A DNA stretch of 64,000 nt, from contig OY987242.1 of the NCBI GenBank assembly GCA_963920765.1, positions 20,546,002 to 20,610,001 on the forward strand, given 5' to 3'. The notes under the pieces are model-generated. The model was not told the origin of the DNA. It worked only from the letters and a program-made list of their open reading frames with translations, and ran no database searches. The translations under genes and the position numbers were made by a program. The first letter of the stretch is position 1. Each line of letters opens with the position of its first letter. This DNA comes from Ulota crispa (lineage: Eukaryota; Streptophyta; Bryopsida; Orthotrichales; Orthotrichaceae). This document shows, piece by piece, positions 1 through 64,000 of this stretch.

Positions 1-39
1 TATCAGTGAACATCATACGTTGTTCATCATGAGTATTAG

Positions 40-194
40 GTCGTACCCCGTCGTTTCGTGGTGTTGAAATTTGGCGGATTATAGTATATACTCAACCAGA
101 GCTATGGACACTACCTAATAAGTGGATGGTTAGTGTTCCGCAGGATTCTGACCAGCGCGCTGTCGTTGCCAGGAGAGCAGGAAGACTGTCGTAG
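40..194 (+). CDS. possible last exon of an unrecognised gene (partial)
   Basis: An open frame runs from a possible splice acceptor (ag at 38-39) to a TAG at 192-194. It gives about 51 residues including the motifs RGVEIWRIIV and PNKWMVSVPQDSDQ, ending in a basic stretch. Base composition is less AT-rich than the DNA that follows, as expected of a gene end. I do not recognise the protein, and the rest of the gene would lie before the window. It could be a chance open frame. Confidence 0.22.
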
Positions 195-970
195 TGTCAC
201 ACCTGCCTGTAGTTGATTTTTGAAAGCTCCCGCTAGCCTGCTGTCTCTCAATCAGGATTGTCGCAGCTGTTGTACGGAAGCATCCTCATTGACACACCTT
301 TTTTGGCAGCCCAACGGTTGCCTTATCGATTGCTTATTTACAGTTCACGGCCAATTGGTTTCCTTCCACTTCAATGTAACCAATCCATGAATTTATCTCA
401 GGTGAGTCTCGGTTCTAGTTTCGCTATTTTTACCATACCACATTCTGTTTTCGGATGGACGATCTCAGGTGCAGCGGACCTGAGCATCATTTCCTGTGAC
501 ACAAACTCCTTTTAAACGTGTTAGGAGAAATCATGTTCCTTGGATAATTTTGCAGGCATTCATCTTGTTATCATTCTTAGTTCCATAGTCCAGCTCTACT
601 CAATATTACAAGTTTCCAATAATTTCATTAGCAACACGACTAAATTATCAACGTCCAGGAGGACGATTCATTTATCTGCAACTTGCTGGGTGTGTTTCGG
701 TCTTGGATTTTCTGACAGTTGGTGTCGGTAAGGGTTTCTTGGCAATTTAGCTGGTGAATATAGCTTGCTGACTATGGGAATCTCTTCAGTTCCTTGTATG
801 AACTATACAGGTTTTAAGCCTCCCTTGGTCATTTGTTCCGAGCGTGATAAACCTATAAAGCTCGATTTCAAGGGTAATATTTGAACAAAAACATGCATGC
901 TTTTTGGGCTTCACATACTTTCGATTTACTAATTGTGCAACGTATTAGTACAAGGTCTCTTTGAGAGTTG
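195..970. other. non-coding stretch, possible 3' flank
   Basis: Mixed-composition DNA with short open frames that lack coding character. It may be the 3' untranslated region and flank of a gene starting before the window. No repeat or RNA gene was recognised. Confidence 0.3.
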
Positions 971-1625
971 TTAACCCCTCAACGCTCCTGGAATTTTGGA
1001 GTATCTCAAAATTTGCTTGAAAGTGAACAAAATGCTGGCATTATGATCAATCTTATCAATTTTCTTTGAAATGTAACAGTACAAATTCAAAGAAAGACAT
1101 ATTATAGATTGCATACAAAAAGAAATCACAACTATATCACTTATGGATTGAAAGATTATAATGTTTAATCATGAGGATGTTTAAACTATGCAAGTGATTT
1201 GAAGTCTTTTAATCCTTTTTTTGCATCTCAAACCTAAAATTGAGGGTACCAAAAAAATATGAGTATGTAAAGTATAACATGCATAACTCCAATCAATTTA
1301 TTGCTTCTCAAAATCTATTCTACAATTTTTTTAAATGAATTTTTAATGCAATTTTTTCTCCAAGTTCTAGTGTACTTGAGGCTCATTTCCAAGAGCCTTC
1401 AACACTAAAAAATTGAAGATTTGCAAGGGACACCTTTGCACAAAATCTTGAATTGACAAATCATGTTAATTCATTTTCAAGATCAAACTCTTGATGCTGA
1501 AACTAGACTTCAACAACAATTTAGATATAATAATAACCACAAAAAAAATCTTGAAAAAACTTTGGGCATCTTTGAACAACATTTGGAGGGGCGCAATTTG
1601 AGCCCCTCGGGCGTTGAGGGGTTAA
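971..1625. mobile_element. TTAA-flanked non-autonomous element, family A copy 1 (piggyBac-like)
   Basis: The left end reads TTAACCCCTCAACGCTCC and the right end GGGCGTTGAGGGGTTAA, so TTAA flanks inverted ends of about 13 bp beginning CCC. The 655-bp body has no credible gene. Its interior resembles 34889-35542 over most of its length, including a stretch near 1370-1440 about a signal of the form AGTGTACTTGAGGCTC, so these are two copies of one family. TTAA plus CCC/GGG ends is the hallmark of the piggyBac superfamily; the assignment is inference because no transposase is present. Confidence 0.8.
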
Positions 1626-1769
1626 TTATCTACCACAACAATCAAAAGACCAATGAAACCTACATCGTAAAATAATTGAAGGGTGTACATACTTCATATT
1701 TTATCTACATTCATCACTATTTGATGAGAGATTTGTTGTAAAATGAAATCAAGGAGCTATAGGTTGACT

Positions 1770-2131
1770 TTAACCCTTAAAGGACGGATGGATCACTGTG
1801 GCTTGCCCTGCCTGTAGCAGTCTACAATGTTTTGCACGTGGGCACCAGTAGTATTGCTTGAAATAGTTGGAAAAGTCAACTGTGCATGGTGCCCTCATCA
1901 AAATTGCAAGAAGGGCAGCTTGGGAGTTAACACCATGTTTCTGGATCTTATCACAATTTGGGTTACAAAAAAAATGCATCTGAAGAGGTAATTTTTTGTC
2001 TTCCATGATGGACCATGTGTTTATGGTCATTTTTGAAAAAAATCAAATGAAAAACGACTTTTTTCTTAATCATAGAATATTTTTTCAAAGCTGGAAGACG
2101 TTTTTTGTCCTTTTCGAAGTTTAGGGGTTAA
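1770..2131. mobile_element. TTAA-flanked short element (piggyBac-like, singleton)
   Basis: The ends read TTAACCCTTAAAGGAC on the left and AGTTTAGGGGTTAA on the right, with TTAA at both termini. The inverted repeat is imperfect beyond the first dozen bases. The 362-bp body matches no other element here. An open frame of 86 codons on the minus strand starts inside the left end and has no recognisable domain. Confidence 0.55.
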
Positions 2132-2329
2132 TCATATTGTGTTGGAGATCATGATTTTACAAAATGCAATAAAACAAAGAAAAACTCAAAATGAAAGATT
2201 CCAATTTTATGAAGAATTGCATGTGTGAAGTCAAGTTGTAATCATCACAAACTTAGATGAAAAAAAATACACATAATTTTACATGGATAGAAGGATTTGT
2301 GTTGTTTTTGCATGAAAACACAAAATGTT

Positions 2330-2424
2330 TTAACCCTTAAACATCAATGGGGACAAAAATTGTCCCTTGCAAATACACTTAGCTTGTATATTTGCAGCAT
2401 TAGGCCTTGGCGCTTAGGGGTTAA
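2330..2424. mobile_element. 95-bp TTAA-flanked miniature element
   Basis: Only 95 bp long, it starts TTAACCCTTAAACATC and ends GGCGCTTAGGGGTTAA. Directly inside the left end is a small hairpin, GGGGACAAAAATTGTCCC. It is little more than two ends, and its size suggests internal deletion of a longer element. Confidence 0.6.
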
Positions 2425-2577
2425 CATTTTCTTAAGTGTAGATTGCCTATAAAAAAATCACTTTAATTCACATTTGCAAAATGAAAATGTACTTGATTAT
2501 TGCACACACTTAACCATTTTAGCATTATTCATGTAGCAAACTAGTGAACCCTTGTATCTACTAGAAAGAAACATGTA

Positions 2578-2891
2578 AGGTACGTACACCCATAAGCGTC
2601 AGTGTCCCCATAATTGTCACCTCTGAAATCTTGGAAAATCTGTGGAAGTGAATAGATGTAATGACAAGGATGTTCAACATGTGTACATGATATCTTGAAA
2701 GTGGTTATGGGTGCAATGGTAGTTTGCTCTTTAAAAATTCACAACTTATTCTCTTAGTATCCAAATGATACATTCAAAAGTGCAAACTTATTATTATTTT
2801 GTTGCTAACAAGATCCTACAATTTACTAGACATTTATAAATAGTCATCTTGTTCAAAACCCTTATTTTGACGCTTATGGGTGTACATACCT
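2578..2891. mobile_element. TA-flanked miniature element, family B copy 1
   Basis: The inverted ends are AGGTACGTACACCCATAAGC and the complement of GCTTATGGGTGTACATACCT, with TA directly outside each. The same 314-bp unit recurs at 60583 and, reversed, at 36550; a longer diverged copy lies at 40619. A TA duplication points to the Tc1/mariner (Stowaway-type) group, though the ends are not the usual Stowaway sequence. There is no coding capacity. Confidence 0.8.
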
Positions 2892-3576
2892 TAAACAATC
2901 ATTTATATATTGAGGAACATTGTTGGATTCCAAAGGAAGTTCTTTATTGTACAAAATGTCAATGCTTTCTTATATGTCCAGCTTATAAGTTTCAAAAATA
3001 CAAATATCAACCAAAGATTTAAAGTGATATTACTTAAAAAATTGTTATTTGTACTTTGGACCCAAACAATGATTATTTTGCATTCATACTATGTTGTGTT
3101 ATTAGTTTTGTATTTTTAAATTATGATACCACACTAATAGAAAATGGGTCCAAATCAAGTGGTCTTAATTAGCACAAGTATGTGGTAATCAACACAACTT
3201 TGTTCAAAATGTTCAAATCAAGACATCCAAATGTGCCGAATCTTGAGTATCAAATATAATCTTATTGAGATGTTAATTTGGTAATTGCAAACATTGGAAA
3301 ATCATATGATTGGTGAATTGTGTTGACATAACAAAGAACAAATAAATCCGTATGCTTCTTGATTAATTTGGAAAATTTCAATCATAAGCAATTTTCTTAT
3401 ATTTACATCTTGCATCACTTTCCCTAATGAAGACTTCAACCTTTTTATAAAGTCACAAGTTGTAGCGCATTTGAATTTTGTTCAAAACCCTTGAGTATCT
3501 TTTAGGATTTTAATGGCTAACTGAAACTCAGAAATATTTACCTCCTCATGAGTCTAATAGAGGTTGTTTTTAACCG

Positions 3577-3706
3577 CACTACAAGAAAATCATGGTCAAA
3601 TTTATAGAAAGTTAACAAAAATTGTGACCTATCATATAGTATATTGTAGATTAGGTCACAATCTTTGGCAACTTTTTGTAGATTTGACTTTGGTTTTCTT
3701 GTAGTG
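3577..3706. mobile_element. CACTA-type miniature element
   Basis: The 130-bp unit begins CACTACAAGAAAATC and ends GGTTTTCTTGTAGTG, the terminal signature of CACTA (CMC/EnSpm) transposons. The outer 3-bp flanks (ccg and cct) nearly match, as expected of a 3-bp target duplication. The inner sequence is itself almost palindromic, with ATTGTGACCTA opposed to TAGGTCACAAT, so the whole element could fold as one hairpin. Confidence 0.75.
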
Positions 3707-6397
3707 CCTACAAGCCCAAATTGCATTTTTTTTGGCAATATAGCAATTTTGGGCAGGCTAGCACTTGTAGAAAAATAAATATGTTTTCACAAAAATACTT
3801 AGAGGATGTGTGCCTAAGGAGTAGCTTTCCAATGCAACAATTTTCAACCCATTTCAACTTGTAAAAACAAAGTCATGATGAAATATGTAGTCTTGTTTGC
3901 TCAAGGGGCAGCATAGGCAAAAAAATTACATTGCACCTGAAATTTTGGAATTTTGCCCAAAGGTTGAGGGGTAAAGATATCTCCTTGTCAAATCTGATCC
4001 AACCTCATTCTATGAATGCAGTTGTTTTTACTTACTGTTCTTTACTTCACCTTTGTTAAAAGTGGCCCTATGTTGATCAATTTTTGGCCAATTTCCCTTT
4101 TTTTTACCCTCCTTTGAAGCTAGCTAAAATACAAAACTTCATCATTTCATATTTCAAAAAGATTCTTGTATGTGAAAGCTAAAAATTGTTAAAAAAAACT
4201 TTGTAGCTAGGAGAATTTTCTTGAAGCTAGTTTTTGTATTCTAATTTTTACGTATGTGTTCTTCAATTCAAAATGTTCTGAAAATTCTTAAGCATATGAC
4301 CAACTCTCTCATAAAGGTCTATCTAAAAAGTCACAATAAAATAAGTGGGATCAATTGGTGCTAAAGCTACCCTAAACTAAAGCTGCCCAAAAATTGAATG
4401 CCCTCAATAAAAACTATTTTTCACTTCAAAACTTATAATCTCACAATTTTTGCAATAAATATATTTCAATATATCATTATATCATAATGAAGTAGTCTAA
4501 CACTAGATACCACAATTTAGTGCACTAAAATTAATTTACCATTTTTTGATGCCTTTTCTTTCATAACGACTCATTCTTGGTGTTTTTTGGTGATATATAG
4601 TCAAAGAACTTTAGGAATTTTTTAATTTGAGTATGTGCCAGAAAGAAAAAGTTGTTTTTCTAATTAATTCATCAAAGGTTTAATTATTCATTAAAATATT
4701 TAAAAGTATGACATGTTTGAGCTATATTCAATGGGTTAATTCTTTAAAAATTTGATATATCAGTTTCTTTTGTTAACATAAGTCTCAGTATCTTTTTTTT
4801 TCCTTGGAAAATGATGCGGGTTGTGTTTCAAGATAAAAATCATATGTTTTTTTGTTCATATGAGAAATCTGTTAGTTGCTTGTTCTTCACAAATCTTAGA
4901 ATACCTTCAAAATGTACCGTACTTGTGCATTCTTGATTTTTTTAATGATGGTCCTACTATATAACAATATAATTTATGTCATAATGGTTCATATATGGAA
5001 CCTAGATGGATTGATTCTTAAAGGCACTAGACCAAATTTGATTGACTTTGCTTGAGTTATGACAAAATCATTTCAAGTTTGAGATACGAAACTTTGGCTA
5101 TAAGTACAAAAGGTTTCCGTAAAAAAATTCGCTTGCTTTCCAACCTCTCCTACCTTTGCCGCTTTTGGAGGGATTGTGATCTTGTTCTATCATGTAGTAG
5201 AAAGTAAATTGATAGCATGACCACTTTCAATACTTTCAATGTGATTTATTTGTTCTTCATTGATTGTGTTAATAAATTGAATTCCGGTAATCATCCAAGG
5301 TTTCATAGTTAAAAGAAAATCAAAGCTTCTCAAAGAGCTTTTCTTCACAATATTGTTAGTTTTCTAAAGGAAAAAACAATGTTTTTGTCACAAATTTTTA
5401 CATTTTTTTTGGAAAAAACCCTTTTTTTGGGGTGCATGGAACAAGTGCAAACACACTCAACATCTCTTCCAAAGCTTTTTCAAATGGAATTTGACAAAAA
5501 AGACAAAAAAATCCACTTACTCATAACAAAATTTATTTTGTATATCATGAAAAATGCCAATTATCCTCTTGTAAAATGGGACCTAAGAACAATGTTCAAA
5601 ATTAAATAATTCAATTTGAATGTGAAAAGGAGAGATTTGACATCCCTAATGACTTTGGAAATAGCAAGCTCCATGGCCACAAGACTCATGTGCTATTGTT
5701 GTTGTTACAATTCAATTTTTTGGAATTGAAATCATGGATTATAATAAAGCCAATCTTTTGGATGGGCTTAATGTAAGAGAAAGAGTCTTGCAAGTCTTGC
5801 TTGTGCACATGAATGGTGATAGCAGTAGAGTTGCAAAGGTGTTTTGATTTTTTTATAGTAAAACTTAATAGAATTTGACAAATATTAATTAAAACAAAAT
5901 TGAGATTAAATATTGAACTATTACTAACAAACATTGCAACAATTTGTTTGCACACATGTTGATTACGTGTGTCCTCTTTTTGTAATGGTTAGTTCTTATT
6001 GAAGCTAATAGGATAAACAGTTCCTTTGCTTATACTATATTTTGTATTTTTTCATTGCTTTTATAGTTTTTTATCAACATAATAGCAAGTTGAATTTTAA
6101 GCAATGCAACACAATTTTTACCCCAATTTCAAGATGCAATGCTAATTGAGTGATGTCTTAGGATTTTGTCTTATTTCAAGAGATGTTAAAGCTTCAATAA
6201 TACATGAAGCATTAAATTTCCTTACCAACGCAGGTCTTTATGGATCCTCTTGTTTATTATAACATTATTTTCTAAACAACAAATCTTTATATTTTATTAT
6301 AGCGTGATTGCAATGTTGGTTGCAAAAACAAATAGAAGGTTTACAATAAGGTAAAAATGCTAAGTAGGGGACCAAAATACTAGTACACTTGGTTGAA
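3707..6397. other. AT-rich non-coding DNA
   Basis: There is no convincing gene. Near 3958-3976 the string GGTTGAGGGGTAAA resembles the right end of a TTAA-flanked element, but I found no left partner. The rest is homopolymer-rich AT DNA with chance open frames. Confidence 0.4.
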
Positions 6398-7359
6398 ATG
6401 AACACTACATCAACAACACTTTCTACTCTCATTGCTGAAGTTTTGTACATGTTTAGTTGGGATGCTCAATTTGAACATCCACACATGATTTGTGTTCCTT
6501 ACCTAGCTCATCAACAAGGTCCTACATTAAAAGGTAACATCAACCTTTCATTTTGTATGTACTTTTATTAATTTTTGTAAATGTAGATGTTCAATCTAAC
6601 CAAATTTACTTGATGTTGACTTTAGATGTAAAAGCTTGTATGATTGCATTGCAGGGCAAAGGAATGTTAAATTTATTTTCATGGTCATACAAGAGGTATA
6701 ATGTCTTACTTTTTCTTTTTGATTTATATTGCATGATCAAAATTACTAAATTTTCATATTAATTTTTTGTTGTTCATTTTTCAAAAAAATAAATAAATAA
6801 ACATTGCATTTATGGGACAAGAATATCAAAGATTCTTTCATTTGGTGCAACTTATTTGATGATGATTGTGTTCTTCCTTTAAATACAACTAGAGCATATG
6901 TGTTCAAAGTTACAAAAAAAATTGATGCATTTTTGGCACGTGAGTTATAAGTAACAAAGTTTCAATATTTTGTTGTATTTTAGAAGAATTTTAGTACAAT
7001 TCTCTTTGACCTCTAATACACATTTGGATAGTATTCCTTTTACGCAAATAACACATACAAATGATTGAAAGTGTAATTTTTGCATATCCAAAGTGGACAA
7101 CCTAGACAAGTCATCTAGACTATTAGCAAAGCCAAAGCATTGTAACATAGAAGATGATGTTTCTATGGCCATCAAGAAAAGTTTATTGCTCATTAATACT
7201 CCTCAAGAATGCTTGGACTTGAACAAACAAATAATGAAAAATCTCCTCTACAGTAAAGAGGAACCTGATGTTTGTAGTATTCAAAATAGCAAAAGCTTTA
7301 GTAGCAGTGCTACAAACAATCCTTCCCTTGAAGATATAAAACTTGAAAAAAGGAAATAG
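6398..7359 (+). pseudogene. open-frame islands upstream of the 7480-8325 frame, unrecognised
   Basis: Several frames look like exons in order. The first (6398 to about 6534) contains AEVLYMFSWDAQFEHPHMIC and ends at a gtaaca donor. A second, about 6655-6700, follows a gcag acceptor, contains GKGMLNLFSWSYKR and ends at gtataa. A third, about 6810-6941, contains NIKDSFIWCNLFDDD and ends at gtgagt, but I see no good acceptor for it. A fourth (about 7066-7359) is in the same frame as the long frame that follows and ends at a TAG (7357-7359). Together they suggest a decaying spliced gene of unknown function. Confidence 0.35.
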
Positions 7360-7479
7360 AGTAAATTTGAAAAGCACAATTTTCAAACAATCTATACAAA
7401 TAGATTAGAAGAGAAGTCAACGTCACAAGCTACAACATATAAGGAGCCATCTCTTGTTCATATAATAAGCACAAGTAAC

Positions 7480-8325
7480 ATGGGTAGAAAAGAACATGAC
7501 AAAGAACTTCTAGAAACACAAAGCGTTGGAAGGGTTTCTACAATAGAAATAAACAATGTAAGTTTAGAAATGGCACAACAAGAAGTTGAACAAAAGGTCA
7601 AATTAGATTGTAATCAACTACAAGTTGAAGTTGGCTCCAAATTTGAGTTTCTGTGTAAAACTTCTACTAAAACTTTGACAAAAAGAAAAACTTGGGAAAA
7701 AAATATTGATAAGTGCACCATTTGTGCACAACTTGTTTCTCAAAGATACTTAGACAAGGATCAATCTAACTCATTCTTGCAAAATGAACATAATGCATTT
7801 AATAAAAGAAGTCCTATTAGCTTTGGAGTGTTGGAGAAGGCCACCCAAGTAGATAGCAATCTTTGGCCTCATTTGTGCCATCCTGCCAATACAGTGGACG
7901 CTACATGCATACAAACAAAAGTACATTTTCAAAGCAAATCTGGTAGTGAAGATGACAAAAGTCCTCATGCAAGTTATTTTGTAGAGGATCATCCATTCTG
8001 TTCAATCCATATGAAGGATTTTGAGACTCTCCCCAAGTATTTTGAGGCTCAAAAAAAACAAACTCCATTGAACATTTGCAAGGAATTAATGAGTGGAGAA
8101 CCAATATCTCAAATTGTTGAAGATATTCCTTTACAATCTTTGTGCTCTTCTCAAGTGATTAAAGCTCAAGTTGGTGATCTGGATCCTCAATTTTTGGTTT
8201 CAAATGTAACCAAAACTTTGGCAATTACACCAATTAGACCTTCATCTAGACCATTTAGCAATGAGGCATTGAACGCTTCATATAAGAAAACAATGGAAGT
8301 GCTTGCAAAGCTTCCAACTTCTTGA
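7480..8325 (+). CDS. unrecognised 281-residue open frame, probable last exon of a decaying gene
   Basis: This is the longest non-repeat open frame in the first 14 kb. It encodes a polar, lysine- and serine-rich protein with no signal peptide, membrane segment or domain that I recognise. A CTICAQL segment about 85 residues in is the only short cysteine motif. The frame continues upstream through a single TAG at 7357-7359 into the 7066-7359 island, giving about 420 codons if that TAG is a decay event. The ATG at 7480 is therefore probably internal. It could be a rapidly evolving host protein or a transposon-borne gene. Confidence 0.4.
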   Translation: MGRKEHDKELLETQSVGRVSTIEINNVSLEMAQQEVEQKVKLDCNQLQVEVGSKFEFLCKTSTKTLTKRKTWEKNIDKCTICAQLVSQRYLDKDQSNSFLQNEHNAFNKRSPISFGVLEKATQVDSNLWPHLCHPANTVDATCIQTKVHFQSKSGSEDDKSPHASYFVEDHPFCSIHMKDFETLPKYFEAQKKQTPLNICKELMSGEPISQIVEDIPLQSLCSSQVIKAQVGDLDPQFLVSNVTKTLAITPIRPSSRPFSNEALNASYKKTMEVLAKLPTS

Positions 8326-11300
8326 AAATGTGGAAAATCTTACAACATTTATATATGATTTTACACAACAATTTTTAAAGAGCCCAAAAGATAATGAAGT
8401 GTGAATCAAGGGGCAATACACAAAAGGGTGCAATAAATGCATCTTTTCCTTGACAAGCTTTAAAAAAAGAAGATGGTACAATATTAAAAAAAATTGTTCC
8501 ATACATGGTTTGGAAATGCACTTACCAATTGTTTTAAAAAATAGTTAAAGAAGGACAAATGGATAAATTCAAGGTATCCACTAATTAATAGAGATTTCTA
8601 ATCTCTTGATTTTAATGTTATTTTAATCCCAATTTTAAAAATGTAAATATTAATGGTTACTTATGACTTTTAACCTAAGTTATCATGAAACTCTAAGAAA
8701 TTTGTGTTGAATACTTGAGACATGAATGAGAATCTTTGGCACCTTGTTTGTATTGTCAAGCTATATGAAAAAATATATATTTAGGTTCATGAGCAGTCTC
8801 CTTTAACAAAAAATTGACCTTGTTTAATTAATTGTTTGGCATCAAACTATGCCCTGAACAAGTTTTAATTGGCATCATTTACATAAAGTGTTAAGAATGA
8901 TATATGATGTTTGGAATTGAACATCCATAGAACTAAAGATATTGTGAAGGTTTTTAATGAAAAGTCAATTAAACCCAAAAAATCTCTTAGCACAAAGTTT
9001 AGAGCAAATTCCAAGGAACAAAGAACTTTAACAAAAGATAGAATGAAAGGAAGATTACATTTAAATCCTGTGTCTTACATAGTGATAATAAAGAAGGGTC
9101 ATCAATGGCAACTAAAGTAGCAACAAACGCTATATTTGCTTCAAAAAAGTTTGAACTTCTTTCAACACAATCTCTCAAACCAAGTTTTAATTAGGAGCAA
9201 AAGAGTGGCCCTTTGAGCAACTTGTGAAACATAGAGACTTCAATAGTAAAATTGATAGATGAGCCTTTGACATCAATAACACCAAGCACATGGTTGAGTA
9301 AGATCACTCAACATGTTTTCCTCCTAATATGAAGTAGAAGATACCATTTGCTTCACTTTATGTATTTTAATTTATTCACAATTGTAATGTTTTAAAAAGC
9401 ACAATAAAGGAAAAGAAAGATTTTAAATACAAGAGCCAAATCAATTGAGCTCAAATGTTATTGTTGAACAAGTACTCTTTATACAGTTGGTGCAGGAAGT
9501 TGAAAACCACTATAAGTAAAAGAAAAGAGCTTCATTTTCATTCAATTGAAAAATCAATAAATATAGAGTTTAGTCAAGGAGCAGCAATTTTGCACTTGGT
9601 GTAGAGAGAGGTGCTAGAAAAAGGAAAGCCAAGTCCAAAGTTATTTTCAAATTCATTTTAATAAAATCCTTTGCAACCACTTTAATCCCAAATTAAATCT
9701 TATCTTCATATTGTATACTATATACCAACAAGTCCAACCAAGTGTTTTGAATATGTGAATTGTTGTTGGTAACATGGATCAATGTAGGAAATGAGATCAA
9801 ATCCTCAATTTTTTATTTTTCTTAATTTAACATGCTTTTATGTCATTCTCTCAACACTATAATTTAAGTTAATTCTTCAATTCTTGTTAATTATGTAACT
9901 TCCGTACAAAAAAATATATATTTGGAGGCCAAATGAAATGTATGACATTAATTAGTAGGAATAAACAAAATTCGTACTAAAATTCTAGAGGTGGAATACT
10001 TTGCTATTGTCACAAGCCAAAAATATTCCAACCCATTTGAAGAAAATAACTAATTGACATTAAGAGTACACGAGTACAACTTAAAGTCATCAACAGCACA
10101 AACCAACAACAAGTTTTCAAAGGGATTTTTATTTATGTAATCATACAAATCACAAAAGAAAAGAATGACATGACCTTTGGTGCGGGCCATTGGTTCCATA
10201 TTTATCTTGTATGAAAGCCCTTTCATAAAAGCACTACTAGCAATGAACCCGACTAGCTTGTAAATTTTATTCCAATTGGAATGCTTGTAAGCAAAAAAAT
10301 CTAATGCTATTTTTGAATTATTATTTACATTTAACTAATGTTTTATTAAATTTTAAAAAATCTTCAAAATACATATTTACATCCTATATATTGATAACTT
10401 TAGGGTGAAATTACTTGCCATAGATTTGCAATTGCAAAATTGTAAAGTCTAGTATTTCAATCAAAGGGAAACTTTGATGGATACCCTAATATTTTGCAAT
10501 ACTTTGATTGATATCCTTGACTTTTTGAAAATTATGAAGATACCCTTATAGGGTCCTAGAGAGGGGACACATATCAATATTCCTAATTGTCGCAAAACAA
10601 GTTGCTTATAAATCTATGCTCATGGCAACAACACAACGCTTGCTTGATGCAGCTCCAAAAGCTACCTAAGTTTTATTAATTGTCACATAACAAGCAATGT
10701 TTAATACTTGCATGTGTAATGACACAACTTTGTCACAATGATGTGCTCATGCCAACATTGTTTGATGCTACACATAATAAACCGACAACACCATGCTTAA
10801 AGATGTGATTGCTAAAACCCACTATGGCCACATTCCTAAAGCTCTTTGCAATCCCTATATTCTCAAAGCTAGTATCTATTCAAATTCCAAAAATCCAAGG
10901 GTTCCCATCAAATAATTGTAAAATAAAAAGATATCTATCAAAATTTCCTTACATAAACATATAGTTTTAGTTTCTAAAGAAAATTTTGAGGTCATGTTTT
11001 GAATTAGAAAACGCGTGCTTTTGAATTTAACACTCTTCCAATCTAAAATACCAAGACAAAGTAGCTTTCAGGATCTTATAACAATCAAGGGATATTCAAC
11101 TTGCAACAAAATATTAAATAGATGGATGAAAAGTGAATTATAAAGAGTTTGGGGATTAAAATCTGTAGAGCCATGTTTAACATATTGTGTGAAATACCAA
11201 TGGCAAGAAATGCTATTATTGTGCCCAGGTTGTTGAAACCTTAAAGCTAGTTACTCATTGAGTATTTATAATTCTTGCAACCATGACGCATAGTAACTTG

Positions 11301-14055
11301 ACAATTGCTTAGTTACCCAAACCCAAAGAATCCAATGAATGAATTATGATAATTTAGATAAAAGGACTTGATAAGTAAGTGATATGGATGTGGCCTCTTG
11401 TGAGCCCTCAAAACCTCCTTTGACAAGCAAGACACTCATTTGATAGGTTGATTTATGGTCAAGCAAGTTTCTATTTTTGTCCTAATATTGTTAGTAGGTT
11501 TTGAGATTTGGTCACATGTATGCAATATTATTCTAATTAAACTTAGGTGAAGTTAAAAAAGGTGTTCAAAAGTTGTTTATGAAATTTTTAAGAAAACAAA
11601 ATTCGATGAATGTAATTTCCAAAAGCATGCTTTGAGTAATTTGTACTAATCATAAACACTTTGAAATGAGCATATGCTCAAATTTGAGAGTTACCAAGAT
11701 ATGCTTTTGGAATATCGTTACATGTTTGCTTGCAAGTTATCCTATTTTATTCATGTTAACTCAATGAATTGATCAAGTTGATGAAATAATAATCTAAAGT
11801 TAAAACATGCATTGTTGGTTGACGCGAGCATTATGGACGGACCTTTTGTTGGATTCAATGATTCATTATATGTGCACAAACAAGAAAATGTTACAAACAT
11901 GACTTATCCAATTAAAGCTTTGTTGTGTAGCTATATTATGCAAAAAAACATAATTATGATTAGTGTACTAAATTTGAATCATTTGTTGATTTCAATATTT
12001 CTCTTAGCAACTTCAACCATTTATGAAAATGACATTTGGAATCATTGATACAAGGTTGTTGTAGAGTCAATATCTTGTAATTGAGAAATTATAGTTATTC
12101 TTGTGTGTTTCTTCTTATATCCACAATAATTGAGAACACTATAAACTAGTTCTGTAGTTTTTGATAAAACAATTGTACAAACCTTATTTTGTTGTAATTA
12201 TAAAGGGAACAAGAATAACTTTGGTATGGAATTTTTTTGTTTTCTTATTTGTTTCTGATGGAGATCTAAGTAGTTACAAATGCACTCATCATCCATGAAA
12301 ATGACATTCATCCATAATATATGCTTAAGAAGGATGGTACAACCAAATATACAACCTTGTATTAGATAGAGTCTTGGACATTAAGTTGTAGTCCTTTTTA
12401 AAACCCCTCCCACACATTCAATCCTTCATCAAATTCAAAAATGATTACATATTTGAAAAGTCAGCTTAGGGGGACAAAATGTCTTAGAATTTGAAAAGTA
12501 GATTATTCTCATTTCATACTTTTAATTCATGTCAAATGCAATTTTGCACAAATGAGTATGCTATATTTATCCACTTTTGTCTCTATTTATCTTAGATTTA
12601 TGCAATGTTATCATTGATGGATTAATTACGTTTTGGATAGAACATCTCTTATAAGAAAAATCTAATTCCTCAATACTAAAATTCAAATAAAAAATACAAA
12701 GAATTAATTACAAATCCAATATTGATATATTTGATGTAAAGTTAAAAGTACTTTATTTATAAATCAAAAACTATCTATAGGCATGAAAAAAATGGCATAC
12801 ATTTTTTTCATAATTTCAAAACATCTTAATTGTAATGAAAAAGACATTTTAGAATGACCCTTAGAAAGCAAGCATCATTTCATAGATGTCTCCTATTAAG
12901 TTGTGCTTACTACTTCTATTACACAATAATGTTGTAATCTAGTTTGTGACAAAGGTCCATGATAAGTGTCAACTATAAGCTTTTGTTTTTTGCATTTAAC
13001 AAGATTTTCTCAAAACAAATTACTTGAGCAACGTGATTTCCTTTCTTCACTTGGACTTTCACTTTTGAACCCACAATTGGGTTTTACAATTGTCAGGTAG
13101 AGGATACTAAAGCCATTAGGGATATGGACTTGCGATGACCTTTGTAACCAACAACTTAATCTCTCCATACACTTAGGTTGGACTTATTTGCAAGTGGTGT
13201 AAGAAATTACTTAGCAACATCAATTACAAGTACGTATATGCATGCATGGCACATGAATGCAAATGCAATGAACATTACACATTCCGTAATGCAAAGCATG
13301 CAATCCAAAACAACGATTCTCAAGATATCTGTACAACCCACATGATCCGGTTAACAACAAAAAAATCCAAATTAGGCAATATTAAAACAGGCTCCTTTTG
13401 TTAATGTCAACAAGATTTCTGTACCTGGAGGTGCATCCCAAGTATCCCAGAGTTTTTGAAACCCTACAAGCTCTCATCAACAAATCTCAAAGTTTTGCTT
13501 TTGCTTTTTCAAACTCACAGCAGCAACTTTGTCATTGACAGCTTCTCAATCTACATTCCGAAATGCAAATCTCCGAGCCTTGAACATATGCGGGCCATCC
13601 CCATTTCTTGGACTGTAAGGCCTGCACTTTGCACCGTTGAGGAAACGAATTTTGCCAATAGAAGCACTCGGGATGCCATGAGCCAACCAAGTACTTTCAA
13701 CGAGACAGGAATCAAAAAGTAATGAAACTAACTAGAATCTTGAATCCTGGAAATTTAATCTCAAGATAATAAAGTATAAAATAAAAACTGAGGTGAAAAT
13801 GACTGGAAAGTGAGAAGCTCAAGGATGAAAAAGGATGGAAATATCTCAAAAGTGCTCAACTACTGACTCTTCATTCGTCCTGGTTACTCAAGGACAATTA
13901 AAATGTCCGGTGACCAGAGAACGGTGGCCAAAAATCCTAACTGTCGATTCTGCTGGCTCCAAAATATAAAACTGGGCAAACAAACAGGCCGTTGCTACCA
14001 ATTTCAAACCAAAGCTTTTCTCTGTGGGCTGAGGAAATTGTAATGCCTCTTCAGA
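8326..14055. other. long AT-rich non-coding stretch
   Basis: No gene is evident over 5.7 kb. A loosely inverted pair, AACTTTGATGGATACCC near 10470 and GATATCTATCAAAATTTCC near 10930, may bound an old degraded element of about 490 bp. From about 13400 the composition becomes less AT-rich, consistent with the 3' flank of the prolyl 4-hydroxylase gene. A short frame at 8911-9120 is lysine-rich and unrecognised. Confidence 0.35.
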
Positions 14056-16630
14056 TCAAAACCTGGCGGTGTTGCGTATCCACTTCGTGGCGACCCATTT
14101 CTCGCCTTTGATTACTGGACAGCTCCCGTGCAAGGCCGTCTGTTGAGACGTGAAGTCAGTACATTGAGAGGACGATATGAAATGCATTTAGTATTCAACA
14201 ATTTTTTTGACTTGTTTTAATTCTACCCCTCAACACAGAAATATGCATTGACAAGCTGGTGGCGCAGTATCAATGCAAGCAATAAAAACCGAAGCTCACA
14301 GTAAAACCGACTCAAAATTTCGAGCTAAGCTACAGAAACGGTTCTTTTACCTTATCAAATGTGCCATTAGGATGAATCGAATAGAAAAGCAGTGCGTCAC
14401 CTTGACGGGGCTTCACTTTTAGTCCAATGCATTCCTTATAGTCATAGTCTTTCATGTTTTGAAAATTCTGCCACGTCCATGACCATAATATATGATCAAT
14501 ACAGCATTTCAAGCGTGTTCAAATAAGCAATCTTTAAGCTTTCACAAAGGATCTCCAAAACGAAGAACCAGAAACATGAATGGAAATCTGAATCCAAGGC
14601 TTACTTCGAACGGAAACATGGTTTCTCCACCTTCTTCCACACCTGATAAGTAGAGAAGAAAGGAAGCCATCTGAGCCAGACGATAAAGATTTACACCGGA
14701 GAGTTAGGGTTGAATTAAAGCAAATCGAAGTATGGTTTGAAGTGACACATCACTGGGATACTAAAACCATGACACAAGTCATGCAAAAACATGTTAGCCC
14801 GCCTGTCGACGTTGCCACTTGGAATGAAAACGAGGACGCCATACACAAGCAGAATCCAATACATACTCACGGTAAGTACACTAAAATACTAATCAGACAG
14901 TTCACAAACAGTGGCTGTTCTAAAACCTGGTCAAGGTTGGAAAGTTTAAGAAAAGAATTACCCGTTGGCTTGGTTGAGGTCCATACTCCGCTGGATCAAA
15001 AACATCATAGTGACAGTCATATTTTTGTCCCAAATTGTACCGCAACACATTGAAAGCCTGCACAAGTCACAAAATGATGCATAGAATTAGGTGAGGAAAG
15101 CCAAACAAGAAGGGTTAAAACTGACGCTTGGACACTAAAAATCCTTCTGATCATGACTCTCGTGTACAAATAATGAACATAGGACGGAAATCCGAAACAA
15201 CACACACACAACAGAACTGCATGACTGACGTCTACTCCGATTCTGGATGTTTCTTCAAAGGTTAAGCTCGAATATAACTAGAGCCTCGTGTAGACTTCGT
15301 CGCTCGTAGTCGTACTTTTATTACAGGTTTACTGCAGTATTGTATTTAGTGAATAATAAACATTTTAAAACTTAGAGAACTTTACGTAACACACAATTGA
15401 TATTCACTAACCACCTTATAACCTTGAAGCGTTGTTAGGAGTCCAAAGTTTGTGGTATGAGATGACATGTATGAAAGGAAAGAGGACTAATTTGGCAATC
15501 CGTACTAATACGTCTTCAAGCAATGCAACACGTGAACAATGGTCAAACAAGATTGCAGTTGCCTAACGGACACAAACCTCTCCATTGATGCGGGGTATCA
15601 TGGTTGCTCTGGCCATTTTCACCTCAACCGCGTCCAAACTCCGTGACTTGTCTTCGTCGGCTCTCAAGAAAGTCCCAGAGCTGAAATTCACAAAACACAC
15701 CTCGTCAAAAGAAAACTCAAACCTGAAAGCATGATCTCTCACCAACAAGTAGCTGGAATGTCACACTCAGTAGGGAGAATACAGATACAATTTGAATCAA
15801 ACTAAGGAAGACCTCAAGGAAAGAAAGTCACAGCCACCACCCACCTAGTACGGATTTCTTTCGTCGTGTCTGCTGTTTCTCCTTTCCTCAAAGCTAATCC
15901 AGAAGGCGCAAGACGCGTCTTGGCGAGCTTAATTATAGACTGACATTGTTTCTTGCTGGCGAAATTTGGAAACAAAAGAGCTCGGGGGTTCCAACTCAAC
16001 ACCTGCGAAAACCACACACGGCCATTGATGTCATCTCCAAGCATATGCTCATATTACCTAATCAGACCTCCAAATCCAGCACCTACAGAGCTGTCCAAGC
16101 AGAAAACAATAGATACTACTGTCTAGAAATTGAAAAAACAAAATGCCCAACCAGTATTTTTTCAATACTTACCTGAAAGGGGATGTCAGTGAGGGAACTG
16201 TCGCCAGTAACACCATGATCTAGCACCACCTTCTCACGTGTAAGAGGATCAACCATCACTTGCTCTTCTTCTTCCTGAAAGCGCATCACACAGCTTCACG
16301 TCCTATCAGCTCTCAAATTTTCCACTAGTAAGCTCAAAAACATCAATGTCTCATTCCTTTCAGACATACTATCTAACTAACAAAGTAGAGGATACCATTT
16401 TGGCTTCAAATCCATATCCTTCAGATTCGTGATTAGGTATTTGAGATATCTTGTTTGGCACATATTACATGAAGGTTTTGAGGGAATCCACATGCAGTCA
16501 GTACCTGGAAGAAGGTGTTGGAGCCGTAATACCCTGCAAAGAAGAAGATTGCGCAACACAGCAGTACCTGTGGTAAGCCAAGCTTGTACCCTAAAGGGTT
16601 TCCACTTCTTCCTCGAATCTTTGATTTCAT
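14056..16630 (-). CDS. prolyl 4-hydroxylase, 2-oxoglutarate/Fe(II) dioxygenase (8 exons)
   Basis: It hydroxylates peptidyl-proline in secreted proteins such as extensins, arabinogalactan proteins and signalling peptides, using Fe(II), 2-oxoglutarate and O2. Plant enzymes of this class are type II membrane proteins of the ER/Golgi. Exons on the minus strand are 16630-16505, 16274-16173, 16002-15845, 15680-15578, 15057-14962, 14670-14605, 14467-14351 and 14139-14056. All junctions are GT-AG and keep frame, giving 283 residues, close to the family norm. Residues about 20-37 (PQVLLCCAIFFFAGYYG) form the membrane anchor. Iron ligands are H179 and D181 (CHYDVFD) and H260 (TALHGSCPV); K270 (GEKW) should bind 2-oxoglutarate. 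GVEEGGETMFP and PRQGDALLFYS are typical of the fold. I chose the ATG at 16630 because MKSKIRGRSG matches the usual short basic N-terminus; an upstream in-frame ATG at 16684 would add 18 residues. The gene looks intact. Confidence 0.93.
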
Positions 16631-18345
16631 TTTGAACACTGTCTGTATCAGCCTCCTTCTTCTCAACAAACTCCGGATAATCAATCTAAGCTGAGGTTTG
16701 GAGTATTCCGAGGGCTGAGCGAAGTACGCATTAAGCTACATCCAAGATATTATCTGCAAACTAGCTCTAATCTCCTCGTTAAGGGTGTCCCAGAAATCTA
16801 TTGAAATCCAACTACTGTAAGCTCAAGCCCTCTCCACACATTGTTTGTAATCGTCCACATCCGATCTCAGAATGCTCCCTGAAAACCATTGATCAATCGA
16901 AAACTCAGCAAATGAGCTATCACGAGGTCAAGTTAGAACAAACTTCCTATCTGACACAAACACAGTAATTAACCGCTACCTTCAAAAAGTGATTACAAAA
17001 AACCTCCGTATAAAAAGGAGATTAGAAAACAGACTGTTGCCTCTCGAGAGCGAACTATAATGCTGTCAGATTTCCTCATGAAAATGGCATCCAATATGCT
17101 CAAATTTGTACACTTTCACAAACCCTAATCCCTGACTTGGCACAAATATGCATATACCATTACGAGATTGATCAACAAGGAATGATCGATCCGGGACGTA
17201 CAACTGATAGCGGCGATCATTCATACAACGCGCTATGCCGCTTAACAATCGAGTACCACCCTCCCATATCTCACTGACTCCCACACAAGAGTGCGAAAAC
17301 CTCAACCCTTTTTCCTTAAAGCTCGAAGATAAAAAAGTACGTGCTTATTAGAAAAACACTGCAACATTGATCGATTCCTCCAAAACGAGAGCAAGGCGGT
17401 CTCTTTACCTCAAATGGCAGTCTCGGACGTCACCGTCGTCTTCAAAATCCAAAATAAAACAACACTTGGAGCTCCATCAAGAATTCGGATAGCATAAAAT
17501 AGATTACAACTAGAGAGATAACCTAGGATTTAAAACTTCAACTGAGGGTCATGTTGGTTGTAGCGGTAGGTAGTCAGTCGGTCCCGAAAACAACACTGGC
17601 GGTAACTCCAAGGCAAGGAAGAGAGCTGCTGATGCATTAACTCGGTGACAGAGAAATGGTGTAATAAAGCGCAGAGAATTCTATACAAAAAATTTTAGAG
17701 TGATTTCCAGCTAGCCCTCTCGCATTTTGTTGGACACAATAATCTTATGCGTCTGGCACGAAATCAGTGGCGGAGCCTCAATCTATGCACGCTCCATAAG
17801 TTACAGCGCTTTGCTGGAGGCCTGCAGCATTTTCTGAAACTGATCCGAGTGCAGAACCACTGTAGCTAAATTTGGCAAACCTTTGACCTACAAGATTTTA
17901 TACAGTAGCTACTTGTAATGATCACAGTGTTGAATTTGAAAATTCTCAGCACATTTAGTAACGATTTTCGCAATTTGAACTGTTTTCGAAAATCACGCTT
18001 AGGACTAGCTATTTCTTCCAATAATGGTCTGTTTGCACTTCATTGGGAACCAGTTCAGCGGCCGCTTTTGATTTGTTCTCTCGATAGGTGAGCCTTGCAA
18101 CGCTGACACAAACCCTAGAAAACGTATGCAAGCAAAAGGACGAGGTAAAGTGAAGGTCAGGTGAGCGCAGCAATGCATGTTTTTTCCGTGTGAGGTAGGA
18201 GGCTTGTAAACCGACCATCTGAGGGAAAGATGATGTTTGTACAAAAATCAAGCCAGTTTAGCAGCTTGGAAATATTTTTGGTAGAAAGCCAAAGAAGAGA
18301 TAGTTCTGTGGCCATTTAGTCTGAAATTTTTTGAGTTAGTATAAA
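16631..18345. other. upstream region of the prolyl 4-hydroxylase gene
   Basis: Moderate GC content and no transposon signature up to about 18250. On the minus strand a possible non-coding first exon ends near 17408 at a gtaaag donor, so the prolyl 4-hydroxylase may have a 5' untranslated intron; this is inference. No other gene was recognised. Confidence 0.3.
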
Positions 18346-19304
18346 TTAACTCCTAAAGGTCCAAGTGGTCTCTCGGGGGTCAAGTGGGGTTTTGGGCATG
18401 TACCTAGAGCTAAGTTATTTTATATGATTTTCTGAAACTTTTATTGAAGATGGAGAATTCAAAAATCTACATGGGCATGTAAATTTTTCTTCATTTTGAC
18501 ATTTATTGAAGAAGTTATGCATGAATAACTAAAAAACAGGGGAGATAGGGGCAGCCCAAAAAAAATTGCATTTTTCTAAAATTAAAATTTGGAATTTGTT
18601 CTTTAGATTTTTATGTGTGCGGGAAGCTTTGAATCATTCAATTTTGATTTATGAGATGAAAGTTATGAGAATTTTAGTTTGCAGGTAGGTATGGGACTCC
18701 CAAACCTCTATTCCTTTTGCCCTTTGTAAAATTTGGTGCTTTACTTTTTGAGCTCTTTGTGTATTTGTTTTTTGACTTTTTTTTTTTTTTTCCAAGTTGT
18801 AGTAAACTAAGATTCCTTGGTTTTCACCATTTGGATCAAAGTAGTTCATACTTCTGAATTTTACATATATCCTCCAATTTTGCCTAGTGTATATGCAAAT
18901 TTCATGTCCTTATAGCATTGCAAGATTTTACAAAGTATGATCAACACCTCCAATTCATTTGAGAATTCTCCCACACTTACCTGGCTTGGTCTTCTACATG
19001 GAAAAAATAAACCTCAACTTTGCCTAGAGCAATTTTTTTGATACAGGAGTGGTCAAAGGCTTCTAAAATTTTTGGGCAACACGGAAAAAAACTTTTTTTT
19101 TCACTTTAGATGTCAATATCTCACTTGTGTACATCTAGAATGAGCTGATTTTTTTCCCACAAGTACCTTCCATAGTCTAAGGCAAGATCTTACAATTGGA
19201 TTTCCAAAAAACTGTTTTACTACCTTTTTACTCATTCGCCTAAAAGTGGCAGTTTTTTTTAGTGTTTTTTCACAAAAAAAAGGGCTTGGGCCTTTAGGGG
19301 TGAA
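18346..19304. mobile_element. TTAA-flanked element, family F copy 1 (piggyBac-like)
   Basis: The left end is TTAACTCCTAAAGGTCCAAG; the right end is CTTGGGCCTTTAGGGGTGAA, where TGAA is a decayed TTAA. The 959-bp body matches 61502-62462 along its length in the same orientation, including ACATTTATTGAAGAAGTTAT near 18500. It has long A and T runs and no gene. It is the more decayed of the two copies at its ends. Confidence 0.8.
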
Positions 19305-19308
19305 CTAT

Positions 19309-19640
19309 AATTTATCAAAGCAAAAGGTGCATAGGTAGCTATTATTGATCATAGGTGGTAGCATTCATGATGCAAAGGCCGCTTGTAAATGGAGCACATG
19401 AGTCCAAAAAGCAACCACTACAAAGCCAAGAATGCTCCAATAAGGCTCTTAAAGCGTGCAAGCACCCATTCCATATTCCAATGCTCAAATCATGATTGAA
19501 AACACGTTTCCATTTATTTTAGTATGACATATATCTATATTTTTTTGAAAGACAAAACTCAACACAAGTATGGCCAATAAGCACACTTAATGGTAGCTCA
19601 TGTCACTCTCTTGAGGTTCTAAAACCGTGCATGCACAAGT
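19309..19640. repeat. dispersed repeat E, inverted copy
   Basis: Read on the minus strand this matches about 35750-36082 and about 59310-59640. Shared strings include TTATCAAAG next to GGTGCATA at one end and GAGTGGGTGCTTGC-type sequence in the middle. It abuts the right end of the TTAA element at 18346-19304. The family and its true ends are unclear. Confidence 0.55.
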
Positions 19641-22047
19641 ACAATTTTTGAACATAAAAAAATAAGACCCATTTAAAAAGCTGAGTGCATAGTTTTTGAA
19701 ACTCTATAAGGCAGTTCAAAATGATTGCATAGTTATGAGCCTCTTACATTAGGGAGGATAAGAAATATTGGGATTGCAAATTTTTTCATAGTTTTATATG
19801 CAAAACTGAAATTACTGTGAATTTTGGGAGTCAAAAAGTGCTTTTAACCCATTGCCAACCTCTAGAATCATGTAATTTTGAATACTAGCCAAACTAATTT
19901 CTCCTCACTCATTTCTACTTTCTTGTTCACCACCTTGGGACACATGGCATGACTTAAGTGGACCCAACCTTAAGAAGGGAAGAAGAACGCATTCCAAGGC
20001 TTGGTTGGAAACTTGTCCTAGTTCCCCCTACAACTTGGGTATAGGACAAAGTTGGCACTGTGTGCACTCACCTTAAAGGGACTAAAAGAATCCAAGCATT
20101 TTTTGGCAAAATGGAGCTAGACAAGTGACATTTTGACAAATTTGGACCAATGTGGACTAGTCCCTTCATTTACTACCCAATGCATTGAAGAAAGTTAAGA
20201 TTTGGCGCTACATTCATTCATATAATCATTTGTTATTAGTAATTTTCATCCAAATATTGACTAACCATTTGTTTCTTTGAGAGGTAGGAAATCTCATGTC
20301 TATTTAATTTAGTAGTTTTCATGTCAAGAGAGTCAATCTCAATAACGAGGGAAGATTTCAACAAAAATATTGCAAAAATATTTAGTTGTTGCACAATGTT
20401 AGAATTCAATCATGAAGGTGTATTGAAAGACCAAAGAAATAAAAAATGCAAAGTTCAATACATTTAGAAATCTCCATATGTTGCACATTTTAACCAATCT
20501 TATGTTTAATTTTGGCTCTAATGTTTGCTTTGGAGATGGAGGTTGCTTATGATGTGTGATCCAAATACAAAAATTCTATATAGATAAAGATAGAAAGCTC
20601 TCAAGTTGTATTGGTCCTAAATGGCAAGGGATGAGGCTTGAAAAGAAGATGCCTTGAGAAAATTTGAGTAGGTGCGCATGCGTTACTCAAAATAAAAACC
20701 AAAGTGCTAGAGGAACAAAGCATTTAGCAGCATAGCTACTTGTTTATAGCATATTATATGGTATAAATTATTTACAGAGTGACTCAACAATGTTTCAATA
20801 CCATATATCTTATTTTTGAATGTTATGCATTTTTTGGAATCGATAAAAGAAACTATGTTTTCATACGGATTCTTTTTATTTTATTTTTTAGAACTTGTTC
20901 AATTGAAAAAGCAAGATTTATACAATTAATAATTTATGTGAAAATTTGGTGTGATTTTTATATGAATATTAGTCTCTAAGTTGTATAGTATAGAACTAAA
21001 ACTTGCAGCAATGTATTAGATAAAATACAAAAAAAAATAGTAAGAATAATAACTTTTGTTTCTAAAGCCCCTCAAAGGTGATAAACCTTCTTACCCTAAG
21101 TGTGGCAATACAAAATCTCAATGGTAGGTTAATTATTCACTCTACTTCACACGCCTCTTAATGGTCCTTTAAGCTTTGACATCAGTTTTTGTTGGTCTTA
21201 AGATTCTAAATTTTTCACAATTCACTCCGTTGATTAAAAAGTTCAATTTTTTTTTAATAGAAAGTAAAGTCTTAATTTCCTAATTGAGATACCATCAAAT
21301 TTCAAGTTTTTAAATTCAAAGCGCTAATCAATCAGTACATGTTTAAAACTTCAAGATTCACTTTTGATGAATTTCATTAGTATAAATTTTTTTATTCATT
21401 AATTTTTTATTAATATTAGAATTTTGGTCTTTAATCAAGTAGATCCTTTTTAAACTTGGCGTTCCCAATTTTCTAATTTCAAACGAGTTTTAGCAAGTTA
21501 AAGAAAACATGTATTAATACATTTTCCTCTTTACACAAAAAAAACCATCTCGTTACTTATAGATTTGTATGTCAAACTTATCTATCCAAATGGTCAAATC
21601 ATGTGTCTTTTACAGATCAGATAAACAAAAACTTGAACCAATGCTAATCTACCAATATTTATGACATATCAAATTTGAAATTTTCCCTCATTGTACCACT
21701 TTCTAAACAAAAATTCTTTAAATAGTATCATGTAGTTTTTTGGTACTATCGGGAGTATACATGTACACGCTTTGTATGAGTTGGTCACGTATGTGTAATG
21801 CAACATTCAACTTCACAAAAAATAACATTTCACAAATGAATTGGTCTAGAATCTAATTCTAGTGTAATCCTAATGTACTTTGTATAGAAAATCAATATCT
21901 TGTTCAAAATCTAACCTTGATGCATTAATGTCTAACCTTTTTTGAAACCAAAAACTGTAATTGCCTTCATCACAATGTTACTCTTTAATACTTTACTAGG
22001 GGGCACTTGGCATTTTGTTGGTTTTCTAGCACATAGTTGATGGGCAT
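19641..22047. other. AT-rich non-coding DNA
   Basis: No coding frame or bounded element was recognised. Near 19735 the motif GAGCCTCTTACATTAGGGAG resembles motifs at 36228 and 59793, suggesting another old repeat end. Confidence 0.3.
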
Positions 22048-22215
22048 TTGGTGTTCTATATTTAGGACATCCTTTATTCCTTCAACTTCCACCAACAGTT
22101 CTAAAAGATTTTGGAAAAGGACATGGTTGGAGGGTGCTTGGTGTTCTATATCTAGGGCATCTTTATTGCTTCAACTTCCACCAAAAAATTCTAGAAGGTT
22201 CTAGAAAAGGGTGCA
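22048..22215. repeat. tandem repeat, two copies of about 88 bp
   Basis: The strings TTGGTGTTCTATAT, CTTCAACTTCCACCAA and an alternating TTC/GAA tract occur twice in the same order about 88 bp apart. The second copy holds the better heat-shock-type element. Such tandem upstream repeats are common in promoters and in retrotransposon control regions. Confidence 0.7.
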
Positions 22216-22254
22216 GAGTCAATGAAGGTTAGGCTCTCACTTAGGAGTATATAG
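22189..22254 (+). promoter_or_regulatory. heat-shock element followed by TATA box, no adjoining gene
   Basis: Positions 22189-22206 read TTCTAGAAGGTTCTAGAA, four perfectly spaced alternating TTC/GAA units, the consensus bound by heat-shock factor. TATATAG follows at 22248-22254, 42 bp further on, a normal promoter spacing. No heat-shock protein frame follows; the next sequence is repeat DNA and then EMC2, whose ATG is about 730 bp away. It may drive a distant start, or be the remnant of a lost gene or mobile-element promoter. Confidence 0.5.
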
Positions 22255-22381
22255 ATAGAAATCATGTGGAAAGGCTAGATTTCAATATCCTTAACTGAGA
22301 GGAGAATCTTTGAATCTCAATTGATTTGCAAAAGATGCTACTTAAGGGAGTTTGCTCATATTCTGCTCATGCTCTAAAATT

Positions 22382-22671
22382 GCTCACCTCCTCAAATGTA
22401 CCTTGCCGGTACATGTCTTATTCATAACCTTTCAACAATGTACATGGAATAAACATTTGAGAGATGGATGGTTTTAGAACACCTATGACCTTTCCACTTC
22501 AAAATTTCATAACTAATTCCACAAAATTCCATAAAATATGAAAACACTTGGGATAGATGCCAATTCCTCTTGTCTTTCAAGGAAAATTTACTGAAAATTA
22601 TTTCAAAAAGTTTCACCTCCCAAAATTCAGTTTCAGCCGTTAGATGAACGGTTTACGAGCGCACTACCTTA
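22382..22671. repeat. dispersed repeat D, copy 1
   Basis: It matches 40011-40320 in the same orientation; both contain CTTTCCACTTCAAAATTTCA, GATGCCAATTCCTCTT and GGTTTACGAGC and end near TACCTTA. Neither copy has a convincing gene. The family is unknown. Confidence 0.65.
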
Positions 22672-22984
22672 GCAAAAAAAGACCCAAAGATCACCACATT
22701 CCATCATTCCAAATATTTTCATCTATTCATGGGAATACCGCCATTCATCCACCTTCATCACCATTCATCTACATCTATCGCCATTCATCCACATTCGTCG
22801 CCAATTCATCCATACCTCCATCGTCATCTAGGGTTCTACGATGTCCACCTACTTCGCCCTGTCCGTAACTCTGCCAAGCTTTCTCCAAGCGAATCTGAGC
22901 TTGTGGCCTCGCCGATTGTGGATCCCCAGTGATTTTTCGCACCCTTGTGTTTTCTGAGGTTTTCATTTTTGTCGGGGTGCGGCG

Positions 22985-25600
22985 ATGGTGGGGGCGAGCG
23001 AGGAGCGGGAGCTGGACAGATTGGAGCAGCAGGTGGAAGATGGCGGGGGAGGGATTGCGGAATATTTGAGTTTGGTGCGCAAGCTGAAGGTCCGGAGATC
23101 CAATATTGTTGCCAAGCATGGGCTTGAGCTCCTCAATAAAGCATCCGAGAGGTCGAGGCTGGGATCGGATCGTATGTTGCGCAAAACCCTGTACAATTGT
23201 TTCTGTTCGAATTTTCACTCGAGAGCCGGATCGATGTATTTTAAGCTTACAAATATTGGCTTTTATACGAGCTCTGGCACCTTTGCGAGAATCAACTAAT
23301 GTGGATTCAGTCCATTTTTGCCATATTTGAATGTCACCATTTTTTAGGGTTTGAGTGAGTTACAGTAGTGATTGTCGGTAACGATGTCAATTTCCTTGAT
23401 AGCAATCAGCTGATTTTTGTTTAGAATTATTGAAATTGAATTTTGGGATATGTAATTTTGATAGACAGTGCTCTGATATTGCGATTCTGCGTAGCTTGTG
23501 GAACTAGACGATGCAAAGGATGAAGGTTTTTTAATGCTTGTGTGAGTGCTGCTCTTTGATAAATGTGCAGTCTTGGTCGTGGCATTCTCGTAATATTGGT
23601 TGGTATTAAATTCATGAGGGGTGGTGATTGCAGTATGGACAGTATATGAGCAAGTAGCTATTGCCTGCATGGATTGCCATGCTCTTGATTCTGCCAAGGT
23701 ATGACCCTCGAACCTCAAAGAGGCCGCTGAATATCAAATTTTAGGCTAAGTCATTAACAGGAAATCGTATGGTAGCGTCTCGTGCTAGAAAGCATATCAC
23801 AAGTCAAAGAGACTACTGTATATGACTCAAGATGTTCAATGATGTCTAATGTTTGTACAGAAATGCATCAATGCGCTGGATTCAAAGTTTCCCGACAGTA
23901 TGCGTGTTGGTACGTTTTTCGACGCTTTGAATTTCTGTGTTTGTTTTAACATTATGTGATATTTTCTGATGGTTCGGACGACGCTGAAGATTGTCGAATT
24001 TTGTAGGCCGGTTGGAAGGGATGTGGTACGAGGCTAAAGGGTCGTGGCAAAAAGCCGAGAAAGTGTATTCGAACCTTTTGACCGAGAATCCATCAGATAC
24101 TGTCAGTTTCACATTCATTTTTTTGCATGTTTATTTCAAGTTCAGTAGGTTTTCCAAGCTTATCTTAAATGGATATGTTGTTTGTGATCGTTCTTGTAAC
24201 ATGAATTCAATTTTCAGACATTTTGGTTTGATTTTGCAGGCTGTACACAAAAGAAGGATTGCTATGGCTAAGGCTCAGGGGAACATGACGGGTGCTGTAG
24301 AAGGTCTAAATAAATATTTGGAAACGTAAGCGTGACTGGTGCTTTAATGTCGTCGATGTAGTTACGAGCCGGGCAGAAATCTCAGTTTTTGTATGCTCTC
24401 AGTTTGCAGCAATCTGGAGAGTTTTTTCCTCACTAGGTTTGTCATTTGCTTTACGATGTGTATAGATTGATTGACTGCTGTGAAGCTTGATCTGGAGAAA
24501 ATTAAACTAGTCATGCTCTTTCAAGGTCGTTACTTTCCATGGTTTGATCTAACAGTCAACTATTATCCTTGTTTTTGCAGGTTCATGGCTGATTTTGACG
24601 CATGGAGAGAACTCGCGGAAATATACACCACTCTACAGATGTACTGCGTTTAATTATTTGTGTGCATATCTGGGATGAAATTGGGCAGAGTGCCTTTTTG
24701 AGTTGAGGTTTTCGTGGAGTACTGCTGTGTTATAACCAGACTGTACGTTGTTGAAAATGTGAGCAGGTACAAGCAGGCTGCCTTCTGCTACGAGGAGCTC
24801 ATTCTTGGCCAACCTACAAATGCACTATTCCACTTGGGTTATGCTGAGGTAAGCTTACGATTTTGGCATCAGTTTCTTGTGCAAGAAGGTACAAATTTAA
24901 AGTTCCTTTTGATTGTGCGATCTAAATTCCATTTTACACCGTGAAATGGTGGATTTTTCTTTGGCTGGGCTGATTGTCGGTGAAAGGGTCTTGTTCTGCG
25001 ATTGTACAAGCGTTATCTAACACTTGTGTGCATTTGAAGAGTACCCCTAATTTCTAGTTCTCAAGCTCTCCTGAACGAAGCCTTTAAATGTGATTGATAT
25101 GCTGACCTGCTGCAAGCATATTGTGCTCATACTTGCTACTTTTTTTGCAGTTGCTATACACAATAGGAGGCATTGACAACTGCCGGACTGCGCGAAAGTA
25201 TTACTCTGCCGCAACCGAATTAAGTGGTGGTCAGAACTTACGAGCTCTTTATGGGCTCTGTCTGGTACACACTTCATTTCATATCTTATCGGATGGGCTG
25301 ATGTTTCAGGATGCAAAGGAGGGTTTAGCATTATGTGTAAACAGTGCGACGTGAGTTCTCTGCATGCTTTCTCTCCGAATTAAAAACGCTCATTTCGGAA
25401 TGTGGAAATTGCATTCGTGGCAGTGTGGAGCTGCTATCAACCAGACAAAGACCCGTGGACGTACTGAGGAGAAAGATGGGCAGGAGCTGATCTCTTTAGC
25501 TGCGTCTGTTATTTTGAAGGAGTACAATGAAAAGGCTCCAAGTAAAGTTGGACTTGTCACATCAATTTTGAACAAGCAGAAGCAACTAGCACCTGTGTAG
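22985..25600 (+). CDS. EMC2: ER membrane protein complex subunit 2 (EMC2), 9 exons
   Basis: EMC2 is the TPR-built cytosolic subunit of the EMC, which inserts tail-anchored and multi-pass membrane proteins into the ER. Exons are 22985-23171, 23634-23698, 23861-23909, 24007-24101, 24240-24325, 24581-24640, 24767-24848, 25151-25264 and 25424-25600. Every junction is GT-AG and every phase matches, giving 304 residues plus a stop; known EMC2 proteins are about 300. Family segments are recognisable in order: RRSNIVAKHGLELL, VGRLEGMWYEAKGSW, HKRRIAMAKAQGN, DAWRELAEIY, AAFCYEELIL and TIGGIDNCRTARKYY. The ATG at 22985 is the first in frame with the conserved N-terminal helix. The 5' region has imperfect ATTCATCCAC-type repeats (about 22735-22815); a possible polyadenylation signal AATAAA lies at 25873. 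The gene looks intact. Confidence 0.95.
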
Positions 25601-27215
25601 CTTCTTTTACTTGTAGCTTGACCTTTATGTATCCCTGTTATATATAATTAATAGGTGACCTTTCAGTCCAGGTAATTGAGCGCCGTTCAGTTTTTACAGG
25701 GCGGTAAGCATATCGAGCACTGGAAATTATACAAATACATTCATTTCATTTCATTCTTTTATCATGTTCCCTGGAAGCAATTTACTCGACGATTTTCCTA
25801 CTTTTGGGACCTTCTCGCCTTGTTTTTCACGTTTGAAGCTGTAAACTCGACTGAGGAAACTTTTTGAACGACAATAAAAGCGGTCTCTATCTTTGCAATA
25901 TGCTTGGTGGGCTTCTCTTCCCTTGGGGCCAGTTTCAGTGTTATTTCCAGAACATTGCTTTGCATAAATAGCATGGTGTATTGGACATCAGATTATTGCT
26001 CATTTAACGAACATCTGCTTTCGTTATAGCTTTGCAGACTGCCGATCTTGAGTCCCGAGATGCAGTTTCTGTTTCTGTTTTCCATTTGTGTTTGTTGCAA
26101 TTACATATTTGTACAATAATATATCCGATCCGCACTACTTTCATCAAAACATTAGATAGTGGAAATTTCAAATCTGGAGCCTGCTTTTATTGTTGCGTCT
26201 TGTAATCAAAATCATAATCAATCTTGCTTTCATAGCATGGTCTAGAAACGTGTTGTTCATTCTCCCATACGTCTATGGATGAATTATGTTAACTCACATG
26301 TAAAATCTCCGTTTATGAATATTGACACTTCCTAAATGTTTATCTGGCTATTTGACTCTTAAATGGCTTTGGTGATTTACTTCTGATTGATGAAATTATG
26401 TTGCTGAAATTACAATCTCCTAACCGAATATAACTTGTTTTTTGTTACTCTTCATGGCGATAGTTGATTTACTTCTGTTCGTACAGGTATGTTTCTCAGT
26501 CTTTTTTATTGAATTCATGTCGTTAAAGTTTGTTGGAGTTACTTTATAAGTTATCTTGTGATCGAAGCTAATTTTATTGTGTGCATGCAAAGCTAGAATC
26601 CCGTACTCTGAACCCGACCTGAGTCACCAGGCCATGGCCAAACTCGCATCCTCAAGAATTGTCCACAAGCGGACACTTGATCAGGCAAGCTTTCAATCAC
26701 CGACCTTCTCTGTCAAGTCTTGATCACGGCTATTCTGGGTAGAGCACTACGGATCCATGACACTTTTGTCAAGTCCGCGTGCACTGAGGGAACGCTGTAC
26801 CCCGCAATCGCAAGCTCACCTCATTAATTTGTAGGTTTCAGACTGCATGGAATGCAACGCATCTCACAGTGAAGCCTTTCAAATCCGCACGGAGATGGCC
26901 ACGGAGATGACTACTTGGATCTACGTACACCGAGCAATGCGACACCAACCTCGTCCAGTGTTCATTGATTCCTCAAGCTCTGAAATCCACCAGAGATGCA
27001 TGGGGTTAAGGTTAGTGATCGATTTGGTTTCTGCAGGTTTTCAATTAGGTGTAGAGGCACCGTCAATGGAGCCAGGCAAAAGGTGAAATGGACCCGTCAC
27101 AGAGCGCAGTGTCAGAGTCTGCAGAGGACCGTGCATCACGGGCAACGTCCTGGGACTGAGATGACTGAGATGTGAATCACCATGCATGCCAGAAAGAGCC
27201 AGAATCGGTGTTTAA
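25601..27215. other. intergenic region between EMC2 and the first lipid transfer protein gene
   Basis: The first 300 bp are the probable EMC2 3' untranslated region. No other gene or bounded element was recognised. GC content rises from about 26600 towards the lipid transfer protein promoter. Confidence 0.4.
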
Positions 27216-27222
27216 TATAAAA
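27181..27222 (+). promoter_or_regulatory. core promoter of the first lipid transfer protein gene
   Basis: TATAAAA lies at 27216-27222, 105 bp before the ATG, and is followed by a pyrimidine-rich leader. An RY motif, CATGCATG, lies at 27181-27188; this is the site read by B3-domain (ABI3/FUS3-type) factors, so seed- or spore-like or ABA-linked control is possible but unproven. Confidence 0.55.
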
Positions 27223-27326
27223 CCAGAGCGAGTATCGATTCTCCTCACGCTTCACTCTCTCTCACTCGACGTTCTAGAATCAATACTGGTGTTTCTAGCT
27301 TACCTGATTTTGAGTTTCGAGTTCTA

Positions 27327-28060
27327 ATGGCGATGAGGATGCCGAGCTCCCTTGTGTCGTGGGGTATGCTGGCGGTCATGGTGCTGGGACTGAGCTCTCA
27401 GCTGGTGCAGGAAGCGCAGGCGCAATGTGCCGGGGGGGATCTGACGAAACTGTATTCCTGCTTGTCGGCGTCGAAGGCCAACGTGATGCCCACTGCGGCG
27501 TGCTGCCAGGCCCTCGCAGGCTTCAACTCTGCAGCGGGCGAGGCGTGTCTGTGTGCGGCGTCCACCGATCCTCGCTTCACCTCCTCCGGCGCCCGAGCGC
27601 AGTACGCCATCCTCATCCCCCAGAAGTGCAACATCAAGTACAAGGCTGGATATGTGTGCAACGGTCAGTAACTTACCCCCTCCCTCCCTCCCTGCGATTA
27701 ATCTACATCTAGCACAGCAAACTTTTTAAATTTCCCTTCTATGATTTTTCCCTGTCTCACATTTCCCTGTTAAGACACAGGGAATGAATTTGCAAATCCC
27801 TTGAAAAGTTTTTGCTGTGTAGCTAACCCAGCTTCCAACAACCTTCATATTCCTGTTTGAATGCATCAAAACTACTGGAACTCCTTGCATGCGTTTTGCT
27901 TCACTTTCAGCAGTTTTACGGCTTTTATAATTTGGGGGCGACCCATATAGAACTGTGGAGATTATGTACAGGAGTATTTCGATCATTTGTGGTTTTGCAT
28001 TTTCAAAGTGGTTCATGACTACGTTGATGTGCAGGCGTTGTGATTCCAGGAGGTCAGTAA
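27327..28060 (+). CDS. non-specific lipid transfer protein, DIR1-like (2 exons)
   Basis: A small secreted protein expected to bind lipids in a hydrophobic tunnel held by four disulfides. Exon 1 is 27327-27663 and exon 2 is 28035-28060, joined at a GT-AG intron of 371 bp, giving 120 residues. Residues 1 to about 32 (MAMRMPSSLV... ending QAQ) are a signal peptide. The mature part has the eight-cysteine pattern C, C, CC, CxC, C, C (AACCQAL, ACLCAAS, PQKCNIKY, VCNG). The 26-bp last exon encodes only the tail after Gly, VVIPGGQ, which the second gene also has. Without splicing, the first exon would stop two codons later (CNGQ), so read-through of the intron also gives a near-complete protein. The nearest class by pattern is the DIR1-like group; the ligand is unknown. 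Confidence 0.9.
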
Positions 28061-30702
28061 CAAGCTGCGTACGTGTCCATGGGTCTTCTCCCAGCGGCTG
28101 CCACGCGAGGACCATGCTTCGGTCATGGTATGAACTTTTGTTACTGGTGCTTAGTTCTTATGTTTCTTCATTGAGATGAGAAATCCTTATCAATCTACGC
28201 TTCAAACTTTGAAGTTAGTCTATCCTGGTTAGAGTATTTTCTGTTTGACAGTTGCAGAGTATTAGTGGTTGCTCGGCGTGATTGCCAACTTCATGTAAGA
28301 TCTTGTTAGCTTCAACTTACTAAGCCCGTGTAGAAGTGCGGACCCTCAACGGACACTTTATTCGTGCGGTGATCTTTGGATTAGAGGTTGTAATAAATTT
28401 TCCTCTTCGTAATGGACTTGATGTTTGGACTTCAGAATGTTCATTACATTCTTGTTTGGTGAAGTTTGTGTGCTGCTTTTATTTGGATCTTGAGACGTTG
28501 AGGATGTCCTTTATGGATCTGTACGTATTTCATCATGTGGGTACACATTTCATTGCACATGTCCAATTGTGAGTGCACGGGACTGGAGCTCATTTCTCGT
28601 CTCGAGGCGGTGCAATTAGAGAGGTTTATAGATTGACGCACACTTTGAGGGATAAAACAGTATTTTCATGTGTGGATTGTAACCAATCAGGGAATTTTCA
28701 GGTAAAGTTGCAAAGTTTTGCACAATTGCTCTACACTTAAAAATATGTTACTGAGTGTCCTTGTTATCACAGAGAAACCACTATTGGCAATGGCGAACTT
28801 GACTTAAGGACTTAAGCCCGCACTAAAAATCATTGTTGGCGGAATATAAATTTTTTGGAAGTTTCTCGAAACTATGTCCTGAGCACGTTGCCCTGTACTG
28901 ACATCTCCGGAAACCAGGAAGACATGCCATCCTTCCCTCCCATTCCTCCAAGTACTTGGCAAATCACATTGTCCTCGTCTCATGCCAAAATTCACCCCAC
29001 CACGAAGCACAATTCGTAGAGAATCGAGGAGCTCAAAAAGCAGTTCTAGAAAATTCCTCACTCGGTGAAAATTCTCATATTCCCATTTTCTTACATTCTC
29101 CTTACATGCTTACAATCTTAAATCAATAAGCCAAATATCCCTAACTCTTGTGCTTAACCCTGAACCGCAGTTCCAAAACCTAAGATTACTCTCAGGGCTT
29201 CAGGTGAACAGATTCCATCATTGGAGCTTATAATGATCTTGTTATTATTTTAGTAAATTTTGACGCAAGTTTTTGCATTCAATCGAGCACTGCTCTAAGT
29301 TAATACGACGATGCAAGACAGCATAAAGCAACAAAGACCTAACAGCCATATGAGTTTTTCATGGCAACTTCAATAAGCTGAAACTCTTGGAAACTATAAG
29401 CAAGGTATTAGGATAAAAGTTACAAAAATTGATTGGCCTTGTTCGCCAAAAAAAATGTTCTTGGCATTCAAAACTGTCTACTATTTGACATCTTTGGCCA
29501 AAGTTTGTTGGTTTATGGTGTCTTGCACTATAAAACTGACCCGATCTGAGATTCAGTCCAGATAATTGAAACAGCGCCAATTTCTATGAAAGCTCCCTTT
29601 TGGCAAATGCGAGGTCTTCTTGGCCTGGATTCAGTTTCAATCTCCCAACAGGCCTTTCTTGGTTGAAAGGACTCAGGTTTTCCTTGTGTACCCCAAACTA
29701 AGGAGAGATTTATTGCAAGTACGTATTAATCAACAGCATGCGCGTCTTCAAAGAAGGGATTTCATGCTCGAAAAAGTCTATGCATGTATGTACGTGGGGC
29801 ATGCTGATCAGCAAACAAATAAGAGAGAATTAGGGGAAGAAAAAAAAACGGGGGGGGGCTCATGCAGACAATTGGAAGCTTGTTTTTATTATAATGCTCT
29901 TTGTCAAGCATGACCTGACAAAACCCACGGCAACGAAATGGATAAATAGAGTTTGCAGAAAAGGATTAATAATACATAATTTTACTCAGGCCTGAGTAAA
30001 ATTGAACACTGTCAATTTGGTCACTTTTTGTCAATTAGGACATGTCAATTAGGACATGTCAATTAGGACATTTCTTTCGTCAATTAAAATTGACACATAT
30101 ATTCAATTAGGGCATGTCAATTAGGACAAGTCCATTCGGGCACTGTTTTCTTGCAGTGAGGGAAGGTTGTGTAACGCTTCTCAAAACCCTGTTTCCTACA
30201 TTGTTTTTACTAATCGCCATATTGCTCTCTTACAATATCTAGAATGGAAAGATACAGCATCTCAAGTGTAAAAAAGAAATCCTGTAGAGGTGAAAGATAC
30301 CAGGAAAGTTAGACCCACCGCGGAAATGAAGGCCATGAATCAGTATCACGCACAAAAGCCTGATCAATGCCAGAAGCGGCTCTACTTCTTCGTCGTGTCG
30401 GTCACAAATTTGTGCAGTACAGGGTGCACCATGCATGACTAACGCCACTTTGGACATGATTGTTCATCAATTCCATTCAAATCCTAGATCTGGATGCCAT
30501 TACCCACACGTAACCTACATTGTGAAGGACACCTGTGGTGGAGATTCAGGTCGGTAGAGTAATCCAGAAATTAACGACACCGGCATGTCATCAAAAACCG
30601 CAATAATATCCGGGACGCCGAGAACCCATGACTCCAGATGACATGTTGTTCGTGCAAATTGTGTGCATGGCGGGGCGCAACAATGCTCGCAACACCAGCA
30701 AT
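28061..30702. other. intergenic region between the two lipid transfer protein genes
   Basis: No gene recognised. At 30029-30135 a short unit of the form TCAATTAGGACATG is repeated several times, with one inverted occurrence around AATTAAAATTGAC. A G run of about nine lies near 29860. Confidence 0.4.
30029..30135. repeat. short-unit tandem repeat (13-14 bp)
   Basis: At least four copies of TCAATTAGGACATG or close variants follow each other. The array lies about 700 bp upstream of the second lipid transfer protein gene. Its function is unknown. Confidence 0.65.
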
Positions 30703-30710
30703 ATAAATAC
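30703..30710 (+). promoter_or_regulatory. TATA box of the second lipid transfer protein gene
   Basis: TATAAATA lies 148 bp before the ATG, followed by a C/T-rich leader. The arrangement matches the first gene. Confidence 0.55.
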
Positions 30711-30857
30711 GCATGGTCGATCCCCAGAAGATCATCGCCTCCACAGCTCTCCTCTCGATCTCACCAAGCCTCTTCGATTTACCTAATCTCTGCCTGCTTG
30801 TGCTTGTGCTTGTGCATAAGCACTTGAATCACCTCGGTGCTACTTCTCCTCGATCCC

Positions 30858-31910
30858 ATGGCGACTAAGAGCTTGAATACTGTTGTGCTGGCGCTGGTGA
30901 TGGCGCTGGCGGCGGTGAGCAGCGTGTGGATGAAAGGGGCGGACGCTGCGTGCCCGGATATCGACTTGGAAGTGTGCCTGGCAGCGGCAGTAGCGGATGT
31001 GCAACCCTCCACCGAATGCTGCACTGCCCTCACCACATACACTTCCACCAACGACGTGACCTGTCTGTGCGAGGCTGCCAGCGGCGCCGTGTTTTTCACC
31101 TCCAACCCTGTCGAGTACGCCATCATGATCCCCCAGAAGTGCAGCCTCACCTACGAGGCTGGCACCACCTGCGCTGGTACCCTCACCTTCACCTTCACCG
31201 GGTGTTAAGTAACTCTCTCTGGAAACTCGGCTCGTCCCTGGAATCAGTTTTTCTGAACTATCATTTTCTAAAACTTGCTCTGACTAATGTATGCCATGTG
31301 GAGAGTTCTTTGGACCTATTTCTGTGTCATGTGGTTGAGTGGAATCTGGAGCCTGGTTTCTCTATGCCTATGCTAGCTAGTTGTACTGGTTTTCAACTTT
31401 GGGCTCCTTGTTCCCGTCCTTGTTTCAGTTACTTAGTATGCTAATCTTAATGGAGACTGTGTACTATTGCTCAATTGAAGGACTGGTAATCTTTTAAAAG
31501 TCTGGATAAAAGATTCACTGGGACTCTGGGAGGATTGAGGCCGTTAGTCAGGGCTAACAGGAGTGAATTTCGGTCCCTTTTCAGCCCCTCAAGCTCCCAA
31601 GCCTCGGCAGCATGAATGAACATAGTGTCAGCTCTTATCAGTGAAGCGAAAGAAACCTCCGGTCCACACAATTTGAATAAACCAATGCCTTACAATGACA
31701 GAGGAGAAGGATTAAACATGCACTTATCTCCAGTTCACTGGCGACTCACTAACCAATGACAGAAACGCTTCCTGGGATATCCGAGGTGGCATTTTCTGAG
31801 TTACAACTGGGCTCGTCTCGTGGAAAATCTACCTGCCACCTCAGCATTAACCCGCTTAACGATGTGCATTTGTTGGCTGCGCAGGTATTGTGATACCGGG
31901 AGGCCAGTAA
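30858..31910 (+). CDS. non-specific lipid transfer protein, DIR1-like (2 exons), second gene
   Basis: A paralogue of the gene at 27327 in the same orientation. Exon 1 is 30858-31176 and exon 2 is 31885-31910, joined by a 708-bp GT-AG intron, giving 114 residues. MATKSLNTVVLALVMAL starts a signal peptide ending near GADAA. The eight cysteines are in family order (EVCLAAA, TECCTAL, TCLCEAA, PQKCSLTY, TTCAG). The last exon adds IVIPGGQ, almost the same tail as the first gene. Unspliced, the frame runs on only ten codons to TAA. A polyadenylation signal AATAAA lies at 32217-32222. From 70 bp into the intron, the gene is part of a block duplicated at 49821. Confidence 0.9.
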
Positions 31911-33236
31911 ATCAACAGCCATTACACCATCTCACGATCATTCTGTCTCAATGGATCCGACGTCCTGCTCATCTCAGTTAACGGTTGCCCATTCTAGGTC
32001 GATAAAATGCAAGCCTTTGCCTGATATGCTGCAGAATCTAGCACCGTATAACCTCGTATGCTATTAAGTACCTACTAGAAGTATCGTAATGCAGGTTCAT
32101 GAAACGAGCTCCTCATATTCGGTGGTTGATCATTCTAGCAATGATCCCACATTGCAGTTGAACAATCGTTCACTGTTGTTGTGAGGCTCCTGAACTGTGC
32201 CATGAACTTATGCTAAATAAAAGTTGCTCCAATTTGGCCATTTCCTCAGCCGGGAGCATTTTTTTGTTACACTGCGTCTGAGATTCGGTGAAATCTTCTG
32301 CCACCTGTAGGTATGCTTTATCTCGTTTCTGTATCTTGCTCTAAGCGTGTAATTCTGGTGTTGTTCCAGCAGGCTGAGAGTAAGTTAATTAAGTCAAGCT
32401 TGCTTGTATTCTCAAAGCTCTGAGCATCTGAGATGGGATCGGTTTGTACGAGATTGTTATGCGGCGCCGGTTTTTGGAAGGAAAGTTTTCTCGGTACAAC
32501 ATTGTAAAGTGAAATTTCTCTTGAAAAAACCACAAATTCTGCGGTTTTTGGGTGTTTGAGTTTCTTCACTTGAGTATATATAAGGTTATATAGTTTGATT
32601 GCAAGTTTTTTTTTTGGTTTTTTCTAGTGACATCTTTTTGTCGTTTGTTTCAAAAACATAGCTTTTTAAAATTGCATAGCAAAATAAGCTCTTCATGACT
32701 TAGTTATTTGGTTTACACAAGGATTCAAGGCCATCCAAAATTTGGGGTTAATTGATCCAAGATTTTAAGTTCATATATGGTTTCAAGAACCACCATGAAA
32801 ACCATTTAAAAATGAACGCAGTAGTTGCTTCTCCTTGTTTGAAAGCCTTGAAGCCACAAGTAGAGGCTTTAAAAATTTTCGGAGAGCACGTGTGAACCCA
32901 TGTTACTAAATTTGAACCATTCATGTAATTTTTCACTTTGTTTGCAAAACACGAGGCAATCTCTTGATGTTTAGGAATAAAGGTCTTTGGATGTTTTGCA
33001 TAGATCTCCTAAATCTTTGAACAATTTGCATAAATCTCTCAATATTTTTCATATGGATTCTTGTATTTGGACTTTGTGTAGTCCAAAATGATTTAGATAC
33101 ATCATATGAAGAAAGAAACCAAGTAAAGTTGTTGGGATTTGAGTTATTTGACATCCATCTTCAAGTGTTTTTAAAATAGAAAATAGAAACAAAATCAATG
33201 CAAAAGCTTAAACCACAAATTGGCATTCCATTTTCA

Positions 33237-33834
33237 CTCAAGGGTCACTTAGTGTATCTATAGTGTACACCACGTGCAATCAAGTGATCTTTTGACCCCC
33301 TATTTATTTTTTAATAAACTATGATATTGACTTATAATTTTGAGCATTGTTTAATCCAAGATTTAATTATAACTATAAGATTCTATTGTCAAAATCTTCA
33401 ATCCAAATAACATATTAAATGATTTTTAAAGAAGGTTGAAAAATGAACAAAAATGGCATGTTTTCAACTCAAGTATTTATAGAGAATTCATTTAGATGAT
33501 CATTGTGTCAATATTCAAGAAACATAAACTTTCAATAGAGCCTTATTTTTGAGATTTTTTTGTGTATTTTATAAATAGAAATTTCTTATAAAATAGGGGT
33601 GTGAAAGTTATTCTTAGCTTTGCAATGTATCATTTTACTTGAAAAATTTGTAAATTTGTAACCAATTATAATTAAAAAATAAAATTATCAATAATTTAGA
33701 ACATGAATCTTCAAAGTAGGAAAATTTACTCATTTTTTGTTCTTTTACTTTTATTTAAGTTTTAGAACATAAAATAGGGGGGTCAAAATTTGATTGCACG
33801 CATTTTGTATGGATACACTAAGTGACCCCGCAAG
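33237..33834. mobile_element. hAT-like non-autonomous element
   Basis: An 8-bp duplication CATTTTCA flanks it (33229-33236 and 33835-33842). The ends are long inverted repeats of about 60 bp containing GGGTCACTTAGTGTATC and, further in, GTGCAATCAA and TTTTGACCCCC. The paralogous block has a single CATTTTTA at this site, so this is a true insertion. An 8-bp duplication suits hAT; the ends are not a textbook match, so a Mutator-like origin remains possible. There is no gene inside. Confidence 0.75.
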
Positions 33835-33911
33835 CATTTTCAATATACCCAATTCTTAGAGTTGTTGCCACATGAACTCTTGTTTGATGAAAGTTATAAT
33901 AAGACATTTCT

Positions 33912-33995
33912 ATTTTGTGAGTGTGAAAGGTGAGCCATGAGTAATAAGCTAAGATTTTGTGAGTGTGAAAGGTGAGCCATGAGTAATAAGCTAAG
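33912..33995. repeat. 42-bp tandem duplication
   Basis: Two almost identical 42-bp units containing GTGAGTGTGAAAGGTGAGCC. The paralogous block has one unit (about 58393-58440), so the doubling came after the block duplication. Confidence 0.8.
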
Positions 33996-34233
33996 ATTTT
34001 GTGAGTGGGAACCAAATTTGAGCTAAAATTCAAAGAAAAAACTAAACAAATGGCAAGTTTCTTAAGAGATGAAAGTTTAAAATGTATAATTATAGTGCCC
34101 TATGTACACAATTATAGATAAAATTTAGCATTCTACCAAAAAAATCTAGACTCATTACTCATTGCTCATGAATCCTTACTCATGGTATAGCATTCCCTAG
34201 TCAAAATATGTTTCAAAATTTCAAATCCAATTG

Positions 34234-34770
34234 TTAACCCCTAAATGCCCAATCAACCATTTTTTGGTTGCTGTCCTTTTTTTGGACTGCCCAAAATGAA
34301 AAAATTGATTTTTTGAAAAAATTGAAAAAAATCTCATATAGAAAAACAAGTCTACTTTCCAACCCAATTTGAATCATGTCAATTCAAGTTAAACTTCATC
34401 AAAGAGAAATTTTCAAAGAAAACCACTTCAATATTTGCTAGTGTTACAAAATTTACTATTTTGGGAAACTAATGATATTCTCTCCATCAAAACTATTGCA
34501 TTTTTGAACTTGTTTATTTTTAAGCAATTGTACCAAATTTCAAACTCTATGAATAAAATTTGTAATTTTGATGAATTCTAAATGGTAAATGCTTATAAAT
34601 TCATTTTAGAAGAGTACAAAACTTTTTTTGAATGTTTAACCATATAAATTATTATTAAACATCATGATTCTTGTTTTCTCTTTTGAAACAAACTTCATTG
34701 AAGTTACAAAAGTATCATTTTAAAACACATTTAAGTTTTGCCCTTACTCCCTTGGGCGTTTAGGGGTCAA
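34234..34770. mobile_element. TTAA-flanked element (piggyBac-like, singleton)
   Basis: The left end is TTAACCCCTAAATGCCCAA and the right end TTGGGCGTTTAGGGGTCAA, a 19-bp inverted repeat with one TTAA decayed to TCAA. The paralogous block has an empty site with CTAA at the same point, so exactly four bases are duplicated. The 537-bp body is AT-rich and has no gene. Confidence 0.85.
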
Positions 34771-34888
34771 TGTAGAGGCGTAGGAGTCAAATTTAAATTC
34801 AACCAATGAGAGGATAGGAAAAGGACTTGGTTGAATTCCAAGACTATTGTACCTCAACTCCTAGTGTAAAGGCAAAAACCTTGAAACT

Positions 34889-35542
34889 TTAACCCCTCAC
34901 CACCCATAGATGTTCCTTGATATCTCAAAATGTGCTCTTGGATGAACAAAATGGCATCATTTTGATAAGTTGCATCATTTAAAAAAATTGTATTCATACA
35001 AATTCAAGCTAGATATGTTAGAGATCACACAGGAAATGAAAACACAACAATATAACTTATGGATTGAAAGATTGTAACATTTGATCTAGAGGGTGTTAAA
35101 TCTATGAAAGTGATTTGAAGTCTTTCAATCCTTTTTTCACATCTCAAATTTATAATTGAGGATATCAAAAAATATACGAGTATGTAAAGTACAACATGTG
35201 TAACCCTAATCAATTTACGGCTTCTTAAAATCTACTCTACAACTTTTTAAATTAAGTTTCTAATGTGATTGTTTCTCCAAGTACTAGTGTACTTGAGGCT
35301 CATTTCCAAGAGCTCTCAACACTAGAAAGTGAAGATTTGCAATGGACACCCTTGCACAAAATCTTCAATAGACAAATCATAGTCATTCATTTTCAAAATC
35401 GGATTTTTGATACTAAAAAAAGACTTCAATAAGAATAATTTAAAAAAATAACCACTAAAACTAATCTTTAAGAAAAGTAGAAAAAATTTAAATTAAAAAG
35501 CATGGTGAATAGTTTTGGTCCCCTTGGGTGGTGAGGGGTTAA
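34889..35542. mobile_element. TTAA-flanked element, family A copy 2 (piggyBac-like)
   Basis: The left end is TTAACCCCTCACCACCCA and the right end TGGGTGGTGAGGGGTTAA, a perfect 18-bp inverted repeat. The interior matches the element at 971. The paralogous block lacks it and has TCAC in place of the 4-bp target. Bases 11-18 of the ends differ from the first copy yet pair with each other inside this copy. Confidence 0.85.
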
Positions 35543-36549
35543 AGAGCTTTAAAAGTAGCTTTGCTACAGAGCCCCATGAAGACGTGCATGATACAAATGG
35601 TAGGAACATGCAAGGAGAGAGGGCTAAGGTAATGTGCTCTAATTTGGTTCATGCATTTTGAAATGCTCATGTAGAGCTAGCAGAAAGTGTGCATGACGGT
35701 CAACAAATGGACAAGCCTTTCCAAGTGAGGGGTATGTGCTTGCAAGTAAACAATTTTAGTAGCCAAAGAGAGTGCCATGATCCATGGTTGAGTGAGCTTA
35801 GTGGTCATAATTGTGTTCAGATTTGTTTTTCAATAAAATATAAATGTATGTCATATTAAAATGAATAAAAATTTATTTTCAATCATAATTTGATTATTAG
35901 AGTACGGAATGGGTGCTTGCTTGCTTTTAAAGAAATTAGTTTAGCATCCTTGATTTTATAATGATTGGTTTTAGGACAAATATGCTCCATTTACAAGCCG
36001 CCTTTGAATCATGAATGCTACAACCTACGATTAAGAAGAGCTACCTATCACATATGCACCTTTTGCTTTGATAAATTGTAGCTAATTCATAACAACTCAA
36101 AAAATTATAAATATCAAATGACCAAAGAATTGTTTCTTCTTTAACTCTTTTACCAAAAATATTTCTAAATTGCTAAGCTAACCCAATTTTTCCACAGATT
36201 TCCTCTTCCTCGTAGATAGTCCATTCATGAGCCTCCTACCTTAGAGGAGGTTCCTATAGTGCTTCGGTATATTAACACTCGGTTCATATAGTACTTCGGT
36301 ATATTAACACTCGATTCTCATGGAGTTCCCAAATCTCCCAATTGAGAAGGAATAAATCAATTATTGTTACAATTATTACTAACCTCTCGCCGTGCCGGGT
36401 ACCTCAAACAAGACGAAATATGGGACATTTTTGAAATTAACCTTATAAATTCTAAATTACTTGTTCTATGCCTATGGATAATTTCAACATTTGTTAATTA
36501 CAATAAATTGCATTTTGATTGTTTTGCATCAAGGTATATTGGTGAGGTA

Positions 36550-36863
36550 AGGTAGGAGCACCCATAAACGTCAAACTAAGAGTTTTGAACATGACAAGTA
36601 TTAATAAACAACTAGCAAATTATAAGATCCTATTAGGAACAGGAAAAGAATAAGTTTGCACATTCAAATGTATTATTTGAATATTGTGAGAATAAGTTAT
36701 GAATTTTCAAAGAGCAAATTGCCATTGCACCCATAACCATTTTTAAGCATTCATGTTCACATGTTATATATTCTTGTCATTACATCTATTCATTTCAAGA
36801 AATTTTCCAAGATTTTAGAAGTGACCATTATGGAGACGCTGACGCTTACGGGTGCTCCTACCT
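36550..36863. mobile_element. TA-flanked miniature element, family B copy 3 (inverted)
   Basis: The ends are AGGTAGGAGCACCCATAA and its inverted partner ending CTACCT, with TA outside each. The interior is the reverse complement of 2578-2891. The right block has a lone TA at the matching point (GGTGAGGTA near 60090), supporting a TA duplication. Confidence 0.8.
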
Positions 36864-37198
36864 TATGTGGATTTTGCAACGACAACATGATCAGTATTAG
36901 TTTGATTACCCTGCCTAATGTGAAACTTGACAGATGCCGCGTGTTTATCATGTGACGTGGTGATACTAACTGAGAGTACTCTTCAGATATATGGGCAGTG
37001 GGAGCAATAATGGTTGAACTTTTCACCCTTCGCCCACAGTTTCCTGGTGCAAGGTCCGTTTCAGAAACATTGTAGTTTGTTTTATACAGTATTCGTTTTT
37101 GTATTTTTTCGAGCTAATGTTGAATATCGACTTCCAGAACTGAAATTGATTGCGAGAACCTTTACTATTGGTGCTTAATTTGATTAAGTGTACACTGG

Positions 37199-38111
37199 TT
37201 AACCCTTTAAAGTCCACACACATTTTCAAAAAATTCATTAGAAACTGGGGTAGTAAACTTGTATGTGCGGTTGAATCAAATATGAACCTGATTTCAATAG
37301 TCCAACCATATAAATGGGAACTACATCTTGTTTATTATAAATTTTCAAAATTTCAACTAGATTCACCGTTGGAGGTAATATATTATTATGATTGAGTGGG
37401 TTGTATGTGGAAAATCTCTAATTTTTGTGCTTGTGTGGTTTTGGATCTTACTACTTCATACAAGCTTTGTTTGAGAAAAGCCTTATATTTCTAAAAAGGG
37501 GGGTTTCTCAACTTTCCAATGAGACTAGTTTCACACAAAATGAATAAAAATAACAATCACAAGGTGTAGTTAAGTTAACAAAAAGGCTCAAAAATCCCAC
37601 TTTGTTTGCTACCCAAAAACAATTATACAAGAAAATGGATAAATGCTAAGGAAAATCCAATTGGAGAAAACAATAAAGAATTGGCCTTAAATGTAGAGCA
37701 ACAAATTTTTAAAATGAAATAATAACACCATTTCAATAGATTTTCAAATATTATAATTATACTACTACCGTATAGAGAAACAATACAAGCATATTTCTTG
37801 AGGAATTTGAAATATTTTAGGATTGCACAATTGAAATTTGACATTCTTCTTAGATGTTTGATGTATTGTGCTGTTGCTTTGATCCATCTTTGACCAGATA
37901 TGAATATGTATTTTGAGGCCATGCTATATAAACATCATAATTTATCAACTCACATGCCTCATTTCATTGTGTTTTATTTGGTTGAATGCAAAATTCTTGT
38001 GAGCACAAGCCCTCTTCAAGACCGGTTTCCAAATTGTTGAACAATTTACTCTATAAGCCAAAAACCACTCTCCCGAACCAAAATATGGTTGGGTGGTCTC
38101 TAAAGGGATAA
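37199..38111. mobile_element. TTAA-flanked element, family G copy 1 (piggyBac-like)
   Basis: The left end is TTAACCCTTTAAAGTCCAC; the right end is GTGGTCTCTAAAGGGATAA, with a decayed terminal TTAA. The 913-bp body matches 50232-51145 in the same orientation throughout. It lies directly upstream of the kinase C-terminal exons and may have separated them from the rest of the gene. There is no credible gene inside. Confidence 0.82.
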
Positions 38112-38657
38112 GTCAGTCAGAAATTTGTGAGTTACCTTGTTTTATCATATCCATGTACGTTGCTGGGATGTATAATACTCTATCAGAATACTACCTTCCG
38201 CTTTCTAGTTCTTTGCACATCTTTTAATGAATTCTGTGGAAGATTACATCATGGTATTATAGCTTCTCGTTATCTGTGTGCGTACAGTGAAGTAGATGAA
38301 ATTTACAAGATCTGTGGTGGGATTCCTTCACCTAACCATCACACCTGGTCTGATGGAATGAAGCTGCCAGCCTCATTGAATTTCCAGTTTCCTCAGGTAT
38401 TTGTTTGATCGAGCGATGCGACTTTTTCAATGCAATGAAACGATACGCTCTTTGAGTTGTTATTTATCGTAGGATTCAGTAGATATTTATCAAGTGTTTT
38501 TTAACTCTTGCCGTCTAACTGGCATGGCTGTGCGTGCCGTCAAGCTTTGAATGTCTAATGAACTAATCATTGACTGTGTGAATGCAGCTGTCATCATCTC
38601 ACCTTTCTCAACTCATTCCGTCTGCTAGCCCAGAAGCGATTAGTCTAATCTCCGTTA

Positions 38658-39080
38658 GGGCATCCCAATGCAGCCGTAATAGAGGCAGGCAAAAGCTCGT
38701 GCAGTGGTTTAAACAGGACTTGAGCAAAAATATGGGCTCCAATGCAGCATGTAAATCATATTGCATTTTTCAAAACTCTCCACATAAGAGCCCCTCCCTT
38801 GCAAATTTTCACTATTTGGAGAGTCTTGCATACCACTCTAGCTTTGACACTGACGCAATTTTAGAGAATTTCAGATACTTCTGACATGAATCAGCCACAC
38901 ATAAGCACTTAAAAAATATATAAACTATCAAAAACCCATGTTTAATGAGTGTCAGAGCTTGTGTGCATTGGGACTATTGCACTAAGAAAATGCCCGTGCT
39001 CTACATTTGACGTAGTATGACACACGGTTTAACAGGATTTTGCCTGCCTCTATTCTATTACGGCTGCATTGCGGATGCAA
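38658..39080. mobile_element. PIF/Harbinger-like miniature element, family C copy 1
   Basis: The ends are GGGCATCCCAATGCAGCC and, inverted, GGCTGCATTGCGGATGCAA, flanked by TTA on both sides (38655-38657 and 39081-39083). A TTA/TAA duplication with GGGCATC ends is typical of PIF/Harbinger MITEs. It sits at the second base of a kinase intron, so the duplicated TTA supplies the T of the GT donor. The longest frame inside is a by-product. Confidence 0.85.
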
Positions 39081-40010
39081 TTAGTTGTTAAGCCTTTGCT
39101 TTTAATACGTACTTTGTTCTGTACAAAATCCACGAGTGTCTTTGAAATTGATCTTTAGTAAAGAATTGGCATTTAATTTTGAAATGGGATGAAGAAAATG
39201 ATTTCCAATTCTTTATACAGGCCTTCAAAGTGACAGATGTCCACTAGCGTAATTGTTAACCCTGGTTAACAGAGTAATGTTCATTTCTCCACGAATTATA
39301 TTTATTGCAGGCCATGTGCGTCTGGGACCCCAGTAAAAGGCCTACGGTATCACAGGCTCTATAACATCCATTCTTTCAGGTACTTTTTAATGATTTTCGC
39401 TTTTGAATACTTTAGTTGATGCAGCTTTTGTTGGACAACGTGCTTTGACACTTGGTAAATAGACTTACTGATGATTGCTAAATCTGAGTTTTTTCTCATG
39501 ACGATTTTAATGTTCATCGTCTTTTCCAAGATACTGGTAATCATTTTCCGTTCCTGGTTAGGTTCACAATAGTGGCCCAGTTCCTACTCCTGGATTAGAG
39601 TTCGTGCAGTCTAAGGCAATCATACCTACAGGTTTGTTATTGATCACATGCCACGTTTCTAATCAATCTGAATGAATTCGTGGTTCTTAAGTAAACTTTT
39701 CGGTTGTCTGTTGCCCATGTAGTCCGTAATGGAGAGTCCCTTTTGCAGCTGGCAAGATGACCTAAACCTTTGCTTGTTATTGAGTGTCTCCGTATGTGTA
39801 CTTCGTTCTCCAAGTTATTGGTTCCGTGCAGTGTGCCTGGCTCGTGTATGCAGAGTTTTCTGAATTCTGTGCGCCGTTTTCTAAAATTGTTCATTCGATC
39901 ATTTGCCTTTTTACTATGACAGCGGTCAAAGCGAACTCCATGCTGAACAAGGAATTTGAAAGTTATGCGGGGAAGGTCAGAGGCTCGATTTGAGTTAGGG
40001 CACTAATTCC

Positions 40011-40320
40011 GCTCACCTTCCCAAATGATCTCCGTTAGTATATGGCTTATTCATAGCCTTCCCATAATGTGCATCCCATAATGTGCAGTGGATGTACATA
40101 TGAGGAGAAGCACCATTTTAGAGCCCTATGATCTTTCCACTTCAAAATTTCATAATTAATGTCACATTCTTCTGAAAAATACAAAATAATTTGAGTTAGA
40201 TGCCAATTCCTCTTATCTTTCAAGAAAAATTTACTGAAAAATATATCAAGAAGTTCCACCTCCCAAAATTCAGTTTCAGTTTCAGCTCTTAGATGGTCGG
40301 TTTACGAGCCTCTTACCTTA
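40011..40320. repeat. dispersed repeat D, copy 2
   Basis: It matches 22382-22671 and lies in an intron of the kinase remnant. It contains a local duplication of CCCATAATGTGCA not seen in the first copy. Confidence 0.65.
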
Positions 40321-40618
40321 TGTGCTTGTTTAGATCATTTTGCTTCATGCATGGTCCTTCTTTAATTTAGTTAGACATTTGAATTTTAAGTGCTGCACAT
40401 GAACTCTCAGACTGGGTTTAAATTGATATTTCCAGGATCGAAACGTGGAAACGCTCAATGGACTAAGCAGGTATTAATCTTCTAGAACTCGTGGTTGCTT
40501 TGTTATATAGTCAAGTCCTATGTATAATTTTATTATGCGACTATTCTCAATGTCAGTAAATATATCTTAACGCATCTTTAAATGCAGCAGCGCAATTCAG
40601 TGCCGTACCCACCTGGTA

Positions 40619-41011
40619 AGGTAGCAGCATCCATAAGCGTGGTGTCCCCATGTGTGTCATCTGACAGTGGCAGGCGTAATCAATAAAAAACAAATGGTTG
40701 TGGGTGACTGAGTGATGGTTATGGGTGATAAAGTGATGATTGCGGGTGACTAGCATGAGGTTTTAAGTACCCATCTCACTGTTGAAGAACCAACAAGCCT
40801 TGTGACTAGCATCTCTTACACATGGTTCTTACAATTTCCGTGATTTTGGACTTTAAACGTTTTTTGTGAATAAATGCTTGCAGTTGGAACCTTGAAATTG
40901 ATGCCAATATTTTTGATTTCCATTTCCTAACCTACAGTATTTTTTCAAAGTTAGTTAATTGTTTTACCTACTCCAAAACCCTTATTTCCACTCTTATGGG
41001 TGCGCCTACCT
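40619..41011. mobile_element. TA-flanked miniature element, family B copy 4 (diverged)
   Basis: The ends AGGTAGCAGCATCCATAAGC and the inverse of CTTATGGGTGCGCCTACCT match the family, with TA outside. At 393 bp it is longer than the 314-bp copies and its middle differs, including repeats of GGTTGTGGGTGA type. It sits at the second base of a kinase intron, so the donor reads GTAAGG, with the AGG belonging to the element. Confidence 0.75.
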
Positions 41012-41707
41012 TAAAGCAAGACCAGGTGTTGCTCGATCTTCATTGAATCTAGGTATCGAAGGCCGGGAACTTTAAACTTTGAATTTGTGTCTACTAATTA
41101 TTGTAATAGTAAGCAGTGCTGATTGTTTCATACGGTATACCTAATCAGGCTATTTTTATGATATTGCCAGTTGTCGCACCAATAACTCATGGCCGCAGTT
41201 TGGCGACAACGGGTGTGAATCCTACGATTGAAGCTCTTCCACCTCAGTGTGTACCTCCTTTTTAAGTCAATGATGCACGAACTGCTTTTATGAACATGGT
41301 ATAGAAAATTCTGAGCACATAATTTTCTTAATAAACATGAAATTGTTCTTTACAATGTCTTAACAATGGCGATCTTCATTGTTTTGATGGCAGGTGTTAT
41401 GTTCATCCTGCCGTCTTTTCCTCTGCTCCTCCATCTGCTACACCTCAGATATCTGGTGGAGAAAATTATCAGCAGGCTTTTCATGCACTACCAACAGTTG
41501 CTGCGAACCACCGGCGTGGCTACAATATGAAGAATTCCTGTAACATGACAGTCGCATGATTGACAGGAATTGAGATTGGTGATCCTCATTGCCTTTCTTA
41601 ATAGAGTATTTTCACTCTCTTGCAGTTGATTGCGTGCAGTTTCTCGTTCAGTATGGACATCGAGGTTGACAGGGTTGTTGGAGGTGGTGGGTAATTCTAG
41701 GCCCTAA

Positions 41708-42125
41708 GGGCATCCCAATGCAGCCGGAATATCAGCTCCCCAAACTTTGTCACATCGTGTGTCATTATGCGTCAGATGTAGAGTAGGGGCATTTCCCCAG
41801 TGTAGTAGCCCCAATGCACATAAGCTCTGACACTCACTAAACATGGGTTTTTAATAGTTTATGTCTTTTTTAAGTGCTTATGTGTGGCTGATTCATGTCA
41901 GAAGTATCTGAAATTTTCTGAAATTGCGTCACTGTCAGAGCTAGAGTGGTATGCAAGACTCTCCAAATAGTGAAAATTTGCAGGAGAGGGGCTCTTATGT
42001 AGGGAGCCCTGAAAAATGCAATATGGTTTACTTGCTGCATTGGAGCCCATGTTTTTGCTCAAGTCCGGTTTAAACAATTGCACAAGCTTTTGCCTGCCTC
42101 TATTATGGCTGCATTGGGGATGCCC
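41708..42125. mobile_element. PIF/Harbinger-like miniature element, family C copy 2
   Basis: The ends are GGGCATCCCAATGCAGCC and GGCTGCATTGGGGATGCCC, flanked by TAA (41705-41707 and 42126-42128). The interior is in reverse orientation to copy 1, which it closely matches. It lies in the left palindrome arm. Confidence 0.88.
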
Positions 42126-42822
42126 TAATAAATGTGTTTTGGAGAAGTTCAATGCTGGATTATATCTCATGCTAGATCTCTTGCATAAGATTTGAGCTTG
42201 TAGTTGAACAGGTTTGTGTTTTTAGTTGCCAGGCATGTTGTACGTCAAAGATTTGTAGACCGTTAGAAGCTAAAGATTGTAGGGGAAGTCTTTGAGAAGT
42301 AGAGTTATGTTGTGCTTCAAACACTCTGTTTGTCGCAGAATTGAAGTTGCTGCTCACTTCTGAGACGGAGTAGGTGGATTGGACTAAGCATCATCAAGTT
42401 GATGACACTAGTTCTTGTTGGATATAGTCTCAGGGTGTCTACTCTATGTTCTCTCACTTGTGTTCCGTTTTGATGATATAACTACTTGTATATGTTCTAA
42501 ATGGTCTGAGTTTTTTTATAATGTGTGGGTTGAATCTTTGCATTGGGACTTGTTAGATTTCAATTGTTTTTAGAGTTTTCTCCTTTTTGTACATGCATTA
42601 GTCGAGTATGGGAGTGTATGAAAGCGTTAGTGGATGAACAAACTCCAAGGAGCAAGCAATAATAAACCAACAGATCTTGTGCAGTACCATTGCAAACTAT
42701 ACCACATGGACAAAAAGGCTTAAAAGCCAATGTCAAACTTTATTATCATAATCAATTGTAAGATCATGGCAATTTTTTTGCTGGGAGTTGCTAAACTTTT
42801 GCTAGCACTCCTATCTATTCTA

Positions 42823-42921
42823 GTGGGCTAGTTGTCAGCCTTTCACCAAGTTGAGGTGGGCTAGTCATCAGCCTTTCACCAAGTTGAGGTGGGCTAGTCA
42901 TTAGCCTTTCACCAAGTTGAG
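42823..42921. repeat. 33-bp tandem repeat, three copies
   Basis: Three consecutive 33-bp units of the form GTGGGCTAGTCATCAGCC followed by TTTCACCAAGTTGAG, differing at one to three bases. The mirror array is at 48167-48265. The triplication sits inside one of two larger direct repeats (about 42781-42955 and 43026-43152). Confidence 0.9.
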
Positions 42922-43270
42922 CTTCGCCAAATGCTTAGACACAAGTAAGCCCTTCTAAGCAATGGCGGCCATGAAATGGCTAGACTCTAGCCTTAATAGC
43001 AGGTCCACCAACATGTGGGGGCTTGTATTGTTGGGAGTTGCAAAACTCTTGCAAATATTGTTGCAAACACTCTCATCTAGTGTGGTGGGCATGTCTTCTG
43101 CCTTTCACCATGTTGAGCTTTGCCAAATGCTCAAGCACAAGTAAACCCTTCCGAACAATGTCAATCATCAAATGGTGGGCATCAAACTTCACCAGCATCT
43201 CCACCAGAATACAAAGGCCTGTACCCTCATAATATTGCATCATGAAAACTGGTTTCAAGATGGAATGGCT

Positions 43271-43420
43271 CTAGGTCTTAAGCACAGCATCCATGGCCAT
43301 AGCCAAACGCCGATTGCTTTGTGAGGCCACCGCAGCACAAAGAAACTTCAAGAATTTCTTTGGCGTGTGAGGGTCCTTGTTTAGGCCACCCTCACAAGTC
43401 AGAAGCATAATCAGCTCCAT
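43271..43420 (-). pseudogene. unrecognised short frame in the left palindrome arm
   Basis: The mirror image of the frame at 47668-47817, and it encodes the same 49 residues. See that entry. Continuing frames after its TAG show the same leucine-rich helical character. Confidence 0.4.
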
Positions 43421-44141
43421 GGCGTATCAAAGAGCGTCTCCAACAAAGTAGTAGGAAGCAGAATGAGAATACTGCAAAGAGCTAAAAGAGATGACAACAA
43501 AGGGAGAATACTATAGAGAGCTAGAAAGAGGAGAAAAGAAAGGGAGAATATTGTAGAAAGCTAGAAAGAGGAGAGAAGAAAGGGAAATGGGAAGGAAAAG
43601 TGATGTCTCTCTCTGATGTAGTATTTATTTAAAAGGCATCCATGGTTTGGGTTTTGAAAAATATTGAATAAAGTAAAAGCCAGAGCCAATAGCAAAGCAA
43701 AAGCGTAAGTGTTAAGCAAGTAAAAGCCGACGTGTTAAACATTGTAATAGCCAATGTGTTAAGCATTGTAAAGGTTAAGTGAAGTAAAAGACAACCAACC
43801 ATTGAGAAACAAGGATGAAACTTTTCCATCATTGGATAATTTTTGACTCTTGAAACTTCTTCTCCATCATTGGACAATTTTTGACCCTTGAAATTTCTAG
43901 AAGCTTCCACAAATAGAAGCCATTTTCCATCATAGGATGATTTTTGACCCTTGAAATTTCTAGAAGCTTCCACGAATAGAAGCTCTTCTCCATCAAGGTA
44001 AGGTCTCATGGTAATTTGTACTAGCAGGTTTGATAATTTTTCTTGGTGTTTTCTTGCTAAATTTGTTTGTGGTTCATTTGTTGTGAAGTGCTCCTTAGGC
44101 GCTCTTTGTCAAGATACTCAATCAGTGCTTGGTATTGACAG

Positions 44142-44757
44142 TCGTTACATAAGCTGAACCATCCCAATATTGTGGAGCTAAAAGAGGTCATCAAAGAAAA
44201 TGATGAATTCTTTTTTGATTTTGAGTATATGGTAAGCTAAGTACCTCCTTTTCTCCTTGTGTCTGTTATTGAGGTTATGTGTGATTGTGTGCTATCCCCT
44301 GGAGAAATTGGATGTTGGGTCTTGGTCGATGTGATTTGAATTGTGCTTTTTTGTAATTGCGCAGGAATATAACTTATACGAGCTCATCAAAGATAATAGC
44401 AAACCCATTTCTGAAGCTAAAGTGTAGAATTGGGCTTTTCAAATTTTGCAAGCATTAGAGTATATGCACAAGCATGGTTATTTTCACAGGAATTTGAAAC
44501 TAGGTATTATACACTCATCCAAATCCATGCTCATTGAGAATTATCTTATATTTTTTCTGCTTTTAGGTTTTACTATCAATTATATTTATCCTATGCATTA
44601 TTTTGAACGTTTGTAGTTTTCATTCATTCTAATAGTTTGCTTTTGTTTTTGAAGAGAATTTGTTGGTTATAAAAGATGTGATCAAAGTTATTGAGTTTGG
44701 ACTTGCAAGGGAAGTGCTTTTGCGCCCACCTTACACAAACTATGTGTCTACACGCTG
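44142..44757 (+). pseudogene. MAK/MHK-type kinase, N-terminal-lobe to activation-loop fragment
   Basis: Three exons with fitting phases: 44142-44231 ([17 protein letters not shown]), 44365-44503 (YNLYELIKDNSKP, AFQILQALEYMHKHGYFH) and 44655-44757 ([25 protein letters not shown]). These cover the helix-C region to the activation loop. The catalytic HRD reads HRN and the metal-binding DFG reads EFG, so both essential aspartates are changed. A TAG lies at 44425-44427 where an Arg usually follows. The Gly-rich loop and Lys exon are absent. It is dead as a kinase. It ends about where the C-terminal half at 38288 would take over, so the two halves are present in inverted order. It lies in the palindrome spacer. 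Confidence 0.88.
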
Positions 44758-45181
44758 GTATGACAGGCTATCCTTTCCTTTGTTTTTTACCAACCCAATT
44801 TTGTTACATTTTTTATGAATTACCCACACATTTTTTTACACAAACAAATTTTTACCCGTACATTTTTTTTCTCATGCAAATTTTTTAAAACGCAAATTTT
44901 TATCTACACGAGTTTCTTATCCAACCAAGTTTTTATCCATGCACATTTAATTATCCACATAGTACACCTATCTTGTAAAAGGATTGCCATATGAATAAAC
45001 AAAGTTCTGTCATATAGGTAGATTGGCTTCTATTCGTGGAAGCTTCTAGAAATTTCAAGGGTCAAAAATCATCCTATGATGGAAAATGGCTTCTATTTGT
45101 GGAAGCTTCTAGAAATTTCAAGGGTCAAAAATTGTCCAATGATGGAGAAGAAGTTTCAAGAGTCAAAAATTATCCAATGAT

Positions 45182-45381
45182 NNNNNNNNNNNNNNNNNNN
45201 NNNNNNNNNNNNNNNNNNNNNNNNNNNNNNNNNNNNNNNNNNNNNNNNNNNNNNNNNNNNNNNNNNNNNNNNNNNNNNNNNNNNNNNNNNNNNNNNNNNN
45301 NNNNNNNNNNNNNNNNNNNNNNNNNNNNNNNNNNNNNNNNNNNNNNNNNNNNNNNNNNNNNNNNNNNNNNNNNNNNNNNNN
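45182..45381. other. assembly gap (200 N)
   Basis: Exactly 200 undetermined bases, a size often used for gaps of unknown length. It lies inside the palindrome, where short-read and scaffold assembly commonly fail. Confidence 0.99.
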
Positions 45382-47260
45382 CCAAACGCCGATTGCTTTG
45401 TGAGGCCACCGCAGCACAAAGAAACTTCAAGAATTTCTTTGGCGTGTGAGGGTCCTTGTTTAGGCCACCCTCACAAGTCAGAAGCATAATCAGCTCCATG
45501 GCGTATCAAAGAGCGTCTCCAACAAAGTAGTAGGAAGCAGAATGAGAATACTGCAAAGAGCTAAAAGAGATGACAACAAAGGGAGAATACTATAGAGAGC
45601 TAGAAAGAGGAGAAAAGAAAGGGAGAATATTGTAGAAAGCTAGAAAGAGGAGAGAAGAAAGGGAAATGGGAAGGAAAAGTGATGTCTCTCTCTGATGTAG
45701 TATTTATTTAAAAGGCATCCATGGTTTGGGTTTTGAAAAATATTGAATAAAGTAAAAGCCAGAGCCAATAGCAAAGCAAAAGCGTAAGTGTTAAGCAAGT
45801 AAAAGCCGACGTGTTAAACATTGTAATAGCCAATGTGTTAAGCATTGTAAAGGTTAAGTGAAGTAAAAGACAACCAACCATTGAGAAACAAGGATGAAAC
45901 TTTTCCATCATTGGATAATTTTTGACTCTTGAAACTTCTTCTCCATCATTGGACAATTTTTGACCCTTGAAATTTCTAGAAGCTTCCACAAATAGAAGCC
46001 ATTTTCCATCATAGGATGATTTTTGACCCTTGAAATTTCTAGAAGCTTCCACGAATAGAAGCTCTTCTCCATCAAGGTAAGGTCTCATGGTAATTTGTAC
46101 TAGCAGGTTTGATAATTTTTCTTGGTGTTTTCTTGCTAAATTTGTTTGTGGTTCATTTGTTGTGAAGTGCTCCTTAGGCGCTCTTTGTCAAGATACTCAA
46201 TCAGTGCTTGGTATTGACAGTCGTTACATAAGCTGAACCATCCCAATATTGTGGAGCTAAAAGAGGTCATCAAAGAAAATGATGAATTCTTTTTTGATTT
46301 TGAGTATATGGTAAGCTAAGTACCTCCTTTTCTCCTTGTGTCTGTTATTGAGGTTATGTGTGATTGTGTGCTATCCCCTGGAGAAATTGGATGTTGGGTC
46401 TTGGTCGATGTGATTTGAATTGTGCTTTTTTGTAATTGCGCAGGAATATAACTTATACGAGCTCATCAAAGATAATAGCAAACCCATTTCTGAAGCTAAA
46501 GTGTAGAATTGGGCTTTTCAAATTTTGCAAGCATTAGAGTATATGCACAAGCATGGTTATTTTCACAGGAATTTGAAACTAGGTATTATACACTCATCCA
46601 AATCCATGCTCATTGAGAATTATCTTATATTTTTTCTGCTTTTAGGTTTTACTATCAATTATATTTATCCTATGCATTATTTTGAACGTTTGTAGTTTTC
46701 ATTCATTCTAATAGTTTGCTTTTGTTTTTGAAGAGAATTTGTTGGTTATAAAAGATGTGATCAAAGTTATTGAGTTTGGACTTGCAAGGGAAGTGCTTTT
46801 GCGCCCACCTTACACAAACTATGTGTCTACACGCTGGTATGACAGGCTATCCTTTCCTTTGTTTTTTACCAACCCAATTTTGTTACATTTTTTATGAATT
46901 ACCCACACATTTTTTTACACAAACAAATTTTTACCCGTACATTTTTTTTCTCATGCAAATTTTTTAAAACGCAAATTTTTATCTACACGAGTTTCTTATC
47001 CAACCAAGTTTTTATCCATGCACATTTAATTATCCACATAGTACACCTATCTTGTAAAAGGATTGCCATATGAATAAACAAAGTTCTGTCATATAGGTAG
47101 ATTGGCTTCTATTCGTGGAAGCTTCTAGAAATTTCAAGGGTCAAAAATCATCCTATGATGGAAAATGGCTTCTATTTGTGGAAGCTTCTAGAAATTTCAA
47201 GGGTCAAAAATTGTCCAATGATGGAGAAGAAGTTTCAAGAGTCAAAAATTATCCAATGAT
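45382..47260. repeat. direct copy of 43303-45181, probable assembly duplication
   Basis: This stretch repeats 43303-45181 at a constant offset of 2079 bases with no difference that I found, starting exactly at the gap edge. It carries the inner left arm, the spacer with the kinase fragment and the inner right arm again. Identity this complete next to a gap suggests the same locus assembled twice. Confidence 0.85.
46221..46836 (+). pseudogene. second copy of the kinase N-terminal fragment
   Basis: Identical to 44142-44757 at the 2079-base offset, with the same TAG (46504-46506), HRN and EFG changes. Likely the same locus counted twice. Confidence 0.75.
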
Positions 47261-47454
47261 GGAAAAGTTTCATCCTTGTTTCTCAATGGTTGGTTGTCTT
47301 TTACTTCACTTAACCTTTACAATGCTTAACACATTGGCTATTACAATGTTTAACACGTCGGCTTTTACTTGCTTAACACTTACGCTTTTGCTTTGCTATT
47401 GGCTCTGGCTTTTACTTTATTCAATATTTTTCAAAACCCAAACCATGGATGCCT

Positions 47455-47466
47455 TTTAAATAAATA
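47455..47466 (+). promoter_or_regulatory. TATA-like box before the 47668 frame
   Basis: TTTAAATAAATA followed by about 200 bp of C/T-rich leader with repeated TTTCTAGCTTTCTACAATAT-like units, then the ATG at 47668. It looks like a real promoter and leader carried into the palindrome. The mirror copy is at 43622-43633. Confidence 0.4.
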
Positions 47467-47667
47467 CTACATCAGAGAGAGACATCACTTTTCCTTCCCA
47501 TTTCCCTTTCTTCTCTCCTCTTTCTAGCTTTCTACAATATTCTCCCTTTCTTTTCTCCTCTTTCTAGCTCTCTACAGTATTCTCCCTTTGTTGTCATCTC
47601 TTTTAGCTCTTTGCAGTATTCTCATTCTGCTTCCTACTACTTTGTTGGAGACGCTCTTTGATACACC

Positions 47668-47817
47668 ATGGAGCTGATTATGCTTCTGACTTGTGAGGGT
47701 GGCCTAAACAAGGACCCTCACACGCCAAAGAAATTCTTGAAGTTTCTTTGTGCTGCGGTGGCCTCACAAAGCAATCGGCGTTTGGCTATGGTCATGGATG
47801 CTGTGCTTAAGACCTAG
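47668..47817 (+). pseudogene. unrecognised short frame in the right palindrome arm
   Basis: An ATG after a TATA-like box and C/T-rich leader opens a 49-codon frame (MELIMLLTCEGG, PHTPKKFLKFLCAAVASQSN, LAMVMDAVLKT) that ends at TAG 47815-47817. The same frame stays open afterwards to 48015 (MMQYYEGTGLCILVEMLV, LLVLEHLAKLNMVKG). The leucine-rich helical look recalls ARM/HEAT-type repeats, but I cannot name the family. Probably the broken first exon of a host gene. Confidence 0.4.
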
Positions 47818-48166
47818 AGCCATTCCATCTTGAAACCAGTTTTCATGATGCAATATTATGAGGGTACAGGCCTTTGTATTCTGGTGGAGATGCTGGTGAA
47901 GTTTGATGCCCACCATTTGATGATTGACATTGTTCGGAAGGGTTTACTTGTGCTTGAGCATTTGGCAAAGCTCAACATGGTGAAAGGCAGAAGACATGCC
48001 CACCACACTAGATGAGAGTGTTTGCAACAATATTTGCAAGAGTTTTGCAACTCCCAACAATACAAGCCCCCACATGTTGGTGGACCTGCTATTAAGGCTA
48101 GAGTCTAGCCATTTCATGGCCGCCATTGCTTAGAAGGGCTTACTTGTGTCTAAGCATTTGGCGAAG

Positions 48167-48265
48167 CTCAACTTGGTGAAAGGCTAATGACTAGCCCACC
48201 TCAACTTGGTGAAAGGCTGATGACTAGCCCACCTCAACTTGGTGAAAGGCTGACAACTAGCCCAC
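48167..48265. repeat. 33-bp tandem repeat, three copies (mirror)
   Basis: The inverted partner of 42823-42921 in the right arm. Confidence 0.9.
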
Positions 48266-48962
48266 TAGAATAGATAGGAGTGCTAGCAAAAGTTTAGCAA
48301 CTCCCAGCAAAAAAATTGCCATGATCTTACAATTGATTATGATAATAAAGTTTGACATTGGCTTTTAAGCCTTTTTGTCCATGTGGTATAGTTTGCAATG
48401 GTACTGCACAAGATCTGTTGGTTTATTATTGCTTGCTCCTTGGAGTTTGTTCATCCACTAACGCTTTCATACACTCCCATACTCGACTAATGCATGTACA
48501 AAAAGGAGAAAACTCTAAAAACAATTGAAATCTAACAAGTCCCAATGCAAAGATTCAACCCACACATTATAAAAAAACTCAGACCATTTAGAACATATAC
48601 AAGTAGTTATATCATCAAAACGGAACACAAGTGAGAGAACATAGAGTAGACACCCTGAGACTATATCCAACAAGAACTAGTGTCATCAACTTGATGATGC
48701 TTAGTCCAATCCACCTACTCCGTCTCAGAAGTGAGCAGCAACTTCAATTCTGCGACAAACAGAGTGTTTGAAGCACAACATAACTCTACTTCTCAAAGAC
48801 TTCCCCTACAATCTTTAGCTTCTAACGGTCTACAAATCTTTGACGTACAACATGCCTGGCAACTAAAAACACAAACCTGTTCAACTACAAGCTCAAATCT
48901 TATGCAAGAGATCTAGCATGAGATATAATCCAGCATTGAACTTCTCCAAAACACATTTATTA

Positions 48963-49380
48963 GGGCATCCCCAATGCAGCCATAATAGAGGCAGGCAAAA
49001 GCTTGTGCAATTGTTTAAACCGGACTTGAGCAAAAACATGGGCTCCAATGCAGCAAGTAAACCATATTGCATTTTTCAGGGCTCCCTACATAAGAGCCCC
49101 TCTCCTGCAAATTTTCACTATTTGGAGAGTCTTGCATACCACTCTAGCTCTGACAGTGACGCAATTTCAGAAAATTTCAGATACTTCTGACATGAATCAG
49201 CCACACATAAGCACTTAAAAAAGACATAAACTATTAAAAACCCATGTTTAGTGAGTGTCAGAGCTTATGTGCATTGGGGCTACTACACTGGGGAAATGCC
49301 CCTACTCTACATCTGACGCATAATGACACACGATGTGACAAAGTTTGGGGAGCTGATATTCCGGCTGCATTGGGATGCCC
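48963..49380. mobile_element. PIF/Harbinger-like miniature element, family C copy 3
   Basis: The inverted partner of 41708-42125, with the same ends and flanking TTA. It was copied with the palindrome arm and did not arise by a separate insertion. Confidence 0.88.
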
Positions 49381-49528
49381 TTAGGGCCTAGAATTACCCA
49401 CCACCTCCAACAACCCTGTCAACCTCGATGTCCATACTGAACGAGAAACTGCACGCAATCAACTGCAAGAGAGTGAAAATACTCTATTAAGAAAGGCAAT
49501 GAGGATCACCAATCTCAATTCCTGTCAA

Positions 49529-49694
49529 TCATGCGACTGTCATGTTACAGGAATTCTTCATATTGTAGCCACGCCGGTGGTTCGCAGCAACTGTTGGTAG
49601 TGCATGAAAAGCCTGCTGATAATTTTCTCCACCAGATATCTGAGGTGTAGCAGATGGAGGAGCAGAGGAAAAGACGGCAGGATGAACATAACAC
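49529..49694 (-). pseudogene. inverted copy of the kinase last exon
   Basis: The minus strand repeats 41394-41559, ending in the same TGA. The preceding kinase exon (41171-41246) lies just outside the palindrome and is not copied, so this is an isolated exon. Confidence 0.88.
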
Positions 49695-50231
49695 CTGCCA
49701 TCAAAACAATGAAGATCGCCATTGTTAAGACATTGTAAAGAACAATTTCATGTTTATTAAGAAAATTATGTGCTCAGAATTTTCTATACCATATTCATAA
49801 AAGCAGTTCGTGTATCACTGTTTTCGGAACTTTCATTTCCTAAATCTTTCTTTAATTGTATGCCTTTGTGGAGTATTCCTTAGCATTTCTGTCTGATGGG
49901 GGTGAGTGGAATCTGCAGCCTTATTTCTAGATGCGTGTTCAACTGGTTTTCAACTTTTGGCCCGGGCTTTGGGCTGAGGACTTGTTTCAGTTACTTAGTA
50001 TGTTAATCTCAATGGAGACTGTGTACTCGTGCTCAATTGATGGTATATGTTTAAAATCTGGACACAAAATTCACTGTTAGAATTGATGTCGTTTGTTAGG
50101 GCTAGTGCCTAATAGGAGTGAGTTTGGCCCCCTTCCAGCCCCTCCAGCTCCCAAGCCTCGGCAGTATTAATGAACATAGTGTCAGTTCGTATTAGTCAAG
50201 CGAAAAAAACATCCGGGTGAATACAATTTGG

Positions 50232-51145
50232 TTAACTCTTTAAGAACCACACCCACTTTCACAAAATCCACTAGAAACAGGGGCTGTAAGCTTAGATGTG
50301 CAATTTACTCAAATATGGACCCATTTTCAGTAATCCAACTGTACAAATGGGAAGTACACCTTGTTCACTTTAAAGCACCAAAATTTTAACTAAATCTACT
50401 ATTGGAAATGAAATATTATTATGCTTGGGCAAGCCGTATGCAGAAAATCTTTAGTGTTTTGTGCTTGTGTGGTTTTGAATGTTATTGCTTCATGTAGGCT
50501 TTGATTGAAAAGAGTCTTACATATCTAGAAAGCAGGGTTTCTCACTTTTCCAACAAGACTAGTTTCACACAAAATAGACAAAAATAGCAATCACAAGGTG
50601 TAGCTAAGTGGACAAAAAGGGTAAAAAATCTCATTTTCTTTGCTACCCTAAAACAATTCTACAAGAAATTTGATAATTGTTATGGAAAATTTGATTGGTG
50701 AAAGCAATCAAAAATTGGCCTTAAATGTAGGATGACGTATTTTAAAGCCAAAATGACAACACCATTTTAGTAGATTTTCAAATACTACAATTATACTACT
50801 ACCATATAGGAAAACAATACAAGTGTATTTCTTAAGCAATTTGAAATTTTTTAGGATTGTGCAATTGAAACTTGACGTTCTTCTTGCATATTTGATGTAT
50901 TGTGTTGTTGCTTTGATCCATCTTTGACAAAAAATGGATACGTATTTTGAAGCCATGCCGTATAAACATCATTATTTTTCAACTCACATACCTGATTACT
51001 TTGTTATTTTTTAGATGGATGCAAAATTCTTGTAATCACATGCGTACTTCAGGACCGAATTCCAAATTATTGAGTGATTTCAACCTATAAGCCAAAAACC
51101 ACTACCAGCGACCAAAATATGGTCGCGTGGTCCTTAAAGGGTTAA
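50232..51145. mobile_element. TTAA-flanked element, family G copy 2 (piggyBac-like)
   Basis: The left end is TTAACTCTTTAAGAACCAC and the right end GTGGTCCTTAAAGGGTTAA, with TTAA intact on both sides. The left block has ATAA at the empty site, so exactly four bases are duplicated. The body matches 37199-38111. Confidence 0.87.
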
Positions 51146-51348
51146 CCCAATGTCTTACAATGAGGAGAAGGATTGAACATGCATTAGTCTCCAGTTCACT
51201 GGTGTCTCACTAACCAATGGCAGAAACGTTTCCTGGGATATGATCCGAGTTAGCATTTTCTGAGTTACAACTGGGCTCGTCTCGTGGAAAATCTACCTGC
51301 CACCTCAGCATTAACCGGCTTAACGCTATGCATTTGTTGGCTGCGCAG

Positions 51349-51374
51349 GCATTGTGATACCGGGAGGGCAGTAA
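51349..51374 (+). pseudogene. orphan last exon of a third lipid transfer protein gene
   Basis: After a gcag acceptor (51345-51348) the sequence encodes the remainder of Gly, then IVIPGGQ and TAA, as in the gene at 30858. The intron and 3' flank are also duplicated, including a poly(A)-type AATAAA near 51680, but exon 1 is absent because the duplication begins within the intron. It cannot make a lipid transfer protein by itself. Confidence 0.85.
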
Positions 51375-52710
51375 ATCAACAGCCATTACACTGTCTCACG
51401 ATCATTTTGTCTTAATGGCTCCGTTGTCCTGCTCATCTCACTTAACGGTTGCCCATTCTAGTCCGATGGAATGTAAGCCATTTATTTGATATGCTGCAGA
51501 ATCTAGCACCTTATAACCTCGTATGCTATAAAGTACCTATTAGAAGTATTGTAATGCAGGTTTGTGAAACGAGCTCCTCATATTCGGTGGTTGATCATTC
51601 TAGCAATGATCCCACATTGCAGTTGAACAATCGTTCACTGTTGTTGTGAGGCTCTTGAACTGTCCCATGAACTTATGCTAAATAAAGTTGCTCCTATTTG
51701 GCCATTTCCTCAACCGGGAGCATTCGTTTTGTTACCGGGTTTGTTACACTGCGTCTGACATTCTGTGAAATCTTCTGCCTCATATAGATGTGCTTTATCT
51801 AGTTTCTGTATCTTGCTTTAAGCGTGTAATTCTGGTGCTGTTTTCGACAGGCTGGGAGTAAGTCAAGTTTGCTTGCATTCTCAAAAGCTCTGACAGAGCA
51901 TCTGAGGTGGGATCGGTTTGTACGAGATTGTAATGTGGGGCCAGTTTTTGGAAGGAAAGTTTTTTTGGTACAACCGATTGTAAAGTAAAATTTCTCTTGC
52001 AAAAACCACAAATTCAGCAGTTTTGGGTGTAAGTTTGAGTTCCTTCACCTGAGTGCATATACGGTTATAATTTGATTGCCAGTATTTTTTTTTGGTTTTT
52101 TCTAGTGACATCTTTTTGTCGTTTGTTTCAAAAACATAGCTTTTAAAAATTGCATAGCAAAAATAAGCTCTTCATGATTTAGTTATTTGGTTTACACAAG
52201 GATTCAAGGTCATCCAAAATTTGGGGTTAATTGATCCATGATTTTAAGTTCATATGGTTTCAAGAACCACTACAAAAAACATTTAAAAATTATTACAGTA
52301 GTTGCTTTTCCTTCTTGTTTGAAAGCCTTGAAGCCACAACTAGAAGCTTTGAAAAATTTAGAAGAGCACGTGTGAAACAATGAATGCAATGTTTAACTAA
52401 ATTTGGACCCTTCTTGTAATTTTTCATTTTGTTTGCAAAACACGAGGCAGTCTCTTGATGTTTAGGACTAAAGGTCTTTGGATGTTTTGCATAGATCTCC
52501 CAAGTCTTTGAACAATTTGCATAAATTTCTTAATGTTTTGCATATGGATTGTTGTTTGTAGACATTGTGTCATTGAATATGAGTTAAATACATCATATGA
52601 AAAACAGACCAAATAAAGTTGCTGGGTTTTGACGTTCGTCTTTAGGTGTTTTTAAAATAGAAAATAGAAACAAAATCAAAGCAAAAACTTAAACCACAAA
52701 TTAGCATTCA

Positions 52711-52972
52711 TGTTGAAGGTAAATGCTATTAAGATAATTTAGTTGTGTACAAGCGTGGTTAGTATACCAGCAATGTGAGCATGCTCTGAAGGCTGCATAG
52801 TGGGCTAAGTGCGAGCGTTAGGTTAAGCTAAGCTTTAGTTGGTTAGTAACTGACTGATAAGGTATCCTTGATGGTGTACTAGCTGAGCAACTCATGATGA
52901 GTCGGATGAATGGATGACTATACAATGGATTGAGATTGGATGGATGTATAGATTGTGAGAGTGCTTTCAACA
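52711..52972 (-). repeat. Copia LTR, 3' in element orientation
   Basis: Begins TGTTGAAAGC and ends ACCTTCAACA on the minus strand, the usual TG...CA form. It closely matches 58029-58314. The purine tract (complement of 52973-52981) lies beside it. Confidence 0.92.
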
Positions 52973-55900
52973 CCCTCCCTCACTTGAACAATCTCTGACT
53001 TGTTGTTGTGTTGGGCGTTGTTGTGGAGATGTCGCGGTGCAAGTGTGTTTTGTCTAGCGTTGCGTGCCTGTTGGGGAGATATGTGGATGGATTGTCGCTG
53101 GTGAACACTCGACTTGGCAAGTGTTGTTGTTCTTGGAAATCTTGTCGGCGAGATGTCTTAAGCGGGTGTTGCCTTTGTTTGCAGGTGGAGATAGGGCTTC
53201 TAGTCTTGTGGCTACTGGCCAATGCTCTTCGTCGAATATGTTTTGGGTGTCAAGCTGCTTGTTTGAGAGTGTGGTTGTTGCTGCAAAGAAGATGATGTGG
53301 GATGCGAGGTAATCTTAAAGACACGATTCCTACTAGTTTCGGTGGTGGAAGTATGGAGGTTATGGAAGGCGGAGAGGTTAGGATTACGGAGGGTCAAAGT
53401 GTGGGTAGTGATAATCCTGAAGCATTGTGGAAATAGTATTTCAATAGTCTTGAGGACTGGTGGGATAATCAAACTACTCGTAGAAACCCTAAGGCTCCGG
53501 ATTTTAAGAATAGGAGTACGGGGAAAGCTTTGTGGATTGGGAGTTGGAATACGCTTACGTGGGTTTGTGCAAGATTTGTGGAGTAGGTTGTGTGAGGGTT
53601 AAGAGGGGTACTACTCCTCCATTGTGCCTGTTTTCTACAAAGGCTTTGTAGGGAAGAGGTTTTGTGAGGAAATCCGCTAACTGGGACGTGGATGACACAA
53701 AGCTCACTTGTACGGCTCATGCCTTTGCTACTTTGAAAATAAAATGATGTTGAATTTCTATGTGTTTCATTTTGGCATGAAGGACTAGGTTTTCTACAAG
53801 TTTAATACATGATTGATTGTCACCGTAAAGGGGTGTGGGTTCTCTAATATCCAGTTCTAATTTTGTCATTAGTCTTTTGAAGTAGAGAATGTCTTTGGCT
53901 GCATCTATCAAAACTTTGTATTTTGCCTCTGTGCTTGATAGTGATACTGTTGGCTGCATCTTGCTGCTCCAGCAGATGCTTGTGTCTCCAAGTTTGTATA
54001 GGATTCCGGACATTGACCTTCTTGAATCTACATCTCTTCCCTAATCGGCATCTGCATAGGTGTGGCAAGTATCATTGGTAGATGATAGCATATTGAGTCT
54101 GTAGTCTAGTGTGCCGCTGAGGTACCTCAGGATTTTCTTTGCTGCAAGAAAGTGTGTAGTTTTGGGGTCTTGCATGTATTTGGATACTCTACTAACAGCA
54201 ATAGATCTGGCCTTATATAGGAGAGGTAGATGAGGCTGCCTACTAAGGAGCGATAGATTTTAGGGTCACATTTTTCTATGCCCATAGTCTTTTGGAGTTG
54301 TTCATTTGGATCTATTGGGAGCTTGGTGCTATTGCAGTTCTGAAGGCCAAATTTCTAGAGGAGCTTAAGGATGTAGCCTCTTTGGTTTAGGAAAATACCT
54401 CCTTTGTGTTTGTGAATTTCTATTCCTAGGTAGTTGCTATTTTGCCCAAGGTCTGTTATTTTAAAATTGGCACTCAGTTCTTGTTTGAGTCTAGTAATTT
54501 TTTGTTGATCATCTCTTGTGATTAACAAGTCATCTATGTACAAGAGGAGTATGACAAATTTGCCATCTATTTTTTGAAAGTATAGGTTTGGGTCATTATT
54601 GCTCCTGGTTAGATTTTGTCCTCTCAACCGTTGGTCTATTCTATCGTACCAGGCCTTGGGAGCCTATTTGAGTCCATAGAGGGCTCTATGTATCTTGCAT
54701 TTTTTCTCTCCCTCTTCATGACTAGGAAATCCTTTTGGATTTCCATGAGTATCTCTTCATCTATTGTGCTGTTAAGAAAGGCTATGATAATGTCCATCTG
54801 AAAAAAGTTTCCAACCATTTTTAGCAGCCTTTGCTAAAGTTAGGAGGATAGTGGACCATCTGACAACAAGAGCAAACACATCAAAGTAGTCAATGCCTTG
54901 TCACTGTTAGAAGCCTCTGGCTACAATTTGGGCTTTAAGTTTTTCTACTCCTCCATGATTCCATTTGAATTTTTCTTTATTTTAAAAATCCATTTGGCTA
55001 TAGTAGGGATTTTGTTTCTGAAACAGTCTATAATGGTCCAAGTGTTGTTTTTTAGGATAGAGCCAGTCTTACTTTGGATGGCTTTTTGCCATGCTAGGTG
55101 TTGAGTAGCCTTTGCAAAGTTTATGGGCTCTCTTGTTATTTCTGAGGATAACGTCCAAAAATCGCGTAATTTGATTAAGAGTGTCCTAAGTTGAAGTGGG
55201 TGTCTCCTATCGACTGGACCAGGCAATGGGTTGGTGGGTGCGGGATTCAAGTTGGGCATTTTAGCATGCTGCTGGATCTATTTGATATGTTGGTCTCTAG
55301 GGTTGGGTTTGGGGGGTGGATACTCTGCTATGTCGGGGTCATAGTCTAGATAGCTTGATTCAAAGCTGGTGTGGAAATTGAGAGGATGGTTATTTGGTTC
55401 TTGTTGGTTTAGGTATTGATAGCTTACTCTACTTTCATCAAAGATCACATCTATGCTAATAAGTACTTTTGCTGAGATTTATAGAATAGGCAATATGCCT
55501 TTGACTCATTGTTGAAACCAAGGACAAAACACAGAAGTGTTTTGCTATCAAGTTTCTTTTGTCTCTCTTGAGGTACTTGGACGTAGGCTATGCATCTAAA
55601 TATTTTGAGGTTGGAGATGTCTGGCATCGTACCTGAGTATTTGGCCTCCAGGGTCTATCTGGAGTTGGCACATGTTGGACTTCTGTTGATCAGATAGTTG
55701 GCATGCGAAACAGCCTCAGTCCAGAGGTGCAGCAGAAGGTTGCAATCATGTGAGATACTGCACGCGCGTTCCATCAACGTTCTGTTCCTCTGTTTTGAGA
55801 CGTTGTTTTGCTGCGGTGTATGTGCTTGGGTCAGTTCCTATTGGATGCCATGTTTGGAGCAGAAAGTTAAGAAGTCTTGAGACATGTACTCCTCCCCTCG

Positions 55901-56656
55901 ATCTGAGCGAAGTACGTGGATCTTATTTCTTGTTTCTAGTTTGATCTTGTGGCAAACTTGTGAAAGTGAAGGAGTGTCCTTGCTCTTCATGAAGTAAGTC
56001 CAATTTTTATGGGAGTAATCATTGGTGAAGACAAGAACATAGCAAGAACCTCCAAGAAAGGGGCATTGCATTGAGCCCATCAAGTCGGAGTGTATGCGTT
56101 CTCCTGGTACGCTGGACCTGGTGAGAGACTACTTTGGGAAACATTCTCTGTGTTGACATCCAACGAAGCAGCATGAGCAAACTAATGGGGTCCGTTCAAT
56201 ATGTGGTAGGCTGTGAATGTTGGATGTCTGAGAAAGATGGTGTAGCTCAATGAAGCTAAGGTGGCCAAAGCGTCTGTGCCATAGGGTGGCAGTGTCTTGG
56301 TTCTTCAAGTTCTTAGCGGATAAGGTGTCAATCTGGTTCTTGAGAAAGTACATGCCATTAGATGGGTCTTTGCTGCCGCATGCAAGAACGTGGTTTTGTT
56401 AGTCTACTATCCAACAGTGCTGGTGTGAAAAAACTATTCTCGTTCCACAATCAGTGATTAAGCCAATAGAGATCAAGTGTTTCTTCATGCTAGGGACGTA
56501 GTGAACAGAGTTGAGCTTTATTGCACTGGAGCTTGTTTTAATAGTGGCTAAGCCTGACCCTTTGACAGGGTGGGACTCACCTCCTCTTGTTTTAACCTCA
56601 TGAATTTCTACAGCAGAGGAACTGGGCTAACCGTTGAGCTTCTAACGGTCTGCTGC

Positions 56657-56801
56657 CACAAGAAAAAAAACAAGTCCTAAATGACTAAGTGACAATAACT
56701 AAACCATGACTGTACAATCATTTTACAGTCATTTTGTAGTTGTTGTATAGTCATTGCAGTCATTGTCACTTAGTCATTTAAGACCTATTTTTTTACTAGT
56801 G
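56657..56801. mobile_element. CACTA-type miniature element inside the Copia fossil
   Basis: The ends are CACAAGAAAAAAAAC on the left and, inverted, CACTAGTAAAAAAAT; further in, both contain AAATGACTAAGTGACAAT. The flanking bases are TGC on each side (56654-56656 and 56802-56804), a perfect 3-bp duplication. The 145-bp unit is nearly palindromic. Confidence 0.82.
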
Positions 56802-58028
56802 TGCTATGTGAGTAGTGGCGCCACTATCTAAATGCCAGGGGTTGGTGTCCCAATGGTAGTAGTCATAGTCATAAGCATATTGGGACATTTCCGCAGAATT
56901 TGCAAATCTGGTGCCTTTGGGAGGATTGGTATCCGGATAAGAACGGACTTTATGAGGTTCTAGATAATCTCTAGCAAAGTGTCCTATCTTGTTACAATTG
57001 TAACATACCAGCTGTGGGAGGCAATAGTGACCATAAGGTCCTTTGTCGGAGTATCCGATCCGCGTCCTCCTAGATATCCCCGTGATGGGTATTTGCGGCC
57101 ACGAGTTTGCTGCCATCAACCACCACGTCCGCGGCTGAGGGAGTAAAATGTTGCCTGAAGTGTAAAAGTGGCGGCTAGGGCTTCTTTGTTGCCAAACTAT
57201 TGGTTGCGGTGCAGACGGCGATGCTGTTTGGAGAGGAAACTGGCATCAAGTTGGGTGAATGTTAGCTTTGGCCTTTGATGCATGAGAGACTGAATGGTGC
57301 TCTTGTACAATTGTGGGAGTCCATTAAGGACGATATGGATGAGTTGTCAAACTGCAATCTTCTCTTCCATGCTGCTTAACTGATTTTTGAGTTCTCTTGT
57401 GTGTTTGATGTAGTCCTCAATGGGGCTGCCTTCTATCATTCTTAGTGTCTATAGTTGGCTCATCAGGGTCAAAACCTGAGATTGATCTCCTAAGTAAAAT
57501 TGGTTTTTCAATGTCTACCATACATCAGCTGGATCTACGTATTCTGCAATGAGATCCACTAAGTCATCAGATACATATAGTAATAAGAGTTTACAAGCCA
57601 AGACTTGTTTGCGTTTGAATTTGGCTTTTGGCATCTCTTTGCCATTGATGGTCACTGGAAACTGGGTTGATGATTGTTTGGTGTTAGTGATGCTCCAAAA
57701 CATCTCTCCTCTCAAAATAGCTCTCATCTTGAGGGCCCATATATAATAATTGGAGGAGCCTTTTAGCTTATCTCCCTCCCTGAATGCTACATCTCTGGCG
57801 TCAGTCATCTTCCTCGCTTGCTCTTGGATGGACGCTGTCTCTAAAGTCTATCTCTATACAAAAAATAATAATAGTAAACACTCTCTAGTTTTGTTATTGA
57901 CTAAAAAAAACGTTTTGTCGTGACACAGGAGCAAAGCTGCACTGGTCGACTATCTATCAGACTGGAGTGGTCGTGACACAAGAGCAGAGCTGCACTGGTC
58001 GACTAGCTAGTTTATTGCTCTAATACCA

Positions 58029-58314
58029 TGTTGAAGGTAAATACAAGACTGTATTAAGATAATTCAGTTGTGTACAAGCGTGGTTAGTATACCAGCAATG
58101 TGAGCATGCTCTAAAGGCTGCGTAATGGGCTAAGTGGGAGCGTTAGGTTAAGCTGAGCGTTAGGTTAAGCTAAGCTTTAGTTGGTTAGTAACTGACTGAT
58201 AATGTATCCTTGATGGTGTATTAGCTGAGCAACTCATGATGAGTTGGATGAATGGATGACTATACAGTGGATTGAGATTGGATGGATGTACAGATTGTGA
58301 GAGTGCTTTCAACA
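58029..58314 (-). repeat. Copia LTR, 5' in element orientation
   Basis: The partner LTR with the same TG...CA ends, directly followed by the primer-binding site. A roughly 55-bp direct repeat containing GCACTGGTCGACTA lies in the leader at about 57915-58010. Confidence 0.92.
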
Positions 58315-58553
58315 ATTCCATTTTTAGTATACCCAATTCTTAGAGTTGTTGCCACATGAACCCTTGTTTGATGAAAGTTAAAATAGGACATTGCTATTTT
58401 GTGAGTGTAAAAAGGTGAGCCACAAATGGTAAGCTAAGATTTTGTGAATGGAAACAAAATTTGAGCTCAAAATCAAAGCAAAAATTTAAAAAATAGCAAG
58501 TTTTTCAAGAGATGAAAATTTAAAATGTATAATTATAAGGCCCAATGTACATA

Positions 58554-58860
58554 GTCAACGTGTTATTCAATAATTTGGGAAAACAATGGGTAACATTTTG
58601 TACCTCACCTTAATCCAAAATTGTCATCTTAATTTAAATTAAGGAGGTCACTTGAAACCTAGTTAATGAACTTCTATCCAAAATTTCAGAAGTTAATGAA
58701 CTTTTTGTCCTAAAGAGCATATTTTTGGAAGATGTATATCTCATTTTATTGAAAAACAGTCAACGGATTCCCAATTCAAGGGATATGATGATCTCTAGAA
58801 AGAAAGAAAAAGCTAGAAATCCCACTTTGTACGCTTTTTTCCAAATTAACGAATAACGCT
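58554..58860. mobile_element. short insertion with 3-bp ATA duplication, family unknown
   Basis: ATA flanks it (58551-58553 and 58861-58863), and the left block has a single ACA at the matching site. The imperfect inverted ends share GTTATTC and AATTTGG. It is 307 bp long with no gene. A 3-bp duplication would fit PIF/Harbinger or CACTA, but the ends fit neither well. Confidence 0.65.
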
Positions 58861-60100
58861 ATAATTATAAATAAAATTTAATATTCTAACAAAAGAACCT
58901 AGATTCATTGCTCACTGCTCATGAATACTTACTCATGGTATAGCATTTCCTAGTCAAAACATTGTTTCAAAATTTCAAATCCAAATGCTAATGCAGAGGC
59001 ATAAGACACAAATTTAAATTCAATCAATGAGAGGGTAGGAATAGGACTTTGTTACATTCCAAGACTACCGTACCTCAACTCCTAGTGTAAGGGCAAAACC
59101 TTGAAACTTCACAGAGCTTTAAAAGTAGCTTTGCTACAGAGTCCCATGAAGACGTGCACGATACTAACTGTAGGAACCTATAGGGAGAGAGGGCTAAGGT
59201 AGTGTGCTCTAATTTGGTTCATGCATTTTGAAGTGCTCATGTAGAGCTAGCAGAAAGTATGCATGACGTTTGATAAATGGACCAGCCTTTCTAAGTGGAG
59301 GGTACGTGCTTGCAAGTGAATAGTTTTAGGAACTTAAGAGAGTGATGTGAGTCACTATTGATTGTGCATATTGGTCATAATTGTGTTCAAATTTGTCTTT
59401 TAGTAAAATATAGATACATGTCATGTTAAAATAAATAAAAACTTATTTTGAATTAAAATTTGAATCATAGAATATGGAGTGGGTGCTTGCACACTTTAAA
59501 GAACTTAATTGAACATCCTTGGTTTTGTAATGGTTAGTTTTTGGACTCATGTGTTCTATTTACAAGTCGCCTTTGAATCATGAATCCTCCAACCTAAGAT
59601 CAAGCATAACTGCCTATGTACCTCTTACTTTGATAAATTGTAGCTAATTGATATAACAACTTAAAAATTTTTAAATTAAATGAACACATGATTTTTTCTT
59701 CTTTCTTTTGACTCTCTACCAAGAATATTTCCAAATTGCTAAGGTGACCCCATTTATCAGCAGATGTCCTCTTCCCTTTAGATGGTCCATTCATGAGCCC
59801 CCCTACCGTAGAGGAGGTTCCTATAGTGCTTCCGTGTATTCCCACTTGGTTCCCAAGGATTCATGGTGAGTTCCCAAATTTCCCAATTGAGAAGAATAAA
59901 TCAATTATTGTTACAATTATTACCAACCTCTGACCGTGCCGGGTATCTCAAACAAGACGAAACAGGGAACATTTTTTGGAATTAACCGTGTAAATTCTAA
60001 ATAACTCGTTCTAGGCCCATGGATAATTTCGATATTTGTTAATTACAATAAAATTTGTTTTGATTGTTTTTGTATCAAAGTATATTGGTGAGGTACTTGA

Positions 60101-60582
60101 GTTATGCAGCAACTTGATCTGAGAATCGCTTTACGTCAAGAGGCAATGAAGATGTCACCCACGCTCTAGAGACTGAGAGTAGTTTCAAGCAATATTGAGC
60201 CTCAAAAATTGAAAATAATTTAGGAATTAAACAATACCTTCCACCTGACCTTCCAGTAGATTATAGTCGATTTTGTATAAAACAAATTTGTCCTATGAAT
60301 GCCCGACTTCTAAGTACCACCGGTAGCATGTTGCCAAGGATATTGGGTTATTGAGGGCAAAAAGGAGTAGTTATCAATGTCATAAGTATTTTATGCAAAA
60401 ATTATGGTGGCTTGGGTTAAAAGTTGAATGTAACAAAATAGTCAACCCAAACCTAGAATGAAATCTCACTTTTCATGGTGCCAAAACTTCTTAATTATGA
60501 TGCCATGTAAACAAAATGCAAGGAGTTGATATATGGAACCTGGAATGTAGTGTGAATTGCTAAGTCTAAACTTTTGACTTTA
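60101..60582. other. non-coding stretch beyond the duplicated block
   Basis: Weak similarity to 36866-36950 continues briefly, then is lost. No gene recognised. Confidence 0.3.
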
Positions 60583-60896
60583 AGATATGTACACCCATAA
60601 GCGTTAGTGTCCCCATAATTGTCACCTCTGAAATCTTGGAAAATCTGTGGAATTGAATAAATGTAATGACAAGAATGTACAACATGTGAACATGAAATCT
60701 TGAAAGTGGTTATGGGTGCAATGGCAGTTTGCTCTTTAAAAATTCACAACTTATTCTCATAGTATCCAAATAATACATTTAAAAGTGCAAACTCATTATT
60801 TTTTTGTTCCTAATAAGATCCTATAATTTCCTAGTTGTTTATTGATACTTATCATGTTCAAAACCCTTAGTTTGACGCTTATGGGTGTACATACCT
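60583..60896. mobile_element. TA-flanked miniature element, family B copy 2
   Basis: Same length (314 bp) and orientation as 2578-2891, with only scattered differences. TA lies on both sides. The ends read AGATATGTACACCCATAAGC and the inverse of TGTACATACCT. Confidence 0.82.
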
Positions 60897-61501
60897 TACA
60901 CCAATCTAGTTCTCACATTGTAGTGGGATATGGGTCGTAATGTGAACCGCCGCTAAATATGTGCATTATTCCCTAAAGTTTGATGAGAGAACAAAGGGTG
61001 GGGTATCAGAGAATCTGATTTTGATATATTTTTTCTTGGTCAAATGCATGTTCCTAGATAAACTTTGCTTTTATACAAGAGCTTGTTGCAGGTCTAGTGT
61101 AACCCCTTCGCATGTTACTTAGCCAAATAGCGTAAGAGAATATTCACGCTCATTTCATAAAAAGAGCATTTTAGGGTCATTGAACCCTACAAAATGTCAA
61201 AATGAGCCAAAAGTGCAGGAAAGTAACTAGCAACTACATTACGAGAAGCTCTGTCCTATTTCTAGCTTGCTTTTTGAGTATGGTACCAAGCAACCAACAT
61301 TTAGGGAGAAATTTTGACTTCACTGCTAAAATTTGACATTTGGCTTATTCTCAATTGATTGTTCACAAGCATGTACGAAATATCTCCTATATTTACACTG
61401 TATCATACTACAACTATTTTTTTTTAAACTACCGGCTATTTTTATCTGGTCGTATCAACTTTCAACCATTACTTTTGCAATTTCAAACAACTAACAATAC
61501 A

Positions 61502-62462
61502 TTAACCCCTAAAGGACCAACTGTCCCCTTGGGGACAAATGGACCTTGGGCATGTACTTATGACTAAATCGTTTGTTATAAGTTTTTGAAAATTTTGAGG
61601 TTTTTTATAAATTTTTGAAATTTTTGAGGTTAGTGGGGAATTCAAAGATGTACGTGCACATCTAAATTTTTTTTCATTCTGACATTTATTGAAGAAGTTA
61701 TGCATGAATTTTGAAAAAATGGAGGAGGGCGAGCAATCCAAGCAGCCCAATTTTTTTTTATAATTATATTTTAAAAAATAAAAATTTGAAACTAATTCTT
61801 TAAATTTTTATGTATGTGAAAAGCTTTAAATCATTTAATTCTAATTGATGAGTGAGAACTTTTAGTTTGCGGGCAAGTATGGAACTCCCAAACCTCCATT
61901 CATTTTGCCCCTTGTTAAATTTGGTGCTTTAATTTTTTTTGGCTTTTTTTTTCCAAGTTGTAGTAGACTAAGATTCCTTGGTTTTCACCATTTGGATCAA
62001 AGTAACTCATATTTCTCAATTTTACATAAATCATCCAATCTTGCATAGTGTATATGCAAATTTCATGGCCTTACAACATTGCCATATTTTACAAAGTGTG
62101 ATCCACACCTCCAATTCATTTGAAAATTCTCCCACACTTACCTAACTTGGTCTTCAACATGGAAAAAATAAACCTCAACTTTGCGTAGAGCAACTTTGTT
62201 GATATTGGAGCAATCAAAGGCTTTTGAAATTTTTGGGCAGTAGGGAAAAAACTTTTTTTGCACTTTGGATGTCAATATCTCACTCCTCTACATCTAGAAT
62301 GAGCTGATTTTTTTTCTACAAGTTCCTCCCATAGTCTAGGGCAAGATCCTATAGTTGGATTTCTAAAAAAAACTTATTTTCCTACCTTTGTACTCATTCT
62401 CCAAAAAGTGGCTGTTTTCACTGATTTTCACAGAAAAATGGGCTTGGTTCTTTAGGGGTTAA
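61502..62462. mobile_element. TTAA-flanked element, family F copy 2 (piggyBac-like)
   Basis: The left end is TTAACCCCTAAAGGACCAA and the right end TTGGTTCTTTAGGGGTTAA, with both TTAA intact. Directly inside the left end is a hairpin TGTCCCCTTGGGGACA, similar to the one in the 2330 element. The 961-bp body matches 18346-19304. Confidence 0.85.
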
Positions 62463-63768
62463 CTCAGTTTTTCCCAAACATTAGTACCTACTCAAACTTC
62501 CTCAAGGTATCTTCTCAAAGCCTCCTCCCTACGGTCCAAAGCCAATAATTTTTTACAAATCCAACAACAAATCTCAAACAGTTTATAAAAATAATTAACT
62601 TACACTCAATATTGCATTTAGGTTGCTTTGACAATTAGGTTGCTTTATTCTATTAAGTTACCTCATGACTCATCATTTGATCAATTAGAGGCACATGCAA
62701 CTCTCTAGATACTTGGATTTCACATAGTTTACAACCTGGATGTTGCTATTTTGTCTTTTCCTTAGCTTCATTGTTATTGCCAAGTCCTTTAGAAATTGTT
62801 TGTTGCAATAATTTTTTTTGAAACTTACTATAGCAGCAATAAATATTTATATAGTGCAAATTGTTGAGAAATTAGTGTGGGACAACCTAAACATAACATT
62901 CAATGCAATGTGTGGGGAATGCTGGCATTTAGTTACAAGCAAGCCGGTTGATTTTGAGAATTCTTGAAGTGAATTCAAAAGTTTAGGAAAAAAACCAGCC
63001 ATTCAAGAGGAAAAGAAGAGAACATTCTTTTCTATAGGCTTAGCCTGAAGAGTATACTGTAGACAACCAATTGGCCCAAGAGAATGTAGGATATTAGCTA
63101 GATTAGCTTAAAAAAACACCCCGGATGGTGATTCAAAGTAGGTTAAAACGCTACAACAATCTTGTTGATGTTGAAAAAGCTCAATGTTTGATTATGAGCA
63201 TGCCATAACATTCAGTAGCGCTACTAGGTGATGCCCTCCCTCCAGTTTCATCCACCAAATGAAATAGTATGGAATATTCCACACCCATCTCTAGCTATGG
63301 GGACACTAGGCCGAATTTGTCAAAAAGTTTATGAAAGAGAGACTCAATTTAGTGCACATACATCGATGTGGAGGCTAGCCATGTTGAAAAAAATCGATTT
63401 TTTTTTTTTGTTTTTTTTTGTGAGAGTCAGGATGAAGTTCGTGTATGATACCTGAAGAGAGGGAAAGGCAGCCTCTCTTCAGGCTACTGAATGTTATGGC
63501 CATTTCAGCACAACCCCAGAACTTTACTAGAAACAGAAGAACTGGAAATATTCGAAGAACCGGCTTTTGATGGCTTGCACTGGAAACTGCCGCAGAGCTT
63601 TCCTTGGAATTTCTGTGTGTCGTTTTCTCACAACTCTCCCCACGGCGCTTCGACTTCGAGTTGCTCAGGCTGGCTGGATTTCTAGATAAAAGTTGCACCT
63701 CGGATCGGCTGTGCTGAATCACTTGTGTTGAATCGGCTGGTAGATCGAGCAGAAGGAGCGAGGGCAGA
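62463..63768. other. upstream region of the last gene
   Basis: AT-rich to about 63200, then mixed. A T-rich run at about 63399-63420 and a C/T-rich stretch near 63470 precede the start codon at 63769. No other gene recognised. Confidence 0.35.
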
Positions 63769-63882
63769 ATGGAGGACAACGTGGGGAAGGAGCACCACGT
63801 TCCCGGAGGGGGTTTTAAGAATCCATGGCCCTCCTTTGGCACCAGCAAGACGCTTTTCAGCGGCTTCAAAATGTTTGTGTTT
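63769..63882 (+). CDS. first exon of a probable NAPE-PLD-like metallo-beta-lactamase-fold hydrolase (partial)
   Basis: The 38-residue exon begins MEDNVGKEHHVPGGGFKNPW and ends FKMFVF at a gtaagt donor (63883); the rest lies beyond the window. HHVPGGGF(K/R)NPWPSF is, from memory, the N-terminus of proteins like N-acyl-phosphatidylethanolamine phospholipase D, which precede a metallo-beta-lactamase domain and release N-acylethanolamines from membrane lipid. No catalytic residue is in view, so the call rests on the N-terminal motif alone. Upstream DNA has promoter-like composition but no clear TATA. Confidence 0.5.
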
Positions 63883-64000
63883 GTAAGTTTCACTCCACTC
63901 CATCTCCCTGCTCTTCCCCTGCTTCTTCCTGACTGCAGTGAGAGTGAGAGTACAAGCATAACTTGAAAGCAAAAGCATAGCAAAGCAAAGTTAAACTAAC

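Follow-up and report, generated by a model that had tools for sequence, protein, structure and literature searches.

Nine TTAA-bounded elements with CCC-type ends in a land plant, probably non-autonomous transposons of the piggyBac type

Introduction

Which kind of transposase has moved the nine short, non-coding elements that lie between TTAA sequences in a 64,000-base stretch of land-plant DNA (hereafter the window; 36.9% GC)? The TTAA target is used by both piggyBac and Kolobok (PMC9587614), and the piggyBac superfamily is described as having 12-19 bp terminal repeats and CC[C/T]T as its terminal motif (PMC2872659). MITEs of the piggyBac type are known from animals (PMC2872659). In this work, we propose that the nine elements are probably old, non-autonomous cut-and-paste DNA transposons of six MITE-like families, moved in this land plant by a piggyBac-type transposase or a close relative of it.

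Results

The window contains 99 open reading frames of at least 80 amino acids, 30 of which were covered by a Pfam scan. Above the curated cut-offs, it returned an EMC2-like TPR protein, two LTP_2 proteins that also match Tryp_alpha_amyl, and a copia element with zinc knuckle, gag_pre-integrs, rve and RVT_2 domains; one Hydrophob_seed match and one copia gag match fell below the cut-off. LTPs of the LTP_2 kind are land-plant proteins, and the two matches together with the copia element back the plant origin supposed in the original prediction. Neither DDE_Tnp_1_7 nor any other DNA transposase was found among the 30 of 99 frames scanned, and Rfam and tRNA scans of the window gave no matches.

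All nine elements were located where they had been predicted (Table 1), and they total 6,050 bp, or 9.5% of the window. The end sequence ascribed to all of them, TTAACCCYTNAANGNCC, does characterise them: when searched for with at most two mismatches, it has 18 matches in the window, which are exactly their 18 ends and alternate strictly between the plus and minus strands. The same search in 100 dinucleotide shuffles gave 1.01 matches on average and 4 at most. Allowing up to three mismatches raises the number to 34, where 10.6 would be expected, and the 16 extra ones were taken as noise. As TTAA is perfect at 15 of the 18 ends, with one base changed at the right ends of the elements starting at 18346, 34234 and 37199, six of the nine elements have an unaltered TTAA at each end. 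The two outermost bases are TT at every end (P 2.5e-18 under independence) and the first base inside the TTAA is always C. The four bases that follow TTAA are CCCC at 11 ends, CCCT at five, CTCC at one and CTCT at one, so that 16 of the 18 begin with CCC. With TTAA included, the ungapped end repeats range from 12 bases in element D to about 22.

A profile of these ends gives all 18 of them scores of 16.2 or more and every other window position 13.8 or less; over the whole window, it revealed no other paired ends that would delimit further or autonomous elements. Since the profile had been built from the very ends it picks out, it was run again with one family left out at a time, and 17 of the 18 held-out ends then scored above every other position in the window. 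The right end of B1 was the sole failure, being equalled or outscored by 18 other positions. IMG/VR was also scanned with three versions of the window ends, which yielded 0, 4 and 0 stretches. The four represent a single conserved stretch that comes in two versions; each has one match, with no second degenerate-end match in the DNA examined, and they were taken as chance.

Table 1. Elements and empty sister sites in the window. Element spans include both TTAAs; the bases in brackets are those found at the empty junctions.
Feature	Positions	Strand	Length (bp)	Description
Element C1	971..1625	.	655	TTAA on both sides; end TTAACCCCTCAACGC; 76% identity to C2
Element D	1770..2131	.	362	TTAA on both sides
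Element F	2330..2424	.	95	TTAA on both sides; subterminal palindrome GGGACA...TGTCCC
Element A1	18346..19304	.	959	TTAA left, right TTAA with one base changed; host repeat has two empty sister copies
Element E	34234..34770	.	537	TTAA left, right TTAA with one base changed; host repeat has an empty sister copy
Element C2	34889..35542	.	654	Perfect 18-base end repeat including TTAA; empty sister copy exists
Element B1	37199..38111	.	913	TTAA left, right TTAA with one base changed
Element B2	50232..51145	.	914	TTAA on both sides; empty sister copy exists
Element A2	61502..62462	.	961	TTAA on both sides; subterminal palindrome TGTCCCCTTGGGGACA
Empty sites for E (CTAA) and C2 (TCAC)	58863..59172	+		Sister copy of their host repeat
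First empty site for A1 (TTAG)	36025..36150	-
Second empty site for A1 (TTAG)	59575..59705	-		2-base indel two bases from the site
Empty site for B2 (ATAA)	31615..31742	+

The window was compared with itself, and the flanks of each element were joined around one TTAA and aligned with sister copies. Four of the nine elements (E, C2, A1 and B2) proved to be inserted in repeats of which the window also contains sister copies without the element, which gives five empty copies; for the other five elements, none was present in the window. At every empty junction there are four bases where the filled site has TTAA...TTAA. These bases equal TTAA at 11 of 16 positions over the four sites, the two A1 copies being counted once (chance P 0.002), and an unchanged TTAA occurs in none of the five copies. 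Some loss of TTAA is to be expected, since identity between sister copies in the aligned flanks is 67.6 to 88.4%, and we infer that the original targets at these sites were TTAA-like. Given the four-base junctions in all five empty copies, a 4-bp duplication at TTAA-like sites is well supported for four insertions, and the original prediction came through this check of its junctions for all four. The flanks also contain small indels further out in these alignments.

Three families have two copies each in the window, namely A (at 18346 and 61502), B (at 37199 and 50232) and C (at 971 and 34889), and D (1770), E (34234) and F (2330) are single copies. The copies are old: those of A are 82.2% identical over 914 aligned bases (K2P 0.21), those of B 80.0% over 912 (K2P 0.24) and those of C 76.0% over 650 (K2P 0.29). 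The division of the interiors into six groups was retained, but the claim that these lack mutual similarity held only in part, four pairs of families being weakly alike along a stretch of 30 to 40 bp at one end. The left end of E resembles the right end of B2 (77.5% over 40 bp, E-value 5e-5), the right end of D the left end of F (77% over 35 bp, E-value 8e-4), the left end of F the right end of C2 (77% over 30 bp, E-value 0.004) and the right end of A1 the left end of E (80% over 35 bp, E-value 0.018). These weak matches include the shared end repeat, and long similarity between families is absent.

As to their structural class, the elements are MITEs, that is, non-coding sequences of 95-961 bp with inverted ends, in two copies each for A, B and C and one each for D, E and F. 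Those of 0.9 kb are long by MITE standards. That they are non-autonomous, as had been predicted, is borne out by their lack of coding capacity: the longest stop-free stretch within any element is 103 amino acids, and for five of the nine elements, the longest frames showed no transposase match, giving only sub-threshold Pfam matches to unrelated families.

Discussion

Since no transposase was found among the frames scanned, we infer the superfamily from the ends and the target site, and on these sequence features an assignment to piggyBac is likely. The piggyBac signature invoked in the original prediction stands with respect to the TTAA duplication and to CCC ends like those published for piggyBac. 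The strict CC[C/T]T motif given for the superfamily is found at only five of the 18 ends, CCCC occupying 11. The coral family CMITE III, which is filed under piggyBac, likewise has CCCC (PMC2872659). Among animals, piggyBac ends vary, with CACTA, CCCTC, CCCTT and CCCAT motifs (PMC10813416), and many bee piggyBac elements have CAC ends (PMC10140906). Element D lies below the 12-19 bp range of terminal repeats, because its 12 bases include TTAA.

To compare the ends directly, those of coral piggyBac elements and piggyBac MITEs (PMC2872659) were scored on a 13-base profile of the window ends. The first scoring used 12 coral rows, almost all of them left ends and three sharing identical 13 bases; in the repeat scoring, right ends printed without alternative letters were added, which gave 13 distinct 13-mers, and a second null of random 13-mers starting with CCC was used. 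All 13 fit the profile at P <0.01, and 10 of them remained below 0.05 against the CCC-starting null, the best being AmiPB2 (CCCTTTAACGCCC, 2e-5). As for AmiPB3, AmiPB4 and the left end of CMITE V, they are no closer to the profile than other 13-mers starting with CCC. As a control, one further superfamily, Kolobok, was scored, and none of its 12 Xenopus ends fit the profile (P 0.31 to 0.97).

Sola3 is another superfamily with a TTAA target, and a Sola3 transposase might have moved the elements. A land-plant review lists Sola (Sola1 in Physcomitrella, Sola in Capsicum) and does not list piggyBac (PMC9033089), yet the Sola named there for Physcomitrella is Sola1, and the ends in the window resemble published piggyBac ends, in a comparison that covered piggyBac and Kolobok ends. 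We regard a Sola3 origin as unlikely. Kolobok elements also duplicate TTAA (PMC9587614, PMC6004289), the target of the window elements, and Xenopus Kolobok and T2-MITEs form MITE families as well. However, Kolobok elements begin with two purines and end with two pyrimidines (PMC9587614), and the Xenopus ends are AGGRR or AG (PMC6004289), whereas all 18 window ends begin with C, mostly as CCC, and so depart from 5'-RR...YY-3'. Together with the failure of the Xenopus ends on the profile, this makes a Kolobok origin extremely improbable.

Two further readings would deny the TTAA duplication itself. TTAA contains TA, TTA and TAA, and MITEs of Tc1/mariner (TA target) or PIF/Harbinger (TTA/TAA), which are usual in plants and both listed for land plants (PMC9033089), could have been misread. 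A TA target would leave the outer bases free, yet TT is outermost at all 18 ends, and a 3-bp repeat beside CCC ends would read TAA on the left and TTA on the right, which is no direct repeat. The elements used to judge the 3-bp duplication were the six flanked by TTAA on each side and the four that have empty copies; these copies show four bases, which contradicts a 2- or 3-bp duplication for four insertions. We consider this explanation very unlikely. Alternatively, the elements might be no more than TTAACCC motifs paired by chance in DNA rich in AT, the window having 440 TTAAs. The 18 end matches against a shuffle mean of 1.0 are strictly paired, and for four elements there are sister copies without the bounded segment, which contradicts such a reading and leaves it next to no likelihood.

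Under the piggyBac-type reading, the elements would be acted on in trans by a transposase, of the piggyBac type or closely related, whose source lies elsewhere in the genome. The enzyme would recognise and bind the roughly 13-bp end common to the families, CCCYTNAANGNCC, and perhaps also a palindrome just inside it, cut at TTAA, excise the element and reinsert it with duplication of the TTAA target. One such enzyme would serve all six families, and excision would be seamless. A part played by the palindromes in transposition is a post hoc suggestion. Stems of at least 7 starting at base 15 to 23 occur at five of the 18 ends, compared with 1.2% of all positions in the window and 0.9% of those inside elements; stems of 5, found at 7 of 18 ends as against 11.5% and 17.6%, show only a weak excess. 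As the range was set post hoc and the stem-5 excess is weak, we treat the subterminal palindromes as a lead rather than a finding.

The piggyBac of T. ni has a TTAA target and short terminal repeats, like the window elements, and one of its ends is followed, 3 bp further in, by a subterminal repeat (PMC10140906). In the window, a palindrome begins at base 18 to 22 in seven of the 18 ends, separated from the 13-bp end by 0 to 4 bp. Unlike the T. ni repeat, the window palindromes are hairpin-like, differ among families and are absent from 11 of the 18 ends in that test; T. ni piggyBac, moreover, is autonomous, with a transposase of 594 amino acids (PMC10140906). Another parallel is found in the CMITE families and AmiPB elements of Acropora, which share with the window the TTAA duplication, CCC-type ends of 13-14 bp, the presence of several families and a locus known with and without its element (PMC2872659). 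The AmiPB2 end CCCTTTAACGCCC is close to those of families C and E. The coral MITEs differ in their animal host, their size of about 100 bp and an interior conserved across families, and piggyBac genes are known from the coral (PMC2872659), whereas none was found among the 30 of 99 window frames scanned.

According to the original prediction, piggyBac has rarely been reported in land plants. In agreement with this, a 2022 review on the transposable elements of land plants lists six TIR superfamilies and nowhere uses the word piggyBac (PMC9033089). The statement is tempered by a 2024 plant review that names PiggyBac among plant superfamilies, citing a general classification and without details (PMC10794571), and by a fern repeat table; two animal papers also mention piggyBac in plants in passing, without details (PMC10140906, PMC10813416). 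A literature search of titles and abstract openings gave no description of piggyBac MITEs in a land plant among the matches listed. As such MITEs are known from animals and plant mentions exist, the host is unusual and the kind of element is known.

We advance, as a tentative proposal that may well prove too broad, that this land-plant lineage harbours a large, long-lived and diverse piggyBac-like system. It would comprise at least six non-autonomous families with a common 13-bp end, five of them with a palindrome next to it, on one side of the element or on both, where the transposase might have a second site, would account for 9.5% of the window and would imply a clade of plant piggyBac transposases unrecorded in at least one land-plant review of transposable elements. 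Well-bounded TTAA elements with empty sites would firm up the presence of piggyBac in a land plant, and the elements point to a transposase gene worth finding. They are also relevant to the question whether plants lost piggyBac early or acquired it later through horizontal transfer. The repeat table of the fern Ceratopteris richardii assigns 1,230 copies and 122 kb to PiggyBac (PMC6890710); there the name is a repeat-annotation label that comes without ends, target sites or empty sites.

Other repeats and genes

Three of the nine TTAA-bounded, piggyBac-like insertions (E, C2 and A1) were received by the same repeat, present in at least three copies. A further family of about 320 bp, distinct from the nine elements, has a 26-bp inverted end, TAAGGTATGTACACCCATAAGCGTCA, whose inner part, ACCCATAAGCGTCA, is similar to the end of the single-copy element F, ACCCCTAAGCGCCA; despite this likeness, no TTAA precedes ACCCATAAGCGTCA in the family. 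The arms of the foldback, 56 bases each, are 84% complementary, and with its GCACTACAAGAAAA ends it resembles CACTA-type plant MITEs.

Self-comparison revealed a 2.7-kb inverted copy (99.8% identity) and a 1.9-kb direct copy (100%), both around a 200-base gap; either the assembly is in error here or the region was duplicated very recently. The two LTP_2 genes, 62% identical in DNA over 191 bases, are probably a tandem pair. The copia pieces comprise zinc knuckle, gag_pre-integrs, integrase and reverse transcriptase, with a weak gag match.

Additional features of the window
Feature	Position	Strand	Basis or detail
Near-identical inverted and direct copies	41268-49820		N run 45182-45381 inside
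Repeat receiving E, C2 and A1	33835-36549, 58319-60095, 18193-19723		self-comparison
Foldback	3576-3707		two arms, terminus GCACTACAAGAAAA
Lipid-transfer-protein-like genes (2)	27216-27671, 30828-31208	+	LTP_2 match
Copia retrotransposon, in pieces	54358-57847	-	domain matches
~320-bp repeat family	2576-2896, 36548-36865, 60581-60901; partial copy 40938-41019		self-comparison
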